64,000 nucleotides of DNA, from positions 3,999,899 to 4,063,898 of the forward strand of contig OZ025889.1 of the NCBI GenBank assembly GCA_964019415.1. The letters are read 5' to 3'. Position 1 is the first letter of the stretch, and each line of letters starts with the position of its first letter. The notes beneath the pieces were generated by a model that did no database searches, was not told where the DNA came from, and was given only the letters and a program-made list of their open reading frames with translations. Source of the DNA: Ianthella basta. Taxonomy: Eukaryota > Porifera > Demospongiae > Verongiida > Ianthellidae. Shown piece by piece: positions 1-64,000 of the stretch. The position numbers and the translations under genes were made by a program.

Positions 1-206
1 GATGCTTGAAATATGTATCAGGTCCACTTGGTTGAGGTCTTTGCTTGGACAACAAGCCCATGAACATGGATTTCCTGTTCTATATGACAATGAACTAATT
101 TCCTAGTTGAGAACAAAGGGATATTCCACAAGCCTATGACATCACACATACAATATGAAGGCTGAAACACCCTTAGAAAACAAATCACAGCAACCATACA
201 GCGAAG
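1..206. other. Upstream flank of receptor gene 1
   Basis: No gene is supported here. The stretch is the 5' flank and probable promoter or 5'UTR of the receptor gene starting at 207. I see no TATA box of good quality and none of the GCG-TAAACGCCCAG block found before the RTK-type loci. Confidence 0.4.
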
Positions 207-3200
207 ATGGCACAACTAAGCATTTCTTCACTCTGCCTGCGATTGTGCTTTTTAGTGGTTGCTATTTCTCAGGTCCACAGCCAAGGTGAGCGGGAGAATG
301 CCATATCGTATGATTCACACACTCGTGGTAAAGCCACTCCTCAGTGTAACTTAATTTACATAAATATTATGTAGTTAGCTATTACAGCATATATATTCAA
401 GTAGGGCCATAAGGTCCACCCATGCAGTTCACCAGAGTATAGCTGAACAGCTATGACGCACGTGTCTATTGATACGTACGCGCATTGTCTGTTTCATTCG
501 CTCTCATGGTACTGATTCTGCAATGCTCAAATTCTCCAGCACGCATGTGTGTAGCCTGCACATTTGGTATTTGCTCTTTCAATGCTTGCTGCTGTCATTC
601 TTGCTTCCTTCGTTTCCCTTTGGTTGTCAGATATTGACAGCTGCCTGGGCCCTGGATTCACACAGACACTTCCTTCCCAAGACGAGCTATCTCAGTACTC
701 GACAACTATACTCCAACCTGGCAACAGGGTCATTTACACCACGCTCAGCTTTAGATGCAATGGAACATTAGAGTCACTATTCATCCCCTCTCAAGTAAGA
801 GGCAGTGACTACCAATGGGTGGACAACTTTCTAGAACCTCGTCCTTCCATCTGGAGATTTAATGGAAATAATTACCGCAGCATTTTTGAAAGTGACAAAA
901 GGCAGCGCATTGTTGGTGCTCCAGGAACTATTGGTACTGGTCAGGATATTCAGATAGGCCCTAACACGGTACTGTCATTCAATTTTACTGTAATGCTCGG
1001 AGTAACCATTGAACCAGGAGATATCCTTGGTCTCAGGGCCATGAATTATTCCAGAAAGGCCAGTTTGACTCCGGTAATCGAGCACTTACCCCTCCTCTAT
1101 AAACCTGGTCCTGCTCCTGGTGACTTGACACCCATCATCATTGCCAACTTTGCTTCTACCAGTAGGCCACACATGGGTGAGTGTGTGGGAGTACCTTAGC
1201 TATTGAAGTACGTATGTAACTATAGTCTAAATGTTGGTCTGCGTGACCATAGCACTCACTGAAGTCTCATGCTAGTACTGTTAGTTAAGTGATCTTGGTT
1301 ATTCTCAAACTGCCTATTTTACAAAACTGTGCCTCTAATTTGCTATTAGTTTAAATTGATCATAAGCACATCAGTAATGTCTGCACGACATTTGATCACA
1401 TGCACATTCATTTTACCATAAATTGGTTTCATTGGGCAATCCAGGAGATTATGAAAGTGGTGCATGCTGTTTCTTTAATGTGTACAATTGTATAAAATTA
1501 TGCTCACTCTATTAATTACTATGCTTTCATTTTGTGCTAATTTAATTTAGCACACTACGTTGAATGCTTTTGAAATTGAAAAGTTTGAATGCGAATACAA
1601 GCCAAATTAGGGTGAGAACTGACATTGACGGTCCATGCAGAGGTGGATACGGTGCCCAGTAATTCTATTTTGAAATAGTCAAAGTGCAGGGTCAATGTGT
1701 AGGATTCCATATACTGAAGGCAGACTGCGCATGTCTGTGCGCAGTCCAGCAGTCATAATTGCAATTATTAGGAGGGAGATCTGTGCAATAGGAAACGGCG
1801 ATACAGGAATAAAGTGAGGCCTTCTCAGCTGGCTCAGGCATCAGAAAGGGTTGGTTCTCTAATACTAGCTTCACAACAGGGTTGAAAACCTTGCCGACGT
1901 TTCGACCAGATGCTCTGGTCATCTTCGCCCTGAAGAAGACCAGAGCATCTGGTCGAAACGTCGGCAAGGTTTTCAACCCTGTTGTGAAGCTGGTATTAGA
2001 GAACCAACCCTTTCTGATACAGGAATAGCAGTCCTCTCTTATCAAAGAATTAACAGTTTGGATATAGCTACTCTCTGTGTACGTATCTACGCCCTCAAGT
2101 ATTGAAGGAATGTTGGCTCATTTACAGCAAAGTGGCCTAGATGGACCACCAGTCCAATAACGTCTTCTGTATCACTCACCTCTCACCTGTTATTTTGAAC
2201 TATTCCACATTCTCACTGTTTGAGTGTACTCTGAAAAGCATACTGTGTTTGAAGTTGTATCATTAGCACATAAGTTCATTACACATAGAAATTGTTGGTG
2301 GCAAATTCCAGGATCTCTAACAATGCAGCTCAAGTGAAAGACTGCACGTAGTGAGAGGAGAAATTACAAGGCCATAGAGGCCTTAACCTAGGACCTACAC
2401 CCTATTGAAGAGTTTCAGGCATCAAGCCACCTGTCTCAAAGATGACTATAAATTTAGCCTCAGACACAGCTAATTTCCCACCTCTCGCTACATCCGTGCC
2501 TTGTGAATAGTAAAGTTGAAGTGATAAGTTTGATACAGATGCATACATAATGGCTTGCAAAATGAATAAATGTAGTTAGAAGATATTGCTATGTTTCTCC
2601 TACATGGTTGATAGAATTCCTGCATTCAGTTTTTCACCTTGACTGTAATATATATGTATACAGTGCAAGTTGTGATGTAAATATTATGTATAGTTGTTTG
2701 CGCGATACGTAAAATCATGTCTCCCACTGCTTTGTTTACCCTTCTTATAGTTGAAACAGATTCAGCTCTTTCTTCAGCCTTGGACAACAGCACTAAGCAG
2801 AGTAAGTTTATGGAGTTCATTAAAGAGTTTGATTGTTTACACAGAACAGACAGAGATGCTATCGCCAGAGCTATAAGTATCATGTCTATTTGCCTATATC
2901 ATGAGTTTCATATCTGTAGATTAATTATTGCTTTTCTGGTCATTTCACAGGTATCATCATAGCAATTGTTTGTCAGGTTGAAGTGGTAGTTGTGGCCATA
3001 GTAACTGCAGTAATAATGTATGCTGTCATAAGGGTTGTCAAGCATAAGCCTGTTATGAGAGGTGATGATGATCAGGGCAGAAGTCAGAACAATGCCGAAC
3101 TTGATCAAGACAGTAGTCATGTCTATGAACCTGTTGGTGTTCGTGCTTGTAATCGAGACTACGTGGACTTTCAGCCTTCTTCAGATCATGAGACAATGCC

Positions 3201-3213
3201 AGAGTATTTGTAG
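207..3213 (+). CDS. Short-tail membrane receptor 1 (signal peptide, ectodomain, TM, tyrosine tail)
   Basis: Four exons: 207-285 (signal peptide, MAQLSISSLCLRLCFLVVA), 631-1176 (ectodomain), 2751-2801 (17-residue stalk), 2951-3213 (TM and tail). Splice sites are GT-AG and all introns phase 1; the sum is 939 nt, 312 aa plus stop. The ectodomain opens with [12 protein letters not shown], has FRCNGTLESL about 45 residues later (two conserved Cys; NGT is a possible N-glycan site), FNFTVML, and closes with [11 protein letters not shown]. The last exon gives a hydrophobic segment around IVCQVEVVVVAIVTAVIMY and a basic stop-transfer, then a tail with VYEPVGV and a terminal MPEYL. There is no kinase. 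Function is inferred: a cell-surface receptor that signals through phosphotyrosine adaptors or another receptor's kinase. The ectodomain matches no family I can name. The 1.57 kb intron 2 holds a hairpin element at 1841-2016. Confidence 0.8.
1800..2027. mobile_element. Palindromic insertion with hammerhead-like core and 12 bp target duplication
   Basis: A near-perfect inverted repeat (arms about 1841-1920 and 1937-2016) lies in intron 2 of receptor 1. It is flanked by direct repeats GATACAGGAATA at 1800-1811 and 2016-2027. Each arm carries GACCAGA-GCA-TCTGGTC followed by GAAACGTC, and on the + strand CTGAAGA precedes this stem, recalling the CUGANGA / stem II / GAAA core of hammerhead ribozymes. 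Such motifs are known from Penelope-like elements and related retroelements, so this is probably a short relic of one; the family assignment is inference. Confidence 0.5.
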
Positions 3214-3605
3214 CTACATGAAGGAATAATGGAGCTGCTGCCCTATAGTGCATTATTGAGCTGTACATTGGTTTTCACAATATGGTATGCTCAGAGCATA
3301 TGTTTATTACGTTGCACATAATTATGCTTGCAGAAAATTACATGGTTATACAACTTACAGCTATAAATGTTTGTGAGTTACAGCAGACATTATTACTCAG
3401 AATTTCTAATCAATTAATGGATGAGGGGTTTTGTGCATCAAGACATGTTTAGTCATATGCATGAAGCTGTAGTGTTGAATGCTTGTTCAAACTTTCATAG
3501 ATGACTGTCACTTGCAAGTATATCATAATGGATGGTATGGCCTTGTCCCAGGTCCTATTGAATGCATTATATGGGAGGGATGCAAACGCAAAGTACAGTA
3601 ATCAT

Positions 3606-3611
3606 AATAAA
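3606..3611 (+). other. Possible polyadenylation signal of receptor gene 1
   Basis: AATAAA lies about 390 bases after the stop codon of receptor 1. It is the first canonical hexamer seen downstream, but a 3'UTR of that length is only inferred. Confidence 0.35.
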
Positions 3612-4140
3612 CCGTATAGTTCCTAACAACTAATGAAGAACTATATATAGCTAATATGTATAGACACGCCTTGCCCTTGAATGGCTCCCCTTCTGTAATC
3701 TGCTCCAGAAATCTACTTGCTCATTCAATGCAATTACCATAATGCGTACCTTAATTGACAACATACACCCTACCAGCATAGAAATCTCTTTGTCATGCCA
3801 CGTGATGCAAAATTACTGTGCCGAGAAGTGAAAGTGCTGTGAATGGACTGATATATTCAGCTAAACTGGGGAGGCACCTGAATAATGCATTATAACATTC
3901 TAGTAGCATACTGCTTTGCCTGAAGCCCAAGCATTTCCAAATAATACTGTATAGAGCCCATCCAGTTACATATAATAAAAACGGAAGTAGCAGCTGAACC
4001 GGTACAGTATATTAAATTGGTACAAATATGCATGCTGGTTAAAGGATGATTTTAGTATGGGAGGCAGCCTCTAAAAGCGCAAGTTAAAAAGTGTGCCTAT
4101 AACTGCATGTAAACAGGAAACGAGGTCATAAAGAGTTACG
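3612..4140. other. Intergenic stretch between receptors 1 and 2
   Basis: I see no coding exon, RNA gene or repeat of note. The last 100 bases are presumably the promoter and 5'UTR of receptor 2. Confidence 0.4.
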
Positions 4141-6645
4141 ATGCCAGGTCTAAGTAGCCAGTGCCTCCTTCTGCGATTGTGGAGTGTATTACTCGCCACT
4201 TCTCTGTCCCATAGCCAAAGTGAGTTGGGAATATCACAGCATGCATAATAATACTATATCGTCATCAGCATCACTATGAGTATGTCATATTTAGGGGCAC
4301 GGAAGAGGAGTGACTGCCCGTGGGCGCCGTAGATCAGTGGCAGAGCAATGTCATTTTAAGCCACAGGCCCTGAGTTCGACTACCAGCGACACCACCTTTC
4401 TTTCGTATCCTTTCGCCCATTCCATATGCATCAGTGTGTCTTTTGATTAAAGACTGTACGTTTTATGTAATTACTATCGGTCAGCAGATCACAGGAGTCC
4501 CGTCATTCGGCCGGCTCCTGACTGCTGCATGCAATATTACTCATGGTTACTCCTCATCAGATACTGTTTATGCATTCTATCATAAACCCCGGACCATTTT
4601 TGTCTGCCACAGCATGCAACGCGTACGCATGCCAATGCAACGTACACGTTGTCCTCAGCGTTTGTACTCAAATAGGAGATGATCGATGTACAGATGAAAT
4701 TTAACTATGCAAAGTGAGCTATACGGACACTTGTGGAACAATGGGCTTATGAGGGGAAGAGCTAGCTACATTCTACCAATTTCTAAGATGTGACTAACGT
4801 GTACCCATGCAAGTTAGAATTCACCTAAGACTATTGTTAGGTACTAAGGTGGCCTAGCTAGCGGAGATGCTCTCACTACAACTGCTGACGAAAGATGGAG
4901 GTGTCTGTGCCAAGCCAGACTAATTCTATCTTAGACTGCCACGGTCCTTGTACTCAGCCAGACTGTATCTCAAACCAATCAATCCTTCTACATATCATGC
5001 TTGTGCAGCATACAGTTTTGGTGATTATATTTCTAACTTGTACTCTACTGTCACTCTTACCTCCTTAATTTTCTTTCCTTCCAATGTCAGCCATTGGCAG
5101 CTGTCTAGGCCCTGGATTCACCCAGACACTCCCTCCCCAAGATGAGCTGTCTCAGTACTCAACAACGGTACTCCAACCGGGTGACAGAGTAATCTACACT
5201 ACGCTCAACTTTAGATGCAATGGAACATTAGAGTCACTAACCATTCCCTCTCAAGTTAGAGAAAGTGTCTACCCACACGTGGATGACAAGCTAGAGCCTC
5301 GTCCCTCCATATGGAGGGTCAATGGGAATAAATACCACCGCATTTATGAAAGTGATGCAATTCAGAGCACACGGGGTGCTCCTGGTACTACTCGTAATGG
5401 GCAAGATGTTCAGCTAGGCCCTAATGTGGTACTATCATTCAATCTTACTGTTATGCTACAAATGGACATTCAAGCAGGAGATGTGCTTGGATTTCAAGTA
5501 GTAAATGAAAGAGTGGAGAATGGGACTTCACACATTGAGCACTTACCCCTTTTGTACAAACCTGGTCCCACTCCTGATAGCTTCACACCTGTCATCATTG
5601 CCAACTTTGTGCCAACCAGTGAGTCAACCACAAATGGGTTTATAATTAACAATGAGTCAATGGCTAACATTTAATTCCACATGTCTGGATTACCAGTCAC
5701 AAAGCTTCCTTGAATTAAAATTGCCACACACATTTGCTCAGTTAGTGCTCCAGATACTGTTGAAGGCATGGCTTACTTACGATGTAGCACATTAGTGATC
5801 AATACATGGATTGAGTCTGCGTTGTTCAGATTTGCTATTTTCTTTTGGACCACTTGTTAGTGCGTATGTTATTATGACTTGCAACCATTTGCTTATGTGT
5901 TCTTTATAGGTGATGCAGACTCAACTCGTTCTTCTGCAAATGGGACAGATTTGGACCGTACCTTGCTCATACTTATAGGTATGTATGGACAGGGTTTGTG
6001 AAAGGGACGCGTTGTTAGTGATAGAGATGCCACCACCATATTCAGGTCTTTTAGAGATATAGCACATGCAGTCAAAACTGACTGATACCATGCCCTCTTT
6101 ATCTCCGTGGAAATATACCATAAATTGGTGAGAGTCATCAGCTTCGACGCATGTAAAAGTCTATCGGTTTGTGGTGGTATGGTAGTGAGGATGGGTGAGT
6201 GGAGGTGGGGCTTCAGCAACACCATTAAGAATTGAATGGCTGCAGCTGTGTGTGCACCAGACGTAGCACACTGCTTTGTAAATAGCAAATTCATTGACAC
6301 AATTGTACATAATTGTGTGGAGCTTGAGAAGGAATTTAGCATAATCTTGTTTTGATTATGTTTGTTTTCTGTTATTTCACAGGCAGTATCATTGCAGTTG
6401 TGTGTCAAGTTGAAGTGGTAGTCACTGTCGTGGTGACTGGGCTAATTGTATACTTTGTTACTAAAAGGGCTGCTAAACAGAAGACCGCTCGGAGTCAAGA
6501 CAGAAGTGGGAACACTAAAGAGTTGCGTCCAGCAAAGACAGACAATTTGCCTGACTATAAATATGTTGGTCGTGGTGCTTCAACTGGTGAGGATGTGGAG
6601 CTGAAGCCTTCTCCAGCTTACCAGACGGTGCCAGAGTATTATTAA
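4141..6645 (+). CDS. Short-tail membrane receptor 2
   Basis: Exons: 4141-4219 (signal peptide ending SLSHSQ), 5091-5618 (ectodomain), 5910-5978 (stalk), 6383-6645 (TM and tail). The total is 939 nt, 312 aa, and every intron is phase 1. The ectodomain starts [20 protein letters not shown], has FRCNGTLESLTIPSQ and FNLTVML, and ends [18 protein letters not shown]. The TM region is SIIAVVCQVEVVVTVVVTG and so on, followed by the basic TKRAAKQK. The tail has YKYVGRG, then EDVELKPSPAYQTVPEYY. The two YxxV motifs are candidate SH2-binding sites. Reading on past the ectodomain donor at 5619 gives 18 more codons before a stop, so intron retention would yield a soluble form (inference). The last exon is almost the same as that of receptor 3. 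Confidence 0.82.
4322..4394 (+). repeat. tRNA-like sequence (possible tRNA-derived SINE relic)
   Basis: The stretch has an A-box-like TAGATCAGTGG and a B-box-like AGTTCGACTACC at tRNA spacing, plus a terminal ACCA. The D and anticodon stems pair poorly, so it is unlikely to be a working tRNA. It lies in intron 1 of receptor 2. A tRNA pseudogene or SINE head is the likely explanation. Confidence 0.35.
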
Positions 6646-6798
6646 AAGCAGACCGGGAATTGGCATCATTATTCAAACGAATAACAATAATATTATACTA
6701 GTATGTGTATCAACTGACTCTTCTAAATGTCTAATCATAAACTTGTAAGCTTCTATATTATTTGTTAATTCTAGGTAGTCACTGGAGCTACTGTAGCC

Positions 6799-6804
6799 AA
6801 TAAA
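6799..6804 (+). other. Possible polyadenylation signal of receptor gene 2
   Basis: AATAAA about 155 bases after the stop codon of receptor 2. Confidence 0.45.
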
Positions 6805-8407
6805 TTTGTATCCCTCACATGCGCTGAGATATTGTCCACCCACTGTCAATGTTGTGCCATTTAAGACATAATTTACAAGCTTTCATGCAAGATTAAAATT
6901 CCTACTTCATGCTGTGCATCACGAGTATTAGTATAGTCTATGAGTAAGTGCAGCCCTTGGATACGTTCGTTCTGTGCATGTTGTGTCACCAGCTGTGTGT
7001 CTGTGTGCTGGCCATCAATGGTAATGTGACTGTTTCCATTTGGATGACTGGCGGTGTGGATAGCAGCAGTTGCAAGAAAGTTCTGATATTGTTTGCACTA
7101 TCTGGCTTAGACCTCTGCCATATATATATACTATTATGTATTTGGACACAGTGCGTCCAAATACACAATTACCTAATAGTATAATAATGTCTAGTTCATA
7201 TCATGAGTCAACAGTAAACATCACTCTTCAAATGACTTATACATATGGGTGGCATGGGTGAAAGGCAACACATGTCACAGGCAACTATTCATGAGCATTA
7301 GCTCGATGCAAAATACACAGAACAAGTTTTGCATTGTCACGTAAGAAGGATAAGGTATGGCAACTGTAGAGGTAGACATTCTCATGACATTATTACCCAG
7401 AGACTGCACGTTTCTACTGTCCTGTATACGAATGTGCCAACCCCAAACATAGAAATATCTGAGGGTACACTCTGCTATGTAAAGAAGCCCACATACTTTC
7501 AGTTTCATCACTCTTCATTCAACGTTCAATTGCTTTGACTCCATGAAGGAAACCTTCCATCTCAATTCACTGCTCAGAACCACAGTAAGCGTGGCATGAT
7601 CACACACAACCCACAACCCATAGGCATTCATCTCACATGACTGTTGGACAGTGGTATATGTGCAGGTGTACTTGCAGCTACAAAATTTGTTTGCATATAT
7701 GCATGTGTTGTTGATCTCCTCACATGAGGGATGCGTGAAAGACGTATTTGATGCCTGTTGCTGAGGGATTAGCTCTTGTAGCTGGTAAAGTTAAGACAAT
7801 GCTGAACGTGAACAGTGTGCTGGGAGAAGGGTGACAGCTCACAAGGGAAGACACTATTCATTAAGTTTATCATAGTAAATATGGTCCTTGGAGCACGTGA
7901 CGGTACTCACTGGAGAAAGATCATACAATATCCAAAGGGACGAGCTATGGAATAAATGCATGTTAACACACATACTATGACTATATACAGTATGAAGATA
8001 GAAGAGTACCAATAACAGCAATTTCAACACAGCGACAATGACACTGAATCTCTGGGGCATGCATTACGGAGAATGACTGGCTAGAACTTAAAGTGCTGGT
8101 AATGGACTGAACTTCACAAGCTGGGAATGTAGCCAAAGCATACAACATAATACAATTATGGAGTTAACTGAAGCCATGCAGGCAATTCCTGGATAATTAT
8201 ATATAATTGGATTAGCTTCATTGACATTACCTTGCTTACTATTCAGAGCCCAGTCTACATGTAAATGGATGTAACCACAGGACTGATTCACTATACAGCT
8301 ATTACGAATATTCACCATATTGCCTTATTAGGCACTGACCCTAGCATGCATGTAAACGGATGTAAGAGGCATGAACTGCAGAACTTTGCAGTATATACTA
8401 TGAGAAT
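6805..8407. other. Intergenic stretch between receptors 2 and 3
   Basis: No coding exon can be supported. A short hairpin sits near 7138-7165 (GTATTTGGAC, spacer, GTCCAAATAC), probably a trace of a small DNA transposon. The rest looks like unique AT-rich DNA. Confidence 0.4.
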
Positions 8408-11164
8408 ATGGCACATCTAAGCAGTCCTTGCTTTTTTCTGCAATTGTATTGCTTACTGCTCACCACTTCCCCATCCAACGGCCAAAGTAAGTTAGAACAG
8501 CCACATTGAGGGTGTCCATAGGCTGTACCCAGGCACTAGATGACAGATTTATGGACTACCTTGGCAGGAGGCACGTACTGCATGTTGTAACTATGTAGTA
8601 TACGGTTCTGTGGATCATGTGCGGGGACATTTCGGCATTATCAATTGTGCAGAATCCTAACCTAAATACAGTGAAACCTGTCCATATCAGACAGCCACCT
8701 GTGAGCCAGCTCTAACTGACCTTTACAGAGAGGTAGCTAGTCTACAGAGGTAGATTACAATGCTCTAGCACTATGTGGGGCCAGGGAGGCTGGCTGTTTT
8801 AGAGAGGTGGTTAGACTATACTGTAATATAATTTATGCTTTGCATGTACATGTGTTAGTATAGATAGCTTTGCAATTGTGAAGCCCGCTACTAGTAATGT
8901 TACTCTTGCTTCCCTCACTCTCTGCTTCTCAGATAAATGTCTGGGCCCTGGATTCACCCGGGTAATCCCTCCTCAGAATGAGCAATCCCATTACTCAACA
9001 ACTGTACTCCAATCGGGCGACAGGGCAATCTACACCACACTCAGCTTTAGATGCAATGGAGTGTTAGAGTCACTAACCATTCCCTCTAAAATTAGAGGCA
9101 GTGTCTACCCATATGTGGACAACACTCTAGAACCTCGCCCTTCCATCTGGAGATTTAATGAGACTGGATTACATCTTGTTTTTGAAAGTTTTGCAAGCCT
9201 GACTACATTTAGTAGTGCCACTCGTGAGTTACAGCCCGAAGAAGTCCTTTCATTCAATTTTACTGTAGTGCTACAAATGAACATTCAGGCAGGAGATGTA
9301 CTGGGATTTCAAGCACTAATTTCCAGAAAGCCTCGAGAAGAGGTTACAGTGATTGAACACTTGCCCCTCCTGTATAAACCTGGTTCCACTCCTGGTAGCT
9401 ATATACCTGTCATCATTGCTAACTTTGAGCCTAAGAATGATGAGCCAGCCACAGGTGAGTTCAATTGATGCCTCCTACACACATGTTTGATGCTGACAAA
9501 AGTAGGTACACTGTCAGATGCATGCATGAGCACTGAGTTTATCTTGTGCACATATTTGCCTATGGGCTAATTATTGTGTGTTGCATGAAATAAATTACTT
9601 AATATAGATGAAACAACCTCTGAACCTCAAACCTCACCTCTGCCAACTACAATTACGACAGTGCCGGCTACAGATATCAGTGTTCCAAGTAAAGGCAAGT
9701 GTATTTGTCAGTGGAGTGCTGTCATATTGAAGGAGTTATTGCCATGATACTGAGCTAGCTCACAATGGCATGCATGGTATTTCAAAAGTTCATTGTCAGT
9801 TTAGAAACCTCTGATGAAATGCTAATATTGGAAAAGCAGCCTTTCTGCAATATTCTTTGAGCTTGTCCTGTGAGTGGGAGTTTGCAGGCGATTGTGGTGC
9901 CATAAATTGTAATGGTCAGTACATAGCTTACTGACTTAAATCATGATGCATAGCATGGAATTGAGCGGCATAGATGAACTTGACCTCAAAACTTACGTAT
10001 CAATACGTAATCATGAATGAATTGTGGAACAAATCGCTACATGTCATAATAGGCAATGATCAATACAATATAATTGCATAAAATTTCTATTCTAGCTACA
10101 TAGTTCAGAACATTAATATGCAGAATAAGCCAATATTCACCCTTTGAAGAGTTGCCAATTGGAGCCAGATTGGCTATCATACAAACTAGCTGTTAACGCA
10201 TATTAAATTTGTTATTATATCATTCTAGATCTACCCTCTCTCAACTGAATCTGTCTGCTCTTATATATAGATGATGAAGACTCAACTCTTTCTACTACAA
10301 ATGGGACAGGTTTGGACAACATTATCCTGATTGTAGGTATGTTTGAACAGGATTTGTGGAAGGGACATGCAGTTACTGATAGATATGCTACCACCATGTA
10401 TACAGGTCTTTAGTACAACAGTTAGAATTGACTGATACGCACCATGAAGTTCACTTGATTTGCTTTCTGTCTGTTGAAATATTGCATAATTGTATATAAC
10501 CAATATATAGGACATGAGTTTGCATAACACACGTAGGTGCCCAACATCTAGCAGTGGTGGGGTAGGTAGTGTTGGTGGTGGGGGGTTCAGACTAGTCTAT
10601 CATTACCCAGGCCCTATTTCCTTCATGTCTCCTATTGCACACTAGGGATGGCGCCATGATTTAAATTCCATACGAGAAGTGACCTGAGCAATGCTATATA
10701 CTAGGTTTAGACAATGTCTACTAATTATTTATACTATAGTGTTATAGTAGTACTCGCTTTACGTAATGGCATAGCAAAAAATGTAAAGATAGTGTGCACA
10801 TTGCATTATGTACAGTAACTAATTCACTGGCATCCTGTTGTCCTTGAGAAGTAATACACATGCATGCATTGTGGTTATGTTTGTTTCCTATCATTGCACA
10901 GGTAGTATCATTGCAGCTGTGTGTCAAGTTGAAGTGGTAGTCACTGCCATAATAACTGGACTGATTGTACACTTTGTTACTAAAAGGGCTGTGAAACAGA
11001 AGATCACTCAGGGTCAAGGCAGAAATGGGAACACTAAAAAGCTTTGTTTAGTAAGGAGAGAGAATATGCCTATATACGACTATGTTGGTCGTGGTGCTTC
11101 AACTGGTGAGGATGTGGAACTGCAGCCTTCTCCAGCTTACCAGACGGTGCCAGAGTATTATTAA
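8408..11164 (+). CDS. Short-tail membrane receptor 3 with extended Thr/Pro stalk
   Basis: Exons: 8408-8486 (signal peptide, MAHLSSPCFFLQLYCLLL), 8933-9454 (ectodomain), 9608-9688 (a 27-residue stalk rich in Thr and Pro, with LPTTITTVPATD), 10271-10336 (second stalk, DEDSTLSTTNGTGLDN), 10902-11164 (TM and tail). The total is 1011 nt, 336 aa, all introns phase 1. The ectodomain starts [20 protein letters not shown] and keeps FRCNGVLESL, FNFTVVL and [11 protein letters not shown]; it is a few residues shorter than its neighbours in the middle. The TM exon reads SIIAAVCQVEVVVTAIITG, and the tail has IYDYVGRG and PAYQTVPEYY. The extra Thr/Pro exon suggests an O-glycosylated spacer not seen in receptors 1 and 2. 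The role is inferred as a kinase-less surface receptor. Confidence 0.82.
8668..8825. mobile_element. Possible short TIR element (mariner-like MITE)
   Basis: The stretch runs from TACAGTGAAACCTGTC to TATACTGTAA, so ACAGT and ACTGT face each other next to TA dinucleotides. This is the form of a small Tc1/mariner-like element. It sits in intron 1 of receptor 3. The match is short and the call is tentative. Confidence 0.3.
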
Positions 11165-11408
11165 CAACATGCAGGCTGGAAATAGGTATCATCAGTCACA
11201 TTGCTTTATACCAGTATTAGGTGTATCAGTATGCAGACACGTGTAATAATATTTCCTAAACACATGTGAACATTTGTAGTATATTGATAGTTTATATTAG
11301 CATTAAAACACATGTACCATTGAGGCGATTGCTGTATGTTTTGGGTACAATCAACTTTTGACCTCTATTCCTGTGATCATCTTTTAACAATCAAGTTTTT
11401 GACACTAT

Positions 11409-12815
11409 ATGGAGGCTTGATGGTAATGAATACTGCTGCATTTTGAAGAGCAAGGCAGGGGACCAGCGGTGCTCCTGGTGCTACTAATACTGATCAGTCT
11501 GTTCAGCTAGACTACAATGTGCTACTAGCATTCAATTCTACTGTAATGCTACAATTAGGCATTCAAACTGATGATGTTCCGGATGTTGACTGGATGCCAT
11601 GTCTGTTGATAGGAATGAGCAATTGCCCCTCCTGTACAAACCTAGTCCCATTCCTGGAGATTTCACACCCATTGCCATTTTTATCACTTATGTCACCAAA
11701 TGACCCTATTCAGACGGTAACCTGAATTTAGCTGCACGTATGATTTGATGAGTCCAGACCTGGGGCCCACAGCTAATGACAGCACACTCTGTGCACTAGC
11801 TAGATGCTACTATTTTAAGGCATGTGATGCATGAGAATATGCAAGTAGCATGTTGCACGAGCTCCGGTAGACTCCTGCATATTTTTATGATGCCTTGATT
11901 TGTTCACACTAGCCAACATTCACAAACAATCTGAAATGTTTCAGCAATTTCATCTATACCTTCATCATTCACCTAGTGTATACAAATCCAAGCCTGTGTG
12001 AACTTCTTAGACACTCAGGCCTCTTCAGAAAAGAATTTCATGGAATATGTTTGGATGAGGTCCTTTTTACGTGAGTATACCTATTTATGTACATATGCCT
12101 TGGTAACTAAGCACTGCCTTGAATTTTACACTCACCTATAGCTACCTTAACAGTCTAACAGCTGAAGAAGGCCTTCTGGGCCGAAACGTTCTGTTAAATC
12201 ATTCCTGTCAAGTGAATTGGTCATTATTTCCCCCCCCTTGTGAATCTATGTCGTGGCAATGAGCCTAAATATCTAACTAAACAGGACTGGTAGAATTATT
12301 TACAAATATTATTATACATACTGTATTCTATTGCTGTAAATCACGTGCATTCACAGGAGATGACACCTACGAGTCACCAGCTGAAACATTGGAAGCAATA
12401 TTTGATCAGCTGTCAAAGGGCAAGTACCTTGAGATCCCTCTCTCTTCAGTGAAGAAACATGCTATGCTTGGTGAGGGTGAGTTTGGTGAGGTGTTCAAGG
12501 GAGAGTGGACCTCCCCAACAAAGACACTGACAGTGGCTCTGAAGTTACTCAAGTCTTCAGCCTCAGATGAGGAGAGGTTGAAGCTCCTCCAAGAGGCAGC
12601 CATCATGGGACAGTTCATTCACCCCCACATTGTCAGACTCTATGGAGTGGTCCCACTGTCAGTACCGGTATGACATAGTGAAAGTCTACAGGCTATTGGA
12701 ATGTATAAGGGGTCCATTCAATAATCTTAGGGACAATTGTTGCTTCATAGGTCATCATTGTGATGGAACTGCTGCAAGGAAATGATCTCAGTAGTCATCT
12801 GCAAGTGAGAAACCA
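11409..12815 (+). pseudogene. Relic RTK: decayed ectodomain exon plus kinase N-lobe and hinge exons
   Basis: The stretch 11409-11725 is a degraded ectodomain exon: its start is missing, the frame is disturbed, and it runs into a sequence matching that just after the ectodomain donor of the RTK-type loci. The stretch 12357-12669 matches the kinase N-lobe exon (glycine loop [12 protein letters not shown] lysine, [12 protein letters not shown]), but has one base fewer at its 5' edge than paralogues, so a phase 0 entry would be out of frame. The stretch 12751-12815 is a hinge exon (IVMELLQGNDLSSHLQ) quite unlike the other copies. No signal peptide, TM, catalytic-loop or C-lobe exon is found. The N-lobe body itself is open. 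It is most simply a host RTK pseudogene left by unequal exchange or deletion. Confidence 0.7.
12162..12190 (+). other. Hammerhead-like CTGAAGA...CCGAAAC motif
   Basis: The arrangement is CTGAAGA, a short GGCC stem, then GAAACGTT, as in the element at 1800-2027 and resembling a hammerhead ribozyme core. It is isolated from any coding remnant. It is probably a scrap of a Penelope-like element; activity is not implied. Confidence 0.3.
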
Positions 12816-13770
12816 GTGAGTAATCAAGTAGAAGCTATAGTCACTGTGTGTTGCATGATGAAGCCATGCATCAAGTGTAGGAATTAATGTCCATAGCCAT
12901 TTGATTTGCATTGTTATCCCTTCCGACATGCATGCACTCTGCTAGCTACAGGAGCAACAGGAAACCATTGTTCGGTTGAATGCAGTCATGCCACATTTTC
13001 CTATAGAGACATTCAATTCAAAATGGCCAATTCTCAGCCCTCCCACATTGCTAATGGGCATTAGAAAAGTCTTTTGGGACCATTTGAAGTCATTGACCCA
13101 GGGTATGATTTTAGGTGGCAGCCCTCTCCCCTCCCAATAGATATGCAGCAACCATGTATTCATAATGAGCATCATGATGGTTTGATGATTAATTGTATAA
13201 TTATGAGTGTTAAACTGTGTAGTATATATTGCTGCACATAATCATGAGTTAATATATTTCCTGCTGTAGATGTCAACGGTGGTGTAGTATATGATACTTA
13301 ACCTGTTACTGTTACTTAGATCAGCTTTCTTATAATTATAGGAAAAGTGTTGTCTGCTATTGGACAAAATGCTGTTAATGTTCTAGGTAAGTGCTAAGTG
13401 CTGGATGACAGTCAAATCTAAAACCAGTTATAATTCCAAGTGGAAAACAGAAGAATTGTAACAAGAGAAAATACTTATAATTACTTGTGCTCACTGAGTG
13501 TCTACTTTTGACAAAAGGTTCTCTGTTTGCACATTTTACAAACGTTTCCAGTTTGTGGTGTGCTATTGTCAGATGTTAAAGAAAATGGCGAATCCTAGAA
13601 GTTTTTTGGTTGGATCATTAGCTGCTGATGACATTGATACATAGCCAGCTAGCTAAGCAGTCAGAAGCATTTCCATTGGCACAAAATTAATGGGCCAAAG
13701 TACACTAATTGTACACTCAGATCATGCGACATGCACATATGTTGTTCTGATACAAGCTTGCGCTATGGGT

Positions 13771-13771
13771 T

Positions 13772-13813
<42 letters not shown>

Positions 13814-14125
13814 ATTTAAGTGCACCATGTCCATTGGCACTAGGGCACAGATTGGCCCCAGGCAGTACTTACACATAACAGGCAAAATGAATACTCATGA
13901 ACCTGCAGTAGTGTTACCCAAACCTTGCATGCCACATACATACAATGATAGATAGCATTTCATAATTGTGGCATGCAGCAGACAGCAGGGACGCAGTGGG
14001 ATCCTGGGTACTGCCCTTGTCACTGTGTCATCTCATCCAGGCTTCCAATAGTCCTCGTTGGGATTTCCATGCTTCGCACCTCATCAACCAATGATCTACA
14101 TCTTCCACTTCACCACTATTAGCTA
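13771..14125 (-). mobile_element. 3' fragment of a LINE with (TGAT)n tail
   Basis: (ATCA)n at 13771-13811 is followed by sequence related to the 3' end of the broken LINE at 57.65 kb (AAGTGCACCATG..., CACTAGGGC, ATTGGCCC), then a piece similar to its C-terminal coding part near 14083-14112. On the minus strand this is LINE 3' end plus tail. The flanks match the uninterrupted region upstream of RTK-C near 40455-40475, so it inserted after the RTK duplication. Confidence 0.6.
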
Positions 14126-14517
14126 CAATCACTAGCTAGCTACAAAATTGTTGCTGAGAGTCACACACAAAGACACCAGGCCACTGGTGTCTTCACATAT
14201 GTTGCATGGTTTCACATTGGGGTATACCTCCATATTATATATAATGCTGTTACTCTAAGCTACTAAGAGTCTCACAGATGGTAATTTAGCATGCATATGC
14301 GCGCTTAAGTGTGTAACAGTGACAGTGCACAGGAGCTAGCTAAATAGCTACAAAGTGAGTGCCATGATGTGAACACAGAGTTTAAGAACTGCTATTCAAT
14401 TCTACCAGAATTTTGCATAGTAGGTGTAGATTAAGGAGACACAGATTGGAGAGACATGCATTATCAGAATTCCATGAAACTGTGTTGCGCCTGGTGATGT
14501 CGTTGGGGGGCGGGGGG
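14126..14517. other. Upstream region of RTK-A
   Basis: No coding exon. The sequence is alignable by eye to the region upstream of RTK-C (about 40475-40800), so it belongs to the duplicated unit. A G-rich run lies at about 14503-14518. Confidence 0.4.
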
Positions 14518-14556
14518 CAGCGTAGGCGCACAAGTGGTCGCTTAAACGCCCAGGGT
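14518..14556 (+). promoter_or_regulatory. Conserved promoter block of RTK-A
   Basis: The block has CAGCGTAGGCGCACAAGTGG and then CGC-TTAAACGCCCAGGGT. The same order of motifs occurs 26802-26836 and 40801-40853, each time about 100-140 bases before the signal-peptide ATG. I do not see it before the short-tail genes 1-3. It is probably a core promoter or a shared transcription-factor site; a 5'UTR element cannot be excluded. Confidence 0.5.
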
Positions 14557-14656
14557 GATTATTGAACACCGTAAATAAGTTCAGTATAAGTACAGTGACT
14601 GCTATGCGAACAGCATTCAAAATTTTGTGATTGTCCGCCAGATGAGTACTGCAGCA

Positions 14657-16085
14657 ATGGCACTTCTAAGCAGTACTGGTCTCTTTCTGAGATTGGGCAG
14701 TTTGCTACTCGTTGCTTCTCTGTCCTACAGTCAAGGTGAGTGAGGGCCACAGATGTGGTGGTAGGTGCGAGCTATAGGGGAAGAGGGACACTTCCACACA
14801 CGAACGCGGTAGCTAGCGCACCCCTATTGTTGCTAGAATTTAGGTTTTCGGCTATATAGCTGTATTTTTCTCCGAAACCTGATATAGGGCGTATAGCAAA
14901 TGCACAGGCAGGTTCTTTTGTGTGTCTGTTGTGAGGTCCCACACCACATGGGCCACGTTTGCTACTCTGCGAAGTACTCCAACACTGTAACTTCAGCCTT
15001 TCTCCGTCACATATGCCATGCCGCTTGTAAACGTAGCAACGCGCCATCAACGTCTATACTTTGTGTCATCTGTTGTCTGCTAAAGTGTACTGCTGTCACT
15101 CCAGTTTCCTTCTCTCCTGATTTACGTATCAATATCAGAAAACTGTCTGGGCCCTGGATTCACCCGGACTATCCCTCCCCAAGACGAGCTGTCTCAGTAC
15201 TCAACTACTGTGCTCCAACCTGGTGACGGGGCAATCTTCACCACGCTCAGTTTTAGATGTAACGGAACATTAAAGTCACTAACCATTCCCTCTGAAATAA
15301 GACAACAAGTACACCCAGTGGTGGATGACCTTCTAGAACCACGTCCCTCCATCTGGAGGTTTGATGGAGATAGATACCGCAGGATTATTGAAAGTACAGC
15401 AAGACAGAGCACCATTGATGCTCCTGGTACTACTGATAGTGATGACACTATTCGGCTACACCCTGGAGTGGTACTGTCATTTAACTTCACTGTAATGCTG
15501 CAAGTGGACATACAGGCAGGAGATATGCTCGGATTCCAACTAACAGCTATGTCTGATAATAGGATCGAACACTTGCCCCTCCTGTACAAACCTGGTCCCA
15601 CTCCTGGTAGCTTCACACCTGTCATCATTGCCAACTTCAATACTTCCAGTGAGCCAGCCACAAGTGGTCCTGTTGAAGGTGAACCATTATACATAGGTAC
15701 AGTAAGCTGCCTAAGTTGATGCTGAGCGATGAATGTGGCCATATCTCTACAGGTCAGTCAAGTGGCCAGTCTCCCAGTGACTCCAGTGCTTCTGTTGCAG
15801 CATTGGCTGTTCTGTTTGCACTGGCACTGATTGTGATCATAGCCCTGATTGTGGCTGTGGTAGTTCTTGTGGTGATGATGAAGAGAAGACAGACCATTAG
15901 TAAGTGCATGGGTTCAGTCTGGTCCATTTACACAGTCTGTTCATTAGAGGACTGTATTTGGAATGCACTCACTCTCACTCATTGTTCTTTTGTAGTATGT
16001 GAGTGTATGCCCATAAAATGTGAGCATATATAGCATTGTGCTGCTTAGTACTTGCATGGTGCTAAGACAACAATCATTTCTTACT

Positions 16086-16161
<76 letters not shown>

Positions 16162-19100
16162 ACGCATATGCACACCAAATCTTTGTTCCTGCAGTGTTCC
16201 TTGAAAGAATGAACATTCTACCCCAACTGTTCGTACATATTGTTATAGAATTGCTGCCGCATCTTATGCGTCAATGTATTTTGAACAGCTTAATTTGCAT
16301 GCTTGTGTTCCTTAGTGTATTAGGGATCCTATTTCTGACAATTGTATTCCTTATAATATATTTTCTAAATTGCCTCTGAATTGAAAATTATTTTTTCCCT
16401 GTGTTTGCATGTATGTGTGTAAACTATTGATTGAGTATGCTCTGGCAATAATTTACACTGCTTGACTGATTGTGCCTCTCTCTTGTCAAGGTTTGAATGT
16501 AGACAACAATAGCTACTACCAGCAGACGGCACTGCCAGTGAACAATGTGTTGTATGCAAATGCCAGCAACACTTGTGATAACAGTGCACTCAAGAGGTCC
16601 AAGCCATCTGCCATGAGCAATAACAATGGGCAGGCAGAAGCAGTCCCCACTCCATACTGTGTCCCTGTCATCCTGCAGAGCAAGGTAAGGAATCCACTAC
16701 AGTGAGTTGGCTGCATGGACAAGTGGTCTCCATTGCCATTGCACAATGTCATGTCTTCACTTCTTCTAATGAAGGTAGTAGGCAATGAATCAAAAGACAC
16801 CAGATGCTTCTATGTGCCAAGTTGGGTAAGTACTATAGCACTCCTTTCACATAGTTACGTATATACTGTAGCATCACATGTATATAGAACACCAAGTGAT
16901 TCATACAATGATACGAGATTATCTACAATATCAAGTGATTCATAGGCTGCATGCATTTTAGTTATATAGCATGTCAATGGCAATGATCTTACTTCCTTCC
17001 TGGATGGTCATGCCCTTCCCTTCCTTTGCATCAGAGCCAGAGACAGGACCGTGATGCCATATACGGGACAGTAGATGATGGCGTGTATGCAGCTATGGAG
17101 GATACAGGATTATCTCACTATTCAATGGTGTGCATCTCTCTGCCTATGTGTGCATGTGTGTGTGTTTGTGTGCGTTCTGTATTTGTGTGACTGCAATACT
17201 TGCATTAGTATTGTAAGATGGGGGTTGGGGTGCTGGGACTGCATGCACATATGTTTGTGACAATGCCATGCATGTCAATATGTCACCAGTACGTATGCTT
17301 ACACATGCTTTCTTAGATAGACACCCATTTCTGAGACGTTTAGATTCATTCTCAATGTAGCCAATGTTCATGCACATTTTGGCAGCTTCTAGCTACCTTC
17401 ATCACTCAGCTAGTGTGTACAAATCTGAACGTGCAAGAACTTCCTTAGAGCCACTTACATCTCATCAATGCACTTCAAAGAACTTTTTATCATGGATATC
17501 ACTATTACGTGAGCAAAATTAGTTATGCCATGGTAGCTGAGCAATACCATGCATTTTCATGCTTAACTAGCTAGACATGTAGCTCTATTTATACATGTTG
17601 CATTGCCGTGAGTTCATGCTGACCACAGGAGGATGACACCTACTGGTCACCAGCTGAAACATCAGAAGCAATATATGATCAGATGTCTAAAGGCAAGTTC
17701 CTTGAGATCCCTCTCTTTTCAGTGAAGAAACATGCTATGCTTGGTGAGGGTGAGTTTGGTGAGGTGTTCAAGGGAGAGTGGACCTCCCCAACAAAGACAC
17801 TGACAGTGGCTCTGAAGTCACTCAAGTCTTCAGCCTCAGCTGAGGAGAGGTTGAAGCTCCTCCAAGAGGCAGCCATCATGGGACAGTTCATTCACCCCCA
17901 CATTGTCAGACTCTATGGAGTGGTCACACTGTCGGAACCAGTGAGTATAATTATACATAATTATGCATAAGTAGGAAGCTAATGCATTTTGCATGATGAA
18001 GCCATACAACTACTGTTGGAGGCCAGTGCATGCGTGGCCATTTTGCTTTTAGTACAAAGTATTGTCGCCTTCCTACACGCATCCTGTTACATGTGCAACA
18101 GGAAGCCACTGTTCAGTTAAAGGCAGTCATGCTACATCTTCCTATTAGAGACATTCAATGTGGCCAGTACTTATTCACAGACAGTCTGAATTTTTCATTT
18201 TCAGGTGTTCTGTGGGTTGTATAATTGAATCATACCTCTGAACAATGCACCATGCACACATCTTCACTACCAGTAACACCATAAAGTACCTCTCTTTTGG
18301 CATCTAACACGTTTATACAAAGGTACGCAAAGTATAATGAAGTTAGACAAGGTCAAGTTTACACAAATTTAGATGCAAGTGTACCATGCAAGGGTTGGAC
18401 AGTTGCTAAATGAGATTGACACAAAATATAGCAAAGAGAAAGTGGTTCTAATGAAAATTTGCATTGATCACCTGCCACTTTAGAAAGTATTATATGTTGC
18501 TTGCTATTGGAGTAAGTTTTTGGTTTGAAATTTAATTAAGTTTTTCATGCAAAATTACTAGTGTTCAATGGAGCAAAACATTTGTCCCCAAAGGGCCTTG
18601 TCGGTTGCAAAGGATACAAAACAGATCAGCATTCTCACAATCTCTGTCGTATCCTTTACAATCATGGAAAAATGCCCTTAGGGAACAAAATGTTTGCTCC
18701 GTGGAACAAAGTGCACCATGTGATAAATGTGTGAAAACACTTCCCAAACAAGTCTTTGGGTTTGGTGATTAATCTCTATTCTATCTTGAAGCAAATGGTG
18801 TTCTCTTGACTTGTTGCTTTTGTATACCCTTGCCAACCTCAGCCTAGTTCATTCAAGTAAATGAAATTGCATGAACTAATGTGCCATGAATGCATACTTT
18901 TCCATGATTGTACAGAGTATGTACGTATGTATATATGTTACGCACATACCTTATACACTGATTTGATAGAGGCTCATAACTGCGACGTCCAATCAATCAT
19001 ATAACTGGTGAGCGATACTGCAGCTTAACAGAACAAGGTGTGAGCAGAATGTTTCAACTCAGGGTCTTTGTCACTGTAAGCAGTTGATAAAGATCTTGCT

Positions 19101-21938
19101 CTATCAATTTAAGCTGCAGTATTGCTCACCAGTTACATGATTGATGTATATATGTTAATGCATTTGGGAACTTAGCGCATTCGGGTACATAATATAACAC
19201 AACTCATGCCTGTTAGAACTTAGCGTAGTGACTCTGTGTTGTATTTCAGTTTGTGTTTTTGAATTTCTTCCCATTCACTCTCAATTCAGTGGCATGCCCT
19301 TAGGCAAGCTTACAATTGCTTGCTGCAGCGTACATTCAGCGTACAATGGCAGCGGTGCAGGTTCTGATTGGCTGTAACTTGCATGTGCTGGCCTGAATCC
19401 GGAGCCACTGTAACTTGCACTGGTGGTCTTTTTCAATGACCAACTAGCACAGATACTCTACTGGCACATGTGGTGGTGGCTACTGTAACTTGCACTGGTG
19501 GTCTTTTTCTATGACCAACTGACGCAGATACTCTACTGGCACAGGTGGTGGTGGCTGCGATATTGTAACTTGCACTGTGTGGTAAAGTATATATATATAT
19601 ACCATCACATGACATCACCTCACATTCCCTCACTTTTTGCTCAGTCTGCATCTTATTATTAATACTTTTACTGTACAAACGGAAATGGAATTGACTGAAC
19701 TATGATTCAGTGCAATTAACGAGTGCCTGAGTGTTCACAATTGTTGACACACAAATATCTATAGATGCATGTCCATGATTTAGTGTTCCCTTTGATCATA
19801 TCTACATAGATCATGATGGCAATGGAGTTTCTTCCAGGTGGTGAACTACTCAGTCACTTGGTGAACTTGAGCAAAAGGTGAGGTCATGTGACTCATATGT
19901 GTCTTCTGATTGGACATTGTGACTCACACTGGACCTGCATGTACAATATGCTCACCACTTACGCTGGCATACTTGTCACATGCCCTTGATATGTAGACCA
20001 AACAAGAAAGACATTGCGTTACTAAAGCAATTGCTGAAGTTCTGTCAGGAGATAGCTCATGCTATGGAGTACCTCTCCAAGAAGGGTTTCATCCACAGAG
20101 ACCTTGCTGCAAGGAACATACTGCTGACAGCAGACATGAAGTGCAAGGTAGGCTTAGATGTAAAAGAAGTGTAAATCTATTTAATAATGTACTTGAGCAT
20201 CCTAAAGTGCATTGGCACTTTGGTTGGTTGCTGTGTCATACACATTAGCAATTAGCAATCATTTTAGGGTTTAGGCATATTTTCTTCATGTGCATTCAAA
20301 AGGTTGCATTGTCTACATTTCAGCTTGCCGACTTTGGCATGTCCCATGACATGAATGAAGACTACTACTACAAACCCAAAGGAGGTGTGATTCCTGTCAA
20401 GTGGACAGCTCCTGAGGCCATTTTGTACAGGAAGTACACCACAAAGAGTGATGTGTGGAGCTATGGGATGGTGATGTATGAGATATGGTCACTGGGACAC
20501 AAGCCGTTTGAGAGAAGGAATGTACAGGAGGTAAGAGAGAGAGAGAGAGAGAGAGAGAGATACTGCATGTACGCAATGTACCTCCCCCATGCACTGTTCA
20601 CTATTCTTATAATTAACCATATATTATAGGATGAGTTGCATATATCTCTGTATTAACTAAGAGACATGCTGCTCGTATTCTCGGCGCTCCTAACTTTTGC
20701 ATAGTCATGGCTGCATGCCTGCAGAGAATAGAAGATTGCAGAGAATATTATGAAAAATTCCTTTCTCTTCTGTAAGCAGTTCCTATGCACATGTAACTAC
20801 AATTAATACAAAATGAATCAGTTCACTATATAGCTGTCCTCAACTGTATACTCTACTGAGCAACACTAGCCATACTGAACTCAATGTACTATAGCCATAC
20901 TGAACTCGATGTACTATAGCCATACTGAACTCAATGTACTATAGCCATACTGAACTCAATGTACTATAGCCATACTGAACTCAATGTACTATAGCCATAC
21001 TGAACTCAATGTACTATAGCCATACTGAACTCAATGTACTATAGCCATACTGAACTCAATGTACTATAGCCATACTGAACTCAATGTACTATAGCCATAC
21101 TGAACTCAATGTACTATAGCCATACTGAACTCAATGTACTATAGCCATACTGAACTCAATGTACTATAGCCATACTGAACTCAATGTACTATAGCCATAC
21201 TGAACTCAATGTACTATAGCCATACTGAACTCAATGTACTATAGCCATACTGAACTCAATGTACTATAACCATACTGAACTCAATGTACTATAGCTATAC
21301 TGAACTCAATGTACAGTGGTTAATATGACTTTACAGTGGCCATCTGATGGATAAAATTTCTTATTCAATAACTGCTGAAAGGGATGAAATTAACTTTAAT
21401 GTTCTAAAATATAATTATAACGGTACTGTACATTCTTGTTGTCGAATGACTGCCCTTGCATACATAGGTTGTGGAAGTATTCAGCACAGGATACTGCCAA
21501 CCTCCCCCACCTGGCTGCCCCAGGGGAGTGTATGCCATCATGGTGCAGTGCTGGTGAGTGAGAACATAGTGAATTCATTATATACCTTCAATGTGAAGCC
21601 GTCGTACATATATGCAGATTATGCACAGCAGGAATTATGTGTATAATATTATAATTATGCTTAGGCTTCTTAATCAGTTGTATATATTTTCCTCTCTATT
21701 ATCCTATACCAACACATTTGCCTACAAACTCCTCCTTCCTCCCCTCGTTAGGCACCCCGATTTCCACTCTCGTGTCAGTTTCACTGAAGTGTTGCAGTCC
21801 CTCAACTATGACCAGAGGTCCCTACTGCGGATGGCTCCAAGTGACAAGGCAGGAACACCTCTCTCCCTCACACTTGGAGCACCACTGGAACATGGACAAG
21901 ACCTACACAAGGACCTGCAGGACACTTACAAGAAGTAA
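14657..21938 (+). CDS. Receptor tyrosine kinase A
   Basis: Twelve exons: 14657-14735 signal peptide; 15139-15648 ectodomain (in-phase alternative donors after 15678 and 15696); 15753-15899 TM ([19 protein letters not shown], then MMKRRQT); 16491-16684, 16775-16825 and 17035-17127 juxtamembrane; 17629-17940 N-lobe; 19810-19877 hinge; 19997-20147 catalytic loop; 20324-20530 activation segment; 21468-21553; 21752-21938. The sum is 2085 nt, 694 aa. Kinase hallmarks are all present: [23 protein letters not shown] (helix C Glu), [35 protein letters not shown] (activation-loop Tyr), [23 protein letters not shown]. Juxtamembrane tyrosines include IYGTV and VYAAM (a PI3K-type YxxM). It should phosphorylate itself and substrates at the plasma membrane; the ligand is unknown. 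Introns carry a TG microsatellite and a 25 bp minisatellite. Confidence 0.88.
16089..16160. repeat. (TG)n microsatellite in RTK-A
   Basis: About 70 bases of TG repeat lie in the intron after the TM exon. RTK-C carries a TG-rich tract in the same intron (42421-42658), so the repeat was present before the duplication. Confidence 0.9.
18994..19144. mobile_element. Small hairpin MITE-like element in RTK-A intron
   Basis: Terminal inverted repeats TCAATCATATAACTGGTGAGC and its complement GCTCACCAGTTACATGATTGA (one mismatch) bound about 150 bases, with further pairing inside. It lies between the N-lobe and hinge exons of RTK-A. The homologous intron of RTK-C lacks it as far as I can see. Confidence 0.5.
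19410..19570. repeat. Two-copy tandem repeat of about 78 bp
   Basis: Two adjacent copies each contain GTAACTTGCACTGGTGGTC, TATGACCAACT (or close), CAGATACTCTACTGGCACA and GTGGTGGTGGCT. It is intronic in RTK-A with no coding meaning visible. Confidence 0.6.
20535..20561. repeat. (GA)n microsatellite at a splice donor
   Basis: A GA run starts only five bases after the donor of the activation-segment exon of RTK-A (20530). Length changes here might affect donor recognition. Confidence 0.7.
20871..21314. repeat. 25 bp minisatellite, about 18 copies
   Basis: The unit CATACTGAACTCAATG-TACTATAGC is repeated head to tail about 17.8 times with very few substitutions (one copy has CTCGATG; late copies have ATAACC and ATAGCTATAC). 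It lies in the intron between the activation-segment exon and the next kinase exon of RTK-A. The equivalent intron of RTK-C has no such array, so it arose in this copy. Such homogeneity suggests recent expansion and length polymorphism. Confidence 0.92.
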
Positions 21939-22129
21939 TGGTTACATAGTGAACTGCACCATTTTACACCCATCAGTTGCAGTAACATATATATTTAGCT
22001 ATACCACTCCAGGACCTGCATGAACACACTACATATACTGTGCTGACTAGCTGTAACAGTACAGACCTAGACAGTCATTAGCTTTACTAATAGTTGTATC
22101 CTCCTCTCCACTTAGCACCTATCACATTC

Positions 22130-22149
22130 AATAAAGTATGTACAATAAA
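22130..22149 (+). other. Polyadenylation signals of RTK-A
   Basis: AATAAA at 22130-22135 and again at 22144-22149, about 190-210 bases after the RTK-A stop codon. Confidence 0.55.
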
Positions 22150-22991
22150 ATGTGCATCATGCATGCTTTTATATTGTGCGTCGAGCTATGTATAGTGTAA
22201 TAGACTGCATGAGTTTTCAACAGCGAAAATTGCGCTCCGCGAAATTGGGGGTATTTACGTTTTTTGGAATGTGTGTCTTCGTTTGGAGCAACCGTTCAGG
22301 TTCCATATCTCTCCTCCGCTATTTTAGCACAGTCGGCGCAGATCAGAAGCTACCAGACCCCCAAGACAGCTCGCTAGAGAGGTGCCGTCGCCAGCTATCT
22401 CAGCAGCAAACACGAAGGTGAAGCGCATGCATGCAGATTGAACAGCGGCCTAGCTACCACAAAGTCGAAGACTTCGCGGAGCTTTTGAACGTTAGGGTGC
22501 ACGGAATTTCCAGTCCTCCCTGAAGCAGATCTTCCGAAAAGCTCTTATACGCGTTCACTTTGCACTAGATTGCACCACCCCGTCGAAGAAACATGGAGCG
22601 CACAGAGCGATATCTTCTTCGGAACGTGACCGACCCTAACTGCTGACCTAACTACTGCATGCAACAGCGAAAGTATCCTGACGATTTTCCGGTTTCCTGA
22701 CAGCTGCTTCCCACACTTCCATGAGCACATGACAGCCGCGCACCATCGCCTCCATGCTGAAACGTTCGCTTGCCATGTCCCCACGTCCCCTTTACGATCA
22801 GCTCCTTCAAAGCCTCGGTAAGGACACATCATTATCAAGGCTAATAGCGAGGTTTGTTTAGGTGTTTGTTATTCTTATCTACTTAATATTAATAGCAAAC
22901 ATTTTAACACTAGGCCCTGATCCGCGAAAACTTGTGGAAGGCCAATCCGCGAAAATTTGTGCTCCTCGAAAATTTGGCGCCATACGGTATA
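22150..22991. other. Gene-free stretch with GCGAAA-type repeat pieces
   Basis: The region is richer in GC than its surroundings. It has GCGAAAATTGCGCTCCGCGA near 22222 and a related TCCGCGAAAATTTGTGCTCC near 22950. These look like pieces of an interspersed repeat. The open frames here do not resemble any protein I know, and I call no gene. Confidence 0.4.
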
Positions 22992-23157
22992 TAGAGTGCG
23001 GAATCACATTTCGGCCGGCATCATATTTCGGCCACTCGTTCTCCACAGCCAAACGCATCCAGGGCTTTAAACTTGGTACATATGGAGGGCACACCAGTGT
23101 AACCTGGGGCTGAAAAGAAAAAGCCTACAGCTGTCTTCAATGTCACGCTAGACGGTA

Positions 23158-25593
23158 TCAGTATCAGTAATTATTATCCTGGCACTCCACTTAGTCCACA
23201 GGACTACTTTCCAGGGAGCCCAGTTAACATTGTAAATACAGATAGGGGGTAAGAAAAGATGAGTGATGAAATGATGAAATATGGTACAGGAAATAGGTAA
23301 TAATATAAGTATAATGTATGACTACTAAAAGTTACATATTAAATTAAATTGTAATGATGTGATATGCAATAGTTACAGAAAAGGATTATGGGTACTTGTG
23401 AAAGTTTACATATGCATAATAATTATACATGCAGAAGAAAAATGAATGGTAAATCTAGACATTACAATGATGAGTTCCATGCATATGCTAACTGGAAACT
23501 AGGTGATCTCTTACCAAATTCTGATCTAATCTTGGGTAGGATTAGACGGTTGCATGATTTCCCTCTGGTATTGTGGCTATGAGAGAGTGATGTTAATAAC
23601 AAAGATAGATAAGGAGCAGATGACGTAGGCTGGAATAATATTGATTTTACTAACTTGATCCGGTTGAGACGATGGTAGTCTTGCAGGCGTTTCCAGCCAA
23701 GGTTTGACAATGCATCCGTAGCCGGGGATAGTCTACTTCTCCTCAAGATGATTCTTGCTGCACAGTTCTGTAGCCGCTGCAGCCGTTGTAGGTCTGATTG
23801 GTTGCTGCAGGCTGCCCAAACTAATTGACAGTAGTTAAAGTGGGGCATGATGTAAGCATAATAGAAGGTAAGGAGTGATTGATTTGGTAAAAACCAAGAA
23901 AGACGGCGCAATAGGGCAAGATTTCGTGATACTTTGCCATGTATATAGTTGATGTGGGAATTCCATCTCAGATGCTCGTCAATGACAACTCCTAGGAGCT
24001 TAAAAGATGATACCTGTTGTAGTGGCTGACCATTGTAGAGAATTCTAAAATTTGGTGGATTTAGTTTCCTGGGAGAACGTATCAACATGACTTTGGTTTT
24101 TATTGTATTTAACTTGAGTCCATTTTGCACCAGCCAGGAAGACAATTGAGAAAGTGCATTATTAAGAGTAGACTTGACCGTGTCTGCATCACTTCCTACT
24201 GTATATACTGTGGTATCATCCGCAAACAAGGCTGATTTAGTAGGTGTAATTGAATCGGGGAGGTCATTGATATATAATGAAAATAAGGTAGGGCCTAGAA
24301 TGGAACCCTGAGGGACTCCAGACAATGTAGGATGCATCGGTGACTCTGTTCCATTGAAGGAGACTACCTGATGACGATTTGATAAGTAGGATTGAAACCA
24401 GGCACTTGTTGAGGCACTCACATTGAATAGAGCACTTAACTTATCGATCATGATGTTATGATCTATTGAGTCAAATGCTTTCGATATATCTAAAAACACC
24501 ACACCCACCATATGGCCGTCGTCTAACGCTTTACTCCATACGTCTGTCAAATGTAACAAAAGAGACTGTGTTGAATGGCCTTTGCGAAAGCCAGATTGTA
24601 GTGGGTATAGTAGACTGTACTTATCCAAATGGTGCTGAACTAACGAATTGACATGCCTCTCACAAACCTTACTAGTAGCAGGTAATAGGGAAATAGGACG
24701 ATAGTTACCACACTCGGAGACTGAACCTCCCTTGTGTAGAGGGCGCACTAGAGATTGTTTCCATTGATCTGGAAATGATGATTGTGCAATACTACTATTA
24801 ATGATGGAGGATAATGGCCCAGATATAATAGGGGCAGCTGTTTTTAATATAGAGGTGGAAATCTGATCCAAACCGGGTGCTTTTGGTGAAGCAAGATTGG
24901 AAATAATATCAGCACAGGCGGAGGATGATAGTGGTTTAAGCATCAATGGACTGGTGGCGTCCCTGGTCCTCGATTCTGGTAGAACTGTGGATGTAGCATT
25001 ATTATTTAGCATGGCACAAGCCCTAGAGGAAGATACTGTGGTAAAGTAAGCATTAAGGTCAGTGGCAGATGGTACACTGCTTGAAGATGATGAAGATTGG
25101 GGCATTGATGGACCATCCGACTTTGCTAGTTTGATGGACGACCAGATAGTTGATGGATGGGCTTTTGCTTGGACAAGGTTGTGTAGGTAAGATCTTTTGG
25201 CTTGGCGTTGCAAGCCAGTTACCTTGTTCCGCATTTGACGAAACTGATCAAAGTCTTCCGGAGTTCTTGATCGTAAGAAACGGCGATGTAGTCGGTTTCT
25301 TTTCCTCATATTGATTTTACTAACTTGATCCGGTTGAGACGATGGTAGTCTTGCAGGCGTTTCCAGCCAAGGTTTGACAATGCATCCGTAGCCGGGGATA
25401 GTCTACTTCTCCTCAAGATGATTCTTGCTGCACAGTTCTGTAGCCGCTGCAGCCGTTGTAGGTCTGATTGGTTGCTGCAGGCTGCCCAAACTAATTGACA
25501 GTAGTTAAAGTGGGGCATGATGTAAGCATAATAGAAGGTAAGGAGTGATTGATTTGGTAAAAACCAAGAAAGACGGCGCAATAGGGCAAGGTA
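23158..25593 (-). mobile_element. 5'-truncated LINE inserted in the palindrome
   Basis: A non-LTR retrotransposon inserted in the left arm, with GGTA repeated at both junctions (23154-23157, 25590-25593). Its 3' end is on the left, with a CTGATACTGATACC tail on the minus strand. The reverse transcriptase frame is at 23462-25309. A 283 bp piece of the 3' coding part (25308-25590) is joined upstream of it, exactly identical to 23638-23920. The endonuclease part is absent. Confidence 0.85.
23462..25309 (-). CDS. LINE reverse transcriptase (CR1/Jockey-like), 615 aa, N-terminally truncated
   Basis: The frame is open for 615 codons. RT motifs in order: GNYRPISLL, LQSGFRKGHSTQSLLLHL, VFLDISKAFDSIDH (motif A with catalytic Asp), SGVPQGSILGPTLFSLYIND (motif B), ALFADDTTVY (motif C, FADD), then FKLLGVVIDEHLRW and a C-terminal domain with PHFNYCQLVWAACS and NTRGK. 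This is typical of CR1/L2/Jockey-group LINEs; the exact clade is uncertain. It would copy LINE RNA at a nicked target, but the apurinic-like endonuclease domain is missing, so this copy cannot act alone. The start at 25309 is only the first Met downstream of the chimeric junction. The lack of stops suggests a young insertion. Confidence 0.8.
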   Translation of the reverse strand: MRKRNRLHRRFLRSRTPEDFDQFRQMRNKVTGLQRQAKRSYLHNLVQAKAHPSTIWSSIKLAKSDGPSMPQSSSSSSSVPSATDLNAYFTTVSSSRACAMLNNNATSTVLPESRTRDATSPLMLKPLSSSACADIISNLASPKAPGLDQISTSILKTAAPIISGPLSSIINSSIAQSSFPDQWKQSLVRPLHKGGSVSECGNYRPISLLPATSKVCERHVNSLVQHHLDKYSLLYPLQSGFRKGHSTQSLLLHLTDVWSKALDDGHMVGVVFLDISKAFDSIDHNIMIDKLSALFNVSASTSAWFQSYLSNRHQVVSFNGTESPMHPTLSGVPQGSILGPTLFSLYINDLPDSITPTKSALFADDTTVYTVGSDADTVKSTLNNALSQLSSWLVQNGLKLNTIKTKVMLIRSPRKLNPPNFRILYNGQPLQQVSSFKLLGVVIDEHLRWNSHINYIHGKVSRNLALLRRLSWFLPNQSLLTFYYAYIMPHFNYCQLVWAACSNQSDLQRLQRLQNCAARIILRRSRLSPATDALSNLGWKRLQDYHRLNRIKLVKSILFQPTSSAPYLSLLLTSLSHSHNTRGKSCNRLILPKIRSEFGKRSPSFQLAYAWNSSL

Positions 25594-26801
25594 GAGAACG
25601 AAGTGGCCGAAGTAATATTACTTCGGCCGGAAGGCATCTTACTTCGGCCACCGTCTGTATCTCCACCGAAAGCCATTCGTTTTGGATTTGGATTTCACTG
25701 GTGCGGAGCTACATCCTTGCCCTACTCACAGTAGCATGCAGAGTATAGAGCGTTCGACTGTCGCGCTGTGGTGCTTCGCTATATTGACCCTAGTGGAGGG
25801 ATCATACTTCGGCCACCCTGTATGGAGGTCACCATTTCACGGCCGGCATCCGTATCTCCGCAAAACGCCTTCATTTCGGAGTTGGATTTCACTGACATCT
25901 GGCCACATCATTGCCCTGCTCACAGAGGCATCTAGGAGTGAGAGGGCTCTTCGATGGCGCGGTAATCCTTCGTGATATGGGGCCGGGTGGAGGGATCACG
26001 TTTCGGCCGGAAAGCATAATAATTGGTCTAGCGTCTATATCTCCATTGAATCGCAATCCCAATCCACAACGAAGGCCTTCGTTCTGGATTGGGATTGCAC
26101 TGATACAAAGCCAAGTCATTGCAGTACTGACAAGAGCTTGTAGAGGCAATCCAGAACGAAGGCGATTCAATGGAGATATAGACGCTAGACCAATTATTAT
26201 GCTTTCCGGCCGAAACGTGATCCCTCCACCCGGCCCCATATCACGAAGGATTACCGCGCCATCGAAGAGCCCTCTCACTCCTAGATGCCTCTGTGAGCAG
26301 GGCAATGATGTGGCCAGATGTCAGTGAAATCCAACTCCGAAATGAAGGCGTTTTGCGGAGATACGGATGCCGGCCGTGAAATGGTGACCTCCATACAGGG
26401 TGGCCGAAGTATGATCCCTCCACTAGGGTCAATATAGCGAAGCACCACAGCGCGACAGTCGAACGCTCTATACTCTGCATGCTACTGTGAGTAGGGCAAG
26501 GATGTAGCTCCACACCAGTGAAATCCAAATCCAAAACGAATGGCTTTCGGTGGAGATACAGACGGTGGCCGAAGTAAGATGCCTTCCGGCCGAAGTAATA
26601 TTACTTCGGCCACTTCGTTCTCTACCGTCTAGCGTGACATTGAAGACAGCTGTAGGCTTTTTCTTTTCAGCCCCAGGTTACACTGGTGTGCCCTCCATAT
26701 GTACCAAGTTTAAAGCCCTGGATGCGTTTGGCTGTGGAGAACGAGTGGCCGAAATATGATGCCGGCCGGAATGTGATTCCGCACTCTACCTGGTATAGGT
26801 C

Positions 26802-26836
26802 AGCGTAAGCGCACAAGTGGCGCCTAAACGCCCAGA
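26802..26836 (+). promoter_or_regulatory. Conserved promoter block of receptor 5
   Basis: CAGCGTAAGCGCACAAGTGG then CGCCTAAACGCCCAG, matching the blocks before RTK-A and RTK-C, about 90-125 bases before the ATG. It begins only 14 bases after the palindromic element ends. Confidence 0.5.
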
Positions 26837-26925
26837 ATCATTAGAATTAAATAACCCTGTAGATAAGTAGGACTTGGAGTGGTTGCTATGTAAACTAACA
26901 GTCTCTGACAGATCGCACAACGATA

Positions 26926-33669
<6,744 letters not shown>

Positions 33670-33758
33670 CAACATACAGGAAGGATGCATTCCACATTGA
33701 TTGAATATAGCCAACATCATACTCTAATGTCTTAGAAACTGTAGATCATATAATTCAA

Positions 33759-34327
33759 TAGTCAGGCGTCGCGTGACCCCTCCTCGCGGAAGGGTCAGGT
33801 TAAGTTAATACATTGACTTGTGCAGCACGCTACAATGGTTGCGTGCCCAATCAGATTGCAGGAAAGGTGTGAAATATTTATCGCTCGCGTGTTTGCAAAT
33901 GGCAGCAGACCAGAGCATTCACCAGAGAGTGTTATACGCTGCGACAGAAGCCGTGCGCCTTGGTTATTCTACCATGAAGCCAGAGCAACTTCAGGTCGTG
34001 TCTGGCATCGTTTCTGTGAGAGATGTTTTCGTTATTATGCCGACCGGCTTCGGCAAGAGCCTGTGCTATGCATGCCCGCCGACAGTGTTCGTCCTGGTGT
34101 TGCCGGTCGAAGGGACATCAATAGTCTTTGCTGTCGCTCCATTGACGGCTATTATGAAAGATCAGGTAAGTGTCGCGAGCCATCGCACATACTTGTGGCC
34201 ACAAACGAGGCATAATGTTGCGCAATGATTACATTCCACAGCGCATAATTGCATTCCGCGTGGACAAGTCAATGTATTAGACTTAACCTGACCCTTTCGT
34301 GAGGAGGGGGCACACGACGCCTGACTA
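33759..34327 (+). mobile_element. TIR transposon with captured RecQ helicase exon (Mutator-like)
   Basis: The element begins TAGTCAGGCGTCG and ends CGACGCCTGACTA. The inverted repeats stretch about 65 bases (GTGACCCCTCC..., AAGGGTCAGGTTAAG, TACATTGACTTG) with a few mismatches. A 9 bp direct repeat ATAATTCAA flanks it (33750-33758, 34328-34336). Nine-base duplications with long TIRs are usual for Mutator-like elements. It has no transposase, so it is non-autonomous. It lies just after the stop codon of receptor 5. Confidence 0.75.
33818..34228 (+). pseudogene. RecQ-type DNA helicase N-terminal fragment
   Basis: The frame contains QSIHQRVLYAATEAVRLGYS, MKPEQLQVVSGI, RDVFVIMPTGFGKSLCYACP (Walker A motif GFGKS) and VAPLTAIMKDQV (motif Ia region). 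This is the start of the helicase domain of RecQ proteins: a Q-motif-like KPEQ, the Walker A loop, and the following LxAIMKDQV. Walker B (DExH) and all later motifs are absent. A donor-like GTAAGT follows at about 34166, so it looks like one exon with its splice site taken into the transposon. No function is expected beyond a possible fusion or antisense RNA. Confidence 0.75.
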
Positions 34328-34685
34328 ATAATTCAATACCATAAAAATTATACATAGTTATCTATGACTTGGTTCTGTATTATACTACATGTACATCTAT
34401 TAATTAATTCTGTGACATGTGACTTTTATAATGCATATTATATTATTGCTACTATCTTGGCTTGCTTGCTGCAAGATGAATAATCACTTTGCTTTGCACA
34501 TACTCCCAGGCATCAATCAAACAGTAGATAATCAGCTGCCTATATGCGTACCGTGCATGCATGTAGACTTCAGGAAGGTGTACATGTGTGCTTCTGTGTG
34601 TCCATGTACACACAAATCATGTACATTGCTGACTTCTGCATGCTAGAAAATGAGTAAAGAACTTTTACTAGAATACAAAACTAGA
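34328..34685. other. Intergenic stretch
   Basis: Nothing supported apart from the 9 bp target duplication at its start. Confidence 0.35.
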
Positions 34686-36092
34686 ATGCAGCAGTCACTA
34701 CATGCATGCAAGCTCATGAATTAAGCTACTATACTGCTGTATGTATATTTGTGTGTGCATATATATAGTAGAATGACAATATACTGTGAGGTATATGCAC
34801 ATTTGTATGTTGTTAGTACTGTTCTAGCTATGGTGTACATGAGACTTGCAAACCATTTACAGGCATAAGAACAGAATGGAAGGTATTTTGTGTACAGTAA
34901 GCTGATAGTGAAGAGGCACAGTGGATGGAGCCCAATTACTTTGGAATGGTTGTAAGGTAGCTATATTGCTTCTCAGGTATATATGCAGCCATATTTGTAC
35001 TGCATGTGCTGGTCCTTGCATGCAGTAAGATGACATATGTAGATCTAGATCCGTGCCGCTTGGGCAATGCTTGCATAACACTGAGGCCAAAATGAGCCCA
35101 GGGGGACGAGAGGCAGGTTCGCACAGCAATTGACAATTGCAAGTTGTTTGGCTGCTTATACAGCTCTCACTACCACACTGGAGCACTATGCTAAGGTCAA
35201 AGGAGCTTTCATCACCACAAGCCACAGCGAGTATGCACACGGACGCTACGTGATAACTTGCCAGGCCAGATTCCAAGCTAGCTAGGCTATGTAGCTACAT
35301 GCATATGTACCTGTTAGGGCTGTTCACCATTTTAAAATTACAAGGCTATTTAAAAGTGCATTGTAACTTGCGCTGCATCTACTAAGTTCTCCATGTGTCA
35401 ACTTCTTAACTTAATTCTCTCTGCTCTGTGTACGGGCGCTCGCCATGCAGCAAGGCTTCTAGCACTTCTAAAGTGTGCCTCTTAAGTATACATAGTACAT
35501 GGCATGAGGAGGCAGGCATGAGAACAGAATGAATTAAGGGCATTTTGTGTACAGGAAACTGATAGCGAAAAGGCATGACAAGTACAGCAGATACAGCCCA
35601 CTTAGTTTGGAATGGTGGAAGGTACTATGATCACAACAACTTCATATGGCTATTGCTACTGAAGGGTTATTTCAAGCACAAGAGATGAGGGCAGCAAAGA
35701 ACATCTGAAACCCATAGATAGTCTTCTCTAAACGTATACTGACCTGCATACAAGGACCTGCACATGCAGTACAACTATGGCTGCATATGTACCTGAGAAG
35801 CAATATAGCTACCTTACAACCACTACAAAGTAATTGTGGTCCATCCACTGTCATGCTTCTTCACTATCAGCTTACTGTACACAAAATGCCTTCCATTCTG
35901 CTCTCTTGCCTGTAAATGGCTTGCATGCCTCACGTACACCATAGCTAGAACAATACTAACAATATACAAATGTGCATATATATATCTCACAGTATATTCT
36001 CATTTTACTACATGCACACACAAACATATATACAGCAATAATTATAGTAGCTTAATTCATGAGCTTGCATGCGTGTAGTGACTGCAGTCATT
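34686..36092. repeat. Large inverted duplication, arms about 360 bp
   Basis: The arm 34686-35050 pairs with 35736-36092 in inverse orientation (for example AAGCTCATGAATTAAGCTAC with GTAGCTTAATTCATGAGCTT; GTGTACAGTAAGCTGATAGT with ACTATCAGCTTACTGTACAC). A third partial copy in the same orientation as the left arm lies at about 35505-35625. It may be a foldback transposon with a 0.7 kb centre. Confidence 0.75.
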
Positions 36093-36464
36093 CGTACAGT
36101 TTGTATATGGCACCATGAACATCAATATTGATATACATCATTACTTGGGTTAACAGTGTGAGCAAGTCTGTATACTTGTAACTCTGTTAAACCATATGTT
36201 AAGTTAGCTGTTATTGCAAGTAAACAAGATCTTTTACAACTCTGCTAACTAAGGCAGTTGATGCAGTGTATGCTTTCCACAGTAACAGAATATATAATTA
36301 TATTATCTGTTCAATTATACTATCTGCTGCAGAGACTGAGTAGATTGCAGCTGTTTCATTTTCCAATTGCATATTACACAATGTAACAGGACAATTAAGT
36401 GCAAACTTGTAAGTGCAATTTGCATGAAACCCAGCTGGAGCAGTGTCAAGATTTGAATGACAAA

Positions 36465-36560
36465 TACCGTATATCGCAAAATGTTCGCGACCAATAAATT
36501 TCGCAGATTTCGCGAATAAAGTCAATTCGCAAAAATTTCTATCGCGAATTTTATATGCAT
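36465..36560. repeat. CGCGAA-rich repeat fragment
   Basis: ACCGTATATCGCAAAATGTT, then TTTCGCAGATTTCGCGAA and further TTCGCAAAAATT units. It resembles the GCGAAA fragments at 22.2 and 22.95 kb and is probably an interspersed repeat. Confidence 0.35.
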
Positions 36561-37139
36561 ACAATAGCTATAATATAATAACATAAATTATGTGTGCACA
36601 TGATGTCATAATAAAATGGCGGACCAACAAACGGTGTGTGTGTGTGTGTGTGTGTGTACATACACATGCATATGTGCATGTACACATGCTGTATTTGTCT
36701 GTCTGCTATGCTTGCATTTTGTAAGTGCATGGTTACTTGTGCGGTGCATGGGGGTTGGGACTTCATTCATATTTGTGACAATGTAATGCATGATAATGTA
36801 TCAGCCATTCATTTACACTTTAGTCAATGTCCCAGACAATCATAAACATTTTGGCATCTTTCAGCTACCTGCATCATTCGGCTAGTGTGTACAAATCTAT
36901 AAGCATTACGTGTACGTATATGTACTTCTTAGCCACTCAGGCTTATTCAAAGGACTTCAAAGGTTATGTTTGTAGGAGTGTCACTATAATGCAAGTGAAT
37001 TTATGCACATATATATACATAGTATATGTGCATAAATTGAAAGCTGAGCAATGCCATGAGTTTCATGCTTAACTAGCTAGACACGTAGCAGTATTTATAC
37101 AGTCATACAGTATTGCTGTGAGTTCATGTTCATTTGCAG

Positions 37140-39834
37140 GTAGATGACACCTACTGGTCACCACCTGAAACATCAGAAGCAATATATATTTGATCGGCTG
37201 TCAAAGGCAGGAACCTTGAGATCCCTCTCTCTTCAGTGAAGAAACATGCTATGCTTAGTGAGGGTGAGTTTGGTGAGGTGTTCAAGGGAGAGTGGACCTC
37301 CCCAACAAAGGCACTGACAGTGGCTCTGAAGTCACTCAAGTCTTAAGCCTCAGATGAGGAGAGGTTGAAGCTCCTCCAAGAGGCAGCCATCATGGGACAG
37401 TTCATTCACCCCAACATTGTCAGACTCTGTGAAGTGGTCACACTGTCAGAACCAGTGAGTAATTGAGTAGAAAGCTTTAGTCACAGCGTGTTGCATGATG
37501 AAGCCATACATGAAGTGTAGTAATTAAGTTGCATGGCCATTTGGCTTTCATTATTAGCCCTTCCTACATGCATGCATCCTGCTAGCTACAGTACATGAGC
37601 AGCAAGAAAACATTGTTCAGTTGAAGGCAGTTGTGCCACATCTTCCTATAGAGACATTCAAAATGGACAGTTCTCAGCAAACAGTCCATCAATACATTCT
37701 CAGACTAGCTGTCAGAGTACCATATATAGTACTCTGATTCAGTACAATTGGTTTATATATGTTCAATTGTTCATAAGCCGGGACTTATATACAATGTCTG
37801 TCTATGTTTTAGTGTTCCCTATCTTATTACAGTCTAGATCATGGTGGCAATGGAGTTCTTCCAGGAGGCCTAGGTGACATGCGCAGTCACTTGGTGTACA
37901 TAAACAAAAGGTGAGGTTATGTGATTTCCGATTGAACAATGTGACTCCATGCACATTAATTGGATCTGCATGTGCATTATGCTCACCACATGCCATAAAC
38001 TTCTTGTCACATATGATAGGTCGTAAAAGAAAGACATGGGGTTGCAGAAGCAGTTGCTGAAGTTCTGTAGGGAAACTGCAGATGCTATGGAGTACCTCTC
38101 CAAGAAGGGTTTCATCCACAGAGACCTTGCTGCAAGGAACATACTGCTGACAGCATACATGAAGTGCAAGGTAGGCTTAGATGAAAAGTTTAAATCAATC
38201 TACAATGTAGTTGAGCATCCTAAAGTGCATTGGAACTCTGGTCAGTTGTTTGCAGTGTCATAAGCATACATATTAGGTATATATATATATACAGGTATAC
38301 AGTACATCATGTGCATCCAGAAGGTTAGGGCTATAGCTATATTTCTCTGTTTCGGTCCATTTCAGCTTGCCAACTTTGGCATGTCCCATGACATGGATGA
38401 AGACTACTACTATAAAACCAAAGGAGGTGTGATTCCTGTCAAGTGGACAGCTCCTGAGACCATTTTGTACAGGAAGTACACCACAAAGAGTGATGTGTGG
38501 AGCTATGGTATGGTGATGTATGAGATATGGTCACTGGGTAGTAAGCCATTTGAAAGAATGAATGTACAAGAGGTGAGAGTGCTATAAGACCCACTGCATG
38601 TACACAATGTACCTCATCCATGGTCGTGTACTATTCACCATTGTGTATAATATTTAGCCATAGGATGAGTTGCATGCCTCCAATACTAATTAAGAGACAT
38701 GCAGCCTATGCATATTCTCCACAGTGTAATTATTGCATGTCATAACTGCATGCCTGTGGAGAATGGAGGCTTGCTGAGAGAGACTGTGTATTGCTAAACA
38801 GACATTTCTCCCCACTAAGCAGTTCTCATGCACATGTAAAAACATTAATTACAAACTGAGTCAGTTTTGCACTCATCACCCACTAGGCGTCTTCAACAAT
38901 GTACTCTGCTGACTGGCATAATGATTCATATGACTCTGTTAACTGCTAAGAGATAAGACATGCATGTTCTATAATTATAGCAGTACTGTTCTTTGTTGTT
39001 GAATGGCTGTCTTTGCATGCATCGGTTGTGGAATTATTCAGCACATGCAGGCTACTGCCAGCCTCCCCCACCTGGCTGCCCCAGGGGAGTGTACGCCATC
39101 ATGGTCAAGTGCTGGTGAGTGGGAACACAATGAAACCATCAATGTGAAATGGTAGAGCAAAGCAGGAATGTGTGTATATACCTCTTCATCAATGCAATAA
39201 CAATAGCTGGAAGACACGATAATACTACAATAATATATAATATATAATAATATATAATATATATATATAATACTACAAACATAATTATGTAATCCTTAAT
39301 GGGCTGGTTCAGTGGAAGTGGTTCAAGTTGTATGGAATAGGAAGCTGTTACACTAGCTGGATTGAGGGCCCGGGCCAACCATATAGTCAAGATTAAGAGA
39401 GTCTCTGTCTGTAATGTAGCTACGTGGATGGCTGCATTCTCAGTCCTTTATTATACTGCTACTCTATTCATTGTTTGCAGTAGTCCTCTTCACTGTTCCT
39501 GGATGCTCACTTAATCTCTCCTCCTCCTTTCAGTTTCTGCAATGCATATACAGACACTCATAGACAGCATAAGCAATCGTGCACTTAGCAACTGAAACAT
39601 TCAGATATGGTACCCACACTCCTTCCTCTCTCCTTCCTCTACCTTAGGCACCCCGATTACCACTCTCGTGTCAGTTTCACTGAAGTGGTGCAGTCCCTCA
39701 ACTATGACCAGAGGTCCCTGCTGCAGATGAACCCAAGTGACAAGACAGGAACACCTCTCTCCCTCACACTTGGAGCACCACTGGAACATGGACAAGACCT
39801 GCACAAGGACCTGCAGGACGCATACAAGAAGTGA
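37140..39834 (+). pseudogene. Dead RTK kinase domain, without ectodomain
   Basis: Six kinase exons are in the right order: N-lobe 37140-37454, hinge 37838-37910, catalytic loop 38020-38170, activation segment 38366-38572, penultimate 39025-39114, C-terminal 39648-39834. The N-lobe has small insertions and a stop (TCT TAA where paralogues have TCT TCA). The hinge has a frameshift and stop. The catalytic loop keeps IHRDLAARN, but the magnesium-binding DFG is NFG (LANFGMS). The penultimate exon has four extra bases and lacks an AG acceptor. The last exon is intact and nearly the same as in RTK-A and RTK-C. Similarity to RTK introns begins at about 36.61 kb. It is probably the abandoned 3' half of the receptor 5 locus. 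Confidence 0.85.
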
Positions 39835-40800
39835 CTGTTTAATTGTTGCCATGCCATTGAGCTCATCCCCCTAATTTTACACACAGTAAGCAATTTGTAA
39901 TGGACTGCTACAGACTTACATAAACATCCAGTAGGTGAGTGACTCTGTATTCTCTCTTTCCATTGATTATCTAACCAAGCGTGTAGAACTACAACACGTT
40001 TTAATTATTTCTTTGGCTGTTTTAAGCTATAGAGATAAGATGGAATAAGACTAAGCACAAATTCACTTCATAGAAGTCAGTAGTAGTGCCATTCAAGATG
40101 TATGAAGCTTCAGATCTTGAATTCTCACTGATAGTGATGGCAGGTATCCAGTTGTAAAACTACACACTTGCAAAACATAATTATGAAATCTATAAAATAT
40201 ATAGTGGTAGATTAGTGCAACTGTTTAAAACCAATAATTTTGTATAATTATATTATAGGGAAGGCATTACAGGAAGTGGCAATCCATGGAACTTTTTGAT
40301 TGCATGGTTTCAATATTGATAGTTAGCTAGCTTAGTAGTCAAAAGCATATACATTAGCACAAACAGGCCAAGTATATAATATATACGCACAGATCATGTG
40401 ACATGCACATACGCATATGCATAATTATGGTGTTCTGATGCAGATATGCACTATGGGATGTCAATGATCACTAGCTGCAAGGATAGTTGCTATGAGCCAC
40501 ACACATCAGCATCATTGCATGGTATTTACAACAAAGGGAAATGCCTCCATGGTCATGCTGCTAGTCCTGAGCTAAAGACTCTTGCAGGTGGCTGGCATGC
40601 TTTAGCATACAACAATCACTATTGCTCAGGAGACAGCTAGCTATAAAATCGCTGTAAAGTGACAGGCATGACATAATTATTGAGTTTAAGGACCGTCATT
40701 AGATTATACATTAATTTTGCATAGTAAACATACATTATGGAAGCACAGATTGGAGAGACAACATCAGAATCTCGTAATATTGCGCTGCTTCTTGGAAGTG
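39835..40800. other. Spacer between dead kinase and RTK-C
   Basis: No gene. The start resembles the 3' flank of RTK-C (TAAGCAATTTGTAATGGACT at about 39887 and a close match at about 49969). The part 40275-40460 aligns with 13560-13760 upstream of RTK-A, showing that the duplicated unit includes over 1 kb of upstream DNA. Confidence 0.5.
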
Positions 40801-40853
40801 GGTCAGCTTACGTACATGTGCGTCTAGAAGTGGGCGATTTAACGCCCAGGGTC
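40801..40853 (+). promoter_or_regulatory. Conserved promoter block of RTK-C
   Basis: GGTCAGCTTACG, then AAGTGGGCGATTTAACGCCC and AGGGT, corresponding to the blocks of RTK-A and receptor 5, about 90-140 bases before the ATG. Confidence 0.5.
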
Positions 40854-40942
40854 TTTAAATAATAATCGAAGCCTGTAAATGGAGCGTGCAATGTAAACTG
40901 TGGCAGTCAGTGTGATTTGTGCGACAGACGTGGGCAACGATA

Positions 40943-42584
40943 ATGGGACGTCTAAGCTGTTATGGTCTCCTTCTGCAGTTGTGTAGCTTACTGCTCACCG
41001 CTAGTCTGTCCTACAGCCAAGGTGAGTGAGGGCACAGATGTGGTGGTAGGGAGAGGGGAGGAGGGACGCGTCCATGCACGTGGTAGCGCACTGTCCTATT
41101 GTTGCTAGAACTATAGGTTTGCGGGTACTTCCTTCTCTTGAATACTACATGTGGGTGGATAGACAAATGCACATCAAGGTTCATTCGTGTCTATGGTACG
41201 TATTAAGAGTTCCACACCATAGACACACTGCCACCTTCGCAATTTTGAGGGTGTGCGGAGTATTCCAACGCTGTCATTTCTGCCATTTTCCGTCATGAAG
41301 ATACCAGCTTTGAACGTGGGACTCAGTGTAGGCCTTCAATGTCTATACTTACATTGTGTAATCTGTTTGTCTGTTCAAAGTGTACTGCAGTCACTCCAGA
41401 CTCCCTCTCTCCTGATTTTCAGACAACTGTCTGGGCCCTGGATTTACCCAGACAATCCCTCCCCAAGACGAGCTGTCTCAATACTCAACAGCTGAGCTCC
41501 AACCTGGAGACAGAGCAATCTTCACCACACTCAACTTTAGATGCAATGGAACTTTACAGTCACTAACCATTCCCTCAGAAATTAGACAACATGAACACCC
41601 ACTAGTGGATGACCGTCTGGAACCACGTCCTTCCATCTGGAGGTTTGATGGAAATAGATACCACTTCATTTTTGAAAGTGATGCAATGCAGCATACAATT
41701 GGTGCTCCTGGTACTAGTGGTAGTGGTCAGACTGTTCGGATAACTGATATGGTAGTATCGTTCAACTTTACTGTAATGCTACAAAGGAACATTCAGGCAG
41801 GAGATGTACTGGGATTTCAAGTACTAAATTCCAGACAGTCCCAAGGTAATACAGTGATTGAGCACTTGCCCCTCCTGTACAAACCTGGTCCTATCCCTGG
41901 AGAGTTCACACCCATTGTCATTGCCAACTTCACACCTACCAGTGATCCAACCACTGCGTCCAGAGGTATGTCACCAAATGACCCGACACATGTGGCCCAG
42001 GTTTATTGGTGAATTATTAGATACAGTAAGCTGAATGTACTTGTGCTTATGAATGTGGTCTTAATCTCTGTCTGCAGGTCAGTCAACCGTCCAGTCTCCC
42101 AGTGACTCCAGTGCTTCTGTTGTGGCATTGGCTGTCTTGTTTGTACTGGCACTGATTGTGATCATAGCCCTGATTGTGGCTGTGGTAGTTCTGGTGGTGA
42201 TGATGAAGAGAAGACAGACCATTAGTAAGTACATGGGTTCAGCCTGGTCCATTTACACAGTCTGTTCATTAGAGAACTGTCATTGGAATGCACTCACTCT
42301 CACCCATTGTTCTTTTGTATAATTATGTGAGTGTATGGAGGACTGTCATAGGAATGCATCACTCCTACCCATTGTGCATGGTGCTAAGTGATCTCTCTAT
42401 ATGTGTATTTGTATATTTGTATATTTGTGTGTGTATGTGCATGTGTGTATGTGTATCTGTGTGTGTGTGTATGCATTCGTGTGTCTGGGTGTATGCGTGT
42501 GTGTGTATGTGTATGTGTATGTGTGTGTGTATGTGTATGTGTGTGTGTATGCGTGTGTGTATGCGTGTGTGTGTATGCATGTGT

Positions 42585-42657
<73 letters not shown>

Positions 42658-45600
42658 TAAGATCACACTACTTGACTTACTGTACCTCTCTCTTGTCAAG
42701 GTTTGAATGTAGACAACAATAGCTGCTACCAGCAGACAGCACTGCCAATGAACAATGTGTTGTATGCAAATGCCAGCAACACTTGTGATAACGGTGCACT
42801 CAAGAGGTCCAAGCCATCTGCCATGAGCAGTAACAATGTGCAATCAGAAGCAGTCCCCACTCCATACTGTGTCCCTGTCACCCTGCAGAGCAAGGTAAGG
42901 AAGCCTCTACAATGAGTTCACAGCATGGACAAATGGTCTCTGTCATCATTGCACAAATCTTCACCTCTTCTAATGAAGGTACTAGACAATGAGTCAGAAG
43001 ATACCAGATGCTTTTATGTACCAAGTTGGGTGAGTACTTCCTGTCGTTATCCATATCTGTCTAGTGCTGGAATGTTTATCTTTTCAAATCATGACTAGGA
43101 AGCCTTTGATGGGTGGAAATGCATTCCTTTCTGATTATGTCTGGGACATGTATACCTTTTAGGTACAGTACATAGCATGTTTTGGTATAGGCACTAAGTG
43201 ACATGTGTGGGACATCCCAGGTAGTTTGTCAGGTTCAAATTTGTACATTGGTATGTGCATTCTTGCTTGCCCCAACTCCCCCCCCCCCCCCTCTTTACCT
43301 CACTGCAACCGTACAGAGCCAGAGACAGGACCCTGATACCCTTGATGGTACCATAGATGATAACGTGTATGCAGTTGTGGAGGATGTTGGACAGTCCTAC
43401 TATTCAATGGTGTGCATCTCTCTGTGCACACGCGCGCGCGCGTGTGTGTGTGTGTGCATGTGCGTGTGCGTGTGTGTGTGTGTGTGAGTGTGTGTGTGTT
43501 TGTGTGTGCGCATGCGTGCGTGTGCATGTGTGTGTGTGTGTGTGCGTGTGCGTGTGTGTGTGTTATGGGTATGCGCATAGGATTGACTGTTTAATTGAAT
43601 CATGTGTATCATTTTGGTTTATATGTGGCAACAGCATTTAGACCACACTTGTGTGCTGCATGAGTTACTATGCGAGGCTTTCCCTGTTCCCTTTCCATGT
43701 TGTCCTGTCATTCACAGGAGGATGACACCTACTGGTCACCGGGTGAAACATCAGAAGCAATATTTGACCAAATGTTTAAAGGCAAGTACCTTGAGATCCC
43801 TCCTTCTTCAATGAAGAAACTTACTAAACTTGGTCAGGGTGAGTTTGGTGAGGTGTTCAAGGGAGAGTGGACCTCCCCAACAAAGACACTGACAGTGGCT
43901 CTGAAGTCACTCAAGTCTTCAGCCTCAGATGAGGAGAGGTTGAAGCTCCTCCAAGAGGCAGCCATCATGGGACAGTTCATTCACCCCCACATTGTCAGAC
44001 TCTATGGAGTGGTCACACTCTCGGAACCAGTGAGTAATTGAGTAGCAGCTAGGTTGTTGCATGATGAAGCTATACGTACATCAAAGGTAGGAAGTGGTCA
44101 TTTGGCTTTCACAGCCCTTCCTATGTGGACGTTATTGCATGTGAACAGGAAACCACAATTTTGTTTGGTTGAAGGCTGTTTTGCCACATTTTCCTAATAG
44201 AGTCATTTGAAATGCCCTGCTCTCATAGATGATCTAATTACTGTTCAGAATAGCTTTGAAAGAGAGAGATACAGTATTTCCTTATTAATATTTATGTGTG
44301 AACCTGAACATAAGCACTGGGCTCTTATTTGTACAGACCAATTTGAGGCCTGATCTGCACAGGTTTAAATTATGTAAAGAAAGACTATAGTTTACTTCTG
44401 TTAGAAGCATTTTTTTTGACTTAGAAGCAGTTGTGTTTGATCTTAATCACTGGTATTGCTTATAATGCACTTTCTGGCCACTTGGTCAACTCCTTTCAGG
44501 CTTTGCCATCTTAATACCTGGCTTGGCTCAATTGCTTAGGTGTTTCATGAGGTGGTATTGTGTATTTCTCCTTGTAGTCTCTACACCCACTTCTAATCAT
44601 CATCACGCTGTACAATATGGCAGCCAAACTGTGTTCTTCTTAAGTGTTGGTCACAGCCTTTCTACTGATTCTAAATACATGACTAGACACCTTCTTGGGT
44701 TTCTCTCACCATAATGGTGAATGCTACCATGGAAATGGGATGGCCATGCCCACTGAAGTCTTCACCAAGTTTGGAAGGTGTTTACAGACTGTTTAGTGTA
44801 TGTGGCTGGCTTGAATGTTGTCAGGTTTGTGTTTTTTCAAGATGGTCATGAGTTTGTTGTCGCCATTCACTGTACGATGGTATTTTGAAATTGAAGAAGT
44901 GGCTGTAATCACAGTGTATAGACCTGCACTACTTGTATTGTTGTATTGTAGCCTATACCTGTAGTGCCATACTCTCAACAACAGTGCATTTGACCTTTGA
45001 CTCGTTGTACTCCCACTGTAGCCTAAACATTCCTTCAAGCAAATGTGCACATGTATCAAACTTGACCTGCACTTTCCTGGTTTTGCATAACCAGAAGCAA
45101 CAGTGGTGGACAATGTGAAAGAGGATTAGCTTGATATACTCTGCCCAAACATATATGCACTGAACTGAGCACATGCACCATGGTACACTCTGAGGAGGTG
45201 TATGACGTATAGACACTGTAAGTTGATTGGGTAAATAGTGTGTTCAGGTAAAACACAGCTGTAGAAGTACATGCCTGCCATGATGGAACTCAGACCAATG
45301 ATACTATATTCAACGTGGTGACTTTGATCGAATGGTAATTACAGGGCTGTAGCACCCAGTCCGGCCGGTCCGGCCATGGCCGGATCGGTTTTGCTGCTGG
45401 AACAGAAATTCTAAATATTGAAGATATGCATTTTAAACACACTTTCAAACTGAGAGGGGGGTACTAGCCTAAGGTTAAACAACGTTCTAAAAGCAGAGTT
45501 GTCTTACAGTGTTGCAGGACTTGGTTTGAACAAGGAATAGCCAGATACTTAGTCCTCTAACCAACCTTAACGGCGGCAGCCATTTTACGGATGTCGCATA

Positions 45601-48600
45601 ACGTTTTTTGCCATTTTCTGATGCGTAAAATGGTGTGTTCATCAATCGCCGCGTGCAAAATCAGACAGCACGGTAGCGCTTCAGTCATGTACAGCGGATT
45701 AATTTTATGCAACCTTGCAACAGTTCCCACACCATGGGCAGTTGTTACCTAGGATACGGACTGGTACTCTACTCACCTATTATATATCACCCTGTTCGTA
45801 TCCTAGGTAACGACTACCCAGGTATGGGAACTGTTGCAAGGTTGCATTAATCCGCTGTACATGGATGTATGCATGCAGCATGGTGGTATATGGGAACATG
45901 TACATAGCTTGAATGGGCATATGCATGCAATAGGATAGTCTCCTGTGGCAACCCTTAATTGTTATTGCACACTCACATGTACACTTGCACTATAATACAC
46001 AGGCGGAGAAACTGGGGATGGTAGCAAGACCACAAGCGCGGCAAAATGTAGGTAGATGTAGGGATGGTGAAAACGTATTCAAAGTCAGCGCATGTTACTG
46101 ACCTGGGTTTTGCATGGACCAACCCTCCTTGTTGCATGGACCGGCTGGCCCCCCTCTTTGCATGGACTGACCCTCCTCCTGTTTTTGGAGGAAACATTTT
46201 TGCACACCCTTTGCATTGATGGTGTCTTCTAGTCAAGGGTAGGAGAGATTTGTGCTGCCTAGCGTCGGAGAGACAGCCAAAAACCACTAGATTTTGATTT
46301 ATAATGCGCTATCTTCTTATTTCAATGCACTGTATTACCTGTTACATGACACTTGATCGCCTTTCCTGCTGTAAGTGCCTGTTGGTCTATGTTACATTTT
46401 ATCATACTCATTGAAGTGTTGATGGGCCTAGAATTGCTCCAAAAGTACTCACAGAACATCTACATTTCAAAACTTTTCCTGGGGGGCATGCCCCCAGCCC
46501 CCTAGTTTGCGTCACATCATCTATGGCCTGACTGGTTTTTATCTTGGTGCTACGGCCCTGAATTCCCGATATTATGTCAAACCTACCAACTACAGCAGTA
46601 TTGGTATGGGGGGGGGGGGGGGGGGGGGCGAAACCCTATTGAGTTGGCACCCAATGATCACCTCCCTCCAGTTATCATACAGAGATGGAAGATCCATCCA
46701 GTGATTATCCATTCAATCTATTTGCCTCTGCAGTGGCAACTCCAAGCAGTTGTCCCTCTCCACATGTCTACGTGCTTAGGTTGAACTCATACCCTCATAT
46801 GAAAGCACCTCATATTCACAGACCCTTCGTTCAATCTCCGTCTTATGTATGTTGTGATATATACTTATTGTATGTAATGGTGGCTAGTTGGTCATTGTTT
46901 TAGAGCTGCATGTGCTACAATATATTATAATGTTAAGTCTTATTTATTAGCTGTCTAAATTTGTAGTCATTTGTGGGTGTTTGTGGTATTGTACAACTTG
47001 TGCAAATTTGTACTTGCTTCCCTGTCTCATTGTGTACTTCTGCCAAGAAACAGGGACCAAAGTTTACACAACTATTAAGTATGGCATTCCATACTGTACA
47101 GCTGGCAGTGTTGCCAGGGTATTCAGTATATTCTAGTATTCATACGTAAGCTGGGACTCACAATGTGCATTTGTGTTTAATGTTCTCCTCCTTAATGTAA
47201 CTGTAGATCATGGTGGCAATGGAGTTTCTTCCAGGAGGTGACTTACGCAGTCACTTGGTGAACGTAAAGAAAAGGTGAGGTCATGTGACACACATGTGAC
47301 CTGTGCATGCATAGTGCTCACCACATACACATAACTATTTGTCACAATGAACTTGATAGGTCCAACAGGAATGACACTGAGTTGCCGAAGCAGTTGCTGA
47401 AATTTTGTCAGGAGATAGCTGATGCTATGGAGTACCTCTCCAAGAAGGGTTTCATCCACAGAGACCTTGCTGCAAGGAACATACTGCTGACAGCAGACAT
47501 GAAGTGCAAGGTAGGCTTAAGTGGAAATATTCAACTGCTGTTGGTCACAGTCCTATTAGCAGTACATCGACACACCTGTTCTATGCTGTGTCCCAAGCAA
47601 ACATGTTTCATATATAATGATACTTGTAATTCATATGTGCATGCGTTCGTTGGGTTAAGGTCAAAGAGTATTGCTATTGCAGTCATCTTTCCTTCTTCTT
47701 CCAGCTTGCCGACTTTGGCATGTCCCATAACATGGATGACGACTACTACTACAAACCCAAAGGAGGTATGATTCCTGTCAAGTGGACAGCTCCTGAGGCC
47801 ATTTTGTACAGGAAGTACACCACAAAGAGTGATGTGTGGAGCTATGGGATGGCGATGTATGAGATATGGTCCCTGGGGCGTAAACCATTTGAAGGAATGA
47901 ATCCACAGGAGGTGAGAGTACTAAGGCACACTGCGTGTACACAAAGGACCTCAACCTTGGCCAATGTATTGAGTTGCATGCATCTTAAGCTTGTACTAAG
48001 AGTTGTTAGCCCTCAGAATTAAGTCTCCCACATGTGACAACACTAGAAGCTATTATGGATGTATCACTCACTAATTATCCTCAACACCCGTCCAGCTGAG
48101 ATGCTCAGGCTGCCTAGGACAATGATGGTGGCCTGACAAGATTGTTAGGTCTGACAATTAGTTTTGTTGTTAAGCCACTTACTTTCTGGCCTGTCTGACT
48201 CCCTCAAAGACAGTATGCCGCAAATGTTGTTCTGCCTTGTCCTGAATGGTTTGGAATGCTCCACCTGCAACACACTACACACTCAGCTGAACAGCATGCG
48301 CACTAGTTACTCATTTGTATCACAGTGTATGATCCCTAGCTTGCAATTGCCAGCTGATCCTTCTCTAAGCTGCACTCAATGTGATGCACTACTGTTTATA
48401 GCAGTACTGTTCTGTAATGTGTTGAACAACTGCCCTTGCATACATAGGTTGTGGAAGTATTCAGCACAGGCTACTGCCAGCCTCCCCCACCTGGCTGCCC
48501 CAGGGGAGTGTATGCCATCATGGTCTGGTGCTGGTGAGTGGGGTAGTCAATATGAAAATGCAGTAGCTGCATGTTGGTATTGCACTACAGGACAACGAAT

Positions 48601-49922
48601 GGTTTCATGTTTGTTGTAATGATTCAGAAGTGTTTGTTTGGTTCACCGAATGGGTATATTGAAAATGAGACAACGCCATTGTAAAGTTATACAATGGGTA
48701 GAATGTTGTAATCTCAGCTGACATAATTCAAATTACCATTCCAATATCCAAATCAAAACATCCAGAATGGGACTGGCAACTTATTTGTTTCCGTTTATAG
48801 AGTATTTTAGCACTGACTTTCTCTGAACAGCTATCTCATTCCCTAATGCCATCTAGCTCCTAGTTTTGTCACACATTTCAGAATTGTTCCAGTTTAGCTC
48901 AACCAATGCCAAGTATTTCGGCCTTTGTACGTGTGTCATACATTCTTAGCATAGTTATATTCTCTCTGAGCATGTCTGTAGTCTGCACGCCAGCATAAAT
49001 TATGTGTTGCAGAATTTTGCTGATGGTGATAACCAAGAATTTTTGCATTTTATGAATAAAGGAAATTGATAAATTAAGTTAATTTTTGAAGCTCTAGTAC
49101 ATTTTGCAGTACTGGCCACAGCTCATTGGATCTTCAGGCTGAGGAACTGCCAAGCCAGGCTTTCATTTGTGTATAGCGGGAGTCTGATGACAGATGGCAC
49201 ATTGCCATAACTGTTCTAGCTAAAGGAGCTAGTTGTAGCAACATACACTGATTACATTCAACTGTACACAAGATTAATTCCTATTCGGACACATGTGATT
49301 GAGATGCTGTCAGCAGGGAGGCTTACGGAACCATCCTGGGAGTGGTTTATACTGGCAGTGGCAGTTCACATTGTGGAACAATCATGCAGTTTCACAGTTA
49401 TGTCAGCAGTGTCTGTTAGCATAGATACGATTGGCATTAGGTGGAAATCTACAATTTACTCAAAAACCATCTTAAAAGCAACTTAAATTCTCTTGGTTGT
49501 AGCATGCAAAGGCGTGTAGAGTCTGTAAGCCCAGTTTGTTCATTTGTTCTAGAATCTGTCAGTGAGCATATTCAAATGCCCAAAACACAGCATCTTGTTT
49601 CCCTACAAGTAAATCTTTCATCATTACAGCCCAGCCTAATCTACGTATATAGAGTGCAGTGAATGACAGCCATGCATGTTCGTATGATTCCTACCCTTCT
49701 ATAGCCACAGCTCCTGCTTTCCTGTCTCCTCCTAGGCATCCTGATTTCCACTCTCGTGTCAGTTTCACTGAAGTGGTGCAGTCCCTCAACTATGACCAGA
49801 GGTCCCTACTGCAGATGGATCCAAGTGACAAGACAGGAACACCTCTCTCCCTCACACTTGGAGCACCACTGGAACATGGACAAGACCTGCACAAGGACCT
49901 GCAGGACACGTACAAGAAGTGA
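40943..49922 (+). CDS. Receptor tyrosine kinase C
   Basis: Twelve exons: 40943-41021 signal peptide; 41423-41965 ectodomain; 42078-42224 TM; 42701-42894, 42979-43029, 43317-43409 juxtamembrane; 43718-44029 N-lobe; 47207-47274 hinge; 47360-47510 catalytic loop; 47705-47911 activation segment; 48448-48533; 49736-49922. The total is 2118 nt, 705 aa; exon sizes match RTK-A except in the ectodomain. Kinase residues are intact: [81 protein letters not shown]. The ectodomain has [20 protein letters not shown] and [16 protein letters not shown]. Juxtamembrane VYAVV replaces the YxxM of RTK-A. It should be an active plasma-membrane tyrosine kinase with unknown ligand. The 3.2 kb N-lobe/hinge intron holds a hAT-like element. 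Confidence 0.9.
42421..42658. repeat. TG-rich microsatellite in RTK-C
   Basis: A TG repeat with TATG and TGCG variants, then about 65 bases of pure TG. It lies in the same intron as the TG run of RTK-A. Confidence 0.9.
43429..43562. repeat. (TG/CG)n microsatellite in RTK-C
   Basis: An alternating purine-pyrimidine tract with a pure CG start (CACGCGCGCGCG), beginning about 20 bases after the donor of the third juxtamembrane exon. RTK-A and the dead kinase have shorter TG runs at the matching place (17150 and 36632). Such tracts can adopt Z-DNA. Confidence 0.85.
45342..46560. mobile_element. hAT-like non-autonomous element in RTK-C intron
   Basis: Ends CAGGGCTGTAGCACC and GGTGCTACGGCCCTG form 15 bp inverted repeats with one mismatch, of the CAGGG type common in hAT elements. 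I could not see a clear 8 bp target duplication. Inside there is a CGGCC-rich start, the nested hairpin at 45690-45868, and an ending GGGGGGCATGCCCCC. No transposase is visible. Confidence 0.5.
45690..45868. repeat. Nested hairpin inside the hAT-like element
   Basis: Arms of about 70 bases: TGTACAGCGGATTAA, AACCTTGCAACAGTTCCCA and TTACCTAGGATACG recur as their complements on the right side, around a loop of about 35 bases. It is a MITE or snap-back duplication. Confidence 0.65.
46609..46628. repeat. Poly-G run
   Basis: About 20 consecutive G in the RTK-C intron. It is a likely place for sequencing error and length variation. Confidence 0.8.
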
Positions 49923-50899
49923 TTGTTTAATTGGTGACGATGCCATTACAGTCCTCTTATGCACACAGTAAGCAATTTGTATTGGATTGCTACAGACTTA
50001 AACATCCAATGTTCTGTATTTGAGTGTATATATCTGTAACCTCTTTTTCCATTACATTTATCAATGTGTGTGGAGCTACATCCTGTTTGTATGATTTCTA
50101 GTAGTGTGCCACCTATACATATGTACATTGCTGTATATGCATGTGAGTTAATATTTTGCTCCACATTCGGTGCATTTTGGATATCTAAGTTACTCTTCTG
50201 CATGTCCATAAATTTTCAAGTTTGCATGCGCACATGTGCAATGTGTATGCCATGACATGACTGACATGACTCTCCTTAGAGGAAAGGACTTTCACAAGTT
50301 ACTCAAGATCCAAAGTGCCTGCATGGATGCACATGGCAGCCATTATAATTATTTTATAGAATGGCTGTGCACATATGCAGTACCTGGGGCCAACGTTGGC
50401 ACAGTGTTTAGCAAGTTTGCATGAGTGAGATACACAATACAGCGAGCAACTGGTACAGGGGCAAAAACGTTCAGTGGACAGTATATAGTGTCAGATGCAT
50501 GCTGCAGGTGTGCTCTTATGCTATAGCTTGCATCTGCAATATTGTTACTGCATGCTGCATGTGCATAAAGCAGTGAGAAAGTATCTAGAAGAGGGTACAG
50601 ATAGCTACAGTATGCGTACATGAACATTTCTAATATGGACAGAGGATCTGCAACTTAGAATGACACCACTTTTTCAGTGTAAATGTTGGGGTTGATGGGC
50701 TTTCCTGGCAAATTAACTGCCTGATATGACGCCACTTCCAGCTGCTTTGCGAGGAGCTAGAGGTTAAAACGTGCATAGACAAGCTACACATGAATGCAAA
50801 GGTCAAGAAGTGATTATGTACATGCATTGTGTGAGGTGACGTTGTAAATCGTTTGTCCTCTTTCCCACTCCATGGCCAACCTCAACTTCTTCCTTGCCA
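49923..50899. other. Spacer between RTK-C and receptor 7
   Basis: It begins with the RTK-C 3' flank shared with the dead kinase. No coding exon is supported in the rest. Confidence 0.4.
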
Positions 50900-50907
50900 T
50901 ATAAAGG
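50900..50907 (+). promoter_or_regulatory. TATA-like box of receptor 7
   Basis: TATAAAGG lies 40 bases before the ATG at 50948. If used, the 5'UTR would be very short. The paralogue at 60184 does not show an equally good match. Confidence 0.35.
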
Positions 50908-50947
50908 ACAGCTGCTGAGTCATTGTAATCATATTTTCATGGTTAAG

Positions 50948-53900
50948 ATGGCGAATTGTACTTGGCTGCTCTACTTCTGCTGGCAACTGACAGCACTTCT
51001 TTGTTTTCAACTGGACAGTGCGCTAGCTCAGTCCACAGGTGAGTCAGAGGGCTTGTGGTCAATGCCAATTGTAGGGCAATGAAGGGGGTGTTTTTATATG
51101 GCACAGTATCATAGCGTTTTATAGCTAGGTGAAATTTATCCTATTCGTGGAAACGTATGTGTGATATTTCCTGAGTTAGCTGCACCAATTTCATCGCTCA
51201 ATGTACAGGTATGTACTTTTCAACAAGGCACGTGCATGCGGCTTGTCTTCACATAATATCCATCATTACCTATGTATATGCCTAGGTAAACTTGAAAGAG
51301 TTTCTGCCAGCTACAAACAGATATTATTACTATAAAATGCACTCTTGTGGACTTAATTGTGAAGGTGGTAGATGGATCTCATGACTATCTGTCCACGCAT
51401 TATACAAAAGTGGCTATAGTGTACTCCTTCGGGAATACAACCCTCAGCTAGTAGACAAGTGGGAGGAGCTTGGCAATGCCTTCTGTCTGGAGACCCATGT
51501 GTGTACATTGCAGAACAGCAGCAAGTCATCTGACAGATGTGTGCTTGCATTGCTAAGTGCCTGGATCAGTACAAAATGTAGAAAAAAAACAAGGATTTAA
51601 TTATGTAATATGTTTTGCATGCAGCTACATACAAATGATCCACAGCTTTGACAGTTAATAAACAGGTTTGAGCATGGCATTATTATATTGGATGGTTTTG
51701 AAGCATCTATGCGAGTCCAAGTCAGTTCCTAGTAAGGTGTGCACACCATATAAAGGAAGCCACATTTCCTGTTATTGACCGTTTCAGACTAAGCCTATTC
51801 AATTTTTCATCAGAACACAATTGAAGTTTATGAATTAGACAAAAAGCCTATTGTCAGCAATATGCACAGCTCAATTGATGCTATTGAATGAGCTAGCTAT
51901 GCCTTTAATGTTTTGATCCGGTGAGCATCCTTCTGACAGTTTGGGATAGGCCCAAGAATCCTGTTTCCAATTTCCAATTCCTCTAATAATGATTTCTACG
52001 ATATAGTTTTGTGCACATGCAGCTCTTAGGGTAATAATGGTGAATAGGGTTAGGGTTAGGGTTAACCCTTAGGTGAATAAATATTTTGTACCTTGCATTA
52101 ATTGACAGAAAGCAATGTCCTTATCATTATGGGGAAGAAATTTTCATTTTTTACTGTACTCACGTCACCAGACACTGTATATTCCAATAGTGTGTGTCAT
52201 GTAGTTGTACGTCATGAGCCTCATATAATTGGCCTAGGGGGTGGGCAGGAGGGGCCGCAGCAGCTAATGCAAACACAGAAGCTACTTTTATTTAATTCAG
52301 GTTTTGGATGGGTAATGCACTGGGTCGTATACGTAATTATCCCATCTATATCCATGGTCTAATATTCAATTTATGTGGAAACCGTGCACTACAACTTGTA
52401 TTTGTATACAAATGACCCACAACTTTGACAGTTAATAAACAGGTTTGAGCATGGCATTATTATATTAGGTGGCTTTGAAGCATCTATGCGAGTCCAAGTC
52501 AATTCCTAGTAAGGAGTGTAAACCATACATCTAATTATACAGGAAGCCACATTTCCTCCTATTGACCATTATAGACTAAGCCTATTGTCACCAGTATTCA
52601 CAACTATAAATTGATGCTGCTGAATAAGCTAAGCCTGTAATGACACAATGACCACCCTTTTATTTGACAGTTTGGGATAGGCCCAAGGCCTGTTTCCTAA
52701 GTGTGCCTCTAATAATAATGATTTCTATGAAATAGTTTAGTGCATAATATGCATTTTGTACCTGGACAGAATGTAATGTCCTTATATTATCACTAGACAC
52801 TGTATATTCCAATAGAGTGTGTCATATAGCTGTACGTCATGAGCCTTGTGCAACTGGCCTATAGGTGGGTGGGCAAGAGCTAGGGGCCATGGCAGCTAGG
52901 GCAAACATAAAGCTACTTTCATTTATTTCGGGTATTGGAGGGATAATGCCAAGAGCCGTATATGTAATTACTCCATCAATATCCATGGTCTAACACTCAA
53001 TCAGTCTGTATTATATATATATAATGGGAACTGTGCAGTACAACTTGTACCTTCATTAGCATTGAGCAGTTGTAGCAATCTGCAGCTGTCAGAAATTGTT
53101 ATTTCCTTGTGTATGTAATTGTTATTGTCATGACATAGAGTTGTTTTTCCCCACTGCTCACAGCATGCTCTTGACATTATGATAGTAATGCTACTAATCC
53201 TGAAATCTCCAGGCTCCAGACATCATCCTTTAACCACCATCTCTTTACTGCAGCGTGCCTTGAGGGATTCACGCAGGACCTGCCTCCCACAGACCAATTC
53301 AGCCAGTTTTCTACAAATTCTATAACTCCTGATAGTGACGTTGTCTTTACAGGTGCCAAGTTCTTGTGCAACGGAACACTTGAAGCAGTACATGTTCCCA
53401 TTGAGCTGAGAGGCAGTGATTACCAGTTCTGGGATCGTGGGCTAGCAGCTCAACTCATAATTTGGAGACAGAATGGAGCAAATTTTGTCAGGATGGGGTT
53501 TAATATAGACTTTTCGGAAAATATTCTCAACCAAAATTTGGAGATGGTTGACGATAAAACAGTCAGGCTGAATGAGTCAGACGTTGTCCAGTTTATTGAA
53601 AATAGAGATGTACGAGTAGACATTATGGATGGTGATGTCATGGGTGCCTCTGTGCCCAGAACTACTCACCGTTCAGTAAACATCTCTGGTACTGTTCAAA
53701 GTGTCACTGTTGCTCAGCACTTGCCTCTGTTATTTCACAGAGAGACCCAGATACCTTTGATGAGTGTTACCTTTATACCGTCCACTGCTCCTCCTACAAC
53801 AAGTGAAGGTTTGTTGTGGTATATTGAAATGACATTGTCAATCATTAAACAGAATATTATGTGGTGTGTATCAAGAATGAATGAAGGAATAATTATTAGA

Positions 53901-56900
53901 ATGAGGGCCTACCTATTAAACAATAGACTGTCCAAACACCTGAAGTAAGGAATTGATTTGCTTGCAGTGATGTGTGAGATGTTGTGATTACCAATTCTTG
54001 AGTCACAATCCATTTAATGTCTCTCCTGTAATCTTATGGTCTGCCTGCAGCAGCCCCTTAATGATTATTGTCTTAATTGTTTTGACATTCTGTTGTATGG
54101 CTTCGTGTTACGCTTCCGGTGGTATTAAATGTATTCAGGTATCAGAGAGTATACGATAGTACTCTCTGATGCCTGTATGATGGTACAGGGTGTTTCGAAT
54201 TCACAATACATAGCTAGGTATACGGACGAAATCGCGAAAAGAGCAGAAAACCGCCAAAACAAAGTAGTAGGGTTAAATACATTCTTACACTTAACTGACC
54301 TAGTCTGGCTTGCTAGACCATCCCATCTACGTCCCCCCCCCCCCCCCTCCTTTTTGTATGAAGAAGAATTGTGCGCTGAAAACTAAATTGGCAAGCAAAA
54401 GGCACAAGCTAGCGATCCCATGTGGGGGATCTTTGTACTGGGTCTCTATGTAGAGTTACAGCACGCGCAATGCATGAACGTGTGCAATAAATTCAGTTGC
54501 GCTGGTGTAACTTTATGACCGTTCGATTTACAAAAATCCCCACATTGACGTGTTAGGTAGTACGTTTCTGCACTTACCTATGTCTTTGCTTTGCCTCTTA
54601 ACCGTCTCAAAAAGTCTGCTCCCGCAATGAGTGCATTTTATAGGGTTTGTTTACAGGACATTTCTCGCTTCAGAGAATTAGTAACGATGAATATCAGACA
54701 TTCACATGAAGAAGAAAGTTCGGGCTTTGTCTCCATCCCATTCTTGCTTAGTCCAGATTTGACTTAAAAGAGAAAAAGAGGAAAATGCAAAGGTCAAAAT
54801 CGGTCGTGCGCAGCAACTGCATTGTTTACATAGCCATAACATAATTGTTTTATTCATTCTTGCCTATGAAGTGTGTTCACAAGTGTGTTCATGAATTACA
54901 CAAAATTAGTTGCAATAGCAGCAACCGGAGGGAGCAAATATTTTAAGTTGGGATAGTAGCCCCACAGTTATTCTTAACGGGAAGTACTTGTTTCAGTTCC
55001 ACTGTTGCTGAAGGCCTTTGGGGCTGAAACACCCAGTGATATCTTTATTCTGATGCTACATATGTCCATTTGCTGAGCAGAAGCCTATTAGGTTAGGTTA
55101 GGTTAGGTTATTTTATTGAAACAGGATAGTCCCATCAGCTCATATGGCTGGTCTGCCTGGGAGTCCTGAAAACAATACAATACAATACACACAGGTGATA
55201 GTAATGCTATATGTCCAGCTAATGATGATAAGAATAGAATGTGATTGTGATTAACAAAAATGGACTGTAATTGAAAGTTAATTCATAAGATTAGATTTTA
55301 ATGCACTCTTGAAAAGTGGAACGGACTTGATACTTCTGATCTCTGGAGGAAGATTTGACCGGTACTGATGCTCTAAAAAAGAAAGATCTCCTTGCCCACT
55401 CAGACTTAACAGGGAAGAGGTGACGGTTGTCAGAGCCCCTAGTCCTAGCATAGCCCAAGGAACAATTTCTGTGAAAGATTGAGTAAGGTAGGCCGGGGCC
55501 AGATTGTTCAAGCATCTGTGTAGAAGGATAAGCCGAAACATAACTCTACGTCTTTCTAGGGGCATCCAATGCAGAGTATGCCTCATCTCCACACTAGGTG
55601 TCCTGGGTGGTTGTCATGGGATCAGTTGCATAGCATAGTTTAGGATCCTCTCTACTTTAGTCTGTAATACACTCTTGCCAAACAACTGCACAGTAGTCTG
55701 CATGAGGCAGTACAAAAGCCTGAAAGAGTTTCCTCTTTAAAGCAGTAGGCAGAACTTTGCTGTATCTTCGTAGCTTTGAGGGTGCCCCAAAACATTTCTG
55801 ATGCACTCTGGAGATGTGATTCTTCCAAGAAAGTTTCTCATCAATCCACACCCCTAGACATCTCACACAACTACTTCTGGACAGCACCTGCTCCTCCAGC
55901 TGCACCTCTACCTGATTCAATTCGGCTTCTCTCCGTCTCCTTCCTAGCAGCAGCAGTTGAGTCTTCTTCACATTTTGCATCAGCTTGTTCCTTTGTACCC
56001 ATTCAGCTACTTTTGCGGCACCCTAAGCCTAATTACTACCTACCATTATGTTTCACAATCCACTTGTTAGTTTCTTTTACTTGAACCTGAATGGTACACA
56101 TTATCTTAAGTGTCAGATTAGCAATGGAAGATGAAGTTTGAAGCTGGTTGATGGTCTCTAATCATGTTTATTCCAAAATTGTAAGATGAATAATACAATA
56201 ATTTACGTTCTATGCATTTTAGGAGATGACGTATCAATGCCAATTTCAACTCTGTCTGTTAATTACGCTGTAATGAGACTCTGTAGCATCTGTGAAATTG
56301 TGCAAGTGTGATATTATAGAATATATTTGCTTTGTACTTATAATAGATGAAATGGGTTCAGCTGCTCCTTCTGAGACTGGAACACAAGACAGAACCACTT
56401 TGTTCAGTAAGGGCAAGGTGCATGTGTGTATGTAAGGGATTCATGACTTGTGTTAATGTAGAGAACACAGTTGATCATTGCTGGGGTTCTGCATACAAGC
56501 TATACATTGTATAAGCAGGTCTTTCATTTAATGATGAGGGCAGCAGTTTTTAATCATTTATAATCTTATTACAATGCCTGAAGTGACTTTGTCATGACAG
56601 CTGGCAGCCAAACAATGTAAGATTGTATAGGAAGGTGTTGGAAAAGGGACATAACGTGCAAAGCCATATAAGACACCTAAAAGCATTCCTCCAGAACCTT
56701 ATATTCTACGCATAACCAACAGAAAAGTATATATATATATATATATGGGAACAGGTATTAGTAACTCAGTACTTTTATCACAGCAATTCTGTGCATAATT
56801 ATGAAATTCACTTGGCATTCTCCATTTTCATGAATTCAACAGTTATACGCACAATTTGTTAGAACTAGTCGGGTCTATGGAATATAACATGTAATATATT

Positions 56901-57248
56901 ATAAAATACATGTACTTTGGTAATGTTTCATTTCCTTTCAAATTCAAATTCTTTTCATCAGGTAGCACCATTGCAGCTGTGTGTCAGGTTGAAGTGGTAG
57001 TAGTTGCCATAGTAACTGGATTCATTGTACACTTCCTGACCAAATTTGTGATCAAACAGAAGTCCATTCTGAGCCAGAATGGAAGTGGTAACACGGCAGA
57101 GCATGGTCCATTGAGAACAATCAATCGGCCTCTACCTCAGCCTCCAGCTGCTGCCCTGGAATCATCCATGTCTACTGGTGAGGATGTGGAATTGTCGCTG
57201 TCTCCAGCTTATGAACCAGTGTCAGATTACATGCCAGAGTATTTGTAG
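50948..57248 (+). CDS. Short-tail receptor 7 (second ectodomain subfamily)
   Basis: Exons: 50948-51038 (signal peptide MANCTWLLYFCWQLTALLCF), 53254-53808 (ectodomain, 185 codons), 56347-56406 (stalk, DEMGSAAPSETGTQD), 56962-57248 (TM and tail). The total is 993 nt, 330 aa, phase 1 throughout. The ectodomain is diverged but collinear with the others: ACLEGFTQDLPPTDQFSQ, FLCNGTLEAVHVP, LRGSDYQF, IMDGDVMGA, AQHLPLLFHRETQIP. The last exon is short-tail type (STIAAVCQVEVVVVAIVTG, basic TKFVIKQK) with a longer tail containing RPLPQPP, a class I SH3-binding pattern (RxxPxxP), then PAYEPVSDYMPEYL. A possible extra exon at 56223-56269 would break the phase and is not included. Introns contain a LINE fragment, a TTAGGG tract and a tandem duplication. 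The role is inferred as an adaptor-coupled receptor. Confidence 0.8.
51403..51600 (+). pseudogene. Death-domain-like intronic frame, receptor 7 copy
   Basis: The frame LYKSGYSVLLREYNPQLVDK, WEELGNAFCLE, CVLALLSAWISTK runs to a stop at 51600. It is clearly paralogous to the frame at 60955-61205 in receptor 8. Its upstream part, including the acceptor and first codons, has diverged or been lost, so it probably no longer splices in frame. The W-x-x-LG and SAWI spacing recalls a death-domain helix pattern, but the identification is weak. Confidence 0.4.
51624..53050. repeat. Tandem duplication of about 0.7 kb in intron 1 of receptor 7
   Basis: Copy 1 (about 51624-52400) and copy 2 (about 52404-53050) share TTGACAGTTAATAAACAGGT, GAGCATGGCATTATTATATT, GCATCTATGCGAGTCCAAGT and TATCCATGGTCTAA. 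Receptor 8 has a single copy (about 61220-61950), so the duplication is private to this gene. Confidence 0.8.
52032..52072. repeat. Interstitial telomere-type tract (TTAGGG)n
   Basis: TTAGGG-like units lead to AGGGTTAGGGTTAGGG and then a head-to-head turn GGGTTAACCCTTA. The paralogous site in receptor 8 (about 61625) lacks these bases, so it is an insertion of about 40-45 bases. TTAGGG is the usual animal telomere repeat. Confidence 0.7.
54045..54995. other. Receptor 7-specific insertion in intron 2
   Basis: The sequence on both sides matches receptor 8 (around 63285-63305), which lacks these ~0.95 kb. It has a short hairpin near 54139-54168 (TATCAGAGAGTA, spacer, TACTCTCTGAT) and a poly-C run near 54334. 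No coding homology is recognised. It is probably an unclassified transposon. Confidence 0.45.
55008..55032 (+). other. Hammerhead-like motif, receptor 7 copy
   Basis: CTGAAGGCC, a short stem, then CTGAAACACCCAG. The paralogous motif is at 63320-63341 in receptor 8, so it predates that duplication. It is probably a scrap of a Penelope-like element. Confidence 0.25.
55089..56026 (-). mobile_element. LINE 3' fragment with (CCTAA)n tail
   Basis: Minus-strand pieces of a reverse transcriptase C-terminal region: KVAEWVQRNKLMQNVKKTQL, CVRCLGVWIDEKLSWKNHIS, PHADYCAVVWQ, then LHWMPLERRRVMFRLILLHR and NLPPEIRSIKSVPLFKSALK. This is of L2/CR1 type. The frame changes at least once between the pieces and the 5' part with the catalytic RT motifs is missing. 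The 3' tail reads as four CCTAA units (TTAGG on the + strand, 55089-55110). Receptor 8 has the uninterrupted site near 63400. Confidence 0.75.
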
Positions 57249-57655
57249 CAATTGACACATGCAGGAAAATGGCGGCATTTCTCATGAGTGATTTTATAAC
57301 AGACTGTAATAATCTATTCAGGTAGTTTAAGTAATGTTTGTAATAATGTTATAATTTGCAAGCCCAAAGGTATGATATGACAGTTGTTACAATAATGCCA
57401 TTGTGGCTGCATGTGATTGAGTTTACTAGGCAAGTGCGCAAAATATTGATGTAGCTGAGATATAAAGGAAATGTATGTATGTAAGTTATCGTGATGATGA
57501 AAATACCATGCATTTATATTATTGTGCCAGAAATCCTCGAATACATGGTCAAGAGATACATTGCAAAATGAAAGTCTTACATACCTTTCCTGAAAGAATT
57601 TCTGTACAACTAGATTTGAAATGCACCTAATTATAACATAATGTATATATATCAA
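57249..57655. other. 3' flank of receptor 7
   Basis: No gene is supported in these 400 bases; they contain the presumed 3'UTR of receptor 7. I did not find a convincing AATAAA close to the stop. Confidence 0.35.
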
Positions 57656-59663
57656 TCAATCAATCAATCAATATTTGAGTGCATCATGCCATACAGCACT
57701 AGGGCCCAGACTGGCCCAAAGCAGCACTATATACACAAACATTTACATAGAACTGTTTAGATGATGTCCTTCACATATACTGTATACAAATCAGTTAAGG
57801 GCCTGCAGGGTATAGGGAGTTCATTCTGGCCCTATGTGCCAAAACGCGCCTTCCACATGGTGTTGATATCTGCTGCTATCTTGTGGTTATGGCAAGCCAG
57901 GCACAGGAGTCTTGCCGTGGTATCTTCATCAAAATTGGAGGATTGATCATGACAATGTTTCAAAAGTGCCTCACAATGTTCAATCCGGGCTGGGCACCTG
58001 ATCAGCCAATGGACCACATCCTCCACCTCTCCACTGTCGCACTCTTTGGATACTCCCTCCCTTTCCTCCCTTTTCAATCCATGCCATCTGCCCATCTCCA
58101 TTTGAAACCATGCAGTACCTCCCCTCAGCTTGATCAAGACCCTCCTCTCACTTTTTAACTTCACATTTGCACAACTAGATTCTTCTTCATATTCCGCAAT
58201 CTTCTTCAGCATCGACAGCTTTGGTTTGTTCTCTAATTCCTGACTCCATTCTTTTCTTACTCTCTTCCACGCCACACTCTCCAACATTCTCTTCAACTCA
58301 TTCTCTGACAGATCTTTAACCTGCTCCACTCCCACATCTTGCCAACCAAAATCGTTACAGCAGGCAGTCATTTTCTTTATCCATGTACCCTTGTTGAGTC
58401 TTATAGCCTCAACAGACACTCTTTTCAGCAACCTTCCATCATATGCTGCACTAATCAAATCTTGAGCCAAAAGCCATACATCTTATCCTCGCCAGCCATA
58501 CCACTGGGAGGTCTCCTAGCTCCAGCAGCAGTGATGTTCGGGGGTGGAGAGTCCCAACTCCAAAGAATAAACGGGCTGCTCTTAAGTGCACTTGTTGTAC
58601 TGATTGTAAGTTCCTACAACAACCCCAAACCTCAGCTCCATACAACATGGTGGAGTCCACTAGTGAGTCATCAATTTTCTAAATGTCCCAATACCAATGT
58701 CTCCCAACTCTGCTGTACATCTCTGAAACCATGCCCCTAATGCCTTCTTCCCTGCCATTGCTTTATCCTCAATCATCTCCTTCATTTCTAAGAACTCATC
58801 CACTATACATCCCAGGTACTTGCAGCTGCTAACCACAGGAACTTCTTCACCATCAATATCAAATTTCAAATTTGACCTCTCTACAGTCTTCTTCCTCACA
58901 TGCATAATTCCACATTTGGCCACATTGATCTTCACTCCCCACTCAGCACACCACTGTACCATGCAATTCAGACTCCTTATAAGACCTTCCTCATCCGGTG
59001 CCAGCAATGCCATGTCATCGGCAAAAAGCAGACCTGGGATGATATCATTCCACATTGGACACCACAGTCATGTTTCTTCAAGGTGTCTACTTGGGCATTG
59101 ATGTATAATGAGAACAGCAGAGGTGACAGCACACATCCCTGTCTAAGCCCACTGGTCACCGAGAACTCGTCACTCTGTTTGTTGTTGACTTTCACACGAC
59201 ATGAAGTACCGTTATACAGAGCTCTCAAAAAGTGCAAGAAGCTACCACCAATACCAAGACCCTCAAGACACCTCCATAGCTGTTCCCTATTCACCCTGTC
59301 GTATGCTTTTGAGAAAGCAATAAAAGCCACCATCATCCCTTCTGCCTTTTTTGCCACTTCCATCTGACTCAATAACACCAGCGCTAGCACCTGGTCCCTG
59401 CACCCTCTATGCTTCCTGAAACCTGCCTGTTCCTCAGCAATTAACCCTTCGTCTTCTACAACACATGACAACCGGTTGTTCAAAACCGTACACATGACCT
59501 TGCTCACTGTAGAAGTGAGGGCAATACCTCGGAAATTGGTGGTTTCACAGATACCCATAGGGGACTTCTTTGGAACTGGTACAACCAAGCTCTCCTTCCA
59601 TACAGATGGTACCAGGCCAGATTCCCAGGATACTTGGAACAAAGTCATCCATACTTCAAACAA
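57656..59663 (-). mobile_element. Broken LINE with (TGAT)n tail
   Basis: The 3' end is at left with (ATCA)n at 57656-57672 on the + strand. Minus-strand frames in order: 59663-58977 (RT with FRGIALTSTVSKV, EEQAGFRKHRGCRDQ, FIAFSKAYDRV, GLRQGCVLSPLLFSLYIN), 59055-58660 (LLFADDMALLAPDEEG and the following CKYLGCIVDEFLEM), 58660-58451 (LYGAEVWGCC), 58470-57832 (a C-terminal part with VVHWLIRCPARIEHC). At least three frame breaks are present. Motif A has Ala where the catalytic Asp is expected (FIAFSKAYD), so this copy is inactive. The clade is not assigned. Endonuclease is absent; the element is 5'-truncated at about 59663. Confidence 0.8.
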
Positions 59664-60183
59664 AGGTTATATATATACCCCTCCCATCTGCAATAGCACA
59701 CTACATAGTCATTACTATTTCGCTTTATGTCTGAGAAATTCCTTCTGAAGAATCTAAAATATTCTGTTTGGTTTGTGGTGCATTGCTTTGCATTTTATAC
59801 TTTCAAATTGCTGATAACACTGGTACTGACATCAGCGACGAAAAGTGGGGGATTACCATGCAAGATGTCGAATTCATTATGCATTCATTAATTATTATGT
59901 AACAATGTTACACTCCTCGTGTAGATTGTGAAGAGGTCGAGGCTAGTGAAAACGACGTCACATCCAGCTGCCTATAGCAAAGGAAGATTTAAAGGGACAA
60001 GCTATACCTGACTAGGCTCATCGGTCATGCAAGGAGTGATATGAGCAAAGCAGACTGAGGCCAGTGTATTTTTCATTCATTCCCTCTCCACCTTTCCTAC
60101 GTACTATAGGTATACGTACCGTATAAGGGAAAGATACAGCCACCGCAATAATGTGATGGTACGATCGGACAGGCAGTTATAAG
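59664..60183. other. Upstream region of receptor 8
   Basis: No exon is supported. The last 100 bases should contain the promoter. I see no clear TATA box. Confidence 0.35.
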
Positions 60184-63068
60184 ATGGCGAATCGCATTGT
60201 GCTGCTCCACTTATGCTGGCAACTGGCGTTGCTTCTCTGGCTTACACAGGACAGCGCGCTAGCTCAATCCGCAGGTGAGTCAGAAGGCTTGTGGTTGATG
60301 CAGGCCGGGTGATGGAGGGGGCACTACGGTGGGGCAATACAGCGTGACTGAAGCTTCGACTGGCGAATTTTGTCTCTTTTCGGGGCGGTACCTGTAATAC
60401 CTGAACGGTTTAGTTCCCCTGCTCACCGCGTACGGTTAGGTCTAAGTTCAGAGGTAAGCCGTGACTCTATATATGATGGTACTTCACGGCCACCATTCTG
60501 CAAACTGCTGTAGCTACCGCACTGTAGGCAGCTTTTTGACTATAGCTAGTACTGATTGCCATGCACGGCAATTCATCTTCACACATCCTTCATTAATATA
60601 ATTGTTGATAATTAGAAGTCTGTGTACCATTGTGATAGTGCTACATTGCACCTGCCTGTGTCCTAGCACCTCGCACCCATTCACTCTAATAATACTTGAT
60701 TATAATACTGACTGCTTATCATAATTGTACTGCACTCTAATAATAATTGATTGATTATGTAGCTAAGAAAGAGTTCCTTTGATTTCAACACCACAGAAGT
60801 ACAATCTACCGTGCAAGCCTGCGTGCGTACAGTACTGCATTGCTTTGAAATAGTCAGCAGCCTTGGTTGCGAGGTGTAAAAGTCAATGTAGTCTATTAAA
60901 ACCTGATCTGATCTTTCCCTGAATACTGCTGCATGTTTAATCCTATTTTGGCAGTCACTCAGTGTACACCATTGGGTCATTTGCAGCATTGTTGTCCATT
61001 ATACAAAAGTGGCTATAGTGTATTCCTTCGGGAATGCAGTCCTCAGCTAGTAGACAAGTGGGAGGAGCTTGGTAATGCCCTCTGTCTGGAGAACCAAGTG
61101 TGTACCTTGCAGATAAGCAGCAAGTCCTCTGACAGATGTGTGCTTGCATTGGTTAGTGCCTGGATCAGTACAAAATGTGAAAAAGAACAGGACAAAATTA
61201 TGTAATATGGGTTTGCATGTAGCTACATACAAATGACCCACAGCTTTGACAGTTAATAAACAGGTTTGAGCATGGCATTATTATATTGGATGGTTTTGAA
61301 GCATCTATGCGAGTCCAAGTCAATTCCCAGTAAGGTGTGTACACCATGTAAAGGAAGCCACATTTCCTCTCATTGACTGTTATAGACTAAGCCTATTCAA
61401 TTTTTTGCCAGAACACACAGCTCAATTGAAGTTTATAAAATAGACTGAAAGCCTATTGTCACCAGTATGCACAGCTCAATTGATGCTATTGAATGAGCTA
61501 AAGCCTTTAATGTTTTGATCCGGTGAGCACCCTTCTGACAGTTTGGGATAGGCCCAAGAATCCTGTTTCCAAAAGGGTGCCTCTAATAATGATTTCTACG
61601 ATTTAGTTTTGTGCACATGCAACTCTGTGAATAATTATTTTGTACCTAGGCAGAAAGCAATGTCCTTATCATTATAGGGAAGAAAATATACTTTTATACT
61701 GTACTCACATCACCAGACACTGTATATTCCAATAGTGTGTGTCATGTAGTTGTACGTCATGAGCCTCATATAATTGGCCTAGGGGGTGGGCAGGAGGGGC
61801 CGCAGCAGCTAATGCAAACACAGAAGCTACCTTTATTTATTTTTGGTATTGGAGGAATAGTGCCTAGGATGGTATACATAATTACACCATCTATATCCAT
61901 GGTCTAATATTCAGTCTATGTAGAAACCGTGCATGCACTACAACTTGTATTGGAATTTCCCGTGTATATATAATACTAGCAGAGTGTCCCGCCTTCGGCG
62001 AGCTACAGCGCCCGACGCCTGTACCCCGATGCCCTCAGCAACCACGTTACTGTTATAGCTGGCTAAAAATAAAATTTAGTTATAGCTGGTGGGATGATTA
62101 CATGTATCGGTTTAAATTCGAACGTGGGACGACAGCGAATCAATTACGATAAAACCGGAAGTCGATAGGAACAATAATTAGAAAATGGCCGTCGTCCGCG
62201 AAGGAAAAAGCGGAAATGGACGGATAACTCTCTGCCAACCGCAAGACGGGCGCCGTCAACCCCGCTATAACCTGACCCCCGGTGCCCCAGCAGCCGCAGC
62301 GAGTATGACGGCGACGGAGCAAAAAACGCGCGCACGTATCGCGAACACACAGACAGACAGACAAGTTCGGCTTTATATATTAGATTGTCATGATATAGAG
62401 TTGTTTTGCCCCACTGCTCACAGCATGCTCTTGAAATTATGATAGCATTGCTGTTAATCCTGAAACCCCCAGGCTCCAGATATCATCTTTTAACCATCCC
62501 TTTACTGCAGCATGCCTTGAGGGATTCACACAGGAGCTTCCTTCTCAAGACCAATTCAGCCAATACTCTACAAATTCCATCAACCCTAATAGTGAAGTTG
62601 TCTTTACAGGTGCCAAGTTCTTGTGCAATGGAACACTTGAAGCATTGCATGTCCCCATTGAGCTGAGAGGCAGTGATTACCAATTCTGGGACCATAAGTT
62701 AGTGACCCCACTAAAAATTTGGAGACAGAACGGAGCAAGTTTAGCCAGGAAGCATATGTCGTTCATAGGCTTGTCACAAAATATTCTCAACCAAAATTTG
62801 GAGATGGTTGATGATAAAACAGCCAGGCTAAATGTAACAGATGTTGTCCAGTTTATTAAAAATGTAGATGTACAAGTAGACATTATGGATGGCGATGTCA
62901 TGGGTGCCTTTGTGCCCGGAAGCACTCTCCGTTCAGTAAACATCTCTGGTACTGTTCAAAATATCACTGTTGCGGAACACTTGCCCCTGCTACTTCACAG
63001 AGAGACCCAGATACCTTTGATGAGTATTACCTTTATAACGTCTACTGCTTCTTCTACAACAAGTGAAG
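60184..63068 (+). CDS. Receptor 8 (second subfamily), incomplete at the right edge
   Basis: Exons seen: 60184-60274 (signal peptide MANRIVLLHLCWQLALLLWL) and 62511-63068 (ectodomain, 186 codons), phase 1 to phase 1. The ectodomain has ACLEGFTQELPSQDQFSQYS, FLCNGTLEALHVP, LRGSDYQFWD, IMDGDVMGAFVPG and AEHLPLLLHRETQIP and is a close paralogue of receptor 7. The donor is AAG|GTTTGT as in receptor 7. No TM exon lies before the window end, so whether it is a short-tail receptor or an RTK cannot be decided here; the close relation to receptor 7 favours short-tail. Intron 1 carries the alternative frame at 60955-61205 and a Helitron-like element. Confidence 0.78.
60955..61205 (+). CDS. Candidate alternative terminal exon with death-domain-like sequence
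   Basis: The acceptor TTTTGGCAG at 60954 is in phase 1 with the signal-peptide exon of receptor 8. The joined frame (VTQCTPLGHLQHCCPLYK, REC, LVDKWEELGNALCLENQ, CVLALVSAWISTK) ends at a TAA at 61203-61205; spliced to 60184-60274 it would make a 113-residue protein. The pattern W-x-x-LG-x-AL and C-x-x-AL-x-SAWI resembles part of a death domain, which is normally cytoplasmic, so behind a signal peptide it would be odd; the many Cys would instead suit a secreted mini-protein. The copy in receptor 7 stays open over the last ~65 codons. It could be a relic of an older exon. Treat this as a hypothesis. Confidence 0.4.
61976..62384 (-). mobile_element. Helitron-like element in receptor 8
   Basis: On the minus strand it begins A|TCTAATATATAAAGCC, continues with GTCTGTCTGTCTGTGTG, and ends with a CGCC-GAA-GGCG hairpin, ten bases, then CTAG|T. 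These are the standard Helitron ends and A/T insertion site. It is 409 bp, with no Rep/helicase. The matching site in receptor 7 (around 53128) is empty. Confidence 0.75.
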
Positions 63069-64000
63069 GTTTGTTGCAGTATAATGAAATGACATTGCAA
63101 ATCATTAAACAGAACATTGTGGCATGCATTAAGAAAGGGTGAAAGAATAATTATATATGTGGACGTACCTAATAACCAATAGGCTGTCCGAACACCTGAA
63201 GTAAGGGAGTGATTTGCCTGCAGTGATGTGTGAGACATTAATTGTGACTATACCAATTCTTGAGTCACAATTCATTTAATAGCTCTCCACCGACCTGTAA
63301 TTTTTCAGTTTCACTGTTACTGAAGGCCTTCGTGGATGAAATGCCCAGTGACATCTTTGTTCTGATGCTACATATGTCCATTTTGCTGAACAGAAGCCTA
63401 TTATGTTTTCCAATCCACTTGTTGGTTTCTTTTACTTGAACCTGAGTGGTATATAACATATGTTACGCACATATGTTACGCGTATGTTATATATATATAT
63501 ATATATACTCATTATCTTAAGAAAATGAAACTGCAAACTATTACAGTTTACCAATACAAACTCTAATTTGAAGCTGGTTGATGGTCTAAAATCATGCTCA
63601 TTCCAAAATTTTAAGATGAATAAAACAAATATTTTTATATGCATTGTAGGAGATGACGCATCAGTTAGTAACCACTGCATCTAAATTACTCTTCATCGTT
63701 CAGTTAGTATCTCTGATAAAGTGACAGATATCACTGTTATACAGTGTATGCTCCTGCTAGTACAAGATGTTATGTACCTGACCCAATTCTTATACTGAGG
63801 ATCAACAGTTAGTTATGTATTGTATTTGATCTATATGATGGTACTGAATATGCAATAATTTGCATCATCTAACTGTGTATATATATTATGTGTGGCTTAG
63901 TTGCATCGGGTATGCATGTATAACTTGCATGCAATGATTGTCAAATATAGGCACATGTGAGGCATAATACAAGTATTAGTCTGCACACCATGTCATGCTG
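63069..64000. other. Intron of receptor 8 up to the window edge
   Basis: The intron is alignable to intron 2 of receptor 7. It has the hammerhead-like motif at 63320-63341 and an AT microsatellite at 63486-63510. No further exon is supported; the stretch after 63650 matches the weak exon-like piece at 56223 but lacks a donor. Confidence 0.45.

Follow-up and report, generated by a model that had tools for sequence, protein, structure and literature searches.

A tandem array of candidate paired-type recognition receptors in the sponge Ianthella basta, with one ectodomain family on kinase and kinase-less chassis

The window, the whole 64,000-nucleotide stretch of DNA analysed here (positions 3999899-4063898 of contig C22), contains between positions 207 and 63068 eight genes with a common ectodomain of ~180 residues, of which two are receptor tyrosine kinases (RTKs), five are short-tail receptors and one, g8, is cut off. 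It is a slice of a ~0.9-Mb array on C22, from 3.74 to 4.63 Mb, and we give a probability of roughly 0.6 to the reading that this array encodes paired-type recognition receptors, whose ectodomain would probably bind a variable ligand. The behaviour of a recognition locus, as proposed in the original prediction, is borne out by the tandem array, the exchange of chassis among its members and the positive selection estimated for the ectodomain. The genes and relics are listed below by their positions in the window, with their exons in brackets (TM, transmembrane).

207..3213, + strand: g1, short-tail receptor (signal peptide 207-285, ectodomain 631-1176, linker 2751-2801, TM and tail 2951-3213); stop-free spliced reading frame of 312 residues
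4141..6645, + strand: g2, short-tail receptor (signal peptide 4141-4219, ectodomain 5091-5618, linker 5910-5978, TM and tail 6383-6645); stop-free spliced reading frame
8408..11164, + strand: g3, short-tail receptor (signal peptide 8408-8486, ectodomain 8933-9454, linkers 9608-9688 and 10271-10336, TM and tail 10902-11164); stop-free spliced reading frame, GT donor
11483..12804, + strand: RTK-gene relic (C-terminal ectodomain pieces 11483-11679, first kinase exons 12359-12804); profile and exon matches
14642..21938, + strand: g4, complete RTK of 12 exons and 709 residues (signal peptide 14642-14735, ectodomain 15139-15678, TM 15753-15899, juxtamembrane 16491-17127, kinase 17629-21938); stop-free spliced reading frame, PF07714 at E 2.7e-86
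26926..33669, + strand: g5, short-tail receptor (signal peptide 26926-27004, ectodomain 27366-27914, linker 28984-29022, TM and tail 33413-33669); stop-free spliced reading frame
28029..28118, + strand: remnant of an RTK-type TM exon within a g5 intron; E 3.3e-8 against the RTK TM exon and, in the genome search, 80% identity over residues 1-31
37143..39831, + strand: kinase relic 3' of g5; each of the six kinase exons is represented by pieces, interrupted by frame breaks and in-frame stops, and DFG has become NFG
40943..49922, + strand: g6, complete RTK of 12 exons and 705 residues (signal peptide 40943-41021, ectodomain 41423-41965, TM 42078-42224, juxtamembrane 42701-43409, kinase 43718-49922); stop-free spliced reading frame, PF07714 at E 7.8e-87
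50948..57248, + strand: g7, short-tail receptor with an ectodomain of another clade (signal peptide 50948-51038, ectodomain 53254-53808, linker 56347-56406, TM and tail 56962-57248); tail exon match at E 9.9e-22
60184..63068, + strand: g8, cut off at the window end (signal peptide 60184-60274, ectodomain 62511-63068); the adjoining 5 kb of the genome are N

The ectodomain exons are open in 8/8 window genes and align with a mean column identity of 52%, Cys30, FxCNG and HLPLL being invariant in all eight. Together with the stop-free spliced models, this agrees with the claim that eight genes share one ectodomain behind a signal peptide, and the predicted division into two complete kinases (g4 and g6), five short tyrosine-bearing tails (g1, g2, g3, g5 and g7) and one cut-off gene (g8) stands as well. 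For g7, the exons of ectodomain, linker and tail were read together, a single base being placed in front to set the frame, and its signal-peptide exon (50948-51038) was located through its similarity to the g8 counterpart. A kinase-gene relic had also been predicted and is indeed present, but there are two of them (11483-12804 and 37143-39831) and not one; in the genome search the ectodomain match of the first contains four TGA and one TAA. Both g4 and g6 display the features of an RTK, namely a signal peptide, a single TM segment, these two being called by eye from hydrophobicity, and a tyrosine-kinase domain with catalytic motifs. Furthermore, the junctions of the ectodomain, linker and TM exons are of phase 1 wherever they were read in spliced models, hence an in-frame swapping of modules is possible.

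Several other elements lie inside the array. Reverse-transcriptase-like reading frames of the non-LTR retrotransposon type were identified by eye at 23462-25402, 58660-59666 and 55657-56022, all on the - strand. A long inverted repeat at 25889-26327 gives a much alike translation of 143 residues from either strand, and a tandem repeat with a unit of ~25 bases occupies 20870-21310, in the g4 intron preceding the penultimate exon. Immediately 3' of the g5 tail exon, a short reading frame at 33809-34228 resembles, by eye, a fragment of a RecQ-type helicase, which is probably part of a repeat.

The extent of the array was established in the 209-Mb assembly, which comprises 96 contigs. This assembly gave 6 matches to the nuclear-receptor zinc finger and 32 to the homeodomain, numbers that fall within the sponge range. 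Two ectodomain queries gave 34 and 43 matches (E <= 0.01), largely at the same places and all on C22 between 3.74 and 4.61 Mb, while the 17 matches of a tail-exon query (E <= 0.1), two of them short pieces, all fall on C22 between 3.86 and 4.63 Mb. This clustering of ectodomains and tails at a single locus exceeds chance. The g6 kinase query gave at least 148 matches, mostly on C22 with more on C15 and others scattered elsewhere, 120 of 2030 candidates being scored. When matches of the same kind within 700 bases were merged, 46 ectodomain places (fragments and relics included), 33 places of the first kinase exon and 17 tail places were counted, together with 45 for the activation-loop kinase exon, of which 44 fall inside the cluster and one at 3.46 Mb. 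In the left part of the array, from 3.84 to 4.11 Mb, the order is mostly a repeated succession of ectodomain and kinase exons with short genes interspersed; gene 3876k, for instance, shows an ectodomain, a TM exon and all six kinase exons in order, as exon matches and not as a spliced model. The stretch from 4.12 to 4.44 Mb holds 23 of the 45 activation-loop kinase places against four ectodomain matches, three of which belong to short genes, and in one of its kinase genes (L083) the 8 kb upstream show no ectodomain match. Given so few ectodomain matches, possession of the common ectodomain is demonstrated for only some kinases of the array; those at 4.12-4.44 Mb may carry ectodomains diverged past detection, or different ones.

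A second large tandem cluster is found at C15:719000-1184000, where 62 of the 67 matches to its ectodomain family lie and kinase exons are present in the same stretch. Comparison of the C15 and C22 ectodomain profiles gives a probability of 94 and an E of 1.1e-7, while a single C15 member scores 2.6 bits against the C22 profile and the structural model of the C15 ectodomain (pLDDT 61.3) is too poor for a fold comparison. Judged from this profile comparison, the C15 ectodomain is a distant homologue of that of C22. Outside both clusters, isolated kinase exons 70-78% identical to g6 are present at C11:3744062-3753490 and C9:3057042, which may be transposed copies, and four tyrosine kinases in long open frames at C4:2797110-2954396 score highest in the genome against PF07714 (up to 337.6 bits) and are perhaps another kinase group.

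The kinase chassis of g4 and g6 consists of an uncharged TM helix, a tyrosine-rich juxtamembrane region and an Eph-like kinase. Indeed, apart from a higher-placed EGFR entry in which two kinase stretches match, the nearest PDB kinases are of the Eph type (EphB1 3zfx, E 4.7e-71), and the RTKC8 kinase (PDB 8e4t), of the choanoflagellate RTKC type, is found at E 3.8e-62. In Pfam, kinase-type families are the sole ones to reach the cut-offs for g4 and g6, and ephrin-binding, FN3 and SAM domains are absent. The SIT adaptor came up for the RTK juxtamembrane region (E 0.0009 and 0.005), below the cut-off, and was rejected.

No named domain had been recognised in the ectodomain by the original prediction, and the searches are in keeping with this. 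For the ectodomain nothing convincing was found in Pfam, NCBIfam or PDB sequences; identity with a known common domain, which would have counted against the original prediction, is thus not seen in these collections. More specifically, no Ig family appears among the Pfam matches up to E 0.1 with 61 ectodomains or up to E 1 with the eight of the window, and the PDB sequence search returned nothing at E 5. The best Pfam match, an NTPase family at E 0.012 in one member, was considered as scatter, and STEVOR/RIFIN in NCBIfam, matched by two members with a best E of 0.0072, was judged to be a chance match. The structure of the ectodomain is predicted with confidence as a beta sandwich (pLDDT 92.8), for which fold searches gave no clear structural relative; jelly-roll families, namely TNF ligands, CBM6, C1q and discoidin domains, were returned with no winner among them and at a level of score that is common. 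Based on this model, the ectodomain is predicted to be a beta sandwich, without assignment to one of the jelly-roll families.

The relation between ectodomain and chassis was followed on a tree of 27 ectodomains, 22 of them labelled K (kinase) or S (short) and five unlabelled, on which e4100k, e4497k and the kinases lacking an ectodomain match have no place. The labels were assigned from the nearest downstream 3' exon match and not from transcripts, and that of 3963k rests on a tail exon situated 10 kb away, past an ectodomain relic. On this tree the label changes at least six times, the starred branches forcing 6 (K) and 5 (S), and the two labels are weakly clustered, shuffled labels giving values as low in 57 and 26 of 500 cases. 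The nearest pairs across chassis share 85% ectodomain identity each and are formed by g5 (S) with g6 (K) and by g7 (S) with 4094k (K).

Ectodomains and kinases of the same genes are discordant as well. Between 3864k and 3910k the kinases differ by two residues in 173 codons with a dS of 0.00, while the ectodomains show a dS of 0.44 and a dN of 0.24; between 3876k and 3921k the dS is 0.05 for the kinase and 0.60 for the ectodomain. Across clades A and B, the ectodomain dS ranges from 1.3 to saturation and the kinase dS from 0.14 to 0.32. Hence, the kinases stay alike while the ectodomains diverge or are imported. On the side of the short receptors, the tails of 3974k, 4370k, 3861k and 3917k are, by pairwise distances, mutually close (dS 0.14-0.26), and the ectodomains preceding them belong to different clades. 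Moreover, the RTK-type TM remnant in its intron and the dead kinase downstream make g5 look like an RTK turned into a short receptor, the relic at 37143..39831 being perhaps its former kinase. Taken together, two features of paired-receptor families are found here, namely a cluster that joins ectodomains of one kind to more than one signalling chassis, most kinases at 4.12-4.44 Mb having no detected ectodomain, and a frequent exchange between chassis and ectodomain, as seen in the label changes and in the discordance of ectodomain and kinase.

Selection was estimated with the codon site models M0, M1a, M2a, M7 and M8 in our own Python implementation. In clade A (9 ectodomains, 158 codons) the comparison of M7 with M8 gives a 2dlnL of 33.9 with 6.5% of the sites at an omega of 4.6, and in clade B (8 ectodomains, 163 codons) a 2dlnL of 41.5 with 22% of the sites at an omega of 3.7, these models assuming one tree and being liable to inflation by the recombination evident in the array. 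The signal is kept after three columns on each side of gaps are dropped (p 1e-6 and 7e-5) and also when each half of the ectodomain is analysed with a separate tree (p 0.003 to 5e-5). In seven clade-B genes, two kinase exons display an omega of 0.36 and an M7/M8 p of 0.24, four sites still being above 0.9, compared with an omega of 0.84 and a p of 1.5e-7 for the ectodomains of the same seven genes. The tail, used as a further control, is not clean (M7/M8 p 0.001, M1a/M2a p 0.02). By these codon models the ectodomains are under positive selection in two clades and the kinase exons of the seven genes are not. The selected sites show no enrichment outside the strands (P 0.16 and 0.78) and agree modestly between the two clades (r 0.22, a value reached in 4 of 152 circular shifts). 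Candidate sites, numbered on the g6 ectodomain, are residues 60, 64, 86, 102, 138 and 140. With exact self-matches excluded, near-identical database copies exist for four ectodomains of this genome, one identical and three differing at 5 residues in total; one of these residues, from g2, falls on site 60, which ranks strongest in clade A, the differences being too few to weigh.

These estimates bear on a reading of the locus as an ordinary lineage-specific expansion of RTKs, used in development or environmental sensing, where the short forms would be dominant-negative or decoy versions and no recognition role would exist. RTKs generally have developmental roles, and such an expansion fits with the purifying selection on the kinase exons and with the existence of short forms without kinase. 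However, positive selection on the ectodomain in two clades would be unexpected in conserved developmental receptors, and so would the exchange of modules. We thus regard an ordinary expansion as unlikely, and favour recognition receptors of the paired type.

The kinase-less chassis is defined by its TM and tail exon, which was compared among the 15 long tails of this genome, the two short pieces among the 17 matches being left out. CQxE is present in the TM helix of 14 of the 15, of which 13 form an alignment (A5) gathered partly by the CQxE motif itself, to which the tails of g7 and of 4630k, the latter without CQxE, were added. Further conserved features are [S/N]P[A/T]Y (13/15), Y-x-x-[ILV] (15/15) and a tyrosine within the last four residues (15/15), with 2 to 6 tyrosines in each tail. 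A database search with the tail gave 120 matches in assemblies, 12 of them on one contig of 4,745,187 bases that also bears near-identical copies of the genes of this genome. In a hand-picked alignment of 31 of the 120, five of which are copies from this genome or from a near-identical assembly, SPAY is found in 30, Y-x-x-[ILV] in 29, a tyrosine in the last four residues in 23 and [C/T]QxE in 25, the other six starting beyond that point. The SPAY form is presumably similar to a PTB site with Ser replacing Asn, which is a weak likeness; NPxY itself occurs in 2/15 tails of this genome and 0/31 of the database. The ITIM pattern is seen in one and three tails of these two sets respectively and ITAM in none of the 46, hence the pairing of activating and inhibitory receptors in the classical sense, which had been considered at the outset, is not borne out. 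Pfam gave no match at its cut-off for the tails (table for the first member), and the best one of the summary, a cyanobacterial TM domain (7/31 tails, E 0.00032), was taken as an effect of TM composition.

Six contigs, of 731399, 1249236, 172271, 153626, 202373 and 115908 bases, are common to the lists of ectodomain and tail matches. With contigs of equal size taken as the same, ectodomain and tail appear linked in other assemblies too. The recurrence and conservation of the tail in these assemblies suggests that the short-tail genes are not dead.

Two other origins of the short forms were considered. The tails could be alternative last exons, so that one gene would yield kinase and kinase-less forms by splicing. 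Open TM and tail exons are indeed located at C22:3917525 and 3856292, ~1.5 and 2.0 kb 3' of the kinase ends of 3910k and 3847k, with no intervening ectodomain match, and these two may be alternative last exons; the stretches preceding them (L097 and L098) have similar translations, as expected of mutual copies. In the window, however, no tail exon was matched between the kinase of g4 or g6 and the next ectodomain, and g1, g2, g3 and g7 have no intact kinase of their own downstream, which makes this origin quite improbable for the short forms in general. That the short forms are decaying RTKs, having lost the kinase and using a leftover TM exon, is suggested by the g5 remnant and the dead kinase downstream of it but is hardly credible, as the short TM and tail form a separate exon family with conserved residues, 17 matches in this genome and 120 in the database, and g5 is better explained by a switch of chassis.

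We return to paired-type recognition receptors. The window would be one part of an extensive tandem family of receptors that cross the membrane once and serve in recognition. In each of them a signal peptide precedes a predicted beta-sandwich ectodomain of ~180 residues, whose ligand is probably variable or adversarial, for instance a self/non-self marker, a microbe or another ectodomain of the family. The same ectodomain clades have repeatedly been fitted with two chassis, either the RTK or a kinase-less one, the latter composed of a TM helix with a conserved Gln-x-Glu and a tail of ~60 residues in which tyrosines recur, in Y-x-x-V/I, in [S/N]-P-A-Y and close to the C-terminus. The members exchange modules, as the discordant histories of their exons show, which keeps the kinases alike and the ectodomains diverse, and RTK and short forms of one clade would most likely see related or common ligands. 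Either the RTKs or a cytoplasmic kinase could phosphorylate the short tails, or the short forms could compete with the RTKs as modulators or decoys, and the Gln and Glu of the TM helix may support assembly with a partner. Phosphorylation of the short tails by the RTKs in particular seems to us somewhat doubtful. A more elaborate version, which we offer tentatively and at less than even odds, is that of a near-megabase combinatorial repertoire for self/non-self or microbes in an early-branching animal, in which a new, rapidly evolving beta-sandwich ectodomain is swapped between RTK and substrate-tail chassis, the signal depends on how the ligand brings RTK and short forms together in clusters, RTKs instead of ITIM/ITAM receptors make up the paired system and a sister locus on another contig carries a homologous ectodomain. 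The locus offers ordered candidates with a testable logic, that is an ectodomain family, candidate selected residues and two chassis, and neither ectodomain nor tail falls convincingly in any Pfam family. To our knowledge, no consensus exists on which receptors of sponges mediate the rejection of grafts and the discrimination of microbes.

Among known systems, the kinase of g4 and g6 is nearest to Eph receptors when the double-matching EGFR entry of the PDB is set aside, but by Pfam these two genes differ from Eph receptors in having no ephrin-binding, FN3 or SAM domains. The discoidin domain receptors DDR1/2 give a fold Z within the middling range against which the tool warns, and at E 5 no sequence of the PDB is matched. 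Allorecognition loci of invertebrates, such as Hydractinia Alr, encode clustered polymorphic transmembrane recognition proteins which are Ig-like and have no kinase chassis. The array resembles Alr in its clustered transmembrane proteins of putative recognition type, polymorphism being a feature of Alr-type loci, and is unlike it in that its ectodomain is not Ig-like by sequence and that a kinase chassis is present. The vertebrate paired receptors (KIR, FcR-like, CEACAM, SIRP and PIR) are encoded by clustered genes with similar ectodomains and differing TM and cytoplasmic types. In the open-access literature on sponge RTKs, sponge recognition, paired RTKs, genomes and paired receptors, as far as its passages go and with subscription journals mostly uncovered, the array is not described. 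The RTK of Geodia cydonium is likewise a sponge receptor tyrosine kinase, but its ectodomain is Ig-like, and the passage describing it mentions neither kinase-less partners nor an array (PMC12018476). Xenopus FcR-like genes are reported to number at least 75, with six Ig subtypes joined to two TM subtypes (PMC2413239). The array has in common with the vertebrate paired receptors the clustering, the similar ectodomains on different TM and cytoplasmic types, the shuffling of domains and the birth and death of genes. It differs from them in that sequence searches detect no Ig domain, a tyrosine kinase itself forms one of the chassis, ITAM occurs in 0/46 tails and ITIM in 4/46, and the polar TM residues are Gln and Glu. 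By analogy, the array would work like the vertebrate paired receptors, as a likeness of organization and not a demonstrated membership in those families. If this is true, the strategy of paired receptors also arose on receptor tyrosine kinases, far from the Ig-based systems of vertebrates.
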